64,000 bases of DNA from Heterobilharzia americana (taxonomy: Eukaryota > Platyhelminthes > Trematoda > Strigeidida > Schistosomatidae): contig OX104129.1 of NCBI GenBank assembly GCA_944470555.2, positions 82,296,820 to 82,360,819 on the forward strand, in the 5' to 3' direction. How positions within the stretch are numbered: the stretch's first letter is position 1; each line of letters opens with the position of its first letter. The notes below the pieces were generated by a model. It searched no databases and was not told where the DNA came from. It saw only the letters and a list, made by a program, of their open reading frames with translations. Positions 1 through 64,000 of this stretch are shown piece after piece. Both the position numbers and the translations under genes were made by a program.

Positions 1-2746
1 ATCATTCAGTGCTACGCTATGCACCTACAAATAATGCAGAGCAAGAGAAAAAGAAGGAATTCTACAGACAACTTCAATCAACACTGGACAAGACCACACT
101 GCAGTTGGCAATATCAAAATTCTAATGGGTGGGGCGACATGAATGCCAAACTGGGAGGGGACAACACACGAAGAGAACTAACCATAGGTCGAGAAGCGCT
201 CGGTGAGGTGATGAACGAGAATGGAGAACTGTTTGCGGAATTCTGTGCATTCAACGATTTGGTGATTGGAGGCAGTGTGTTCAAGCACAAGGATATCCAC
301 AAAGCGACATGGATTTCATCAGACACAAGGACACACTAAAAATCAAATCGAGTTTATCTCAATCTCAAGAAAATGGAGACGCAGTCTACTTAACACAAGG
401 TCAAGAAGAGGAGCAGACATAGGTTCAGACCACTCACCATCTAGTGCAAGGAACCTTCCAAATCAAGTTAAAAGCCTTCAAGGAAGCTGGTGATAGGCCG
501 CAGTTCAAGTAAAACACTGAAAACAGAGACTGAAGGACGAAACTACAAGGGAAATCTTCACGTCAGCCATCAAGACAAATGGGAGATATCGAGCAGCATC
601 CCTAGAGAAACCTATGTGGAAGAACACTGGAAGTCTTTGAAAAAGATGTGGAAAGGAACTTGCATTACCGTATGAGGAAGGAAGAAGAAAGAAGACAAGG
701 AATGGATCTCGACGGATACATGGAAGCTGCTAGAACGAGGAGAGGAAGATGGTGAAGCAGAAGATGAACCAGTGCAAGGATGCTCAACGACAAGAGGAAC
801 TGAGCACAATGTATAAAACACTGGACAAAGAAGTCAAGAAGAGTGCACGCAAAAACAAAAGACACTTCTACGAAACACTGGCAAGTGAAGCAGAACAGGC
901 TGCAGGTAAGAGAGACAGAGACCTGACAACATTGTATCAAATAACCAGGTTGCTATCAGGAAAGAGACCAACACCGATGAAACCAATAAAAGATGAAGAA
1001 GGAAATTTAATTACGAAAGAAGAGAAGCAAAGGAAACAATGAGCCGACCACTTCAAAAAACTCTTGAATCGACCACCACCTGCACTTCGTCCAGAAATGC
1101 CACCTGCAACCCAGCCACAGAACTACAAGTGAACATAAATCCTCCAACAAAAGTCGAAGTCCTGAGCGCCATAAACCTGCTGAAATGCGGGAAAGCAGCA
1201 GGACCAGATGGAATGCCGCCACAAGCACTGAGAACAGACGCAGAGGCAACAGTGGACATGCTCACACCACTATTGCAGAAGGTTTACAAGGAAGGATGGA
1301 AAGGTACCTGCCGACTGATTGGAAGAAGGACTACCTTGTCAAACTCCCGAAGAAAGGAAGACCTAAGTCTTTGCAAGAACTGGCGCGGAATCACGCTCCT
1401 GTCCACCCCAAGCAAAATATTATCTTGGAGACTAAAAGATGCATTGGATTCAAAACTACGACCTGAACAGGCAGGTTTCAGGAAGTACAAATCATGTGCG
1501 GATCAAATTACTACGCTTAGCATCATCATACAACACAGCATAGAATGCCAGTCAACTCAATTCTACCTCAACTTCATCCACTTTGAAAAGGCCAGTCTTC
1601 GACAGCGTCGACCGAGAGGTGATTTAGAAGCTACTTCAACACCACGGAATACCACAAACACTTATCAATCTCATTCAACGACTATATGAATATGCCACAT
1701 GTCAAGTAATTCACAATGGAAAGCTCAGTGATGCCTTCGAAGTGAAGACAGGAGTGAAACAAGGCTGCCGTCTACTATCAACCATGATATTCCTCATTGT
1801 GGTGGACTGGATCATGCAACAAACAGTGAGGAGCGAGAAGAGCAAGATACGCTGGACCAGGGAAAACATCCTAGAAGATTTGGATTTCGCCGATGACTTG
1901 TGTCTGATGTCGCACAAACTTGAAGATCTACAGGTGAAAACTAACAAGTTGACAGAAGAGGCAGCGCAGGGCAGGGCAGCGAAGACAGGACTTCAAGTGA
2001 ACGTAGTGAAGAAAGAGGTGACGAAGATACCCAACTAACAACAACAACAAGAAACACCAATCACCATCAATGGGAGAAAATTAAAGGAAGTAACCTCCTT
2101 CACCTATCTAGGAAGCACTGTTTCAACTACAGGCGGCACAGGCACACACGAGGGTGTCAAAGTCAGAATCGGAAAAGCAAGACAGGAGTTCATTAACCTG
2201 AAACCAGCGTGTAGATCTTAGGCACTCAGCATACAGCGTGAACATCCGGATTTTCGACACCAACACTAGTCAAGTCAGTGCTTCTGTATGGCTCAGAGAC
2301 TTGGCGCGTTACGAAAAGCATTCCCATCAAACTACATACATTCATCAACAAGTGCCGTCTACGCTCGCTACTGAAGGTCAGATGGTCGGAAAGAATAAGC
2401 AACAAGGAACTCTGTCTAGCTGGCTGGCAACGAACCAACCAACAACCTATCGCTGAAAAAATATAGACTGGAAGGAAGTGGAGATGGATTGGGCATACAT
2501 TGAGAAGGCCAACTGGGGACATTACGTGACAGGCCAGGCACTCGAGTGTAACCCAGATGGGAAGCGACTAGTTGGGTGTCAGAGGGTGACATGGAGGAGA
2601 TCGTGCGAGGAGGAAATGAGAGGTTGTGGGCTGTCGTGGAGCCAGGTTCAAAAGATTTCAGAGAACAGAGCGCATTGGAGACGTGATACTGAAGCCCTAT
2701 GTTCCATTAGGAACCCAAGCGACAAATAATATAGTAATAATAATAT
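1..2746 (+). mobile_element. RTE-like non-LTR retrotransposon, frameshifted, 5' end outside window
   Basis: This is a decayed endonuclease-reverse transcriptase element read in several plus frames. Positions 19-490 encode the C-terminal half of an APE-type endonuclease: GDMNAK near 137, the ATW block near 305 and a GSDH motif near 425. Positions 1039-1690 encode the RT fingers and palm (AAGPDGMP, then WRGITLL, then EQAGFRK). Positions 1742-2040 carry GVKQGC and the catalytic FADD near 1886-1897. Positions 2238-2729 encode the C-terminal region ([12 protein letters not shown], ending near CSIRNPSDK). The 3' end is a short (TAA)n-like tail. Such proteins nick DNA and copy their own RNA at the nick. 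Several frameshifts, including one that breaks the palm, make this copy inactive. Clade assignment to RTE is from remembered motif similarity. Confidence 0.9.
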
Positions 2747-2896
2747 GCTGAAGACCATTCCACTCAACCTAGCTTTCGCACTCTAGACTCTAAACAAGGA
2801 ATGAGGCTCATAAATTCGTGAAACATTTCGAATTTCAGTACTGGATTTAATTTTTATTATATGAAATGATAAAAACCTATTAAAATTTATTCATAC

Positions 2897-3306
2897 CTTT
2901 AGTACAAGTGATTCAAAATGATCTTTCTGTTCATCAGTTTCAAAGCAGTAACAGTGATTACAATCCACAATAATAACTTCTTTCGGATTGGACTGAAGGA
3001 AATGAAGAATACTTTCAAGTTCTATGGATAACAGATTTGCATACTGTCCATGTACTAAACAAAAGTCGTAATCAGTGCTATCATATTGGCTTAACCTTTT
3101 TTTTCTCCGCAAACAGATGCGAAAATCGAAATACCGAATTCCAGCTTCTAATTGGTCAACTAAATTTAGTGACTGAGTCACACTCCATGGATATAATACT
3201 CGACTTAACATTGAACGAGGCATATATTTAGCTAGTTGATAAATAGGGCCATCCGGTGAAGGTAGACTGCGTTGAGTTATGGAATAAGTAAATGAATCAT
3301 GGCTAC
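2897..3306 (-). CDS. PI-PLC X domain-containing protein (PLCXD-like), single internal exon
   Basis: The exon encodes about 137 residues on the minus strand. It opens with GSHDSFTYSI, then has DQLEAGIRYFDFRI, then CLVHGQYANLLSIELESIL, then NPKEVIIVDCNHCY. These match the N-terminal half of the PI-PLC X barrel. The two histidines expected for catalysis are present, in GSHD and in LVHG, with the RYFDFR block between them. The acceptor is a pyrimidine-rich tract ending CAG just above 3306. The donor is AAG|GTATGA at 2897/2896. The exon starts in phase with one base of a Gly codon and ends on a codon boundary. PLCXD proteins are soluble phospholipase-C-fold enzymes without the PH, EF or C2 domains of classical PLC; the substrate here is inferred. 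The neighbouring exons were not found. Downstream, at 1-2746, an RTE copy occupies the likely intron. Confidence 0.85.
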
Positions 3307-5119
3307 CTGGAAACACAAAGTAAAAGAAGGAAGCAATTTGTTCACACAAAATGGGGTAGTAGTAGAAAAAGGGTATCATACTGTAGTATTAATGAGAGGT
3401 CAAATATCTTACGCTTCAACTCACAATAATAGGCTTTCAACGAAAGTCAGTTTTATTTACTAGTTCTATGAAATGCTTTCCACTTAGAATAGCCTCCACA
3501 GATCGGACCAAAACTACCATAGATAAGACTAACATACACGATGCAATGGCAAAACACTATCTATTTGTTTCTATGCCTTCTAAGATTATCCCTTGTATGC
3601 GAATAACACGGTTACTTGCTTATCAATTAAGTATACGGCCTTTTGTAAATTAACTCATAAAATGTTCTACCTTAATGAATGATGTGAACACATAATTAAG
3701 AACTGTATTCATGTAGGACTGTTTGTCTAGATTATGGAATGTTGGAAGTTAAAAAACTAAGGCAAGTATGGTGGAATCTTGGATGGATTTTAATATCAAG
3801 AATACATATGAAGCAGCCCCATCCAGACTGGATACGTTTGTAATTGCATTTACGTTGATTTATTAGATGCATCACAGATAATGGAACAGTATTATTTACT
3901 AGATTACGTTTCAGATACAATCTATTGTTCTTAGTCACATCAAGATAACTTCACAACTTTGAGATATGATTTAAATAGTTCTAATTTTCTCGCCTCCTCA
4001 GTGATATGTGTGGTAGGATTTTCCATATATCCGGAACAGGGTCTTAGCTACGCGTGAAAGTACAGGCTAACTAGATAGATCAGTAAAACAATGCGAATAG
4101 GAAAAATTAGGTTTGCTACAATCATGACAAAACATTTGAAAGATTTAATTTTGAAAGCATATATAATAGTTTCTTGGAATGCTCTAGGGCAACATCAAAT
4201 ACTTTGAAACCATAATTCTTGAAAAACACGTCAACTACACTGATAAAATGATAAAATATGGAAGAAATCAATGTTTTAAACAGCATTGACAAACTAACCC
4301 GGTATACATATTGTATTAAGGGGTTTTTGCGCTATATGTGATGGCAGATCAGACATCCATGAACGTGGATTAATCATGGTTTATCTGTGTGTAAAATAAA
4401 ACCCATAAGTTACATTACAAATTTAGAGATCAGTGTCATACTGCAGCATGAGTTCATGTAAAACATTAGTCATATAAAAATACAACTATAAATTTAACTT
4501 TGACTGTTGTACGCGTTTCACGCCTAGATGATTAACCTTTTCAGTAGGAACTGTTGCATAAGAAATATGTTTTTCAAACCAGGTTTAATTGTCTGTACAT
4601 TCGATACATCAGCATATCATAAGGAAAACTTCGCCTTCAAGAATATTGGGTTCTATAAAGCTGCCTATATAATTAGAAATTTGTCGCTAAAACTGGAGGT
4701 CAAGCTATTCTTAGCGGAACACTGAGCATTTCACCATACGACCTGATTGAATCAACGTAACAATGGAACATCACGGCATGCACTGTAGCACAAGGCGATT
4801 CGGTAACCCAATACAGGTTTGTGTTCTAGGTTACAAGCAGTAAGTAGTGCAAGCTTTTATGTTACCACTCGGTTGCTCAGGTTGAAGTGGTGCTTGAATC
4901 TAAAGCTTAATGGGTGCAAATCGAATGTCTAAGCTAAATGAGTGATTTCACCATAAAACAAGATGGCCAATATCTGATATAGAAAGAAAATCTAGGGAAC
5001 ATAAATCAAAATCACAAGAAACCAGAAATTGATTTTCTTGGTGATAATGTCAACTTGACTTCCAATTCACTCGAAGTGTTAACTTCAGTTAGTGCATTAT
5101 AAGCTAAAAGTAAGCTCCA

Positions 5120-5121
<2 letters not shown>
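3307..5121. other. Non-coding stretch upstream of the PLCXD-like exon
   Basis: AT-rich sequence that probably includes an intron of the minus-strand PLCXD-like gene. No open frame here resembles the missing first exon, and no repeat family was recognised. Confidence 0.5.

Positions 5122-5180
<59 letters not shown>
5122..5180. repeat. (AT)n microsatellite
   Basis: About 29 uninterrupted AT units directly upstream of the RTE fragment that follows. Confidence 0.97.
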
Positions 5181-5183
<3 letters not shown>

Positions 5184-5244
5184 AGAAGATACTCCTAGAC
5201 TGGCCTGCTGCAAGTATTCTCACCTCAATGATGAGGAGAGAAAT

Positions 5245-6050
5245 CGTGGAAAATGTCGACCGCTTCACTTACTTACGGAGTCGCATTAGCCCGCCCGAAT
5301 CGACTGGTTGCTGACCAAATATCAGCTCAGATACACAACGCCCAGTCCACATTTGACAACTGGCGTCATCTGCGGTGCTGGCTGACGAGATATTCGATTG
5401 CCTATAAAACGATGAGTACACTCAGCTGCACGTCGTTCTGTCCTGTTGTACAACTGTGATACATGGTCATTAAAAGTCAATATAGGGTTTCGACTACATA
5501 TATTTTCGTGGCATTGCTCGTGTTCTGTGGAACCATCGTGTGAGCAACGCGGAGGTCAGGTGAAAGGTATTAGGCAAGACAGGCAAGTCGATTGATGAGG
5601 TTGTCCACCCTAGCCGACTGAGATGGCTTCCACATGTACTGAGCATGCCGAACCACTCATCGCCTACTTCAACGTGGCATCCTAGGGAAAGTTGAATTAC
5701 ATGTTGGAAGACGATTCAGAGTGGCCATCCACAGAAGTCTCTTTATGCTGACCTGAGCCATGTGGAGAGATGTAGACTGTCTGGTTGGGGTCTCCGAGAC
5801 CAAACGAATCAGTGGTTGACGACTCATCGTGACATGGCTGAAAATCGGTCACAATAGAGCAGATGTTTACACCCTTTGATGACTTCTAAACCTTGAATAT
5901 TCACACTTACCTTTGTCTTCAGATTGTTTATTCTCTCACACTAACTCATCTTCGGCATCATTCTATTCTATCCACCTTTTCTTGGTGTACTATTATGAAG
6001 TGGGGCAAATTGAGCCGATGTACCTGTTTGCAAGGTTCTGCGTTGATTTC
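5245..6050 (+). mobile_element. RTE-like fragment, second family (3' part only)
   Basis: Frame fragments give VENVDRFTYLRS, then WRHLRCW, then a cysteine-rich CDTW region and LRWLPHVLSMP. This is the C-terminal region of the second RTE-like family in this window (compare 32030-33008 and 38945-40205). It is 5' truncated and has stops. Its 3' end (ATTGAGCCGATG followed by TTGATTTC) matches the 3' ends of the copies at 36.8 and 40.2 kb, so these form one subfamily. Confidence 0.75.
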
Positions 6051-6899
6051 TTCAGTTAAGGAAGGATTCAGAATCTCCACAGTATTACCACACAAGGAAG
6101 GCAACCAAAAATAAATAACTTAGGATTGTGAATAAGGGATTAGAGTGACATTCAAACCTAGAGATTCCCTAAGAAATAAGATTTCTGGGTTGAAGGTTAA
6201 AATAATCGGTTAATTAGGCTAACCAGGCGGGCGAAAAAGTCAAAATCTGTAGATCCGAGTAAAATAAGGAACCGAGAAGAAAGTTCAGCCATAGCCATCC
6301 CATGAATGAAGTAAAACAGGTATCGACCTGTCTTTCCGTCTGATAGTGATTTCGGATTGTCGACTTAAAACCATGTTTAATGGTTTTCGAGGTAAACTGT
6401 GACACTTATGTAACGCGTCTGAGAAATATTCATAGAAGTTAAAAGTCTGTGAACCTGTTTTCTTATTGATCAAGCTAAGTTGTCATGCATATGGAGCTGA
6501 CTATGATCAGAGAAAACCGAGAGTTAAACACATTGTAAGAAGTGCAAACCTTTCATAATACCAAAAGCGAAAAAGCATATTCGTCAGGTTAGGTGTCAAT
6601 TCAATACAAGTTTCGTCATAGTACCAACTAGTAAAAAAAAAAACTTGACTATAGTCAAGTATTAAAGCGCACCCAAAGTGTTTGCCGGCTGGGTTCGCTC
6701 TAACTTTAACACTTGACAATTTCGGGGATGAGGATACATTGTCTGCAGTAAGCCTTGAACTTCTGTGTCCTTTTTTGCCCGAAAATTTCAAAGTGCACCC
6801 AAAGTGCCGGCTGGGAAACTACACTTTTCCGAAAGCTTTTGAAGATCATTCTGCAATTTCCTAATTTAGCCCTACGTTTTGGCACATGGTTGTAATGCG

Positions 6900-6975
<76 letters not shown>

Positions 6976-7824
6976 CGTCCCCACGTTTTCCCTATCTTTA
7001 CCCAATATTTCCTCATCACCGTCAGCTTGGGGCAACTCAGTATCCGCAAAGTAAATACGTTTGTGGTGGGAAATTACCGATATTGTCAAAGACTAACATT
7101 TTAACGCAAATATAATATTCTTCACCACAAATTACTTGGTAACGTTACGAGTGTTAACACCATTTTGAGTGCTTGTTGCTGGACGTAATTATGACTGCGT
7201 GAGTGTCAGAAACGTCCCATTTTTTGATTGGTCAGTGCAACATTGACATCAAAAGAAGTGACTATTAGAGGCCACCTTAGCAAAAAATGAAAAGAACAGT
7301 CAAGCTTCAGTATTTCGCTTGGAAAAGTACTTTTTCATCAAAAAAAGAATGTATTTGGCTGTCTGATCAATTGTTAGGGTGGCTTTCAAGGTCATTTTTC
7401 AAAATACTGAAAGCGCTACTTTCAGACCTTGTTAACACTCCATTTTTGTCATTGCTTTGTTCAGACGTTATCGGTATACCATTCTGTATTGGGAGTCAGC
7501 ACCAAAATTTTTTATCGGTGAATGTTGCAACAGAATTCAATCTGCTAGCGAGGCATCTAAGTTTACGGATGTGGCAAGAGTGTGAAACGTGTATCAAGCG
7601 AGCCCAAGAGATTAGTTGTTTAGATTATAAATCCATTATTTGATGCTGAACAAACCAAACTTTTATACAAGATTCGTGATCGTCGCCTAAACAGAGACAA
7701 AAACAATAACATGGACCTAGTATACGGGTACCATTATGTTGTGTTTTTCTATCATGTTGTTCGATGGAGGAAGCCGTAGGGTGGCAAACAGCGAAGATCA
7801 CAGTAAATACTATGATAACAAGCA
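6051..7824. other. Unassigned region with one 118-codon open frame
   Basis: No known gene or repeat was recognised apart from the (TA)n tract. A plus-strand open frame at 7287-7643 encodes a 118-residue hydrophobic-rich peptide. It has no recognised motif and no clear splice signals, so it is treated as chance or an undescribed repeat. A near-identical 20-base segment occurs at about 6668 and 6792. Confidence 0.4.
6900..6974. repeat. (TA)n microsatellite
   Basis: Nearly pure TA repeat with one C interruption near its start. It creates Ile-Tyr repeat open frames on both strands, which are not genes. Confidence 0.97.
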
Positions 7825-8629
7825 TTACATATACGTTTCAGACTGAAGCTCTTGAGGTGTCCCTTCACCTTCCGGATTAAACTGAATTTTGGGCGATGTG
7901 AAGTTGCTGAGCCTGTTAGCCCCAAACATAGTCACGACTGGTAGAAACATCTGGAGGCATTTGTGAAAAAATTGGTTCGATGACTCAGGGGTGGGCAACA
8001 AAGGGGCATTTGACCGTTGATCGAATGGAATACGCTGCCAGACGCCTTCGAGATCGTTGCGAGACAACAGTCACCCACCTATGGAATGTATCTAGAGGAC
8101 TGTGAATGCTGAAGAAGTAGGAAGACTGGCTCCGTCAGCAATTTATAAGTCACAGCTACCTGCTCGGAAGGACCAGGAAAGAGTATCTCATCTGCTGTCG
8201 GAAGTGTGCCCTAAGGTCCGTGAAGAGAGCTATCGACCAGAACAGACTTCAGTGATCTCAAATTCCAAGAGACCGCCGTACTGCGTATGAACCCAGGTTA
8301 ACCTGCACAAAGAAATGCATTTTTTTCAACCATTCCTACTCTAATGTCCGTTGAAGCGGAAAGCAGGACTGCTCATGGGGGCAGCAGAAGGAGTGGGAAG
8401 ATTTTTAGGTTATCATACTATGACTCACAGCGCTAGTCACGTAACTACCAACTAATTAGAGGGTAGAAACGCAGATTCATACCAAATTGGTTCGGTCGCC
8501 AATTTCAGATTCTCTTGTAGTGCCCTCGGAGGCAAAGGATCGTAGCAAGAGAGATGAGCAGGGGCATACCCGTACTGAAGTCATCATTAGAGGTACGAAA
8601 TGCCAGTATGACATCACTCAGTTTCCTAA

Positions 8630-10860
8630 TCGTTCTTCATAATCAAGATTCGGACGGCATGAGCAAGCTTATTACACGCTCAAGTATTTCGGCAACGGAC
8701 TAGCCGGATGAATCCAACATTCCAAGCGAGGGCTTACGCAAGTAGAATAATAGAAGTCTTTGAAAGCTGGGTGGATGGAGAATAATGGGCGGAAGTCCTT
8801 TGGCGCATCTGCATTGCAGTGTGCCGAGGTCTTCAAGTTCCGGCTCACGATGGCACCTGAGTCTTTCGTTTCGAAGACTCGGGGTAGTGTACCATCACCG
8901 GAATGCCGGAAACAATTGGTATGATTATTGTGCATTATTGCACTTTAACTAGGGTCAATTTCTGGGCACCAGCCTTCGGACCAACCTACAAATTTATCAA
9001 AATATGCGTGAAGCGTTTACACTCATCAGCATCACTATGACTCCAGACATCGTTGGTGAATGGCAACGCCGAAGAGCTGAGCAGTTGCGGTAACTCACTG
9101 AAACATGACCAGAAATTTTGTTTACGAAACTCCTCTTATCTCAGGTTTCCACTACGGCAGTGTCACGCTAATTTTCACTCCGTCTTTCACGATGCGGAAA
9201 GTCCTCATTGAAACACCAAACCCAAAAAAGTAGGGCTTCCCTAATAATTTCTCATGAAATACCCCATCGGAAACCGTTCTGAAATCTATAAACAAGGCAC
9301 TCATTCGCGGCTTTTAGTCACAGACGCCAGCCCATTCATCCCACTAAGTGCGGAAGTTTGTTAAACAAGTGGCCACAGTAAGAAAACCTTGCTGCTGCGA
9401 AGCAAAAAGATTAGGTGATTTGACATGGCTAAGTGCCTCGTCACAAATGATTTTCCCAAAACCCACGGGGCGATAGTTAACTACCAACTGGCGAAGGCCA
9501 GCCCTGAAAACCAAGCTGATCATAGCATTTTTCCAGTCTCATGGGAGGCGAGGCTGAGATGAAGAGCATATTGAAGAGGTCAGTGACTACCATAACAATA
9601 GTGTTTGCTGGTAAAGATGGCAATCTGGAGGCGACTCAGATATTTAAGATTAATGAGCGACTGGAGGACCGTTTCTTTTGTTAAGAGCACCGTATCCATT
9701 GGCGGGGCAGCGGTGACACCACTGATAAGCACACCATTGCCATGACCTACTGAAAGGGTGTAAATAAATTGATCGAATAGTCACTCAATGTGGATAAATT
9801 ACATCCCACCAGACTGACGCACCTCCCACCTGCCACCGGGGAGGGAATTCCACATTTTATTTTAGTCCGTTCACGGAGTGTTAACCAACTTCGTCGATAG
9901 TGTGCGGGCCGTACGCCTTAAGACAGTCGAGGCGATATAATAGAAGTTTTTAGCAGATTAGGCACATCACACTGATTTATATTTTTCAGGTAAAGCTTCT
10001 ATACGAGTTTTTACAGGTTGACTCCATCTTGACGGTTCTTAAGCGTGTTTGTTAGATCACGGGCGGCAACTTGAAGTTCTTCGTGGGGTCGACCATAGAA
10101 TAAGTGGCTCATTCACCACATCGAAGAGTTCCAAGACTCGCCCGGGGCTCAGAACTGTTGAGTTCTTGTCGATGGTCCCGTCCTTACAGATTGCACAGTC
10201 CCTCATGCTTGAAATGTCTGTGCGCTACACATTAGATCTAGGGGAAGCAGTATCGTGGCCAGACCCGCACGTTCGAAAGCCTAAATCTACAACTATATGG
10301 CATCTGTCAACCAACGGGGAGAAGTATCCTGGATCCGTAATTCCTGAACTTAGCTGGGCTAATACAAAATCTAATAGCAACGGCGTGTTCAAATTGTACT
10401 GCACTGCACAAGTTACGTTTTGAACCGAAGTGGATACCAAAACCGTTCAAAGTGGATCATTTTTGGAGCAAACACTTGAGGCCAAGACTGTAAGCTCCAT
10501 CCAGTTTGTGTGGAACTTTTAGATCTCCAACTAATAAGTGTCTCCTGCTTCTGCTCTACTTACGTATGGGAGTCAGCACGAAGTCTATCCAAGGCAAGAT
10601 GGACTAGGTTACTCATCACAACTGTACAGAAACCCTGCTTTGACTTCGGACACAACTCGTTACGTCACAAGTGCCGCATTCGTGTGCTTCTGAAGTGATG
10701 ATTTCCATGTGGACATTATCATGAGCATGTAGTAAAACGCCACCACCTTTGAGACCCACAACTCTATATGTCCCCACTGAGTAATACCCTGTAAGAAGAG
10801 GTATAAAATCTAAACCTTTTATCACCCAAGCTTCAGTAGTGGCCATCACGCCAAGACCTA
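8630..10860 (-). mobile_element. CR1-like non-LTR retrotransposon, heavily degenerate
   Basis: Read from high to low coordinates on the minus strand. An APE endonuclease part at about 10849-10230 shows TEAW, then GLKGGGVLLHAHDN, then a degraded LLDFVLAQLSS...PLVDRCH segment (the family has SDH). An RT part at about 9700-9000 shows DWKNAMI, VNYRPVGF, QQQGFLT and then FIDFRTV...FHEKLL. A C-terminal part at 8935-8672 shows NLKTSAHCNAD and SPRLECW. The order and the NYRP and QQxGFL motifs are those of CR1-clade LINEs, as in the schistosome SR1/Perere group. Many stops and frameshifts, and substituted key residues, indicate an old dead copy. Confidence 0.8.
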
Positions 10861-12020
10861 ATTCATAGACTAAAGACTAGACGTTTGTCACCTTATTCCT
10901 ATCCCTGTGAGCATTGGTAGAGGTTTCGCTCAAAGCGTTTAGCGGATTCCATCGTCCACCCTTACAGACCTTGGGAAGCAGTCGTTTTGGAGACCACGCG
11001 ACCGAAAAACCCTCAATTTCAGGATTTCTTCCTTCGGTAGTTTGCCAATCCTCATGTTCAGCCATCGCTCCTCTTCTTTTTTTCTGATCCTCGTGATCCA
11101 GGTCCGGCTGGATGCAGGTGTCTGACTTTCTTGGCCTGGATGCGTTATTCCGGAGCACATCCACCAATTCTTTGTTGTCAAGGCCGACCTGTAGAATACC
11201 CAATCATCAGGATTTTAGCCTCTCTCCCCCAAATGTGGCTACCATGAAGATAAGTACTCCTTCGGACTTTTTAGGTAGGATATGCCTGATGGCTGACCCG
11301 ACCAGCTCAAGATTGTACGTATGACGCATTGTAGGGTCTTCGGCCGCTGACTCCGAAACATTTCAGAAGACCTCATGGCATGTTAGTGGGGCAGCCTTAG
11401 ACCTGGTTTATACGGCCTCTGAAGCTTTCCTAACGGGTTTCATAAGTTTGGCGATTTCGTAAATGGCCTTTGGTTTCTTCGAATTCCTTCTTGAAGAAAT
11501 GTAATCAGATTAACTGATCGCTTTCGCAGCGTCACCGCTGTCAAGCGATGCGCAGTACTTCGGTTAATTTTCGATTATTTGATACAGGTCCCTCCAACGG
11601 AGGTTTGAACAACCAGGTAGGCTTCACACACAGGTGCGTTTAGTAAACAAATTAACTATAACGTCACTTCCAAGGTCTGGGGTAAACAGGGTGACAAACG
11701 CAGAGAAGAATGAAGCTGATCAGTACTCGTAACCACATACATCAGAGAAGTCCTTGATATTTGCCTCGAGTAGAGCTGTTACTCGTTGGTTCGGGAGACG
11801 ACTTTCAGCCGGCGGGTCACCAGTCCGAGCCTCACCCCATCCATCGAGAGTCGAGCGGCCTGGTAATATCACCTGTCCCCACACAACAGGTGTGGCCCAC
11901 TGCCCACGGCGCATTTGTGGACAAGGCCGCCCGGTGTATTTCGAATTTCTGTCCCCGTTCGTCAGGATATTTTTCCCTGATGACAATACCAATCGTAATA
12001 ACGATCACTATTCTGGACAC
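10861..12020 (-). mobile_element. Probable 5' region (ORF1/leader) of the CR1-like LINE
   Basis: This lies directly upstream of the endonuclease part on the same strand. A 108-codon minus open frame at 10877-11203 is charged and unlike known domains. A GC-rich block at 11754-11992 is open in several frames on both strands, which points to base composition rather than a gene. Assignment to the same element is by position only. Confidence 0.4.
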
Positions 12021-15000
12021 TAACTTCTGATGGGGCTTGGAATTCTAAGTGTAATATTTCAAAAAATTTACTTCTTGTACAATATTCTCAAATTAAAAAC
12101 TGTGGCACTAAAATAGTGGTAATATTAGGAACATGATGGACAGTAATGCACGACGACCAGTAGTTTTTAATACATCATCCAGTTTGTATGTTGTTGCACT
12201 TTAGTCGGACAGAGGGGAGTTCTCAAAAGCCGAGTAGACATGTGTCGCACTCCCTCTGAATCTAAGCCTGCGCTGGAAGCTTCACTTTAGGCAGAGTCAA
12301 TTACCTACGATTTGCAACGGTTGTACTTCACATCTACTGCCTGTTGATACTTCGAAGAGAATCGGCCATCTGTTTACAAATTTGTTTCCATACAACAGCC
12401 ACCATTTACAAATACATGAGGAGGCAGAAATGAGCAGCATTCGAACCAGGTCCAAACCTACATTGCTCTGCAGAAAATTTTCCATCTGGTTTCAGAACAT
12501 TCCTTCTCTGGCGTATGAGCCCCATATCTAATTAACATTAAATTAGTGGTCAAACATGCCATTATTAGTCCGCTTACCGTCTCAGTTTCAGCTGCTGAAA
12601 TCTCTTGAGAAACTGTCGCTGCATCGTGACTACGATTTTGCTCACCACCCAATTGTTGGCGGCAGCAACTTCGGTACAATGTTGCACCGACAATATCTTG
12701 GCAAATTTTCACGATTTCCCCGACATTCATGACCTATGGGATTGTAAAATCCAAATTCATTTCCTGACAAGAGGCGACATTTCGGAATCAATAATGACAA
12801 CTTAGCAAGTAAAACATGCAATGGTTCAGAAACGATTTTCCAGTATTTGGCAGAAATTAAATCTTTACGAAACACTGTTGGTTAAATCGACCAGAAGCCC
12901 GGTTAATGTAACCAACATTTTCTTCAAAGTAGGGCTTAGGTCCCTCGCGTCTGAATGAGTAAATGATACATCACACTCATAGTATGGTATACTTATTGAC
13001 AGAAGCGGCCTATACGTCAAGGAAAGCCTGAAAGCTAATCATTGTTACAATTTGCCAGGTTATTTTACGTTTCACAGTATCAGCAGGTCAAAAAATTACC
13101 TGTTACGGAAATCACAGTGCAGCTCACTTGACATTCTCAGGTATGGAGGAGACATTCTCTATGTTTGATGTGCACGTGACGGTCAACCAGCTGGCAGCTC
13201 ACCTAGCGACATCCAACGTAGATGTGGTGAGCACAGAAAACTGATAGACTATGATCCCTGGTGTTTAGTCCATAAAGCCATCTCAAGGACCAAATTGTCC
13301 CGAAGCAGAGAAGGCTCGATCATAATTTTCAAAAAAGCCTGATATTCTAGATCACTTTGCAGTTGTAAATTTCACTGGTCTACAACGTTTCGCCTTTCCG
13401 ATGATTTCCCCTAGAAGCCATCTGTGATCAAACCTTGGTCAAAAATATGGTGGCCTTTTGGTGAGAAGTAATGAGAACAGTGGTAATAATGATAATGATA
13501 ATGACGATGGTGATAATAATAATAATAATAGTAATGGCTTTTATTTTCATACGGTGAAGTTGCCATGGAAGATAGTAGTTAACAGGCACCATTAAGTTGA
13601 TAGTTCTTGAAGGTTTACAAGACGGCATCTGTAATTAAATAGTTCACGTACTGAGTCACTGCTGCGCATAATCCTATTAAAACTTGCTGCAAATCATGAG
13701 ACGGGCATGAATTTACCACATCCCATCATGTAAATAGGTTCTACTGCTTGGACCAAAGTTTGAGTTGTAACCAGATGATTACACTAGTATATTTGCAAAA
13801 TCTGTTAATTAGCAATATGGCCGTCTATTTATCTGAACGTTCTTCAGTTGTGGTTTTCCAAACCATAAAGGACCCATGTGTGTGATCTGTGGTGACAGTA
13901 AATATCCACAGCTATATAACTAAGGTTAATATATAAATCAATGCATTTACAGTACACCATCCAGTACTTAAAGGTGATATAAATAAATAAAACTTGGTAA
14001 TATTTGTTATCACACATGGGACTAGACAGTGAAGCGGCCAATCTTCCGAATGGCAGTCGTCACGCATAGACTTCAGGCACCTTTTGCGTCTATGTAAGCA
14101 ACACCATTCAAAAGCGTAGTTGATGAATAGTGGCTCACGTTTGAAAACGTCACTTGACGCACAGCAACAGAAAGCATGCAGTGTATGGCCACTATAGGTC
14201 AGTAATCTTCTGAACCATCAGGTAAATTGGTCTCCACTTTAACCATCTGTTCAAAATATCACTGCTACATAACTAGTGGGGAAAATTGGACGGCTCGTCG
14301 CTTGAAGCATCCTGACCAGGGGGGGAGCTTATCGTGAAGATGTTCTAGAGACCACGAAAGATGGGAGCGGTTCAGTAATCCTTGGTGTCACAGAGCAGCT
14401 ATTACTTCCGCTCGGCAGTTATGTTCAGACTGAAATTCAATATCAGATTTCCTCATCAAGCTGTTGCCGCAAAGAAGGATAAAAGAGGAAGCGAGACCGG
14501 GCAGTTGGTCGTGTGCCTTTAAAGTCATGGTGTAAGTTGCATCGTGTTCAACACAACTGTCCTAGAGGTGAAACGGGAATTCGCCTCTTCAACATGCAAT
14601 CACAACTACCAATAGGGTGGACTGATGGTCAGATTCATGCTTGATGTTTGAGGATAGGAGGCCACAAGCCTGTATTAACCCTCCCCAGGTAGATATTTGT
14701 CCTCGTCCAGTCCTCTTTGGAACGAGTCAGTTGATGACACAGACACCACTTACCCAAATAGTCGGTCCTAGTTGATTAATCAGCACGAAGACCTATACTC
14801 TATTGAGGCTTCGTCCGTCCTTTTCTGTCGCATTCTTCTCGTACGTCCCCTGAGGTGTTCCGATCCATTAGGAAGGATAACACAAGATAGGTAGATAAAT
14901 CCCGAGTGTGGTGATTAATGTCTCCACCCATTATACTTATTATGAATGTATTCCTTACTCCTGTTGGGCCTTCGGGCTTCATCCCTACACTAATTTATTT

Positions 15001-15349
15001 GAAAGTCAAATACGTTATCGAAAAAGCCCAAGCGCATGGCGAAAACGCGCCATGCTTTTGGGTGAACTCAGTGCTTTGATTACTTTCTCCAATTGCAAGG
15101 CTAATCTGTGGCGATAATTTAGGTGGTACTGTGGTTTAGAAGGGGCAGTAGGTGGCACCCTGTCTGAAAATGAGCTTTTTGTCATTCTGGGCCAATTTTT
15201 CTGTCGTTCTCAGCTATATTTAGGCAATATCGCCCCCTTATGTCGTTAGCGGATTCTGAGAAAAGTTACCGGAACATGTGTGAGCTCAACAGAGAATATC
15301 GGTTTAAGTTTGGCGTCTTGGCAGCATTTTTGAGTTGCTTTATAAATAT
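12021..15349. other. Unassigned region, probably old repeats
   Basis: No gene was recognised. Short minus-strand frames near 12458-12875 contain scattered Cys and His residues weakly like a gag zinc-knuckle stretch, but not enough to call. The remainder shows no repeat family seen elsewhere in the window. Confidence 0.4.
13484..13532. repeat. Imperfect (ATR)n microsatellite
   Basis: A run of TAATGA/TAA-type triplets with substitutions. Confidence 0.8.
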
Positions 15350-15895
15350 TGTTTTTTCCTTGAGCTCCTAGTGGAATATACCGCTTCAGTAGCACTTCTC
15401 CATTCCACTGTCTTCTCTGCCGTCTTTTGAACTTTTCTCCACTGCTGTCTACAAGCTTTCATTTCTTCCTCACATGATCTTCCCCATATCACTCTCGCAT
15501 TGGAAGCCCAACTCGCTGTTTCCCCTTTGGATTCCACTCCAGGAACTGGCCTTGCACGTGATGTTACCAGGCGGCCTTGTCAGTGTATTCCCAATCCATC
15601 TCCACTCTCTTCTGCATATTTGTTGGGTGATAGGTTCTTGGTTTCTTAGTCGCCAGGCAGCCGGAGTTCCCTGTGGCTCATTGTTTCTGCCTATCCGATC
15701 TTCAGTATCGAGTGGGCGTAAGTGGCAGCCGTTGATGAATGCCTGTGGTTTGTTAAAGGTGATTTTCTTGCCTTGCCGAGTTTCTGAACCATACGGTAGC
15801 ACTGATTTGAATGACATTGGTGTTGAAAATTCGGATCTTGTCCTTCATGCTGAGTGCGGTAGATCTCTACCGGCGTCACTTGTCTCTCTGACTCC
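15350..15895 (-). mobile_element. RTE-like fragment, (TAA)-tail family, 3' part
   Basis: Minus-strand frames read VLPYGSETRQGKK, NKPQAFINGCHLRPL, WRWIGNTLTRP and CEEEMKACRQQW. This is the C-terminal region of the first RTE-like family (compare 2238-2729). The 3' end lies at about 15350, next to an AAAAAACAAT stretch. It is 5' truncated and broken by stops. Confidence 0.85.
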
Positions 15896-15939
15896 AGCGA
15901 GGAATAAGTTTAAGTGGAAAACTTGGGCACTGTGGTAGA

Positions 15940-16012
15940 ATGTAGTTCCATATTAGATTTGTTTATTTGATATAAAGCGCACAGTGATACAGTATTATTT
16001 AATTGAATAAGT
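15940..16012. repeat. Short interspersed repeat, 'GTGATACAGTA' module
   Basis: About 70 bp shared with 31800-31880 and, in reverse orientation, with 33290-33395. The segment around ATTAGATTTGTTTATTTGAT and CACAGTGATACAGTA is the best conserved part. The family is not recognised. Confidence 0.65.
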
Positions 16013-16099
16013 TTGCCTTTATTTCTTATAACCTCTTTATGCTCTGAGGTTTCTGCAGTGATTGGACTGGTTTTACGGGATAGGGTTGCTAGCCTTATG

Positions 16100-18950
16100 C
16101 CCAACTTTCCCTCTTTACCCGGTCTTAGGGCCGGCTAGTAACTAGTGAACTGGTTAAACAGGCGAGGTTTTAGGGTTGCATAGTCACAGAAATTAAGCCA
16201 AAGGGAATGGAGGGAGGGGGGACAAGAATGAATCTTCCTCATATTTGGCACCAGCTCAGGAAACGTTTTCTCAATTGACGCTTAGAACAGAAGCATGGGC
16301 GAGATCTTCAGTTGCACTGCAAAACACGTCCTTCGAGAATATAATGTCTGTTTGAATAAATGTGTTGTGACCGAGTGCTGGGTGTAACGGAAAGTTGATC
16401 TGAAAATCCCTCCCGATCACCCTTATTTGATTGTATTGACATTTATTTTGACATTTTTACCCTCGTTATGGATGGTGTACCTTTGACCCTCGCCGGTGTA
16501 ATGTTATTTGCATGTTTAACTGTCTTATTTGACTTTACACTCGGTATTCGCCTTTGTGTGTTTGAGACTTATTATGAATGTTTCACTTCCCTATTATGTG
16601 ACGCTGGACTGTTGACAAGGTGATGTTGTTTTACTGCGCCCGACATTTTGTTTTGGTTCAACTTACGGTTGTGCAGTGATTTGACTGTTTGTCTCTTGAC
16701 TGTCTACTGGGAACGTTTGTTTGTTGATTTGATTCCTGTAGGCAAAGTTTTGATCCCTTTTGTCGAGAATATTCCTATTGACCGACAGGTACTTAACAGT
16801 TGTATTTGTTTAACCAGTTTTTACCGTGTAGTACGTATTTGCACCGAAGACCGTTTGGACTGCATGGTCACCCAACGGCACTGTTGAGGTATTTTGTAAT
16901 TTTGACATAACTTATTGTTGCTTTGATAGTACCACAGATTTTGTTACAAATATACTACTGAGTTACTACAAACCGTGTTTTGATGTATTTGATCTAACCT
17001 TCGACCGTGCGTCACTCGCGGAAGTTAGGAAGCTATACAGTAGAACGCAGGAACTAGTCAGATTCACGTCAGTTGGCACAGCCTAGTTATTTCCCGCGTT
17101 CAGGCCAAGATTATTGGATTCTGGCCGCTACAGTGGGGTTGCTTGCGTGGGTATAATGATACTGAGGCTCAATAGACACCTCAACCGAATACCTTCATGA
17201 CTGACCTCCCTCAGTACCTTCTGCTTCACTCAGCCGCGGTAAAATCAGAAGACAAAGACGACCTGTGACTGCAAGAACGACGACAACAACTTTTGTTGGA
17301 CAAATACATGATATATATGAAGTTACAAAACTCTCAGAGAGTGAAGCCATAATTGAACTGAACAGATTTCTTGTACGAGATCGAATTCCTCTAATCAGGT
17401 TCTCGTGTCAGCGCGTGAATAAATCATGACCTGAACATGATCTGATCACGACTTGAAAACTCCCCTATTGGCTGCCTTTTGTCTCTACGTATCAGGGTGG
17501 AAATGATAATTAAAATGATCACTGGCGAGCAGTCACCAAATTATCGGTAAATTTATTCATAAAGTTGGTCGCTCATTACTTGGAGTCCTGCTTCTAATAA
17601 AACCGGTCGTAAAGAAGCGGATAGACGGCGCATTCCGTTGTGATTATACCAGGATGATAAATGGAAAACGGTCCGTTCATTCTTAAAATAACACTTCCTG
17701 GGGGAGTTCGTTCCTCATTTCTTGCATAACGGAATGGTTGCGGTTATGTCCATGCTGTCGACCCCTGTGATATTACGTGTATTGGTACCATATATTCCGG
17801 GCATCCACGCCTACGCAATATTCACTTAGGCCTTTCCGGGTGAATATGTGGCCTGAATATGCAGGCAAATACCATTTCTGCAGGTGTGGTTAAATTCCGG
17901 CGCAACTCAAGCTTTTCCTAAGGGTAACTAATCTCAGTACTCATCTATCAGCCACTGAAAGGCATATGTTTCATGTTAATAAAATGAAGCATACCACAGG
18001 AGGAGGATAGTTACGGTGATTTGTGATTTGAAAGGGCTTGCCGCGGTGATGGCAATGGGTTGGCCAGCTACGCACTTAGTTCTAGACCCTTACTCGTCAG
18101 TTAGCACAAAAATGTAGATAGGTTGTCCGCTCTTCAATCATTGAGTAGAAATCACCATTTTATTACCGGCTTACGAATGCATATGGCTGGGATAATCTCG
18201 TGTGTGAGCGGTAATTTGAAATGCTTTCTTTTGTATCTCAGCGATTCCTCAGTGAAAGCCAAACGGCCGGTGGTATTCTGCATAATGATGTGACACTGGG
18301 GACTTTTGATGCATGAACATCTAGGTGGTTACTTCTGGAACGAGTGTTTTTAACATTGTTTCCTTTTAGCGAAGTATTAGGATAAAGTTCTGAATACAGT
18401 CTCGTAACCATATCATCAGACTTTATGTTGAGTGGTTTTCGCTGGGAGTAAGAGGGTTTCAGGCCTAATGATGAGTCAATAAAGGACACCTGCGTAGTTA
18501 CCTAACTGTGAAGATGACGGCCGATGCCTTCTCCCGCATTGTGAATACCCTAGTTGACTCCTACTTGGGTGCCCTAAAGTTCAGGACGCAGGTCTTCTAA
18601 CTTTCTTAGATACTGAAGCCGTATTTGGTGACGAAGCACCTGTAGGAAGAATAGGCTTTTCTCCGAAATAGGACGATTTAACATTTGACTAGCTTTTACT
18701 TTGGGGCGACTTTAACACAGGAGTTGAATATAAATGAGAGGTGGCGATTACCACGTGTTTGATGTTCCTCCATTGGCATTCACAGATATCACATTGAAAG
18801 TAGCTTAGTGAGATACATAAAAAATTAATGTTTTACCCCCACATTATGAATTAAACATGAGAGAAAACAGTTTACGGGCATAATCACGTCTATATTTGTT
18901 GAAAAATCTACAAGATTTTAGGGGTCCTGCGTGGTGCAGAGGGAAGGTCA
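16100..18950. other. Unassigned region
   Basis: No gene was recognised. A block at about 16366-17132 begins TGTTG and ends CTACA, which could be a solo LTR, but no flanking duplication was found. The rest gives only short frames. Confidence 0.4.
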
Positions 18951-19039
18951 TTGAACCCTACCATAAAATCAAGGGATTCTGTTAGTTGCGAAACGAACAA
19001 AAAATACCATTTCGACCATCTGAGACAGTCGTTGTTTGG

Positions 19040-19170
19040 CAGACTAGTGTTTATACCAGGTGATAATTGGAGGCGGAGTGAAAAATTGGGCCGCGGCTGG
19101 ATTCGAACATTTCGCCAACGAGCTTCCGACCCGGTGTTCTGCCGACTGAGCTACGATGTCCGATTCGGGC
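19040..19170 (-). mobile_element. tRNA-derived SINE head
   Basis: On the minus strand, TAGCTCAGTCGGCAGA matches a pol III A box and TGTTCGAATCC matches a B box about 40 bases later. The acceptor-stem ends do not pair, so it is not a working tRNA gene. Confidence 0.65.
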
Positions 19171-19979
19171 CAAAGTCGGAAGATATCACATTTCAGTATA
19201 TGCACGGTGTTTGCGTTCAGATCGGGTTTCAGTAATATTTTCACTATAGTTGATACCAGAGCCACGAGATGTTTCGAGTTCCCGTTGCAAGCAGTTGACA
19301 TGTTCGGCACGTCATCACAGTGCTACATTACGCCAGATAAATATATGTTTTACCATAAATTCTTGTGTTTATGATAAAACCAAAGATTTTGAGTATATTC
19401 GTCGTGACTGGCTTATCCAGGACACCACTTATTAGATTGCGTAACATCTCAGCAGCCCGCAAGATTTGCATGGCCGTGGTTTCACCGCCTTGTTTACTAG
19501 GCACTGAATGAAATCGAGACTTAAGATTTTTGCTTGTTGAACGGTTCATTTCACTATTACATGGACAAACGCTATTGATATTTGCCAGAATATTTTTGCG
19601 TTCTTTGTGGGTATAATTCTTCACCCACGGCCTGTGTTGCACTATTTTTTCATTTGCTCATCTTGCCTGAAGAAATGCTTATGATTTCTCGTTGTTTTGA
19701 TCGAGACTTTCCCAACAAAAGGGGTTTTCAAATCGCCTGGTAACAGACAGCTACGTACTTCATTGCCCAACTTCTTGTGGTACTAGCAGGCGTTGCTTTT
19801 CGACGTGGTTCCACTCATGGTTTTATTCCGACTGCGGGGTTTGATTCCATGGAACTTTGGTGTAACTGCAAAGCCGTCAGTCGTTCTGTAAGTACGTCGA
19901 TCTTCATCTCTAAAGCAGCAGTATTGTTGTACAAAGCAAAATGACCGCTTAACGGTACTTTCGGCCGTTTTAGACATTC

Positions 19980-20492
19980 TTACATACGGTCAGCGATATC
20001 AGCCAACCTGCCAATGTGAATGTCGGCATCGCCGACGGCTAATATTTGCTGAATACATGAAGGAAATCTCCACGGTCAAGCTGGTAGAATAGACGGTTGT
20101 CTACGTTCCCATCTTCCAGAAGACTTTGCACATGTCGTTTGAGTTGTGAAGACGTTCTGTCACCGTGGCATGCACTGCATAATAGTTAATCGACAGCTTT
20201 TTTATCAGATAACGAAGTGGCTTTCGTCACTTCTTGCTTCAAAATATCACAGGATGTCTGGGTGGGGCTTTAATAGCGTATCTCTTACTTGTTCATCCAC
20301 TTCTTCCGGTAAGACAGAACTTGTGTATCCGAACTTTTTGCGTTGTAAAGTTATGTTATTGGTCACGAAGAATTGTTCCAGATGGATAAACCACAATTGC
20401 GGGCCATTAAACTTAAAGAAAGGCATAGGAAGATTGATGGCACCAACGGACCCTACATTCGAAAAGTCCTGATTATGAGAGTTTAGAGACAT
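19980..20492 (-). pseudogene. Ty3/gypsy-type LTR retrotransposon gag remnant
   Basis: Minus-strand frames read AINLPMPFFKFNGPQLWFIH, LEQFFVTNNITLQRKKFGYT and PEEVDEQVRDTLLKP. After frameshifts comes a segment like QQILAVGDADIH followed by LADIADRM. This succession is typical of gag capsid sequences of schistosome gypsy-like elements. It is broken by stops. Minus-strand frames at 19328-19977 may continue the element. No LTR or pol was recognised in the window. Confidence 0.65.
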
Positions 20493-21164
20493 CAGTACTG
20501 GTACAGCAAAAAGACATTGTTAAGGACTTAAAATAACAAGAGTAGGGAAAATGCAATAGACAGGTATTTCGATACCTACCACAAAGCAGCTTAGGATATT
20601 CTCATTATCTATATCCGTAATGTGTACAGTCATTACCGATTGTGGTCGCAGTACCCAATTGAAAACAACAATAATATCCACCAGTTAAACTTGCGAGAGT
20701 TTAATCGTGTTGAGCTCAACAGTTCATCGAGCTCTGATTTGCGCAAGCGACGAGTATACAAATACAAGGACCTATTAGGATTAGGTTGGCAAGGCCCACT
20801 GTTCGATATTCTCAAGCCCAAAAACGAATCCCATTTTATAAGGTTGACCACAGAATTTAAGTGATAGACCAGTTTGATTCTTTGGACAGAAGCACCAGGC
20901 GTTGTGTATAAGGGTTGGGGCATATTTCAGCATCAGAATAAATGTGGTTCAAGCAACGGTTGTTGTCGAAACCAATACCAGTCGAACAACAGAAATATGA
21001 AAGACGTAAAATAAATTTCACGGTTTGACTTTGCCATGAAAATTGAATATTTTGGTCAAGAAATGATTTTGGCTAGAACAGTACTATTGGAAAAGCTAAC
21101 TCCACTGTCAGTCTCACTCAATGCTTTGTTTTATAGGAGTACACTGGCTAAAGTGACCTTGAGG
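20493..21164. other. Region immediately upstream of the kinase gene
   Basis: Contains short overlapping frames on both strands (about 20622-20923) with no known motif. The promoter of the kinase gene should lie here or further left. No TATA or other core element can be assigned with confidence. Confidence 0.35.
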
Positions 21165-21200
21165 GTCTTTTAACTTTTTATTTACCTACGCAACGTGCAG
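21165..21200 (+). promoter_or_regulatory. 3' splice acceptor in the 5' UTR of the kinase gene
   Basis: A T-rich stretch ends in GTGCAG at 21200, 14 bases before the start codon. It could be the acceptor of a 5'-UTR intron, or the acceptor for spliced-leader trans-splicing, which schistosomes use on part of their mRNAs. The sequence alone cannot choose between these. Confidence 0.45.
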
Positions 21201-21214
21201 CTTTGGAAGCTAGG

Positions 21215-22183
21215 ATGGGTTTGGAATGTTATACAGTCTTGGAATGTATCGGAGAAGGCTCATTCGGTCGTGTCTTTCGTGGAAGGAGAAAAGAAACGGG
21301 ACAGGTTGAGTGAAATGTTTCATACGTGCATTTCGTTTTGTAGATTGTGGCTATGAAATTTATTCCTAAAGTCGGAAAAAGTGAGAATGCGCTGAAAAAT
21401 TTGAAGCTAGAGATTGAAATAATGAGGTCGATGCATCACACTAACATAATCGAAATGCAAGACTCTTTTGAAACGGAAAGAGAAGTTGTATTGATTGTGC
21501 TTCATTCAAATATTATTACCTATCAGGTAGTTGCTATCACTGACTATGCTGAAGGGGATCTTTTCCAAATAATTGAAGATGATGGACGTCTTTCAGAAGA
21601 GACGGTATTTGTTCTTGTTTTTACACCTCCTCTTAGGTCAGGTCCGTGGCCTGCCAGTTAGTCTCTGCCCTGTACTACCTTCATGCTAATCGTATATTGC
21701 ACAGAGATATGAAGCCACAAAACATTTTATTAGGCCAAGATGGCGTGGTTAAGTTGTGTGACTTCGGGTTTGCTCGTGTTATGGGTTGGAATACCTTGGT
21801 CCTTACATCTATAAAGGTTTTGTTTGCGAATATTATGACTTTCTTTTCGTGTAGGGAACTCCTTTGTATATGGCACCAGAAATTATCGAGGAGAAGCCCT
21901 ATGACCATACAGCTGATCTCTGGTGAGTCCAAGATTTTCTTATAATCTGTGCATAGGGCGTTGGGTTGCATACTGTACGAACTGTTCGTTGGCACTCCAC
22001 CATTTTATACAAACAGTATTTTTCAACTTGTCAAAATGATAACAAAGACTTCTATTCAATGGCCGTCTGACATGTCTTCAGTCTTCAAAGATTTTTTGGC
22101 TAGATTACTTCAAAAGGATGTTCGGCAAAGACTGCAATGGCCAGATCTTCTGGATCACCCATTTGTCTGCGACAAGATTGAAA
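21215..22183 (+). CDS. STK36: STK36 exons 1-6: complete protein kinase domain
   Basis: Residues 1-262 contain the glycine loop GEGSFG (13-18), the lysine of VAMK (K35) and the alpha-C glutamate (E53). [17 protein letters not shown] follows, then HRDMKPQN (126-133), DFG (146-148), [13 protein letters not shown] (161-173), DLWALGC and the terminal [14 protein letters not shown]. All catalytic residues are present, so an active kinase is predicted. The start ATG at 21215 places the glycine loop two residues further from the N terminus than in human STK36. Introns 1-5 are 39, 39, 32, 38 and 34 bp, with clear GT-AG ends. Reading through them inserts hydrophobic junk or stops. The domain is bounded by a 2.1-kb intron 6. 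Confidence 0.95.
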
Positions 22184-25100
22184 GTAACGTAATACCAACT
22201 GTTTATTGTAAAGTATGCATTTTTACGGTAACTTTTGCCGTTCTAAGAATTTGAAAGTTTGAGTTATTTGTCTTTTACTTGCAGTCTGTCATGTCATTAT
22301 TTGTGTAGGTGGGAATGTTGACTTACGTATAAAAACTGGACATATATATATATATATGATGTGATATGATATGGCAAACACGTTTTAGTGGTAACTACTC
22401 AGCAAATGAGAGTCATTTTTGAATGATCATCATGCTAACTTTCATTTTGTGACTTTTACCTGGGTAAATTTCAAGTGTGTTATTCCTCGTCCTGCTAAAA
22501 ATATTTTAAAGTAGGCTTTGTCAGACAGCCAGACTTTGACTTAATGAAGTCATTTGATTCATATTTCATTTTCCGAATTAACTGTCATAATTTTAGTGTC
22601 ACTTCGCTATCACATTACATCATTTTTTCTTCCTACCCCTAAATTTTAATGTTTTTGAAGTGCGATAAACATTAAGCTTATTCGCATGAGAAATATGTTG
22701 ATGAGCAATTGGTAACTCTCTTTTTCACAAGGGCCCAGTAGTATCAACACAACTAGTCTATCCATATGTAGTAGTACTGTCTAATGTATCGACTTATTTA
22801 ATTTCATCAGACGTTATACTTGTGTTTCTAAAAAGTCCATCACTGATTTCCGAGTGAAATTTCCAGGAGTTAAGATTACACTAACTGGGTATGTAGCTGT
22901 AACCCGTTCATCTGAGCAGCCGAATTTCAACCACAGTGGCTTATTGACTTCAGTATTCGGCCTTCAAGCGCTGGATCGATGGTCCATACTCCGTTCAATC
23001 TACTTTGATCCGGGTTATTTTGTAGTGTCTTAAGTCCTTTCTAAACAACAGTTGCGCTATTGGCTTTTGCCAACACATGCCATCTATGACGCCACCGCGA
23101 CATCCGATCGCTCATGAAGGGTCGAGTGTACTGTACTGGAGTTCTCTCTGTTCTATTGTGTGGCTGTGAAACATAACCATTAAAGGTAGAGGTCATGAGA
23201 TGAAGGCTTCGGATGTTTGATGGCCGTTGCCTTCGTATCATAGACCATGTTTTGTGGTGTCACGACGTCAGTAACACAAAGGTCAGGTGTAGAGTTTAAA
23301 GGGGTTAAAAAAAGTAAGTTGATTAGGTTGTGAATCTCCAACGCCTCATATGTCTAGATGATGTGTTATGCATGCCTAGTGAACATCTGCATCATTGTAA
23401 AATGTTGGGTGAAGTCTGTTTAGACTGGTAAAAGGCTCCGGGTGACCAGATTAAAACATGGGATGACTGCATGAAGTCGTTGACTGTTGGTTTGAGTGAT
23501 GTAGGGGGATGCAGATTATTGATTTGAGATCCGTGAGACAAGAGACATGAATGGTTGGAGATTGTGGGTGATATGGCTGAGAATCGGTGTCAGTGGTGCA
23601 TATGTATCTACACATTGTGTTTATTTTGAGCGGTATGGTGTATTTTGTATTTTGTTATTCCTCCTTCCTTTGTTTGACTGGTGTGTATTGTCTTTGACGT
23701 ATTTTTCTTTCTTTGTTTATCTTTGATTTTATTGGGTTGTTACTTGATGTTGTGAAATGAGGTGTGGCAACTTGTATTGTTTCGCAGTGATGTCTGGTCC
23801 TATGTTGATATTGATTGATTGACTTTGTGTTCAGAGAATCGCCTACTGTTCAGTGGGCTTCATAATGATATAATACAATACAATATAATAATATAATATT
23901 GGTGATGTATAACCTTCAACCCACTTTATCTTACAATTCACGTGAAAAGATTGTAATTAAAAACATTTACATTTTATTCACTGTAGGTTTGGTTAAAAGT
24001 TTCCATTTTTCTACCACTCATTAGTTATCAGTTATGCCTATCAGTTTATGCATTATACTCCCAACTGACCGTGAATTTACCGAGGTGGTTCAGTTTGCAG
24101 CATGATAATATGATGAGATGCAGTAGTTTTATCACCTACTCTACTATTATTTAAACTCCCTGACCTTTAAATTTGATGGTTTGAAAAACTATAACTATAA
24201 CCTTGATAAAGCTACTGATACTAAGTAGCGAAACATCAGCTGAAACAAATTAATTTTGTTATATATTCATTGGGAAATGCAAATACACAAATAATGAACT
24301 CCTTTTGATTTTCTGCAGTATCCCCGGGTGTTCGTCTCCTCTCTAGCCCACTGACTCAACCGCTGACTCCGACTCAACTGGCAGAAAAAGAACGACAAAG
24401 ACTGCTAATGTTGCGACCAAATGGATCACGAGTGTTGAGACGTGCTGGAGGCGACCAGTTCAGTAAACTTAAACAAGTTAAAGAAGAAGACAAGTTGGAT
24501 GACTCTTTGGATCATCGTCGGGGTAAATCTGTTGCTAAAGATTTACCAGGATCAGATCCAAGAGTTGATGTGGTTGAAAGGAGGTATGCAAAAAATTTGT
24601 TTGATAAACCTCCGTTGTCAAAATTTGGAGAAAAAGGGAAAGTAATCAGACCAAAATCACACACAAAGGCTATTGAGGAACACAATGAATTATTAAGAAG
24701 GCCAAGTTCGGCGGACAATGAACAGGTGAGTAGTACTGTAGGTGGGGGTTTATAAATTTTTCAAGTTGGTATTCATCATAGACTGACATCACTTCTAGAG
24801 ACATTGGAAACCTGGGAGCACTGGACAGCTGCTTCGTCCTAGTATGGGACTCTTCAGCAGTGCGCACCCACAACCCTGCCAGGAATCGAACCCGCGACCT
24901 TCAGGCTACGTGGCCAGCACGTTACTATTGGGCCCGAAGTCCGAGTGAGATGTCGTGACCAGTGGGGCAAACCTGGTAGCCATGAGGACAAATACTCAAA
25001 GGCGACATTGGTTGGCGGTTGCGCTACATTGTGAACTGACGGAAGTTGGAAATATGGACCACTGGATTCCGATCCAGTGGCCCTGAAGGTCACGGGTGCA

Positions 25101-26436
25101 CACTGCTGAAGAGTCCTATACTAGAACAAAACGGCTGTCCAGTGCCCTCAGGTTTCCAGTGTTTCTCCAACTGATGTCAGTCCATGATGAGTACCAACTT
25201 GAAAAGTATCCAGTCTAGTTGTGCAAAAATCATGCTGTAAGGTGTGAAAATTATATCCCGTTCCGCTCTTGATTTGTTTTCATTTATGTGGTACTCTTAT
25301 TCCATCTTTTCACACTGTTTCATGTGAACAGATTTTCTAATCATCGTATGCCTTCATCTACACTAACAACATTACATATGGCCTTTACTGACTGAAGCTT
25401 TTGTACATGGTAGATTCATGTGGGTAACTGCAGTTAAGGTATTTCTCAATTGATAATGATCGATGCCAACTAATTATATGACAATTCTCAGGAAAAACAC
25501 GTAAAAACATGTAAAATGCAAGAAATAATTTTTTGAATAGAGTCAACAAACATTCTAGTCTTTCATTGGGTGGTTGTTCTGGTATCTTCTGAAGACAAGT
25601 TCACGTACTTACAGAGAAAGACGATGTCAGCAGGCTATACTGCCTTGATAAATATCAGGATAAAAATCTGGTCTAACGGAATTCAACAACTCATCCCTCG
25701 GAATCTTACGTTCATATTTTCACATTAATTTTGGTTTCAAGGTTGAAGGCTTGTTAACAAATTTACTAAAACATAATTATAAAGATGAAAGTTGAAATTC
25801 AAATTTTTCGAGAAAGTAATACTTAGTTGATAGGAAGTGGCTTAAATAGAAACCAAAATTTCAGGTCATTAGCCGTTAAGGTAGGAGATTTTAGATTCCG
25901 ATTTTTTTTTCGCATCACAATATGGTCTGGGGAAACCTTATTGAACAATTTTGTCTTACAGTTGATCGGTCAAAATAAGTTATTTAACTTTTGACTTAGT
26001 GGTTTTATATATTGATGAATACTTAATATAAATGATATAGTTTTGTCGAATAAAGTGTGTTCCTTGAAGCCACAGGCCGGTCTTGGTCTTATGGTTTTCG
26101 TGGTTGAGTGAAGTATAAGGTTCTGAGGGAGAACACTCGCTATTCGTATCTAGTCCAACTGTCTTATTGTGTTATTATTATTACTCACTCAATGATTCCA
26201 TCAGTTAGAGTTGTGCCGATGAAAATGTCCTGGATAGAAATTACACTGTAACTGATTAAAAGGAAGCTTATTCAATAACTAACCTCGCTTGGCGAAGGTG
26301 ACATGGAGGAGATCGTGTAAGGAGGAAATGAGAGCTTTTGGGCTGTCGTGGAGCCAGGCTCAAAAGTTTGCGGAGGACAGAGTGCACTGGAGATGTGCTG
26401 CTGAAGCCCTATGTTCCATTAGAAACCCAAGGGACA

Positions 26437-26469
<33 letters not shown>

Positions 26470-29400
26470 TCAATGACTAGTTTTAGAGAAAAGAGAGTGA
26501 AACTGTTCGCCTATACTGTTGTTATAACTTGTTATTTTTGGGTTTTTATACTTATACAGGGAGGAAATGAGCAATCAACACAAAATTCCTCAACTAATCG
26601 ACCACAAAGTTGTGATACATTAGATTCAGAAAAGGTATGCATTATATACTATTTAATAATTAGCTGATTATGTTTGATAAATTCATGTTATAGCAGCAAA
26701 ATTGTGTAAGGAACAAACTTGGAATTTGCTGATGAATAATTTTCAGTAAAATTACTAGCTTCTATGCAAAAGATTTTTAGAATAACTTAAGCTTTGTTAT
26801 GTTAACCTCTGTGTCAAGATGGTTGTTGAGCCTATAGCCTTAAGATAGTCGATAAGATTTGTATGTAAGTATAACATTGTATAGCGTTGAATGAGACAGC
26901 GTAATGATAAGGCTTTCATTGTCATTGTAGACATCATTACTGGGGAACACTTCAAAAATCAGTGAGCCAAGGAACTTCTTTTGCTAGTAATTTAGAGAAG
27001 TGTCCTAGTGACGCGGAATCGGTCAGTTAGTATCAACATAAGGTTTGATAATCATCGTAAATCGGTCTAAGTTGTCATACGTTGAATTGATGTCGAGGAT
27101 ATCAACAACATAAAGGATGTAGAATAGAAACTGGAATAACTGAATCAAAAGCCGTTGAGTACCATAAAAGAAGATGCATCTAAACTACTGCGATCTAGTC
27201 TCTAAATGTCGATTTCAGCTGTCTTGTGAACTTTTACACTTCTCTACGAGACTCATTCATGGACAGCATTAATTGATGTTGCGTCTTTATTAGGCAACCC
27301 TTATCTGTTTCAACCCAACCTTATTTAAATTAACATAGCTAACCAGAGTAGACTACTGATCAGTGTGCATAATACATCCACCAGCCATCTTAGTAGATAA
27401 TTCAACTGTAAACGGAGAATATAAGTTGCGGAATAATAGGTGCTTTTTTTCTGCAAACCGATCAGAAATACTATTTTGTTGAAAACAGTATGCCTTCTGG
27501 TTATGTTGTACAGCTCAAACAAACTAAGGTTAAGTGGGACTCTACCGCACAGACCAAGTTTTACCTTCGTCGGAACCATATACCTAAGCCTAAACTTGGA
27601 AGTTCTATGGTCAACACACTTTTACTAAGAGATGTAGTGGTTATTGGTTGTGTTGCGTCCTCTGAATTGAATGTTTCAATTGTGAAACATCCTTTCTAAA
27701 CAAAATTGTCACCACTAGCTTCAATGTAAAGTGAGCTATCAGTATTTCTCCTCAAGTGATTCAGTAGCTTGCTCTGATGAATTAGTTTGTGATTGTTTAT
27801 TTCCTTTGATTGTTGTGTCTTTGATTGACACAATGTCTATTAGTTCACGCTTCACTATGGCATGCAAAGAACAAGTGGCTAAAGAAAGAATGATATCAAA
27901 GTAGAAAGCTGTGGGTTGAGAGAATAAGTAGATGATAGTTAGTGAATATGTTCAAGATTTCTAGGATGAAAACGAGTGAACATATCTGTGCCATGACTCA
28001 GACCTACAGTTCAAAACTATGGATTGACCATCTTTCTTACACCTCAATCCTACTTCGTCTAATTTTGTACATCGACGAAGGCTGGGCCTCAAAATGAGCA
28101 AAACGTATCCAAGCCATCTCAGGCGATGATGGTTCACAACCTCAACAACTGACTTACCTTCATTTTCTGATATCCGACGGCTAAACTGGACATTGCTTAC
28201 GTGGTGATCTCATCATACTTATGCAATGTTGCCAAGACATCTGTGATCCAACATCTGCAAGCGCTTCATGTCTTCTACTTTCAGCGACCATGTGTCACAG
28301 GCGTATAAAAGGATAGAATGGACTGCAGCTAAGTAAACTTGTCCTTTGATAAATAGTCGGATATCTCGCCAATGGGTACCAGAGATGAAGCAAGTTGGCA
28401 AATGCCAAACAGACCTTCTGTATCTGACCTGAGGTTTTTCCAGTAACCAGCTCGATCAAGCTGATGCAACTCCACAAGTAAGCAAAATAATCGACTCATT
28501 CAATTACTTCACTCCCAATCCTTAAACTGAGATTAGTCCTGAGGCATCATATTACATTTGACAGGTGTGAGACGCATGCCAAGCATACTCGGATTTTTAC
28601 TCATTGTCTTCGCCTAATAGAGCAATGTCGTCTATATACTTCAAGTTAACCAGATATCCTTCTGGGAGTAAGTCAATCTCTGTAAAGTTGGAGATACGCT
28701 ATATTATGTTCATCAATACATCTATGACGAAGTTCAGCAGGAATGATGATAATGGCGTCCCTGGCGAACCTTTCTGGTTATCATCACTCTAGATGACAAC
28801 TCTCTATAAGCTTTGACATGGTTGTATGAGGTTGAGTAGATAGCTTTGATTAGCATACTATGTGTGGGAGGAATTTCGGTCCTTGGGTTTCAGGCTATAG
28901 CCTAACGCCAGGTTGAAGATCATAAACATTCGTATGCTGAATTTGGTTTCCAGTAAATCTCTATATATTTCATTAATTTGGATTACTCATATTATTTTAC
29001 GTGAATAAACTGGTACACGATATGAATTCTCAGTCATCATCAACCTAGAATGAACTTTGTTTACACTATTGTATGAATACATTTCTGATATTCCAAAGAT
29101 TTTTCGACATGTCACTCCACTCATTATTTTCGCTCTTTTAAATGTTAAGAAAGCTCCAGAATGGTCCCAATTCGAAGATACTGCAGTTGAACCTCCTACT
29201 CCAAGAGAAAATCGAATATCCTCTGATTATGATCGTGAAAATGCGGTAATTGAGCGTTTTCAACAAAGTAATCGCGAAATTTGTAATGTAGCTAATAAGC
29301 AACATTCTGTAGTAGGTGATTATCACTTGGTAAGTTAAAGTTTTTCTCAATGAAATACTTTTCAAATTTCTTAGGGGTAACAGTATTGCATTTCTTATGC

Positions 29401-32400
29401 ATATTATTATTACGACGAACTGATGACCACTGAGCCGGAAACCCAGAAGTAGCATGTTAGAATCCTGTCGCGGTCCAGACTTTCATTTCACCCTCAATCA
29501 TCCCCAGTATCAATACAAGTTTGCCAGACGTCGAGCATCTCAGATAGTCAAGCTGATAATCAGTATGATACTCCCCCTCTCTAATTCAGGTTGATTTGGT
29601 TTGGGATGAGAAGTCTTGACTGGGCAGCCAATGTGAATACGACCAAGAGATAGTAATACATCACGAATTTACATGGCGATCGGGCAAAACCCTTAGTGAT
29701 TGAAGTGAAGTCAAGATCCGGTCAGCATCCAGGTTTCTTAGCTCAGTTGTTAGAGCACTAGACCATATTAAATGTCGACTAAATATTCGTCCTTTAACTT
29801 GGTCAAAAGTAGTGGGATTAGGATTTTTCATTATCTTTAACCCTTATCCAAAGGTCTTTATATTGACATTTTATTAGTCCATTACTACTCAGTTTCTTAG
29901 AAGACAATGTTTCTGTATTAAACTCGGTGATTACATTGGTCCCGTATAATAACTATACAAACAGCTATGTTTCCAGTGGATTTCCGCCTTTTTCCGGAAC
30001 AATAAGTCCTTCCTTCTCAGTGTTATCATCTATATTGTCTTTCAGGAGTATGGGGACAATGTTTTAAGTGATCAGTGCTCATTGTCGTGTGTTGAAGTGT
30101 TGCCAGTGTATAAAGACATTTCCCAATTCATAATCCATCAGTTAGGAGAAACCTGGAACTAAGTATTATTTAGTCACTTCACTAATAGTTTTATAACTGT
30201 GTGGTTATTAGCTACTTGTTCCCTTCATTTGATAAGTATCTTTCACTTAATTACTTGTTATTCTTGTATTCGTTGTTAGCTGCTTCAATGGAGAAAAGTA
30301 CAGTCGGTATGTGTTCATGGTCGTTCAGCAACTAACCACCTGGGAGTATTTTGAACCTGGAATAAACGTCCAGTGTCTCTGTTGTTTGATGCTTACAATT
30401 TCCCATTTATATCCAGGGTTGAATTGCTGGACCTCTATTGGCAGATGGACTCCAATGCAGATGCTTCGGTACTGCCCGAATATTCATGATGTTGGACTCG
30501 CCTTGGTGACTAACAGTGAAATCCAGGACGCGCATTTCGTTTTATTCGGGACTCAGCTGGATGTACCTCCACTCTAGTGACTGATGTTCTCACTGAGATT
30601 TGAACCCAGTACTCATCGCTCCAAACGTCAAGGTGCTATCCACCAGGCCACTGGGGCACAATAGCCACATCTTGTGCGATGGGTGTCAGTTGTTGTTTGA
30701 TATTTATAATTTCCTGTTCCTGTGCTGGGTCGAATTGCGCGACCCCCAGCTGATGAGTCCCAAATAAAAGAAAATATGCGTCCTGGATTCCACTGATAGC
30801 CACCAAGTACACTGCAACATAATGAATATTGGGATAGTATCTAGGCGTTACGAAAGGGATTTCCAACAAACTACAGACATTCATCAATAGCTGGCTACGC
30901 TCGTTACTGAAGCTCATATGGCCAGAAAGAATAAGCAACAAGGACGTCACTGTAGCTAGCAATGAACCAACCAAGAACCTATCGCTCAACAAATATGCAG
31001 GAGGAAGTGGATATGGATTGGGCATATACTGAGAAGGCCGACTGGGGACATCATGCTCCAGGCCAGGCCGTCGACTGGAACCCAGATGGGAAACGACAAG
31101 TTGGGCGTCCGAGGTGAGGGTGGCATGGAAGAGATCGTGTGAGGAGGAAATGAGAGGTTGAGGGCTGTCGTGGAGCCAGGTTCAAACGTTTGCGGAGGAC
31201 AGAGTGCACTGGAGATGTGCTGCTGAAGCCCTATGTTCCATTAGGAACCCAAGGTACAAATAATAATAATATAATCTAGGTATCCACGTAAGGAATACAT
31301 CTTCCAATAGAGGTCGAATCAGTATAGCAACGAGAAATTACAAGTATCGATAAATTCTAAGGTATAGTTTACAAAACACAGTATTAGAAGACTTAAAACG
31401 TTTAGTCTTAAGCATTACCTGTTAGCAAACTCCTCCAGTTAAGTGGAACAGAAGATTGTTTCACTCATGTACAACTGAAACAATGTTCAACTTATCACTC
31501 AGGATTATACAAAACATTTAGATGTGAGACTACTGAACAATAATCTCCAAATACATTTTCACCTCACAAGTTTAACACAGATCACTCACTAAGCTCTGGT
31601 CCATTAACTTATTGATTACTCACTATTCGAAAGACCTGACCTAATAATGAATTTTCTCACCTGAGGAAGCATATCTAAGATGACTAACCTTTAAAGCCTC
31701 TATTTACAAGAGTTCATCAAACAAGAAAAACAATATTACCAGAATATTTTCATGCATGCATGTATGTATTCCATCGATTCTTCTCAGCTAATTGACAACC
31801 TATTCAATATTATTCCATATTAGATTTGTTTATTTGATATACAGCACACAGTGATACAGTAGTATTTACTTGATGAAGTTTTAATCATAAATTATTTCTC
31901 ATAATCACACTACTTTCGACATCTGATTTTTATAGTCCTGTCATCTGATATTCTCTGTTCTTATTGGTAGTAAAGTTTTTCATATCTCTGATGTAGGTGT
32001 TGCATCATTCCTCTGAACACTTTGAATGGGAATTTGAGAATGTTTGGGATGCGGTTTTCACTACTCAAATGCAAATTTTTGCTCCAGGATTGGTTTTCAG
32101 CGGTACCGTGGCTAACAATAGAAAGTGAAGTGGTTGAGTGTGTCCACCACTTCACTTACCTGAGAAGTAGGATCAACCCTGGTGGCTCAGTGACCGATGA
32201 AATCTCTTCACGGATGCGATAGGCTCGATTGGCTTTTGCCAATTTGCGCCACCTATGGCGCCGCCGTGATATCCGTTTGTCTACTAAGGGTCGCATGTAC
32301 TGCACAGCAGTCCGCTCTGTTCTACTGTATGGCTGTGAAACATGGCCACTGAAAGTGGAAGAAATAAAAGGCTTCAAGTGTTTGACCACCGTTGCCTTCG

Positions 32401-35400
32401 TAGTATAGGCCGCCGTATTTCATGGTGTCACCACCTGAGTAATGCAGAAGTCAGGTGTAGAGTTTTAGGGAGAAGAGGTAAATCAGTAGACGAGGTTATG
32501 AACCTTAATCGATTGAGATGGTTGGGACACGTACTACGTATGCCCAGTCACTGATTGCCTCGTCACACAATGCCGGCCGAAGTAGGCCCAGACTGGAAGA
32601 AGGCCCGAGGTGACCAGACTAAAACATGACACCAATGTATGAAGTCTCTGACTGTTGGTTTAAGCCATGTAGGGCGATGCAGACTAGGTGGTTTGGGTTG
32701 GCGGGACAAGAGAAACCAGAGGTTGGAGACTCTAGGTGATGATATGGCTGAAAAGCGATGTGAGTGGCGTAGATGTATTCCCACACACATTATCGTCATC
32801 TTAACGACGGTATATCGAATCTCACCATTTTGTCATCCTTCCTTTCTTTCTTCTCGTATTTTATGTTTCTTTTGACTGCATTCTCTTATTTTCATCTTTC
32901 ACCTCACTACCTTTCTACTTGATGTAGTGATATGAGGTGTGGCAGCTCGGACCGTTACGCAGTAATGCCTGGTCCTATGTTGATTATGATTTGATTGATT
33001 GATTGACATGTGTTGGGTTTAGATTCAATGAAACAAGATTTAGTAATCCATCCCTTTCTCTACCTAGTTATGTTGGACTTAAGTACAGTGGTTTTATCCC
33101 ATCCTATTGTGTGGTTATGTGTTAATGCATCCATTGCAGTAACCAGGATTTTTTCCAGATTATTGATCTTAATTGCGTCTATATTTAGTTGAATTGCTGT
33201 GTTCTGATTATCTAACTGACCTTGATCAGCTAATTTGACCTATGTACTTAACCTCATAGTCATTACATGGATTATGATTATGAGCAGTGATAATTTATGC
33301 TCAAAACGTCATCACATAAATACTACTGTATCACTCTATGCTGTATCTCAAGTAAAAAAATCTAGTATGGGATTGCATTCTACCTCAGTGTCAGTATTTA
33401 CACTTATATTAAATGGTTAAAAAGATGTTTCATAGGCATTTAAGCTTCGAGTTCTTAGTTGTTCGAATCTTAGCTGCATAATATGTTTCATTGACGGTAG
33501 GGTTAAATGTCCGTCTGACTGTCAACCTATTTACATGATCAGTGTACTGTAGCTTGATGAATACATCTTTCGTTAAAACAGAGTGGATAAGTTTTCTCAA
33601 TTACAAACAACTCGACCATAGTTGTTACGTGTATTTCTCAATGTTATGCTGACTAGTTGTTTTCCATTACCGTCTCCATCAACAATCTTTTCCTTTCTTA
33701 CAACGTATCGATTATGCATATTCGCTGAATTTGATTCAATAAGCTGACAAAATCTTTGCATGGATTTTGCCAACATACGCCGCCATGATATCCGATTGTT
33801 TATTAAGGGTTGAGTACACCGTACAGCAGTCCGTTCTGCTTTATTGTATGGCTGTGAAGCATGGCCATTAGAAGTGGAAGGCATAAAAAGGCTTCAGGTG
33901 TTTGGCCACCGTTGTCTTCATGGTATTGGTTGTGTTTCATAATGTCGCCAAGTGAGAAACGAGAAGTCAGGTGTAGAATTTAAAGGGGTTGAGGAAAGTA
34001 AGTTGATTAGGTTGTGAATCTCCAACGCCTCATATGTCTAGATGATGTGTTATGCATGCCTAGTAAACATCTGCATGATTGTAAAATGTTGGGTGAAGTA
34101 TGTTTAGACTGGTAAAAGGCTCCGGGTGACCAGACTAAAACATGGGATGACTGCATGAAGTCGTTGACTGTTGGTTTGAGTGATGTAGGGGGATGCAGAT
34201 TATTGATTTGAGATCCGTGAGACAAGAGACATGAATGGTTAGAGATTGTGGGTGATATGGCTGAGAATTGATGTCAGTGGTGCATATGTATCTACACATT
34301 GCGTTTATTTTGAGTGGTATGGTGTATTTTGTATTTTGTTATTCCTCCTTCCTTTGTTTGACTGGTGTGTATTGTCTTTGACGTATTTTTCTTTCTTTGT
34401 TTATCTTTGATTTTATTGGGTTGTTACTTGATGTTGTGAAATGAGGTGTGGCAACTTGTATTGTTTCGCAGTGATGTCTGATCCTATGTTTATCTTGATG
34501 TTGAAGCCTCGTCTGTATCGGCCATAAACCATGATAATTTAATTACTATCCTGTCTATGTAGGGTTTCTGTGGGTAGATCGTTTTATCGTTCCATCTTTC
34601 GGTCTACTGACCATTTCGTGTAACAAGAACAAACAGTTGTCATTCTCTTATAAACTTGTTAATGATGTGCAATTTTGTACTTCATTGATTCGATTTGGAC
34701 GTGAAGTAGCATAACAGAGATCACTTGTGGTTAGGATATCATCCACATATCAAATTTAGGAGATTAAAGTTACCAAGGTAAGGCAAGATTGGTAACAGTA
34801 CCCACGAAATCTATGCATGACAGTTTGGCTTATTTTATTCAAGTTAGTGAAGAGGAATAATTATATGAAGTTCAGTTTATCGTAAGAATGATGGAACCGT
34901 TGTTTTTTGGTTTTAATTCACTCACAGTATAAAATCTGTTTTAAAAAAGTATGAATTATAATTCTAGACTATTTTTCAATTGTTTTCCAGACAGATGAAA
35001 CAACGACAGAAACATGTGAAACTAAAAATACTGTTAAACTCAGTCGTCAAGGCGTCAGAAAACAAAGTTCACTCGATGCATTCGACAAAATGCCTAGAAC
35101 ACATCGTGCAATGGAATATACTGGTTGGTGGCTTAGAGCTAGTGCAGAAGCCTGGGAACGTTTAGCTGATGCAACAGATATTGAATTCCCTCATCCACCT
35201 GGATGTGAGACAGAAAATACTCGACATTCTTTAGAAATTAATAGACAACCTAAACGAAGAACAGCGCTCAGTTTACTGTGTGATAGTGAATTCGGTCAGC
35301 GATTATCGTTGAGACTGGCATCAGCTTCTGTTATTGATGATAAAGCTGCCTGGCAGTCCATACATCCATGGGCATCGGCTTTAACTGAACGTCCTTCATC

Positions 35401-38400
35401 GACATCTCATAATCGTCCAGTTTCTGCTGGGACTAATGTACCCAAAGAGTTTTCAAATGATGTAGTATTTGGACTTGAAGCAGCCGCCTATTTAAGAACG
35501 TTACTTCGTTTGGTTACAAATTTAATCACAGTTAAATGGTAGGCATTTTAAGATTCTCGTAATTTTTAACTAAATGTTGGGGGTAATTATTGCACCTATT
35601 TTATTGATTGAAATTAGATAAAGTAAACTGATTATGCATAATGGAGTAAAGTCTAACTAACTTGCATTTTTTTGCTGTCAAGCAACAGTCTTGCTGTTCA
35701 TCTATGATAAATATGGACGGAAAATGTAGGCATATCTGATCTTTGAACCTCTACAAATGTCACATGTTTTTTTTTCAAGATTTCGGTACACAAACCAGTC
35801 AGTAATCAATAAATCTGCTGAAAGTGTGAGGATCAATCTAGAAGAAAGCAAAAAAAGAATGTTACGGCTATCGAAGTCAAAATCATGATCAAATGCATAG
35901 GTAAATGACGGCGAAGATAGTTAATTACCTTTAAATCCGTTAAGTTATAAGAAAAGAAGTTTGTGATGCTCACTGACATTGCAAAAAGTCATCTAACATT
36001 GGGAAAGGGAGACTTGCTGTGTGGATAGTGTCAATTTTAGCTTTCTAGAAACACTTTCTTGTGGTATTCATCACTGGCTGGCAGCAGTTGGGGGATCATC
36101 ACAAAACTAGAGGCATTGGACGGCAGTTTCATTCTAGTATATCACGTCTTAGCAGTGGCCAGCCACGATCCTGTCATAGTTCGAACATTTAACCGTCAAG
36201 TCTCGTGGCGATTATGGTGCCACTTATACCACTGGTCAAAACTGTCGTACGTCTGTCCATTCGTGATATAGTGCGACCATCATCCAGTGCTATCGGTGTG
36301 TATTTATCTTCAGAAATGATCTGGTTGGTCTTATAGGTTCGGGCATCTCATTAAGACTTCAGGAAATCCATCTTGAAGAAGTCATTAGTGAACACGGAAA
36401 AGTAATCCAATGTGAGACCTGACGATTTCCAGCTTAGTTTTTCACAGAGTTTGTGAGTGCTCACTGCTGAAGAGTCCCAAAACTGAGACGAAACAGTTAT
36501 TCAGTACTCTGAAGCTTTTAATGACTCTCAGACTGATATAAGTTGGCTGTGAATACTACCTAGCAGCCAACCCATTCCCACAAATTACCAATTAAATAAG
36601 TGGGTATGTAAAAAGGATGAACAATTCTCTGTTTCATTAGTTGCTTGAATGATATTCTGAGAATTATCACCCAGCGATAGTATTCACAGGAGAATCAGAA
36701 AACTTGTTCGATTAGAGTGTTACATGAAAACCCGCCATAAAGGCTTTTTACATAAGGCAAACAGACAGACAGATGGATGGACAAAACGATTAACACAGAC
36801 AAAAAGAATCAATGTTGAACCTCACACACAGATGCATCGGCTCACGTTGTCACACTTCACAGTAGCTTACAAACAACAAGTGGAGAATACAACACACTGA
36901 TATGAAAGTAGACAAAGTTGTGTAAGAAAATGAACAATGAACAGTGAAGATAATAGCTAGTGCGAATATTTAACCTGCAGAAGAAGTCAAACAGTGAATA
37001 CATGTGTGCCACTGTGACCAATTTCCAGTCATGTTACAAGAAGTTCTCAACCACTGATTTCTTTCGTTTTGGAGATCCTAACTAGGCAGTCTACATCTTC
37101 GCCACACCACTCAGACCACCAGTCATAGACTTCACGCATTGGTTGTAGGTCTTTGTCTAGCCACTCTAAGCCTTCTTCCAACGTGATCCGACTTCTTTTA
37201 GCATGACACGTTGAGACAGTCGGTGACTCGATATGCACAGTACATGTCCAAGCCACCCTAGCCAACGACGGTTCACAACCTCATCAATCAACTTTCCTAT
37301 CTTGCCTAGTACTTTTCGCCTTACCTATATAATGTTTAGACGGTGATTCCACCATATGCGAGCAATCCCACGAAGACACCTATAATCAAATACCCTTAAC
37401 TGCTTCATGTGGCTTCATGGTGCTTAGGGAGATGATTGTCAGTCTGTGGGGTGAGGGTTTGAATCCTATCCCATCTACCGAGGTTTGAGAAGCCATATGG
37501 TATCACTAGCCCTCATATAATGGGTGTGGCTCGTCGCCTACTGTAAGAATACGTACAAGGCTGTTGAGTACATTTTGATTTCGAACTGCTTCATGTCTTC
37601 TACTTTTAACGGCCATGCCTCATAGGCGTATACGTGTATCAATAAACATATTTATTGCATACAATAACAAAGATTTTCAATAAATTCTTTCTTGAGTGTC
37701 TTTTTACCTAGTTGTTATGTAAACAAGGTAGGTAACATGAAGATTGATTATTATCTCTTTCTGAATACACAGGTAAAGTTTTAACCTTTTTTGATAGATA
37801 TAAGCTGTGTGAATTGGCATCGAATACTACCAGTGTTTGATTGGTGTTTCATACCCAGCGGTTGATGGATAACATTAGCTACTGATATCTTTTAGTTCAC
37901 TGACGATATTAAGGTTCTTGAAAGATTATTGATTTAAATCATTAGCTTAGTTACTTTCAGTATCTAAACCCTTTTATTGATTTCCGTTTTCATAACTTTA
38001 TCATTCCATAGTTTGTAATAATTGGAAAACGATCATTTTGTCGATTTTAAATCACATGATCAAACAGCTCTTGTGAGTAAACAACAAAGGATATGGAATG
38101 GCTGGTCAGTTCTCTGATTTGTTTAGCCTCACGTTACCATAGTTAAGGGAAATTAATTAGTTAACGGGAAAACAAATTTGACGGTGGTGGGGAAAAAATG
38201 CAACAAGGCTGAATAAGGTATGGAATAAAAGGTATAGCGTAACAAGATAATGAATTTGTAAAGAATAATAAACCACTACTAAATTTCATCAGTAACTCGT
38301 TTGTTTTAGTGATACTAAGGCATAAACTATTAATTGTATACGTATCAGAGCAATTCGACCGTTATATAGCAGTGAGAAGTTACAAGTATCAAGCAACAAC

Positions 38401-41400
38401 TGATACCCATTGCACAAGTGATGACTCTCATGCACCAATAGCTTAGTGGATACCATTTCGGGGTTTGAAGCGATGAGTACTGGGCTCGAGTTTCAGTGAG
38501 AACAACACCACTCACTGGGGTGTGGGTGCATCTAGCTGACTAGTCGCCAGTAGGATGAAAAGCGTGTCTTAGATTCCAGTGCTATTCCCTCAGATAAATA
38601 TAACATCATGAATATCTGGAAGTATGGAGGCGTGCGCATAGGAGCCCATCTGCCAACAAACGTCGAGCTGTTCGACCCAGTATAGCAACAGGAAATCGCA
38701 AGTATCAAACAAGGTACCAAGATTAATTCATCTGGCTTAGTGCTTACTTGTCACTCATGGTACATAACCTTCATTTTAATCTCTTATTAGACTTAAGAAA
38801 TAAGATACTTATGGAACGGCTGGGGGATATACGTAATAAATTACCTCCTAGACAGATGGAGTGCAGATTAGTGCGATGATAATGTACACCCTAGTCAAGA
38901 CCGTATTCACTAGTGATACTTAAAACATGATGTTAATTTCAAGCTGTGATCCATCTGTGAGTCTGTCGACCGTGAGGTGTTGTGGAATTGTCTGACTGTG
39001 AAGGGAGTACCCAGCAAGTATATATTGTTTATCAGAGTTGTCTACTGGAACTTGCTTTTCCCATGTAAAGGGCCTATGAAGAGTTGTTATGTCAATTAAC
39101 GACAACTAGTGGTGTCCGCCAGAAATGCCCACTGTCATTGTTTCTATTTGATTTTGTCATACACATACTAACAGGCATAACCTTACGTACGTCTGACTTG
39201 ATAAGGACTAATCTACTCCTTGGACGTCATCTGGTTGTCTTGGAGTGTGCACACGATGTTGCCCTGTTAGGTGGGGATGATGATAAAATGTACGGTTTTT
39301 TGAACGCCTCGATCAGAAATCTGAGTATATTCGGCGTGTAGTTCGTATCTATTCGATGTAAGATGATGTTTTACTACTAGTCTACACTAACTCCTAAGTT
39401 AGGAATAGAGGGTGAAGTGGTGGAATGTGTCAGCAGCAAAACTCCAACTGCAATACAGAAGCCCCGTTTGGCACCTGTCATCGTCTGGGGCGCCGGAGAG
39501 GTATCTAACTATCCATCAAAAAACAATTACACTGCCTTAAAGTCCGTTATGTCCTGTTATACGGCTGTGACACATGGCCGTTGAGAGTAGAAGACAAGAA
39601 GGGGTTACAGGGTTTTGATTATAGGTGTCTTCGTGGGATTGCTCGCATATGGTGGAATCACCGTCTAAACATTATATAGGTAAGGCGAAAAGTACTAGGC
39701 AAGATAGGAAAGTTGATTGATGAGGTTGTGAACCGTCGTTGGCTAGGGTGGCTTGGACATGTACTGTGCATATCGAGTCACCGACTGTCTCAACGTGTCA
39801 TGCTAAAAGAAGTCGGATCACGTTGGAAGAAGGCTTAGAGTGGCTAGACAAAGACCTACAACCAATGCGTGAAGTCTATGACTGGTGGTCTGAGTGGTGT
39901 GGCGAAGATGTAGACTGCCTAGTTAGGATCCCCAAAACGAAAGAAATCAGTGGTTGAGAACTTCTTGTAACATGACTGGAAATTGGTCACAGTGGCACAC
40001 ATGTATTCACTGTTTGACTTCTTCTGCAGGTTAAATATTCGCACTAGCTATTATCTTCACTGTTCATTGTTCATTTTCTTGCACAACTTTGTCTACTTTC
40101 ATATCAGTGTGTTGTATTCTCCACTTGTTGTTTGTAAGCTACTGTGAAGTGTGACAACGTGAGCCGATGCATCTGTGTGTGAGGTTCAACGTTGATTCTA
40201 CTTGTCATTTGTTAGCATTATATATTCTCTGAAGATGTTAGTAGTTGCTGGAGATAATTGGTAGTGGCTTATCAGATAGTCCTGCGGAGGTTGTGAGAAT
40301 ACCGTCGTAAGGAATCTAGAAAACTACCAATGGCGGTCAGTCATTGTGCATTCACTGCTGAGCTTCTTAAGATATCCTCCAGGACAGTTTTTCTTTAGAT
40401 GCAGTAGGGAACCTAAGATTCATCAACACCTCATGAATATTCCGTTGACTTTAACGTGTGTTCACTGTCTTTGCCACTGCTCGTCCTTCTAGTGAAAAAA
40501 TGTGATTAAGCTAGAGGCTACAGGCTATACGTTGACATGGCGCCAATTTATGCAATCAGACAGCAAATGAAATGGAGGGCAAATTTATACCAGTTAACCA
40601 TCGTTTTCATCGTCTCGTGCATTAGCTACTAGCCCAGTGATTTAATGAAAAGAAATTTGGTTTGCTTCTGGTTTGTAAACCAATAAGAACGCAACATTTT
40701 AGACTAATCGGAAACAGATTTCGTCTAACTTAGTGATTTTGCTTTCCGGTATTGCTGGTAGTTTCGCTACCTTCATTCTTTAAACTTACCCTTGAATCAT
40801 CCCGTCTGCAACCCGTTTTAATCAGCGCATCTGGAGATCCATTAAGAAATTGGTTAAAATAGTGTGTTGTTTCGTGTTCCATTTTTATCTTCCAACAATG
40901 AGCGCGCATGATCTCAAGAAGGTTTGTGACTACTAGAAATCTCCATCTGTGGCCTATCGGTCTAGACAGTTGATTTAAGCCAATGGGTCAGGTGGTTTAA
41001 ACCTCTCCATTATAATATGTAAGGCTGACCAGCACGCAAGGTTAGTAGCTATCTGCTGGGGATTGTACTTACGCCAACAAACTCGTTTAGAAACAAGCTT
41101 TGTTAGTTAACAGATCCTATTGATCCAATTAAGGTCAATGGTATCGTATACCAAATCCCTTGGAATGTTCGCGAGGTCAAATATATGAGGCCAAAGTAGT
41201 CGATCTGGATCATTCAGGCTATCGGAGCATGAAAATGTAGCTAAATCAAAAGTGGTAGATCCCAGTAAAGCAAAGCTCGGATATAGTTATGCATGCAATT
41301 ACCCACAACCACACAATCGGAATAGATAGAGTAATAATCTGTAAAACTAGCTCAGTAGGGCGGAGAAAGAGATTGATAACCGAGTCTTTGTTCATTGGAT

Positions 41401-44344
41401 CAGCATGAATTGCAAACGACAGGAATGGCTTAAGACTTGCTGCAGATGCATAGAAAACCTGACCGTACTTGTATCACGAAGGAGGAGACAGAATTAGAAC
41501 TAAATGAACTATATCTCAGCGATGCAGATTTACCTTGACATGATTATGAACGACAAATTGCATTCGAAAAGTCATCCAGCAAATGGAACTATTTCAATCT
41601 ATGAAATATCCTACAGACAAACTTCAGTGGAAACACAATTTCCCACGATACTGAAGTTTTACCGCATTATTATCGTTATTTTCTCTAGGGTTCCTAGTAA
41701 AACATAGGGTTTCAGTAGTACGCCTCCATTGCACTCTGTTCTCTGCAGTCTTTTGAACTTGGCGCCGCGACTGCCCACAAGCTTTCATTTCTTCCTCATA
41801 TGATCTCCATATCACCCTCACCTCGGACGCCCAACTCGTCGTTTCCCCTTCGGATTCCACTCGATGACCTGGCCTGGCCTACTCAGTGTATGCCCAGTCC
41901 ATCTCCACGTTTTCCTGTATATCTGTTGGGCGATGAGTTCTTGGTTGGTTTGTTGCCAGAGTTCCTTGTTGCTTATTCTTACTATTCTGGCCATCTGATC
42001 TTGAGTAAAGAGCCAGTGTAGGCAGTTGTTGATGAATGTCTGTGGTTTGTTGGAAATGCCTTTCGTGACGCGCCGAGTTTCTGAACCATATAGCAGCAGT
42101 GACTTGACATTGGTGTTAAAAATTCGGTTCCTGTACTTTGTGTTGGGTACAGAAGATCTCCACACTGATTTCGGGTTAATGAAAGCCTGTCTTGCTGTCT
42201 TTCCGATTCCGGTTTTGACATCGTCGCCTGTGCCACCTGTAGTTGAAACTATGCTGCTTAGGTAGGTAGGTAGGTGGGTGATAGAGACACCTTCCTTTAA
42301 GTTTCTCCCGTTGATCGGTCTAGCCAGCGTGTGGCCATCTTCTCGCTGCTCACGGTTTGCTGCATGATCCAGTCGACGACAATCAGGAAGATCATGGGTG
42401 ATAGTGGGCGGCAGCCTCGTCTTACTCCTATCTCCACTTCACTTCACTGGCGTCACTGAGCTTTCCATTGTGCATCACTTGGTATATGGTGTTTTCATAT
42501 AGCTGTTGAATGAGGTTGGTGAAAGTTTGTGGTATTCCGTAGTGTTGAAGCAGTCGTCTGCCAAATTACTTGTTGGTCGATGCTGTCTGAGGCCGGCCTT
42601 TTCAGTGTCGACAAAGTTGAGGTAGAGGTTTGACTGGTGTTGTATACTCTGTTCTATGATGATGCGTAGCGTTGAGTTGGGATTTGATCCGCACATGATT
42701 TGTTGTTGCTGAAGCCAGCCAGTTTGTTTCGGTGATAATTTTGAATCGACAGAACCTTTTAATCTCTCGAGGATGATGTGGCATAATATTTTGTTTTGGA
42801 TGGACAGGAGCATGATTCCTCGCCAGTTCTTGCAAAGACTTAGGTCTTCCTTGTTTGGTAGTTTGACAAGGTAGTCGTTCTTCCAATCAGTCGGCAGGTA
42901 GCTTTCCATCCTTCCTTGCAAATGTTCTGCAGTAGTGGTGTGAGCATGTCTGCTGTTGTCTCTGTGTCTGTTTTCAGTGCTTCTGGCGGAATTCCACCTG
43001 TCATAATACAAAGAGGCGATAATCTCTTATGAGACATTCTTCATATTGCGTGTGTGTGTGGAGTGGGATAACAATAAAGCATCTTATTCATTCACCGGCA
43101 TGTCTAGACATGATAACTATGTATATCTAGGTAAGTAGAAGTCACTGGCTTTTTATAAAATGGTTTTTAATTATCAAGCGCTTAAAATCGAAAGTGAAGA
43201 TTAGTTTTACGGAGTGGCTTTAATAGCAACTGATGAGAAAATCAACTAGGTTTCTTTGTTTTTTGAAAAAAAGATTTACTATTCAAGCTGGAGTAACAAA
43301 ATGTGGTTGTTTATTTCAGCAATTGCTTGGATAGTCTCTGTCATCATTCATATGTTCAAGTTTTGAAGAAACCGTCATCAATGCAATGTACTTGAATGTT
43401 TGAGTAACATGCTGTTAAACTTGACTGCAGTTAGTATTTCAAGGTGTTATTCATCGTAGAACAAAGGAAACCTCGGAGCACTAGAGAGCTGTTTCGTCCG
43501 ACTAGTACGAGACTCCTCAGTAGTGCTCACCCACGACCCCACCAGGGATCGAACCTGCGACCTTTAGGTTTCGCGGCCAGCGCATTATCATTGCGCCATT
43601 GGGTCAGAGTCTAATGGTCCATATTTCCAACTTCTGTTAGCTCACGATATAGCTGGCCACGGAACCTGAAGGTCGCGGGTCCCATCCCTGGCGGGGTCGT
43701 GGATGCGCACTACTGAGGAGTCCCGTGCTAGGACGAAACAGCTGTCCAGTGCTCCCAGGTTTCTTTTGTTCCTCCAACTTATGTCAGTCTACGATGAATA
43801 ACAACTTGAAATATTTCCAAATCTCCACATTTACCTCAGAATACAGTTAGTATTTATTGTAAATGTTTCATTTTTGACAAAAAAAGTAGACAATGATTTT
43901 ATTAAATATTCTTGATTTCTTTCACAAAAAGAAATTTGTTTGAAGTAAATATACTAAAATCATTGGGGGTCCATTCAATAATAATGTATTTTGAGGTTAA
44001 TTGAGATTTTAATTTTCAGATAGTATTCATTATGAATTAATGAATGGTTACTACGTTCACCGTAAAACGTAAAAAGCCTTGAGTTCTATCCCCTATAGTG
44101 TCACAATTATGCATTGCTGAGTAATCCTATATTAGAATGAAATAGCTGTCTAATACTCTCAGGTTTTTTAAATGTTTCTCCAAGTAATAATTATCGGTGA
44201 TAAATACTATCTCAATAATATATTTACTTGTAATCATCTCATGAATAATAGTGTTTTATGTGAAGATATTTTCCATTCACCCAGATTTTATGTCTTAGTT
44301 TATTTGTACATGGTATACACAAATCAGATAATCGTTTCTTTCTG

Positions 44345-44409
<65 letters not shown>

Positions 44410-47400
44410 ACATATATGCATAAGCATAGTAGTGTGATATTTTACCAAGAAATTAAATAATCAATAATATTGATTTTTATTTTTGAAAACATTATTAGTC
44501 ATTGTATATATACAAAATAAATCTTTATTTGGAACTATTTGATTTTCTTTATAAAAGACATTAATTTTTATCATTTTTGCCGGATTCGAACCAACGACCA
44601 CGGAATTTTTGACCTGATCTATAAAGTCCGACTGTTGACTACTTAATTGTCAGAGGATTGTATCGGAAACTGGTTGGTCCGTGGTTTGAATGGGGGCCTT
44701 AGTTGAAATTTTCTATTCACTTTCAATCATCATACAGTATGAATACTAGTCTGCCAAACTATGACTACTATCTCGGATAATGAAAATGATGCTTTCCCTC
44801 TCTAATTCAGTTAGATTTTAATTGGGATGTGAAGTCCTGACTGGGTAACCAGTGTGAATACAATCAAGCGGTAAGAACGCGTCACAAATTCCCATGGTGA
44901 TTGAAATGAAATAAAAATCTGGTCAGCAGTCAGACCTCAAAGTCGTTCGAACATCGAGCCAGCAACTCGGTGGTCGCTGGTTAGAATCTGGCTACGGTCC
45001 AAATTCTCATTTCACCTTCAATCATCACCCAGTATAAATATCCACTAGTGAAAGGTGAAAAGTTGACTCAAAGCTAGGATGTTTTCTCTTTTCAAGTCAT
45101 AACTTGAAAGAAGTCATTGGGTTAATTGATTTGAAGCAAGAACAGTCTATTGAAATGTATTATATTCAAATACTCAATGTTATAACGACCGCCACCACCA
45201 CCACCACCAACCTCCAGGTTACCGGCTCTAGTTCGAATCCTACTGAAGCCTAGATTTTCACCTTCAATGATCACCTGATATCAATAATACAAGTTTACCA
45301 GATTATAGCCATTGCAACGTCACACACTGCCCCAGAATCAATGGCCTAGGGTTCGACGAGATTCAACATTAATGCTGACCTTCATAGTTTAACTGGATTC
45401 GCTAATATGAAGGCACCCGGTCAAACATCCACGCCATTTGGCACACTGTTGTGTTACGTTGCACTGCTCGTAATCGACCCTCTAGCCAGTTAGTTGTAAC
45501 GCATCTGTATTTTGACACGCAAATATACTATTCCATCCGACTACGCTATTGTGTTTGTTCTTGGTCTCTAATTCGTGGGTATATAACAAGTATGAATAAT
45601 TAGTGATTGGCCTCCGCATCTGTCAAGTTCGCACCAGGACAATTCCTAAACCATCTTAAATTTAAAAAGGTTTCTACGTTAAGTTTTGTCATTTTAAGTG
45701 GTTCAGTATTCAATACTAAGTAAATTCTAAATAAGGTGTATTATTATTATTATTTGTCCCTTGGGTTCCTAGTGGAACATACCGATTCAGTAGCACGTCT
45801 CCAGTGCACTCTCTTCTCTGAAATCTTTTCAACCTGGCTACACGATAGCCCACAACCTCTCATTTCTCTTACTCACACGATCTCCTCCATGTCACCCTCG
45901 CCTCAAACGCCCAACTCATCGCTTCCCATCTGGGTTACACTTGAGGGTCTGGCCTGACACGTGATATCCCCGAATGGTCTTCTCAATGCATGTCCAATCC
46001 ATCTCCACTTCCTTCTAATGCATATTTGTTCAGTGACAGGTTGTTGGTTGGTTCGTTAACAGCCAGCTAGGCAGAGTTCGTTGTTGCTTATTCTTACTAT
46101 TCTGGCAATCCATCTGAGCTTCAGTGTAGAGCCAGTGTAGGTAGTTGTTTATGAATGTCTGTAGTTTGTTGAAAATGCCTTTCTTAACGTGCCAAGTCTC
46201 TGAGCTATACAGAAGCACTGACTTGACTGGTGTTGGTATTGAAAATCCGGATGTTGTTCACACTTTATACTGGCTGAGTGCAGTGCGTTGGATCTGCACA
46301 CTGGTTTGAGGTTAATGAAGGCCTGTGTTGCTGTGTTTGCGATCGTGGTTGGCTTTGACATTTTCGTGTGTGCCTGTGCTGCGTGTAGTTGAAACAGTGA
46401 TGCTTAGGTGGTTGGTGAAGGAGGCTACTTTCTTTAGGTTTCTGCCATTGATGGTGATTGGTGTCTGTTGTTGTTGTTGTTGTTGGTGGTGGTGGCGTTG
46501 GTCGGGTATCATCATCGCCTGTGTCTTCTCTACATTCACTTGAAGTCCCGTTTTCGAGTTTGTGGGACATGAATTATAAATCATCGTTGGCGAAATCCAA
46601 ATGTTTTAGTTTCTTTTCTGTGACCCAGTGTATCCCCCTCTTCTCGCTTCTATGAATACTATGATATTGTATAATATTATCGTTAACTGTTTGAACAAAA
46701 AAAAACATTTTGATTTCAAGCGTAAGAAAACGTTTATTTTGCTAACTCCTCCTTTATTATTTTATTATGGTGGGCATCAGGTATGTATGTTCCTTATGAG
46801 TTCTATATGGTTTCAGTGAACACTAAGGATATTCAAAGCTACAAAATATTTACTGTAATTTATACGACAGGAGTGAAACAAGGTTGTCTACTATCCCCCA
46901 TGATATTCCTGATTGTGGTGGACTGGATCATGCAGCAAACAGTGGGGAGCGAGAAGAGGGGGATATGCTGGACCGCGGAAAAGAACCTAGAAGACTTGGA
47001 TTTCGCCGATGACTTGTGCCTGATGTCACACAAACTTGAAGACCTACAGGCGAAAACTAACAAGTTGGCAGAAGAGGCAGGGCAGCGAAGACGCGACTTC
47101 AGGTGAATATAGAGAAGACAGAAGTGATGAAGATACCGCACCAACAATTCCAACTACAACAACAAACTCCAATCACCATCAACGGGAGAAACTTAAAGGA
47201 AGTAACCTCCTTCACCTAACTAGAAAGCACTGTTTCAACTGCAGGCGATGGCGGGACAGACGAGGATGTCAAAGTCAGAGTCAGAAAAGCAAGACAAGCG
47301 TTCATTACCCTGAAATTAGTGTGGAGATCTTCTGCACTGAGCATGAGGAACATGATCCGGATTTTCAACACCAACGTCAAGTCAGTGCTCCTATATGGTT

Positions 47401-50400
47401 CAGAGACTTGGCGCGTTACGAAAGGGATTTCCAATAAACTACAGACATTCATCAACAACTACCTACACTGGCTCGCTACTGAAGATGAGATGGCCAGAAT
47501 AATAAGAATAAGCAACAAGGAGCTCTGGGAACGAACCAACCAAGAACCTATCACCCAACAAATATGCAGTAGAAGTAAGTGGAGGTGTATTGGATATACA
47601 CTGAGAAGGCCGACTGGGGACATCACGCGTCAGGCCAGGTACTCGAGTGGAGTCCTCACGGGAAGCGATGAGTTGGACGTCCGTGGTGAGGGTGACATGG
47701 AGGAGATCGTGAGAGGAGGAAATTAGAGGTTGTGGGCTGTCGTGGAGCCAGGTTCAAAAGATTTCGGAGAACAGAGTTCACTGGAGACGTGCTACTGAAG
47801 CGGTATGTTCCATTAGGAACCCAAGGGACTAGTAATACGCAATTATGTCATTCTTAGTTAATTACAATCATTGATGTTGAACTAAATGTTATGCCATATA
47901 CTAATCGATACTTTTGTTTTGTTTTTGCTTAAAATTTTCCCTTAGTGATGTTACCATTATTGTACAATTCTGTGAAGTGACGGAACTACCAGTACAACTG
48001 ATTAAATTAATGCAATCGTTTATTAACTGTACAAAATTGCATCAAGTAAGTCACCTTTTAATGAGATAATAAAATTTTGTTCAGTAGAACTCTTCGACTT
48101 TTCTTCTCGTCTATGGTCCTCCTAACCAAATCGACTTTAATATTATGACTAATAGATTATTGAGGGTTTCAAGGTAAGGTTGTTTCTGTTAGAATTTATC
48201 AAGATGTAAAAAGTAACTAGTTCAACCAGTGAAGTCTATCAGGAGCATTAAAATATATGAAATGTGTAATATTAATATTTTGATCAATTGGGACCATGTG
48301 GTACAGTTGTGTTTATATTGCCCTACTTTCATCTAAACACAAAGAGATAATTGACCTGAAGAAGAATGTCATAGATATATAAAGGAAGCGTATCTTTTCA
48401 TACCTTTTACTATGATGATTGTCAATAGACACGGTGCCAAGGTTAGGCACTGAAATTCAATACATGGCAGTATGCACGGAAAAGGAATAAAATGATACCA
48501 TCAATAGACTTCATGAATACTCTTCAGCTGATGTATACAGTCTAAAAGTACAATTTCATAGTTAGGAAATCAATAATTTTAAGTTGTACAACAAAATCTT
48601 TTATATAACACGTGAGAGAATTAATTGTACAAACAGGTAAAAGATGTGAGAAAGAAAAAATAATAGTAAATAAACAAATAAAGAGTTATGTAATGAAAAC
48701 AAAAAAACAGGATCAAATAATCGTTACCAGGGGGAGAGAACGACTAATCTCACTTTCCTTTTGTAAACAAAAGTCAAACTGAAAGCGAAACTTAGTAATC
48801 CAGACATTTTCTCTACGTTTGTAATTTTAAAAGTATTCTAGGTTTCAACCTGATTTTGTACCCCTACGAGGTGTCTGGTTAAAATTTAACTTCCTAATCA
48901 AAACATTTAACAAAAGAAGTAGGAAATTATGCTCTGGAAACAAGCTAAATGAAAAACTAAGCATTAGTGAGAAGTGTGTCCGTGAGAATGGACATCCTAG
49001 AAAAGAAGAGATTGAGAGAAAGAAACATCTAACTGTGAAAAAGAAGAAGGTTTGAATACACCTTACATTTAAAGGAGATGTTATATCCAAGGGAATAGAC
49101 ACAAGAATGAAAGGGGGGGGGAGGAGGGTACTGAGAAGGAGCTTTTCTATAGATAGATTTATACGAGTATACAATACCACATGCTCGCTAAAACAGTCAA
49201 ACTGCTAACTATATACATATGCACTCGCGGTAACAAGAACATTGGAAGGACTTAGAGAAGAGCATCCATTCAGTTTTGCTGAGTATATCCTCAAGAATCT
49301 GTACTTGAAAGGAAGTGAAATTCTAACCAGTGTAATTGTTAAATACCTCACAGGCATGCAAAATCAGGTTGAAACCTAGAATGCTTTTAAAGTAATAAAT
49401 GTACAGAAAATGTCTGGATTACTGAGCTGTTGTACTAAGGATTATCCACTACACCACCGAGCCACGATAGCCACTTCTTGTGTGACGGGTATAATTTTAG
49501 TGTTATTGCTTGGATTACACGGTCACTGATTGGACCGAATTGATCAATCTCTGTTGGCGTATAGGTTCCTGTGGGGATGCCTCGATATTGCCTGTTTTAA
49601 TTATGCATAATAATGATGTTTCAATTCTTTGTTTAACTCCTGGCTCTGACTACTCAGTTTTCTAGTTCTATTATTTAGGTGTTTGACCAGACGCACCTTG
49701 ACTGACATTCGATGAGATGATTTGAAGTCTAGATACCTGTTAGAATGTATCGGTTTCCTACAGACGGTAGTATGCAAACTACCGTCTGTTCGTCCTTTTA
49801 CTCTTCAATACAGCATAGCTAATTCTCTTTGTTCATTTTCTACACCGTAAGTAAATTGGATTACGCTTACTACTGAGTTTATACATATATGAGGAAATTG
49901 TGGGTATGTTTCGATTTCAATACAGTAAATGTGTCATCCACATATCGCTACCATATCTTATATACACAACTAAATGTTCGTAAAGCCATGTTTTCCCAAC
50001 TAACCATAAATATATCTGCTACGATTAGGGATATTGGTGATCCCATTCCTACTCCTTCTGTTTGTTTATATATTTTGTCCTGAAACTTGTAGACCGTGGA
50101 GGTCAGGCACAACTTTACGCCTAATATGATTTCACCAAGTGATATCTTAGTTCTGTAAGTTGTCAGTCAATATTTAATTGATTTCTGACTGTCTGCAGTG
50201 CCATATCAATTGGTATTCTAGAATAAAGACTTGTTACATCGAAAGTAAACCAAAAAAGGCTAGGATGAAGAAACTATGCAGAGCTAGGAAATCATCGTAT
50301 GTGGGATCTTAATGGATCTAAGTGATATTGTGGTGTATATTTTACTCCTTGACTTGATCAATAGACTTGAGTCAGTGCTGATCACGAAAAGCTAGACAGT

Positions 50401-53400
50401 TAAATTGGTTACCGATTCGTATATTTATCTAACTAACCAGGAATAATGTTTGGTTTTTATAGGGATGCACAAGTCTTTAATTTTTATGGTATATTGAATT
50501 CAGCTGATTACATTGTCACTTTTGTTTGTTTTTTCGCTTTTATTCAGAAAATGTGGTATGAACAAATCCTCTTGGATCTTATTATAGCGATGAATGCATA
50601 CTTTGTCAGTGAAATTGGTCAAAGACAAGCTATTCCACATTCTGTGTAAGTTTAAAGCGGGGAAACAGTTGACTAGTTCACAGCGTATACGAATTTTGAA
50701 TTGCTAACCTGACGAATTTGTGTACTAGTTTACTTCTTTGGTGATGAAATACTGGTTTGAAGATGTAAATAAAAAGGGGACTGAGAACATCCCTCTGAAC
50801 TACTTTATACAACAATGTCCTAAAATATGAGATGTGCAGCTGAAAATAAGGCTGGTAATTTCAGTCTATGATTCGATGAATTCTATTTGGAGGTTTGTAG
50901 GCATTTATTGATTTAAGGTTGGTATTCATCATGGACTGACATTAGTAGAAAGAACATTGGAGACCTAGGAGGCCTGGACAACTGTTTCATCCTAGCCTAC
51001 GGCTTCCCAGCTATGCGGTTCCCTGGCTCGGGTCGGACCCCATGACCTTCCGGTTCTGCGACCAGCACGTTACTGCTAAGTCACTGGGTCGGAACCAAGT
51101 GGTCTGTATTTCCTACTTCTTTCAGTTCACTATTGGTGCACATCCTCCATTCTTCTCACTGGTGACTAGCTTCGAGAGGCGATTCCCGAAGTTACAGTGA
51201 GAAGTCGTCACTGGAGGGGTCGAGCATGAGAACAGTTTCTCAACGACGGCATTGGATGGAGGTTTCACTATACTTTGAACTGACAAAAGTAAGAAATGGG
51301 GACCATTAGAGTTTGATTGCGGAACCTGAAGGTCTTGGGTTCGATATCTGGACGAAACAGCTGTCCATTACTCTCAGGCTCCCAATGTTTCTTCAACTGA
51401 TTTCATTTCCTGATGTGAATACCAAGCTGAAATTAATAAATAAATCCCTGCAAACCTTCAAGTTGAATTTTAAATATGATTTTAAGTGAGTTTTACACCA
51501 ATCAATACAAATACATTGATCAATATAGTATGAGTCTTTTTTTATGATTTGTTTTTTTACTGTTCTAATGGAATCTCTATCGACTAAACACTAAACACCA
51601 CACGTAGACACGTTGTAAGCGTGTGTACTACACACCCCGACTAGGCATTTAATATGTGCTAAAAGCCAAGATAAGTATTATTATAGTCATGTGATTTACA
51701 ATATTTTACTCTGATCAATCAGAACTAACCTTGTCGTATTGGACTAATCACATCCGTAGTATAATCAAGCTGTTAGTATCGATTACTTTGGATGAAAACT
51801 ATTGTAAGTGTTTACTGCCTGACTATGCTGATATTCAATTAAGTTGGTTTCCATACTCCTTTAAGATTATGACTGTCTAACTAAGTGTTAAATGGCTATA
51901 AGCAGTGATCATCAATTTGCCTTAGAAATTGTTTTTACGTTCAGTATCGCTTTTATAAAGTGATTCATAATGCGAAGCCCAGTGATGCTTTTGGACTGAA
52001 GACAGGAGTAAAACAAGGCTACATACTATCACCTACAATATTCCTGATTGTAGTGGACTGGATCATGCAACAAATAGTGAGGAGCGAGAAGAAGGGGTTA
52101 CGCTGGCTGGGCCGAGGAAAAGAGCCTAGAAGATTTGGATTTCGCCAACGATGACTTGTGTCTAATGTCTTGTGGCACAAACTTGAAGATGTACAGGCGG
52201 AAACTAACAAGTTGACAGAAGAGGCAGGGCAGGGCAGCGAAGACGCGACTTCGAGTGAATGTAGAGAAGACACAGGCGATGATGATACCCGACCAACGCC
52301 AACAGCAACAACAACAACAGACACCAATCACCATCAGTGGCAGAAACCTAAAGGAAGTAGCCTCCTTCACCAACCACCTAAGCATCACTGTTTCAACTAC
52401 ACGCAGCACAGGCACACACGAAAATGTCAAAGCCAACCACGATCGCAAACACAGCAACACAGGCATTCATTAACCTCAAACCAGTGTGCAAATCCAACGC
52501 ACTGCACTCAGCCAGTATAAAGTGTGAACAACATCCGGATTTTCAATACCAACACCAGTCAAGTCAGTGCTTCTGTATAGCTCAGAGACTTGGCACGTTA
52601 AGAAAGGCATTTTCAACAAACTACAGACATTCATCAACAACTACCTACACTGGCTCGATACTCAAGATCAGATGGATTGCCAGAATAATAAGAATAAGCA
52701 ACAAGGAACTCTGACTGGCTGGCTGGCTGTTAACGAACCAACCAACAACCTATCGCTGAACAAGTATGCATTGGAAGGGAGTGGAGATGGATTGGGCATG
52801 CATTGAGAAGACCATTCAGGAACATCACGAGTCAGGCCAGACCCTCAAGTGTAACCCAGATGGGAAGCGATGAGTTGGGCGTTTGATGCGAGGGTGACAT
52901 GGAGGAGATCGTGTGAGTAAGAGAAATGAGAGGTTGTGGGCTGTCGTGTAGCCAGGTTGAAAAGATTTCAGAGAAGAGAGTGCATTGGAGACGTGCTACT
53001 GAATCGGTATGTCCCACTATGAACCCAAGGGACAAATAATAATTAATCGCTTTTATAAAAATTTTAGTAGACTTAAGTCATCTTAGAGACTCCCGCACAT
53101 CGGATCCATTACCACAACGAAGATCGTTTTCATTGATATTCAAACATGAAGTTTTGTATGGTTAATTGTACGTTGTAAGAGTCTGCAATACTGATACAAT
53201 CAGCGTTTCTATTCGTCAATCGTTTATTCACACCTAAGATTGTACTATTCTGAGAAGAGGTCGATGAAATCAACCATCTCTGCGAATTCTCAACGTGGAT
53301 ACTAATTTATGTACAACTCATTCAAATTTATCGATTGAAGCAAGGTATTTTTGCCAATAATAATTAGGAATATTGCATTAGACAATCGATTACTCCACGT

Positions 53401-56400
53401 TTCAAACTATTCTTATTGATCGATCATTTCTGGGATTCTGATATAGCTTAGCTTTTTGATCATTGATTATTATTTGTCCCTTGGGTTCCTAGTGGAACAT
53501 ACCGATTCAGTAGCACGTCTCCAGTGCACTCTCTTCTCTAAAATCTTTTCAACCTGGCTACATGACAGCCCACAACCTCTCATTTCTCTTACTCACACGA
53601 TCTCCTCCATGTCACCCTCGCCTCAAACGCCCAACTCGTCACTTCCCATCTGGGTTACACTTGAGGGTCTGGCCTGACTCGTGATGTTCCTGAATGGTCT
53701 TCTCAATGCATGCCCAATCCATCTCCACTTCCTTCTAATGCATACTTGTTCAGCGATAGGTTGTTGGTTGGTTCGTTAACAGTCAGCCAGCCAGTCAGAG
53801 TTCGTTGTTGCTTATTCTTACTATTCTGGCAATCCATCTGAGCTTCAGTGTAGAGCCAGTGTAGGTAGTTGTTTATGAATGTCTGCAGGTTGTTGGAAAT
53901 GCCTTTCGTGACGCGCCAAGTCTCTGAGCCATATAGGAGCACTGACTTGACTGGTGTTGGTATTGAAAATCCGGATGTTGTTCACACTTTATACTGGCTG
54001 AGTGCAGTGCGTTGGATTTGCACACTGGTTTGAGGTTAATGAATGCCTGTGTTGCTGTGTTTGCGATCGTGGTTGGCTTTGACATTTTCGTGTGTGCCTG
54101 TGCTTCGTGTAGTTGAAACAGTGATGCTTAGGTGGTTGGTGAAGGAGGCTACTTCCTTAAGGTTTCTGCCATTGATGGTGATTGGAGCTTGTTGTTGATC
54201 AGTTAATAAAATCGATTTTTAGGTATGAACTCTGGTTGCAAATTAGGTTGTCTTGTGAGGTGTAGATTTCAGGTGGATTGTTCAATTTTTGATTATTACA
54301 TAGAGCTGGTGATTTTAGCCCTTAGAAGTGAGTTTCTCTTATACTTTACGAAATTTTGTAGATGTTTATAATTGGTTGGTTTAATCAACTGTTATGTCAT
54401 GGATTGGCTTAGTTGGTTACGCTTTCTTACACTAATCTATGCAGGGATGGTTAATCGAGTTCTTTGTTTCGTATAAACTGAAGTTATTGCTGACGATGCC
54501 GTCCAGAAAGACGATGAAATCTTCACAAATACGCAACGCAGCTCAGAGAACACAATAAAACCAAGAAACAAGTGTCCAGTGCTCGCAGTCCACGATATAT
54601 ATGTCAAGCTGAAATCGATAAATAATTTCCCTGCCAATCTCCAAATTGAATATCTGATTACTATTGCAATGGAGACTGTTCATTCGTTTTTACTAACAGT
54701 AGAGCATTAATATCTAAGTTATTCGTGTGGCAGGAACTGAGAACTTATCATTATTATGATTTATCCCTTGAATTACTAATGGAACATAGGGCTTTAGTAG
54801 CACGTCTCCAATGCGCTCTGTTGTCTGAAATCTTTTGAACCTGGCTCCACGACAGCCCACAAGCTCTCATTCCTTCGTCGCACGATCTCCTCCATGTCAT
54901 ACTCGGATACCCAACTGAGAACTTTCACTAGACTAAAGTCAATATCATCATTCCTATTTCTTGACTGTTTCAAAACCCAGTGTGCCAAAAAAAGAGAGAG
55001 AGAGATTGCTTAAGTTTTCATGCAGTTGGATGGTAGTCATGCTATAAACAAAGTGAGCAAAATGGATTTAAACGTATTAGTAGAATGGATTCAGCGATAA
55101 AAAAAAATGATAAAGGAATGTATAATTCTATTTTCAAATGAAGTAAACATTTTTTTATTCCGAATAAATTAAACTTTCATAATCGATAGTAATCAAGATG
55201 GCTTGCATTAACTTTTTCTCGATTCATTTTACTTATTTCCTTTTCGATTGTTTTTATTGTCATTGTTGTTACCAATTTAGATTAAGAGGATATACAGAAC
55301 ATGCACTTTGTTTCATTGAACTTGTACCGAGACTTGTGAATCAGGAATGTGATAAAGAATTACATTTACGCGACCAAACTTTGCTAGTAAGTGAATGATC
55401 CTATTATTTTTTAAGTTATATAAGAATAACTTATATTCTCTCTTCTTACACCTTCGTTATAAACCAATCTTTAACTGTATATATTAAGGTTAAGGGACAT
55501 ATGATATGGCTAGATTTGTGTTGATATAAGCTTTCGTTTAGAGCTCATCATCATCATCATTATCATCATTATCGTTTAGAGCTGTTGAGAATCGAACCGT
55601 TGTAGTGATCAACTTCAATGCAGAAACTGAAAAATGTTTAGGTACAGTCTTCGAAATCCTAGCGTGGATCACTTCCTATAGTTGTGGTCAGACAACTGTT
55701 TATTTTTAGACGACATGAATTTCAGATATAAAGAGAAATATCTTCTTACCTGGTGTTCACCGATTTGAACTCAGCGTTTGACACATTGGCCGTGTCATTA
55801 TTGGTTACCATTCAAGACCACCAATGGAAGACTACTGTCGATCCAAGCATATGTTTTGGCATTCAAATAGAGGCATAATGACTACAACTGGGAGATCATT
55901 CTGAATTCATTCTTTTATCACTACTTTATAAAACGATCTGTCGAAAAAGCATTTGGGTAATGACAATTCCACTCATCCTGATGAAGTCTGGTTCTATTTC
56001 AAGACCTTAACTGACACTCAGGAAAACAGTAGAAAGGATTAGGAAGTCACAGTATCTTCATTCGAATTGATGGATACTCACCAAAGTATCTCTGCAAGCT
56101 CTAAGCACAAGAAGAAGTGATTCTAGCTTCAGTGTGGGGTGACAAAGAGCTTACGCAATGACTACGAGCAGTGAAGGTCAAAGACGATAACCAATAGTAG
56201 ACGGTCGTTAGAATTAGTAAGAAAAATGGAGTGAAAAAGTTGATGGTTAGTGTGATCATGGCGGGGAAACATGAGTTTGGGATTAGTTCACCGGAGAGGT
56301 GACTGAAGCCATGCGAGATATAGTTCAACTGACTTCCAGCTATCCTCGATTGCTCTATGTTTATTTACAGTTGAAGCGCAACATTGAGATAGGGTTTCCT

Positions 56401-59050
56401 AATCTTTCAGAAGTTAAAAAAGCTGTAAATAACTTAAAATAAAGAAAAGCAGCAGCACCAAAGGTGTATGAATATGGTCGCTGAAGGTTATCGAGTATAC
56501 TGACTGAAGTGATGGCTTACATACAGGAAGCAGATATGATCCTCTTTGACTAATCACTGTAGTCAATTATTCTGGTGGGCGAAAGATTATCCATCCATCC
56601 ACGTATTTCAGCAAATAGTCTGTTTTCGGTGAATCCACTCTCAAAGCTGTAGTATCACAAATTTATACATTTTTCTTTGTGTTAGGGTTTGATAAGTAAA
56701 AGCAAATTTGTCAAGCGTGGCCGAAAAAATTAGCGTCAATAGGATGAGCTGTCATTAAAATTAAAAGTTGTGATGAATGTTGAAGATTCATCAGTTACAT
56801 AAAGATGATGACTGAGTTTGGATAAGAAGTTTTTTAACATGAAGTGTGATCACAGAGAGCATAGAAGCAAGAAGGAATGACAGTTTTGGTAAGAAGTGGA
56901 CGGTGGAAAGTGAAAGAGGTGATTTCAAAAACGGAGTGAAAAGCATGAAAAGAGAAGAGGTTGAACATTTTTCGTTTGAGTACGAAGCTCAGGTTTCTCT
57001 GTATCGATTGTCAGGGCTTCGATGATTCAGAGGATACGAAAACATACAGCCTTTCAAAGGCTTCCATCCTCTTCATAACTGACTTTGAATACAGAATTTC
57101 TTGAGATAGGATGATCGATTTTCACGACATACACATCTTATCGACTCACTGTTACCTCGTAACCATCCGGGATAGTGCTCCTGAACCCTTTTGGATAACA
57201 GCCGCGTCGAATGACCTATGTACCTGACTACGCAAGAGCAGGTGAACTGATTTACGCACACAGAAATGGTCAGATGCCAACTTTTGTCCTTCGAGTTGTC
57301 AGGGTGTCAGTCAGTTGTCATTGGATGATTAGAGAATACTAGTCTCAGCATCTATGCAAAGAATGTTTCTTTTAGAGTGTTTTGTATCTTTCTGTTGAGA
57401 ATGACAGTGGCAAAATCACTTTCGAAATTTAGATTCATGTAAAGTATCTATTTTGGCATAGTTGTTCGGTTATGTTTACCATGTTTTGACTTGAAATGTT
57501 TGTCTATGAATGGTGATAGGAATCCATTTTCAATCAAAATATTCTTTGGATGAAAACAAATTTCCTGTTATAGCACATCAGAACTTCAGATTCATCTGAT
57601 ACGGGTGGCAAGAGACATGATTAGGTTTCGTTTGTGACTCGTAGGGACGATCCAGTCATGAAAATTCATCAGTTGATCATTCCTAATCGGTTCTATGTAA
57701 ATGGATTTTCTTGACGTTCTGTTAGTTCTACACCAAGCGAGTGGATCTTTGATACATTTTTGACCTCAAAAGTGAATCCAGCTACTAAATTGCGGCCATT
57801 AGATATGTGTAAAATTTAATCCAAGTTACACTGATTATCACAGATATTAAAAGTATCTTTCATGTACCGTGTATACTGTTGAAAACCTTCAACCATTGAT
57901 TTCAAGGGTCTGTTCACCAAACTGACCATAAACAAATGTGCTTATGGTGGACTTGGAAGCGATCGTATGGCGATTCAATTTTTCTCTTTACAAATCACAT
58001 CGTTAAATGTGAATTGAATGTCAAATTTGCATCTAAGCTACAGAGGACTGGTATCGCAACTGTCAAGTTGTTATTTTCTATATATCTGACTAAGATAGAG
58101 GTGGTCAGTTAGCGGAACATTAATGAGAAGTGACTCGATATCAGTTGTTATCATACATTTATCAGATACATTTGCATCTCTTGTTCAGTCAACAAATATG
58201 AAAGTGTCACGTAGAATAGCGGGTGAGAAAAAGTTACAAAGGCTGTATGTCTTTGAACTCTCTGCATTACCAAAGCTGTTGCCATTCATACGGAGATATC
58301 TGAGCTTTGTACTCAAATGAAAGTTGTTCAACCTCTTTTCCTTTCATTCTTTCATCCTTTCATTTTCTTTCTGTGGGTGACATCAAAGACCACCATAGCA
58401 ACTATTCAGATAAGCAATTACCTTCCTCTACTTAATGAAAAATTACTCTCCTAGATGGAATATCTAAAGCTAACTAGTTATTTTGGAAGTTGCTTGTATA
58501 GTCTTTAAAGTCACTCCTTTCTATACTGTTGACTTCTTACCCAATTTATCATTCGTTCTTGTTTCTATGCTCTTTCTGATCATACTTCAGTTTCCAGATT
58601 TTTAGTTATGCTACGAAGCTTCGTATCCATCTTTATCCAACTTCTGTATTCAATAAGATAGTTAACTATTTAAAGACTCTAATCCATGAGGAAGATTTAA
58701 CTTAAATAGTGTTGGGTTGAAACAATAAAAATGGTGGTGATAATATTTGACAAAGTGAACCGGTTTACTATTGTTCTTAGCTCTGTTTTATTATTTCATC
58801 AATTTAGTCAGCTTTTCAAAGAATGTTAAGCCATTTATTATTACTGTCAAACAACAACTGGAATGATCCGATTTTTCTTTATAAATTTCACTCCTTTTAT
58901 GCCTTTAGTGTATTCGGTATTTGATTGAACGTATGGTTGAAAGACCGCCAACAATTGTTGAGGAATTTTTCACTGAATTAAAGAAACATCATCTACAGAC
59001 AATAAAAACCCTAGTTTTAATGCCATCTGTCAGTCGATATAGTTTAGCTG
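21215..59050 (+). CDS. STK36: Fused/STK36-type serine/threonine kinase, exons 1-14, 3' end not found
   Basis: Fourteen exons give an uninterrupted frame of at least 814 residues. They are 21215-21304, 21344-21487, 21527-21604, 21637-21816, 21855-21922, 21957-22183, 24319-24725, 26560-26634, 29150-29329, 34991-35538, 47946-48045, 50548-50645, 55281-55386 and 58909-59050. Every intron is GT-AG and all codon phases match across junctions. The N-terminal kinase domain is close to animal Fused, and the downstream helical sequence aligns in order with human STK36. In animals this protein acts in Hedgehog signalling with Sufu/Gli and/or in building the ciliary central pair. Which role applies in the fluke is inference. 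The protein is expected to be about 1300 residues, so the C-terminal third lies beyond 59050. Confidence 0.92.
22184..24318. other. STK36 intron 6
   Basis: 2135 bp. It starts GTAACG and ends TTCTGCAG. It holds an RTE-like fragment (23030-23840), a short TA run near 22343 and otherwise unassigned AT-rich sequence. Confidence 0.8.
23030..23840 (+). mobile_element. RTE-like fragment, (TTGA)-tail family
   Basis: Frame pieces correspond to [22 protein letters not shown] and FDHRCLR of the family C terminus. The 3' end is TTGATTGATTGAC. The segment 23280-23820 is almost identical to 33960-34490. Stops and frameshifts are frequent. Confidence 0.85.
24319..24725 (+). CDS. STK36: STK36 exon 7: post-kinase linker
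   Basis: The exon encodes residues 263-398, which are hydrophilic and rich in Lys, Arg and Asp. It begins [16 protein letters not shown] and contains [13 protein letters not shown], ending [15 protein letters not shown]. The acceptor is TTCTGCAG and the donor CAG|GTGAGT. The first codon is completed by the last base of exon 6. This region follows the kinase domain in human STK36 as a poorly conserved linker, so no function is assigned. Confidence 0.85.
24818..24863 (-). ncRNA. Hammerhead ribozyme-like motif, near intact
   Basis: On the minus strand: stem I GCACTG pairs with CAGTGC over 6 bp. The core CTGAAGA fits CUGANGA. Stem II is GTCC/GGAC with a 7-base loop. GAAG stands where GAAA is expected. 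A self-complementary CAGCTG forms a minimal stem III, and the cleavage triplet is GTC. The only core departure is the last A to G, which can still pair as G-U. Activity is not demonstrated. Confidence 0.75.
25104..25155 (+). ncRNA. Hammerhead-like motif, degenerate (right arm, locus 1)
   Basis: The core CTGAAGA, a GTCC strand, CGGCTGTC and CAGTGC remain. GAAA has become AAAA and the second stem II strand is GAAC, so cleavage is unlikely. Confidence 0.65.
25206..26281. other. STK36 intron 7, remainder
   Basis: AT-rich, with no gene or repeat family recognised. Confidence 0.5.
26282..26468 (+). mobile_element. Short 5'-truncated RTE-like insertion with (TAA)n tail
   Basis: Contains only the last 190 bp of the first RTE-like family, from GGTGACATGGAGGAGATCGT to a tail of at least nine TAA units. 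It is flanked by TTCAATAACTA (26271-26281) and TTCAATGACTA (26469-26479), a target-site duplication with one mismatch. Confidence 0.88.
26560..26634 (+). CDS. STK36: STK36 exon 8: short linker exon
   Basis: 25 codons ([17 protein letters not shown], then CDTLDSEK). The acceptor is CTTATACAG and the donor AAAAG|GTATGC. It is phase 0 on both sides. It is polar and Ser/Asn/Gln rich. It is supported by splice sites and frame only, so it is less certain than the others and could be alternatively used. Confidence 0.65.
26635..28044. other. STK36 intron 8, left part
   Basis: No gene or known repeat was recognised. A 69-codon frame at 27490-27699 lacks motifs and splice signals and was not called. 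Confidence 0.45.
28045..28880 (-). mobile_element. RTE-like fragment, (TTGA) family, RT palm to C terminus
   Basis: On the minus strand: [20 protein letters not shown], then [16 protein letters not shown] with an intact YIDD catalytic motif (near 28640), then [18 protein letters not shown] and [10 protein letters not shown]. The frame is broken between blocks. It lies antisense to STK36 in intron 8. Confidence 0.88.
29150..29329 (+). CDS. STK36: STK36 exon 9
   Basis: 60 codons, phase 0 to 0. It starts [20 protein letters not shown] and ends [16 protein letters not shown]. The acceptor is a T-rich tract ending GTTAAG; the donor is TTG|GTAAGT. It is acidic, with a PPTPRENR segment. It belongs to the low-conservation linker between kinase domain and helical repeats. 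Confidence 0.75.
29405..29785 (+). mobile_element. tRNA-derived SINE, third family, two heads
   Basis: A degraded B box (TGTTAGAATCC) near 29457 is followed by a body with TTTCATTTCACCCTCAATCA. A second A-box-like head, TTAGCTCAGTTGTTAGAGC, lies at 29738. The body between (CTCTCTAATTCAG, GTCAGCATCCAGG) is shared with 44800-45060. Confidence 0.65.
29786..30364. other. STK36 intron 9, unassigned part
   Basis: AT-rich. Nothing was recognised. Confidence 0.45.
30365..30745 (-). mobile_element. Sm-alpha-type SINE, head-to-tail pair
   Basis: On the minus strand, a SINE tail (AATTATAAATATCAAACAAC near 30700) runs directly into a tRNA-like head (GCCTGGTGGATAGCACC; B box GGTTCAAATCT near 30600). It continues to a degraded hammerhead near 30560-30510 and a tail ending about 30365. 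The hammerhead lacks three bases of CUGANGA but keeps GAAATGCGCGTC. Confidence 0.78.
30746..30845 (+). mobile_element. Sm-alpha-type SINE, internal fragment with hammerhead
   Basis: Opposite in direction to the neighbouring pair. The core CTGATGA at 30750-30756 is followed by GTCC, a GAAA near 30770 and the GTC cleavage triplet at 30780-30782. Stem I is CCAG/CTGG. The second strand of stem II is lost. The element resumes at 31281 after an RTE insertion. Confidence 0.78.
30846..31273 (+). mobile_element. 5'-truncated RTE-like insertion inside the SINE
   Basis: Begins CGTTACGAAAGGGATTTCC (the RVTKGIS region) and ends with the (TAA)n-type tail. It is flanked by ATCTAGG at 30839-30845 and again at 31274-31280, a 7-bp target-site duplication. 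First RTE-like family. Confidence 0.9.
31281..31362 (+). mobile_element. Sm-alpha-type SINE, 3' part after the insertion
   Basis: Matches the SINE tail (CCAATAGAGGTCGAATCAG, then GAAATTACAAGTATC) and continues the fragment that stops at 30845. Confidence 0.75.
31363..32029. other. STK36 intron 9, unassigned part with a short repeat
   Basis: AT-rich. It contains another copy of the 'GTGATACAGTA' module at about 31800-31880. Otherwise nothing was recognised. Confidence 0.5.
32030..33008 (+). mobile_element. RTE-like element, (TTGA)-tail family, 5' truncated
   Basis: Starts at [20 protein letters not shown]. It continues [20 protein letters not shown], then [77 protein letters not shown] and finally [14 protein letters not shown]. 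It is nearly open with one stop and one frameshift, so younger than most copies here. The tail is TTGATTGATTGAC. Confidence 0.92.
33009..33265 (-). mobile_element. Penelope-like element, GIY-YIG fragment
   Basis: On the minus strand it reads [13 protein letters not shown] followed by degraded sequence. It parallels CNEYEVKYIGETS at 62.7 kb over about 240 bp. It directly abuts the tail of the RTE copy on its left. Confidence 0.78.
33290..33420 (-). repeat. 'GTGATACAGTA' module, reverse copy
   Basis: The reverse complement matches 31800-31880 and 15940-16012, including GAGTGATACAGTAGTATTTA. Confidence 0.65.
33735..34500 (+). mobile_element. RTE-like fragment, near-duplicate of 23.3-23.8 kb
   Basis: Begins in [20 protein letters not shown] sequence. 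From 33960 it is almost identical to the copy at 23280-23820, sharing the same stops and the same 3' text. Same orientation as STK36. Confidence 0.88.
34991..35538 (+). CDS. STK36: STK36 exon 10: start of the helical-repeat region
   Basis: 182 codons plus two bases. After [20 protein letters not shown] comes [20 protein letters not shown], then [20 protein letters not shown] and [20 protein letters not shown]. The W-rich block followed by a leucine-rich L(T/S)LLC(D/N)xxFxQR segment matches the position where human STK36 turns from linker into its alpha-helical repeats. The acceptor is TTTTCCAG and the donor ATG|GTAGGC. The split codon is completed by exon 11 to Cys. A serine-rich loop ([15 protein letters not shown]) interrupts it. 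Confidence 0.9.
35539..36064. other. STK36 intron 10, first part
   Basis: AT-rich. Nothing was recognised. This 12.4-kb intron holds most of the repeats that follow to 47945. Confidence 0.5.
36065..36560. mobile_element. Palindromic hammerhead element, locus 2 (old)
   Basis: The left minus arm starts near GTGGTATTCATCAC with a degraded hammerhead around 36095-36140. The right plus arm at 36455-36510 has CTGAAGA (36467-36473), GTC/GAC as three pairs of stem II and GAAA at 36490-36493. The arms are diverged. The central part keeps the family text CAGTGC and GGTCTTATAGG in altered form. Confidence 0.65.
36805..37640 (-). mobile_element. RTE-like fragment, interrupted by a SINE; left arm of an inverted pair
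   Basis: The minus strand encodes [20 protein letters not shown] and [16 protein letters not shown]. From 36810 to about 37395 it is almost identical, in reverse, to 39615-40195. A 174-bp SINE sits at 37410-37583, after which the RTE text resumes. Confidence 0.9.
37410..37583 (+). mobile_element. tRNA-derived SINE with 12-bp target-site duplication
   Basis: AACTGCTTCATG occurs at 37398-37409 and 37584-37595. The insert begins TGGCTTCATGGTGCTTAGG (A-box-like). It has the B box GGTTTGAATCC at 37456-37466 and a body with ATAATGGGTGTGG. The body is shared with 62290-62500. Confidence 0.88.
37641..38339. other. STK36 intron 10, unassigned part
   Basis: AT-rich. Nothing was recognised. Confidence 0.45.
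38340..38722 (+). mobile_element. Sm-alpha-type SINE, tail plus complete following unit
   Basis: 38340-38430 is a SINE tail (AGTGAGAAGTTACAAGTATC) and runs straight into a tRNA-like head (TAGCTTAGTGGATACC; degenerate B box GGGCTCGAGTTTC near 38484). A hammerhead-like core follows at 38531-38575, then a second tail ending CAAGTATCAAACAAGG. It is a head-to-tail arrangement like that at 30.4-30.7 kb. Confidence 0.8.
38530..38576 (+). ncRNA. Sm-alpha hammerhead, decayed but with paired stem I
   Basis: Stem I ATCTAG pairs with TTAGAT (five Watson-Crick pairs and one G-U). The core reads CTGACTA, so the essential G of CUGANGA is T. GAAA and the GTC cleavage triplet are present. Stem II is weak. 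Confidence 0.6.
38945..40205 (+). mobile_element. RTE-like element, RT palm to 3' end; right arm of an inverted pair
   Basis: Reads [20 protein letters not shown], then [80 protein letters not shown] and finally [20 protein letters not shown]. The catalytic YADD is replaced by CAHD, so it is dead. The 3' end has CCGATGCATCTGTG and TTGATTC. Confidence 0.9.
40206..41539. other. STK36 intron 10, unassigned part
   Basis: No gene or repeat family was recognised on either strand. Confidence 0.45.
41540..41640 (-). repeat. Possible degenerate copy of the 'GTGATACAGTA' module
   Basis: Resembles the module at 33290-33420 over about 90 bp with many changes. Weak. Confidence 0.35.
41670..43000 (-). 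mobile_element. RTE-like element, (TAA) family, RT to 3' end with an internal deletion
   Basis: On the minus strand: [60 protein letters not shown], then a gap past the palm core, then [20 protein letters not shown] and [17 protein letters not shown]. The FADD segment between about 42310 and 42380 is missing, so RT cannot work. It is antisense to STK36. Confidence 0.88.
43001..43444. other. STK36 intron 10, unassigned part
   Basis: AT-rich. Nothing was recognised. Confidence 0.45.
43478..43526 (-). ncRNA. Hammerhead ribozyme-like motif (left arm, locus 3)
   Basis: On the minus strand, GAGCACTA pairs with TAGTGCTC over 8 bp as stem I. The core CTGAGGA is intact and GAAA is intact. Stem II is GTCT/GGAC with a longer loop, and stem III is weakened by one mismatch (ACAG against CTCT). 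The cleavage triplet is CTC, which fits NUH. Confidence 0.7.
43707..43752 (+). ncRNA. Hammerhead ribozyme-like motif, all core bases present (right arm, locus 3)
   Basis: Stem I is GCACT/AGTGC (5 bp) with an A-C mismatch next to the core. The core CTGAGGA is at 43713-43719. Stem II is GTCC (43720-43723) with GGAC (43731-43734), and the loop is CGTGCTA. GAAA is at 43735-43738. Stem III is ACAG/CTGT with no loop of its own, and the cleavage triplet GTC ends at 43746. This is the minimal-stem-III architecture known from the Sm-alpha hammerhead. Confidence 0.8.
44085..44200 (+). mobile_element. Degenerate single arm of the hammerhead element
   Basis: Shows TTGCTGAGTAATCCTATATT, then GAATGAAATAGCTGTC and TCTCAGGTTTTTT, the family order with many changes. 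Confidence 0.6.
44347..44402. repeat. (TA)n microsatellite
   Basis: About 28 TA units. The open frames through it are artefacts. Confidence 0.97.
44575..45060. mobile_element. tRNA-derived SINE, third family, several copies
   Basis: A minus-strand B box GGTTCGAATCC lies near 44583. A plus-strand B-box-like GTGGTTTGAATGG lies near 44682, and GCTGGTTAGAATCTGG near 44973. Both plus copies are followed by the family body with TTTCACTTTCAATCATC or a variant. It shares CTCTCTAATTCAG and the following 200 bp with 29.5 kb. Confidence 0.65.
45185..45310 (+). mobile_element. tRNA-derived SINE fragment with (CCA)n run
   Basis: A (CCA)n run at about 45187-45209 precedes a B box TAGTTCGAATCCT near 45230 and the body TTCACCTTCAATGATCACC. 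Confidence 0.65.
45311..45739. other. STK36 intron 10, unassigned part
   Basis: Nothing was recognised. Confidence 0.4.
45740..46657 (-). mobile_element. RTE-like element, (TAA) family, 5' truncated
   Basis: Tail TTATTATTATTATTTG on the left. On the minus strand: an [17 protein letters not shown] region, then [21 protein letters not shown] (CAA)n/(CCA)n run at about 46467-46492 lies inside the coding part. Nearly the same sequence as 52158-53045, 53463-54194 and 59077-59900, so it belongs to a recently amplified subset. Confidence 0.9.
46866..47836 (+). mobile_element. RTE-like element, (TAA) family, RT palm to 3' end
   Basis: Starts [20 protein letters not shown] and has [19 protein letters not shown] with an intact FADD. 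After frameshifts come [20 protein letters not shown] and [17 protein letters not shown]. It ends ACCCAAGGGAC with almost no TAA tail. It lies just before STK36 exon 11. Confidence 0.92.
47946..48045 (+). CDS. STK36: STK36 exon 11
   Basis: With the split codon from exon 10 it reads [20 protein letters not shown] then [14 protein letters not shown]. It follows human STK36 at its CSDSVALYSFCREAGLP region. The acceptor is TTTTCCCTTAG and the donor CAA|GTAAGT. It is predicted helical, HEAT/ARM-like. Confidence 0.9.
48046..48792. other. STK36 intron 11, left part
   Basis: AT-rich. Nothing was recognised. Confidence 0.5.
48793..49425. mobile_element. Non-autonomous element with about 62-bp terminal inverted repeats
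   Basis: GTAATCCAGACATTTTCT at 48795 and its inverse ending GTCTGGATTAC at 49422 begin arms that pair over about 62 bases. They include TTCTAGGTTTCAACCTGATT on the left and AAATCAGGTTGAAACCTAGA on the right, with few mismatches. There is no transposase frame inside. A poly-G tract lies near 49110. No clear target duplication was seen, so the superfamily is not assigned. Confidence 0.8.
49435..49600 (-). mobile_element. Sm-alpha-type SINE, tail-to-head junction
   Basis: On the minus strand a SINE tail (CCCGTCACACAAGAAGTGGC) runs into the start of a tRNA-like head (CTCGGTGGTGTAGTGGAT). No hammerhead remains. Confidence 0.7.
49640..50420 (-). mobile_element. Penelope-like element, reverse transcriptase fragment
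   Basis: From right to left on the minus strand: [20 protein letters not shown], then [20 protein letters not shown], then [18 protein letters not shown] with the catalytic VDD, then [20 protein letters not shown] and [18 protein letters not shown]. These are the RT palm and the region before the GIY-YIG domain. Stops and frameshifts are present. Confidence 0.9.
50548..50645 (+). CDS. STK36: STK36 exon 12
   Basis: Reads [20 protein letters not shown] then [13 protein letters not shown]. It corresponds to the QSWYGTFLQDLMAVIQAYF stretch of human STK36. The acceptor is TTTTATTCAG and the donor CTGT|GTAAGT. The last codon is completed by exon 13. Confidence 0.92.
50905..51475. mobile_element. 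Palindromic hammerhead element, locus 4 (longest)
   Basis: The ends are GGAGGTTTGTAGGCATTTATTG on the left (in two pieces: GGAGGTTTGTAGG, then CATTTATTGATTT) and the matching inverse AAATAAATCCCTGC, then AAACCTTCAAG, on the right. In the middle, CTTCTCACTG and CAGTGAGAAG form a 10-bp stem around a GACTAGCTTCGAGAGG loop near 51160-51205. The left arm keeps a B-box-like GGGTCGGACCCC. The right arm has the intact B box GGTTCGATATC near 51338, but most of its hammerhead is deleted: GACGAAACAGCTGTCC follows directly. Confidence 0.78.
51476..51945. other. STK36 intron 12, unassigned part
   Basis: AT-rich. Nothing was recognised. Confidence 0.45.
51960..53045 (+). mobile_element. RTE-like insertion with 14-bp target-site duplication
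   Basis: ATCGCTTTTATAAA occurs at 51946-51959 and 53046-53059. The insert starts within the RT ([20 protein letters not shown]). It runs through the FADD region, here altered to FANDD around 52140, a (CAA)n run near 52305 and the C-terminal region ([13 protein letters not shown]). It ends GGGACAAATAATAATT. It is 5' truncated. Confidence 0.95.
53463..54194 (-). mobile_element. RTE-like insertion, (TAA) family
   Basis: Nearly the same sequence as 45740-46450. It is flanked by TTGATCA at 53456-53462 and 54195-54201, a probable 7-bp target duplication. The minus strand reads [20 protein letters not shown], then [17 protein letters not shown] in another frame. Confidence 0.9.
54202..54734. other. 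STK36 intron 12, part with a degraded arm of the hammerhead element
   Basis: Around 54570-54650, AGTGTCCAGTGCTCGCAG and the tail-like CAAGCTGAAATCGATAAAT match the right arm end of the palindromic family. The rest is unassigned. Confidence 0.45.
54747..54912 (-). mobile_element. Very short RTE-like insertion with 12-bp target-site duplication
   Basis: AACTGAGAACTT at 54735-54746 and 54913-54924 flanks the last 166 bp of the (TAA) RTE family (minus strand: [20 protein letters not shown]). Confidence 0.93.
55281..55386 (+). CDS. STK36: STK36 exon 13
   Basis: With the split Val codon it reads [20 protein letters not shown], then [16 protein letters not shown]. It parallels human STK36 at VFQEAANLFLDLLGKLL...LRRDSLMC. 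The acceptor is ACCAATTTAG and the donor CTA|GTAAGT. Helical-repeat region. Confidence 0.92.
55387..56344. other. STK36 intron 13, left part
   Basis: A (CAT)n-like run near 55547-55570 (TCATCATCATCATCATTATC). Otherwise nothing was recognised. Confidence 0.5.
56345..56560 (+). mobile_element. Degenerate RTE-like RT fragment
   Basis: A frame with one stop reads [13 protein letters not shown], then RKAAAPK, then a [12 protein letters not shown] segment. This resembles the EVxxAIxxLKxxKAAGPDG motif at the start of RTE RT domains. Confidence 0.55.
57075..58000 (-). mobile_element. Penelope-like element, second lineage, RT C terminus and GIY-YIG
   Basis: On the minus strand, degraded RT text ([20 protein letters not shown], then [20 protein letters not shown]) leads into [20 protein letters not shown] and [14 protein letters not shown], a GIY-YIG nuclease N terminus with CSC...RYIG. 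It is distinct in sequence from the copies at 33.1 and 62.7 kb. Confidence 0.82.
58001..58908. other. STK36 intron 13, right part
   Basis: The left end may continue the Penelope-like RT. The rest shows nothing recognisable. It ends in the acceptor TATGCCTTTAG. Confidence 0.45.
58909..59050 (+). CDS. STK36: STK36 exon 14 (last exon identified)
   Basis: Reads [20 protein letters not shown], then [20 protein letters not shown] and VSRYSLA. It follows LRDQTLL of exon 13, as CFTVLCEAMD follows LRRDSLM in the human protein. It ends with one base of the next codon before GGTAAGT. The following exon was not found before 64000. Confidence 0.88.
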
Positions 59051-59076
59051 GTAAGTTATTTGTAATTGACTACCTA

Positions 59077-59953
59077 TATATTATTATTATTATTTGTCCC
59101 TTGGGTTCCTAGTGGAACATACCGATTCAGTAGCACGTCTCCACTCTCTTCTCTGAAATCTTTTCAACCTGGCTACACGACAGCCCACAACCTCTCATTT
59201 CTCTTACTCACACGATCTCCTCCATGTCACTCTCACCTCAAACGCCCAACTCGTCACTTCCCATCTGGGTTCCACTCGAGTACGTGGCGTGGCGCGTGAT
59301 GTCCCCAGTCGGCCTTCTCAATGCATGCCCAATCCATCTCCACTCCCTTTCAATGCATACTTGTTCAGCGATAGGTTGTTGGTTGGTTCGTTAACAGCCA
59401 GCTAGGCAGAGTTCGTTGTTGCTTATTCTTACTATTCTGGCAATCCATCTGAGCTTCAGTGTAGAGCCAGTGTAGGTAGTTGTTGATGAATGTCTCTAGG
59501 TTGTTGGAAACGCCTTTCTTAACGTGCCAAGTCTCTGAGCCGTATAGGAGCACTGACTTGACTGGTGTTGGTGTTTTAAATCCGGATGTTGTTCACACTT
59601 TATTCTATGTGCTTTAGATCTACATATTGGTTTGAGGTTAATGAATGCCTGTGTTGCTGTGTTTGCGATCGTGGTTGGCTTTGACATTTTCGTGTGTGCC
59701 TGTGCTGCGTGTAGTTGAAACAGTGATGCTTAGGTGGTTGGTGAAGGAGGCTACTTCCTTTAGGTTTCTGACATTGATGGTGATTGGTGTCTGTTGTTGT
59801 TGTTGTTGTTGCTGTTGGCGTTGGTCGGGTATAATCATCACCTCTGTCTTCTCTACATTCACTTGAAGTCGCGTCTTCGCTGCCCTGCCTCCTCTGTCAA
59901 CTTGTTAGGTTTCTCCTGTAGAACTTCAAATTTGTTTGTGTGACATTACATTT
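59077..59953 (-). mobile_element. RTE-like insertion 26 bp after an STK36 exon
   Basis: ACTACCTA at 59069-59076 and 59954-59961 forms an 8-bp target duplication. The tail is ATATATTATTATTATTATTTG. On the minus strand: [20 protein letters not shown], then [18 protein letters not shown] and [20 protein letters not shown]. The insertion begins 26 bp downstream of the exon 14 donor site. Confidence 0.93.
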
Positions 59954-60124
59954 ACTACCTACCTGAAGACATTTTATGTACGACTCTTGATTTTAGTATT
60001 TACCATGACTTTGATTCAATGAAATGCTCAATAATATCCACGGATTGCTCCGGTTATTTAAGATATTACTGTTGTTATTATTAATAAGTACTATTGTACT
60101 TCGAAGTTTATAGGTATTTCCTTT

Positions 60125-60555
60125 TTAGGTATGTATTCGTCTCGAACCGATATCAGTTGAAGAACCATTGAAAACCTAAGAGGACTGGATAACTGTTTCA
60201 TCCTAGCAGGGGATTCGTCTGCAGTGCGCACCGGTGAATCCACCAAGGATTAAACTCAGGAACTTCAAGTTTCATGAGGAACACGTTAGCCGTTCAGTTA
60301 CTGGATCGGAGTTCAATAGTTCACAGTTTCCTCGTTCTATTAATTCATGATACAACGCTACTATCCACCAAGGTCTTCAATCGGTATCCGCTTCACATCT
60401 GACTGGTTGACTCCATAGGTCACAGCTTCTCATTAAACCTTCGTTATATGCATCCGGAAGCGTGTCACTAAAAGATCATCATACAGTAATGTCCAGTGCT
60501 GACAAGTTTTCAATCGTTTCTCAACTGATGTCCCTCTGTGATGAATATAACCCCT
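60125..60555. mobile_element. Palindromic hammerhead element, locus 5
   Basis: Left minus arm from GTATGTATTCGTCTC, with a hammerhead-like region at 60185-60230 and a degraded B box (AGGATTAAACTCAGG). The right arm is shortened, keeping AATGTCCAGTGCTGAC and the end GATGAATATAACCCC. On the minus strand stem II reads ATCC/GGAT instead of GTCC/GGAC. Confidence 0.7.
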
Positions 60556-62289
60556 TAAAATAAAGTACTACTCACAACACAGACTTCGTACATTATGGGT
60601 ACCAAAAAATGCACCATAAAAAATAATAAAGCAACATTATAAAGACATAGAAAAAGGAAGAGGGAATATAAGCAACATTAAATGTGGTTTATTAAGGGGG
60701 CAGTTTGACGGATTCATCCAGTCGCACTTTTGCTGCTTCTGCTATGCTTTTAAGTAATAGAAGAAATAACAAAACTGTAGCTGGTTTCGATTCTCAGCTT
60801 TTAATGCTATTGTCTCATCCCACTGATTTGCGTGACCCCTCGAACTCCATGCAAAGATTCACCAGATATCTATTCAAGTTAACCCAACACAACTATCCAT
60901 CATCCTATGTTATCGTGTCATACACCGGTCATCAATTGCTTGTTTCCACCGCACCACACTGGACGATATGAGAGTTGCTGGAACGAAATGCTTAACACAT
61001 TTTTAAGCCATCTAAGCCGGTGTTCCAAGATGAGCACACAATGAATGTTGATCTCTATCATGTCCAAACACTTGTTGTTTCACTTCAGAATTACTCAAAT
61101 AGTGTTTGCACTGGGTGTGTGGAGTCGTCAGACACCGTCATCTCGAAGAGGCTATGTTTCGTGGACGAAGAGCAGAAATGTCTACACTGACGCGTTATAT
61201 ACCCGAGCTTTTACACCAAGTTTAACGTTACAACTGTACCGAAGGTCATCGAGATTGACTTGAACCTTTTGGGCTTTGGATATACATTTGGAAATCTCAC
61301 TTATCACACTTCCATGAAGACTTAAACAATTACCCATCTCACAAACGTTTCGATAATTTCCAAAGATTAAACAGCAAGAGTGATTTCAGGTACAGGCCCC
61401 ATGGGATCTCGTAGAGGCACTTTATGCATTGATAACGAAGTACGTACCAAAGTCGATAAGTCTCCATTGGCCACCTAGATGATCATCCCTTGGACCTAAA
61501 TTCTCGATCTGGTTGTTCAAGTCGGGAGCTAACACTATGATATCTGTCAGGTGCACTTGGTAAAAGTCGCTCAGTCGAAGGTGCTACTATGTATAACACA
61601 GTAATCGTTATTACGAAGAATGGTGTAGCATTTTCGTTTTTAGCCTTTTCATTCCATTTTCAGAAGTGTATGGATAACTTGTCTTGCCAAGAACTATTTT
61701 GCATATCATATCAAAATAATATTTTGATTTCTAGGTAAGGCTAACACCAGGTACAAAAAGTTAATGTATTCACTAATCGAAATGTTTTTTCTATAAACAC
61801 TTCATACTACTGCTAAGTAGTTCAAGTGAAACAGGGAAAATGTTGTTATTGTCGGCAAAAGAAAAATCAAGCGTGAATTTTTCCAGAAAATCGAAATATG
61901 CTTGAATACAAGACGTTACTAGTTTTGTTATCATATGTAGATTTTAGGACTTGGTATTAACAGATCATTAGTGTGTGTATGTGTGACATAAATATGCTTC
62001 CAAATGATATGATAGGCAAGATCTAGCAGGTTATGAGTTCAGGCGAAAAGGACTGATTACCTCATCCTCTTGTTCTCATGTTCACGGTAGAAAGACGAAC
62101 AGTCATATCGTACCACAGAGTTCAAATGAAAACAAGCAATTAATTCGAACACTAGGTTTTTCTTTGGAACTTTTGTACCAAGCATGCTTTGCTGGGAAAA
62201 AGGAACTTATACTCTCAGGATAGGAAGTAGTATCGATGTTTGATAAACTGTTAGTTGCAGACATTTTTTACTAAAATACATTATTTTTG
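60556..62289. other. Unassigned region after the last identified STK36 exon
   Basis: An 88-codon plus frame at 60705-60971 and a 72-codon frame at 61045-61263 have no recognised motif. The first lacks a good acceptor and does not resemble STK36. No repeat family was recognised. Confidence 0.4.
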
Positions 62290-62500
62290 ACTCCAGGAGT
62301 TTTGGCTCAGTGGTCTGAAGATATAATAATCGACCAGTAAACCATCAGTTCCAACTACTCACCACTTACCTAGTTTTGACCAACTAGGTAGTATCACTGG
62401 CCCTCACACAATGGGTGTGATCCACTAAGCCTACTGCATGAATGTGCAAGTAGTAGCTGAGTGCATTTCTTCTTTTTTTAGGAAAAACAGTGTGTTTTGA
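62290..62500 (+). mobile_element. tRNA-derived SINE
   Basis: A box TGGCTCAGTGG at 62303-62313. The B box is decayed (CAGTTCCAACT). The body shares GTATCACTGGCCCTCACACA and AATGGGTGTG with the SINE at 37410-37583. Near its 3' end is a T-run. Confidence 0.75.
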
Positions 62501-62509
62501 GTGCTTATA

Positions 62510-63215
62510 ACACAGTGATGCAGTGAAATAGTTTCTCTCTCCACCCAGTTATACTGAACTTAAGTACAATGTTCTGTGTCACCCTATTGTGTAGTTGTGT
62601 TTTAGTGCATACAATAGCCGAGTATTTTTCTAGATTATTGGCTTTATTAGGGTTTGTCATTCCATATTTGACTAAAATACTGTGTACGGTTAATCTAACT
62701 GACCCTAACCGGCTAGTTTCACCTATGTACTTGACCTCATATTCATTGCATGAAGTTTGATAGAGTAGATTATTTTGCTTAATTAGTTTAATCGAATCTA
62801 TAAGTTGGCAAAGCTTATCTTTGTGTGAGTTTGTAGGTTTAAATGCTACCCTCATTCCAGCCTTGTTGAGAATCCTACATAAGGTTTCTCATGTTCCTTC
62901 CTTATATAGTGATGCAATAGAGGCTTTGAACTTATTTATACTCGTGTTGTTTCAATCGTTCGTATTCGTATAACTGTTACCATCACTTTGTTTCTTACGT
63001 GCCCTTTCGAATTTCTTCGTTAACGGTAGAGAGTAATTATTAATCATTAACACTTCTTTGATGTGCTTTTATTACTTGGTTAAGTCCTCACACTGACTAA
63101 TGAGTTTTCTAGGTCTATCATTTATACATTTGACTAAACCTGCTTTAACTGATGTTGGATGAGACGACTTGAAGTCTAGAATGCGTTGGTTTTGCAATAG
63201 AGGGTAGTATCCAAA
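62510..63215 (-). mobile_element. Penelope-like element, RT C terminus and GIY-YIG domain
   Basis: A 116-codon minus frame reads MRVAFKPTNSHKDKLCQLID, then LLYQTSCNEYEVKYIGETSR and LGSVRLTVH. This is the GIY-YIG endonuclease start with CNEYEVKYIGETSR. Upstream (63200-62860) lies frameshifted sequence LDFKSSHPTSVKAGLVKCIN and KHIKEVLMINNYSLPLTKKF, the segment joining RT and nuclease. Confidence 0.9.
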
Positions 63216-63299
63216 TCACCCATGACCCTACTAAGAATTATGGGTGAATACAAACTTGAAGTAAGTCAATAAATCCCTACAAACACCCGAATCGAACTA

Positions 63300-63560
63300 A
63301 TCTAATGCTCATTAGTGACTAGTTTCGAGAGGTGATTCCTGAAGTTCACATGTGAAGTTATGACCGATTTGGCAAACCTAGCAGCCGTGAGGACAAATAC
63401 TCAACGATGGCGTTGGGTGATGGTCACGCTATTTCGTGAACTGACAGAAGCTGGCAATGTGGACTATTGGATTCTGACCCAGCAGCTCAGTGGTATTGTA
63501 CAGGCCACGGGACATCAAGGTCTTATATTCGATCTTCATGGGGAGGAGTCATGGGTGGGC
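63300..63560 (+). mobile_element. Single plus arm of the palindromic hammerhead element
   Basis: Starts at the family centre (GTGACTAGTTTCGAGAGG) and continues GGCAAACCTAGCAGCCGTGA, then GTGAACTGACAGAAGCTGG and GGTCTTATATTCGATC as a B-box remnant. It stops inside the hammerhead core (GGGCACTGCTGAGAC), where RTE sequence begins. The arm end AATAAATCCCTACAAAC at 63271-63287 lies just left. Confidence 0.7.
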
Positions 63561-63564
63561 ACTG

Positions 63565-64000
63565 CTGAGACTACTTCCTTTAGGTTTCTCCCTTTGGTGC
63601 TGACTGGTGCTTGTTGTTGATACTGTTTTTGTTTGGGTATCTTCATCACCCCTACCTCTGTCTTCTCTACGTTCACTTGAAGGAAGTCCCGTCTGCGTTG
63701 CCTCACCTCTTCTGTCAACTTGTTGGTTTTTGCCTGTACATCTTCGAGTTTGTGCGACATTAGATATAAATCATCATCGTTGGCGAAATCCAAATCTTCT
63801 AGGGTCTTTCCATCGGTCTAGCCAGCGTGTGGCCATCTTCTCGCTGCTCACGGTTTGCTGCATGATCCAGTCGACGACAATCAGGAAGATCATTGGTGAT
63901 AGTGGGCGGCAGTCTTGTCTTACTCCTATCTCCACTTCACTTCAGTGGCGTCACTGAGCTTTCCATTGTGCATCATTCGGTGTGTGGCGTTTTCATATAG
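63565..64000 (-). mobile_element. RTE-like element, (TAA) family, continues past the window
   Basis: On the minus strand: GVKTG-type text past 63900, then [20 protein letters not shown] (catalytic motif altered by an inserted D) and VQAKTNKLTEEV. The 3' part is missing and joined to the hammerhead arm. Confidence 0.85.

Follow-up and report, generated by a model that had tools for sequence, protein, structure and literature searches.

SM-alpha has long been called a SINE. Like Sj-alpha and W25/W26/W27/W36, it is a SINE-like schistosome repeat with a hammerhead ribozyme; three of five ribozymes tested from Schistosoma mansoni W25.2/W36.2 cleaved in vitro, and two-ended inverted insertion is not described in the sections examined (PMC8490949). 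Metazoan non-LTR retrozymes, in the part of the text consulted (Cervera and de la Pena 2020, PMC7229834), are non-coding, carry a type I hammerhead, have RNAs of ~170-400 nt and are present as copies of more than one unit; their authors regard Penelope-like elements (PLEs) as a strong candidate for their mobilisation. The purified protein of a lizard PLE is reported to cut both strands and to extend them, reverse transcription starting at two adjacent internal sites which bound the genomic 'tail', with no strand difference in start site (PMC11167929, in part). In Penelope, the pLTRs of a copy lie head-to-head, one of them carries a 31-bp tail, and the duplications measure 8-10 bp (PMC3846280, in part).

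The window analysed here, a stretch of 64,000 nucleotides from Heterobilharzia americana (contig OX104129.1), contains five inverted loci (Table 1), which are insertions of a ~400-nt hammerhead-ribozyme element and not of a SINE, foldback transposon or palindromic master unit. The element is retrozyme-like and probably owes its mobility to a PLE, by way of two-ended target-primed reverse transcription. As an earlier, sequence-only reading had described, two inverted, related arms are present at each of the five places; the left one lies on the minus strand and its partner on the plus strand. The hammerhead which that reading had placed in each arm is present and of type I (Rfam RF00163, Hammerhead_1), but its gathering score is passed by only 2/10 arms of the five loci (44.4 and 38.9 bits), further matches of 30.9 and 22.8 bits falling below it. 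Likeness to the unit is 68-87% for most copies in the window; among 20 better-kept dimers outside it, 28/40 arms pass. The pol III box is less secure: the motif GGTTCGATCCC, which we take to be B-box-like, is present, but a tRNA model over 43534-43605 scores 22.3 bits, short of its cut-off of 29, and ARAGORN predicts no tRNA in any of 6 loci. Taken by itself, the outer 'tail' word is barely above chance, with 7 matches in the window against a shuffle mean of 2.18, a number reached in 1/100 shuffles. The guess of a retrozyme-like relative is supported by the type I hammerhead and by the 400-nt unit, which lies within the ~170-400 nt range given in the part of PMC7229834 consulted. That text describes direct tandem repeats, the word 'inverted' being absent from the portion examined, and a G+C content below 45%; in contrast, the present element occurs mostly as head-to-head dimers with PLE-type ends and has a G+C content of 50% (window, 40%). 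Long direct tandem arrays were not found in the loci fetched.

Table 1. Features in the window (positions of the 64,000-nucleotide stretch; percentages are likeness to the unit unless stated otherwise)
Feature	Position	Strand	Remarks
Best-kept copy, S arm	43440..43653	-	outer end u189, inner end u356
Best-kept copy, T arm with extra tail	43652..43843	+	outer end u218, inner end u28
Best-kept copy, left target-site duplication CAGTTAGTATTT	43428..43439		by eye
Best-kept copy, right target-site duplication CAGTTAGTATTT	43844..43855		by eye
Type I hammerhead, best-kept copy	43707..43752	+	RF00163, 38.9 bits
Presumed B-box-like motif GGTTCGATCCC	43545..43555	-	tRNA model only 22.3 bits
Left arm	24742..24934	-	87%
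Right arm	24933..25212	+	71%
Type I hammerhead	24818..24863	-	RF00163, 44.4 bits
Hammerhead under cut-off	25100..25145	+	30.9 bits
Hammerhead under cut-off	36461-36507		RF00163, 22.8 bits
Old copy, left arm	36062..36171	-	71%
Old copy, right arm	36453..36509	+	81%; paired with 36062..36171
Old copy, left arm	50911..51133	-	71%
Old copy, right arm	51160..51433	+	three pieces; paired with 50911..51133
Old copy, left arm	60146..60471	-	68%
Old copy, right arm	60490..60562	+	76%; paired with 60146..60471
Extra old single arm of the hammerhead element	63245..63569	+	74%
Second hammerhead family, left arm	30506..30683	-	hammerhead 30521-30562, 42.9 bits
Second hammerhead family, right arm	30746..30803	+	head-to-head partner; hammerhead 30744-30788, 36.2 bits
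PLE head-to-head pair	31813..33412	left arm -, right arm +	outer ends PLE 797 / 838
Single short PLE arm	15912..16004	-	matches PLE 729-832, 96%
GAATAAGTTT copies bounding that arm	15902-15911, 16005-16014
PLE ORF remnant including endonuclease end	62517..63220	-

Genome-wide, 5,123 ribozyme cores were counted at up to one mismatch. A sample of loci (C1) along one chromosome was chosen only by exact core, so that at least one arm per locus carries the core; drawn from a list of 100 exact cores, it comprises the first 60 clusters, reduced to 59 loci by leaving out L054, a segmental duplicate of L053. Of these, 44/59 loci are head-to-head dimers, all minus then plus, 15/59 are single arms (a second arm shorter than ~25 nt would escape notice) and tail-to-tail dimers number 0/59. 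The head-to-head design noticed in the window thus holds along the chromosome, where single arms with random partners do not prevail. The dimers were typed with neighbouring extra pieces set aside at L062 and L082, and at L099 with a 25-nt overlapping piece left out. The outer ends of the arms lie at two start sites, S (median u188) and T (median u222), in the combinations S-T (37), S-S (3), S-unclear (3), unclear-T (1) and T-T (0), the spacing in the 37 S-T dimers having a median of 33 nt (range 25-44). If the strands chose independently, at least 37 mixed dimers among the 40 fully typed would be expected with a P of 1e-8. The one-to-one pairing of the two start sites tells against the PLE reading, the part of PMC11167929 consulted reporting no strand difference in start site for the lizard PLE. 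Arms are more alike within a dimer than across loci in 20/25 comparable dimers (P=0.001), namely those sharing at least 60 positions among the 29 S-T dimers with both arms at 90% or more.

Flanking duplications were looked for and found: at a score of at least 8, target-site duplications of ~12 bp accompany 34/37 S-T dimers, compared with 58/1,332 mismatched flank pairs (4.4%), and 7/15 single-arm loci. An exact 12-base repeat, CAGTTAGTATTT, is seen by eye on both sides of the copy at 43440-43843. From 24 junction-spanning matches, four alignments of joined flanks to uninterrupted relatives were inspected (L062, L094, L098 and L099 being left out), and each crosses the joint; three are seamless to the base, and L051/L109 is gapless and more diverged. 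These relatives represent empty sites. L098 sits in a simple repeat.

The layout of these ends recurs in a PLE of the genome, the RT domain of which lies above the Pfam cut-off and the GIY-YIG domain of which, at 18.5 bits, lies below its cut-off of 22.6. Among the 150 PLE matches listed, neighbours within 8 kb comprise 25 minus-plus, 0 plus-minus and 18 same-strand pairs, 16 of the latter being spaced exactly 2,654 bp apart. The PLE thus appears head-to-head, with ends ~40 nt apart and a 13-bp duplication; in L108, copies of GGATTATGTTATG enclose the pair on both sides, and the end of one arm lies ~40 nt beyond that of its partner, while the window's own PLE pair at 31813..33412 shows no clear duplication by eye. 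Since the ends of the hammerhead element are laid out like those of the PLE, its copies were likely made by an enzyme which reverse-transcribes the element RNA from both cut strands of the target DNA. Head-to-head arms, a tail of 30-40 bp on one of them (here in 37/44 dimers, median 33 nt), short duplications, tandem partial copies and a hammerhead are all reported for PLEs in the consulted parts of PMC3846280 and PMC11167929. Unlike a PLE, the element has no ORF of its own for RT and GIY-YIG endonuclease and no sequence in common with the one PLE unit examined, of 2,654 bp. Neither a match to the element (E<=1) nor the same start-site sequence was found in that PLE, which counts against the PLE reading, and it contains no Rfam hammerhead at E<=10. 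A 400-nt unit cannot hold an RT ORF; the element is therefore at most a client of a PLE and not a PLE itself.

Each inverted pair is probably one insertion, made by a PLE enzyme priming from both cut target strands on the element RNA; the inner ends of the arms are scattered round the unit. Together with the dimers at 44/59 loci, this scatter sets the element apart from a tRNA-derived SINE with a single unit and a fixed RNA 5′ end, and bears out the earlier remark that it is not a simple SINE. The differing spacer lengths between arms are real and key to the nature of the element; trimming, proposed by the sequence-only reading, explains them less well than two cDNAs of unequal length. The ribozyme cut site was discarded as an insertion end, there being no pile-up of inner ends at u122/123. 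A palindromic unit copied whole (foldback transposon, MITE or inverted-dimer SINE) is suggested by look-alikes of the 43445-43812 unit, since all 40 scored matches, the best 40 of 8,870 candidates and including the window's own copy, are dimers; this sample is biased and was kept out of the dimer rate. Inheritance of the dimer as a unit had been our first reading and was dropped for most copies, the query having picked look-alike junctions. The 40 look-alikes nevertheless fall into 33 junction classes (29 with a single copy, three with 3 copies and one with 2), with inner ends spread over u313-378 on the left and u400-64 on the right and outer ends typed as S-T or T-S (31), S-S (3), T-T (1) or unclear (5). 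Because, in addition, only three pairs among the 44 C1 dimers share a junction, with unlike flanks, a new dimer usually forms with each insertion, contrary to the long-inverted-repeat transposon and the SINE copied as a ready-made dimer which had been proposed; most copies, moreover, have the tail at one end and lack it at the other. A palindromic unit is accordingly very improbable as a general account and is kept for a minority: given the junction-sharing pairs, some dimers may have been re-copied whole, and three pairs among the 11 grouped look-alikes (window/L022, L026/L043 and L027/L028) are alike at the joint. Fold-back self-priming, in which the first cDNA, folded back, serves as its own template, is favoured for rotifer Penelope in the part of PMC3846280 consulted; it would yield head-to-head arms in one event and agrees with the likeness of arms within a dimer. 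It also predicts adjoining inner ends, found within 50 nt in only 3/37 dimers against 9.5 expected by permutation, a test on which it was rejected, and mirror-image outer ends, where ~33 nt separate those observed; with junctions often carrying filler as well, it is scarcely credible here. Annealing of two cDNAs by microhomology was likewise dismissed, overlaps of at least 2 nt occurring at 13/37 junctions compared with 169/596 simulated blunt joins (P=0.45). Filler of at least 5 nt is found in 7/37 against 4/596, and this excess of filler without an excess of overlap makes end joining the better fit.

A LINE-driven pol III SINE with frequent twin priming, in which the second strand primes inside the RNA and inverts the 5′ part, would account for priming by both target strands, for the ~12 bp duplications, for the inverted 5′ part and for a tRNA-like head with a B-box-like motif. 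We consider it improbable, since reverse transcription of this element starts internally (beyond T, multi-lap arms carry on into U, which places part of the RNA 3′ of the start), two narrow start zones, one per strand, are seen in 37/44 dimers, the arms overlap rather than divide the RNA, some exceeding one lap, and the genome's PLE has the same anatomy. Less readily set aside, though still unlikely, is PLE-type two-ended insertion from linear multimeric transcripts, with the ribozyme and circles playing no role in mobility. In PMC11167929 (in part), PLEs with a mutated hammerhead retained insertion in vitro, and the genome's PLE forms its 2,654-bp tandems without a detected hammerhead. Arms past one full lap (>400 nt) number 16/100, counting an extra piece of L082 and the re-copied pairs L070/L071 and L097/L098, and identical units in tandem on a linear transcript could be expected to yield them as well. 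Positions read twice within one arm, however, agree in 1,227/1,251 cases (98.1%) versus 96.2% between loci, as expected if the reverse transcriptase circled one RNA, and the ribozyme core departs from the unit less (5.5%) than other ribozyme positions (9.1%) in a sample partly chosen by core. Stem covariation, with few two-sided changes and more broken pairs, was too weak as proof of selection on the ribozyme and was not used.

For two-ended priming by a PLE enzyme, the following course may be envisaged. The hammerhead, by its predicted self-cleavage, would release a predicted circular template from transcripts holding two units, and a PLE would supply the enzyme in trans. This enzyme would cut both target strands, the two 3′ ends priming on the element RNA and each strand starting at one of the two sites. 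The resulting cDNAs would then run variable distances, and their free ends would be joined by end joining, often with filler. A second hammerhead family in the window (30506..30803), which we take to be like SM-alpha, forms four head-to-head pairs in the loci examined; the SM-alpha and W-elements of the literature are set beside the present element by description only.

Since this genome carries thousands of copies that are short and well kept, insertion events become readable in numbers: the start site on each strand, the length of the cDNA run and the mode of end joining can all be read from the copies. The result argues against self-priming as the origin of inverted PLE ends and ties ribozyme retrozymes structurally to PLEs. 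On balance, we lean towards the view that Penelope-type retrotransposition is normally two-ended, both strands priming on one RNA circle at sites ~33-40 nt apart, so that most insertions would be born as head-to-head dimers; the 'tail' and inverted pLTR of Penelope would be its footprint, and hammerhead retrozymes, SM-alpha included, would be circular-RNA clients. The two-ended model becomes testable with a single purified protein.

The sequence-only reading placed two inverted arms at each of five places in the window, and all five loci (5/5) do carry two related arms, minus then plus. Of these 10 arms, 2 exceed the Rfam Hammerhead_1 cut-off, and its further claim of a hammerhead in each arm does not hold across the window copies. 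The contig that carries the window is of chromosome size and belongs to a genome totalling 664.9 Mb, in which the 34-base ribozyme core of this main family has 5,123 matches at ≤1 mismatch (reversed control pattern, 0), a count that exceeds the number of copies since one dimer may carry two cores. Most copies are inverted dimers in a sample of 60 loci, the first exact-core clusters along contig C1: after removal of one segmental duplicate, 44/59 are dimeric, every one head-to-head, and 15/59 show one arm. The copy at 24.7 kb starts right behind an apparent exon end with a GTGAGT donor, recognized by eye, and may stand at the very beginning of an intron.

The unit comprises 400 nt (G+C, 50%), that is, the arm (219 nt) plus segment U (181 nt), recovered from loci exceeding one lap. 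Outer ends fall into two zones of this unit: in 37/44 dimers one end is of type S (u176–192, median 188) and the other of type T (u216–231, median 222), while three of the 44 are S-S (L075, L087 and L088, with lower similarity to the unit), none is T-T, and four have one unclear outer end. If S or T were chosen independently on each strand, mixed dimers would constitute at most half; 37 of the 40 fully typed dimers are mixed (P 1e-8 for 37 or more), as are 34/37 once one member of each of three re-copied pairs is removed (P 6e-8). Among the 40 copies most similar to the window unit at 43445–43812, exceptions to the one-S-one-T rule include L038, apparently S-S, and L009, apparently T-T, each with a duplication visible by eye. 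The unit's predicted fold beats shuffles (z −3.08, 0/100 as good) and would leave 26 of 33 bases unpaired at u187–219, the stretch between the start sites.

The flanking duplications that the earlier reading had proposed to look for are present: a score of ≥8 is reached in 34/37 S-T dimers vs 58/1,332 mismatched flank pairs. Joined flanks, inspected at four sites, match uninterrupted relatives in 4/4, with a seamless joint in three pairs (L078/L068, L105/L017 and L106/L109) and a gap-free, more diverged match in L051/L109; in 2/4 the target is a copy of a Penelope-like element (PLE).

Features of the window and of PLE arrays elsewhere in the genome
Feature	Position	Remarks
Single PLE arm	15912-16004	between two copies of GAATAAGTTT
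Type-P1 twister ribozyme, degenerate match	16101-16174 (-)	36.0 bits vs cut-off 67.2, E 4e-4
Apparent exon end	24723-24742	
Second-family hammerhead pair	30506-30803	Hammerhead_1 over Rfam cut-off in both arms
PLE head-to-head pair	31813-33412	outer ends separated by 41 nt
Main-family copy	43440-43843	exact 12-base repeats on both sides
Nested inverted repeats (I2, I3, I7, I11)	45867-47720	surround ORFs with RVT_1 and DUF6451
Inverted repeat	52312-54197	arms 736 nt, 95% complementary, separation 414 nt
Remnant	62508-62888	no Pfam family at E<=0.01
Head-to-tail PLE arrays	C1:50457634-50471272, C6:11853008-11861338	period exactly 2,654 bp; the copies number as many as six

Arms longer than 400 nt (16/100, maximum 622) allow the template to be compared with itself. 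Positions read twice inside one arm agree in 1,227/1,251 cases vs 96.2% against other loci, and 15 of the 24 disagreements fall in the re-copied pairs L070, L071, L097 and L098. Arms of the same dimer likewise agree better than arms across loci (mean 97.5% vs 96.4%; higher in 20/25, P=0.001). A repeatedly read RNA circle explains both kinds of agreement; a tandem transcript made of identical units is a possible alternative. Inner ends are spread around the unit, and the two of one S-T dimer lie ≤50 nt apart in 3/37 cases (9.5 expected; L048–L107), near-equal ends thus being avoided. Self-priming is the account favoured in PMC3846280, which describes inverted pLTRs, one with a 31-bp tail; here, the separation of a dimer's inner ends argues against fold-back self-priming, which is disfavoured. 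One guess is that near-equal ends are scarce because perfect palindromes are lost. Junction overlap does not exceed the blunt-joining expectation, and filler bases are in excess. Two dimers at C1:13.34 and 13.35 Mb (L091, L092) are 99.4% identical and share a junction with an 18-base filler in unlike flanks, and a whole dimer can therefore be re-copied. The window copy at 43 kb and L022 share a junction, judged by sequence, with the tail at opposite ends, either by coincidence among thousands of dimers or by re-copying off the other strand.

The window remnant, which we liken to a PLE endonuclease, matches at least 150 genomic places (150 listed of 17,347 candidates). One tandem unit of 2,654 bp from the main PLE family (L109) scores 31.6 bits for RVT_1 (cut-off 29.6) and 18.5 bits for GIY-YIG, under the cut-off of 22.6 (E 0.0025); from these scores and the layout, we take it to be a PLE. 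Over 98% of the query, the RT part of this genome's PLE shows 100% identity with a protein from Heterobilharzia americana (Schistosomatidae), the probable host. Neighbours within 8 kb among the 150 matches listed are minus-plus in 25 cases, plus-minus in 0 and same-strand in 18, the last spaced by 2,654 bp in 16, 2,653 in one and 5,307 in one. The arrays may reflect either reverse transcriptase circling many laps or tandem transcripts. A PLE pair in L108, flanked by two copies of GGATTATGTTATG, has its outer ends at PLE 835 (left arm) and 795 (right arm) by BLAST. The twister-like match lies ~90 bases from the short PLE arm.

Pairs of a second hammerhead family, presumably SM-alpha-like, are head-to-head in 4/4 cases in the examined loci; by eye, one arm outreaches the other at the outer end in L073, L090 and the window, a mere hint of unequal outer ends, and the pair in L027 is truncated by the locus end. 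The left arm of the 736-nt repeat overlaps an ORF without a Pfam family, by eye like the window's other LINE-type ORFs; since this ORF points inward, the repeat looks tail-to-tail, in contrast to PLE-type pairs. The nested repeats are an old LINE-like structure, inverted.

Our search of the open-access literature found no report of an inverted, two-ended retrozyme insertion. PMC11167929 reports on a PLE protein that, once purified, cleaves and elongates both strands and initiates reverse transcription at two neighbouring positions inside the RNA, which delimit the genomic tail; no strand difference in start site was observed there, and ribozyme mutants retain insertion. PLEs are suggested as mobilisers of animal retrozymes in PMC7229834. 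For the main family, the PLE endonuclease would cut both target strands with a stagger of ~12 nt, one 3′ end would prime at S and the other at T on a single RNA, each cDNA would extend backwards around the RNA for a variable length, and the two free cDNA ends would then be joined. The ribozyme would likely release unit-length RNA out of transcripts from copies with two same-strand units, as exemplified by L107 with two hammerheads in each arm.
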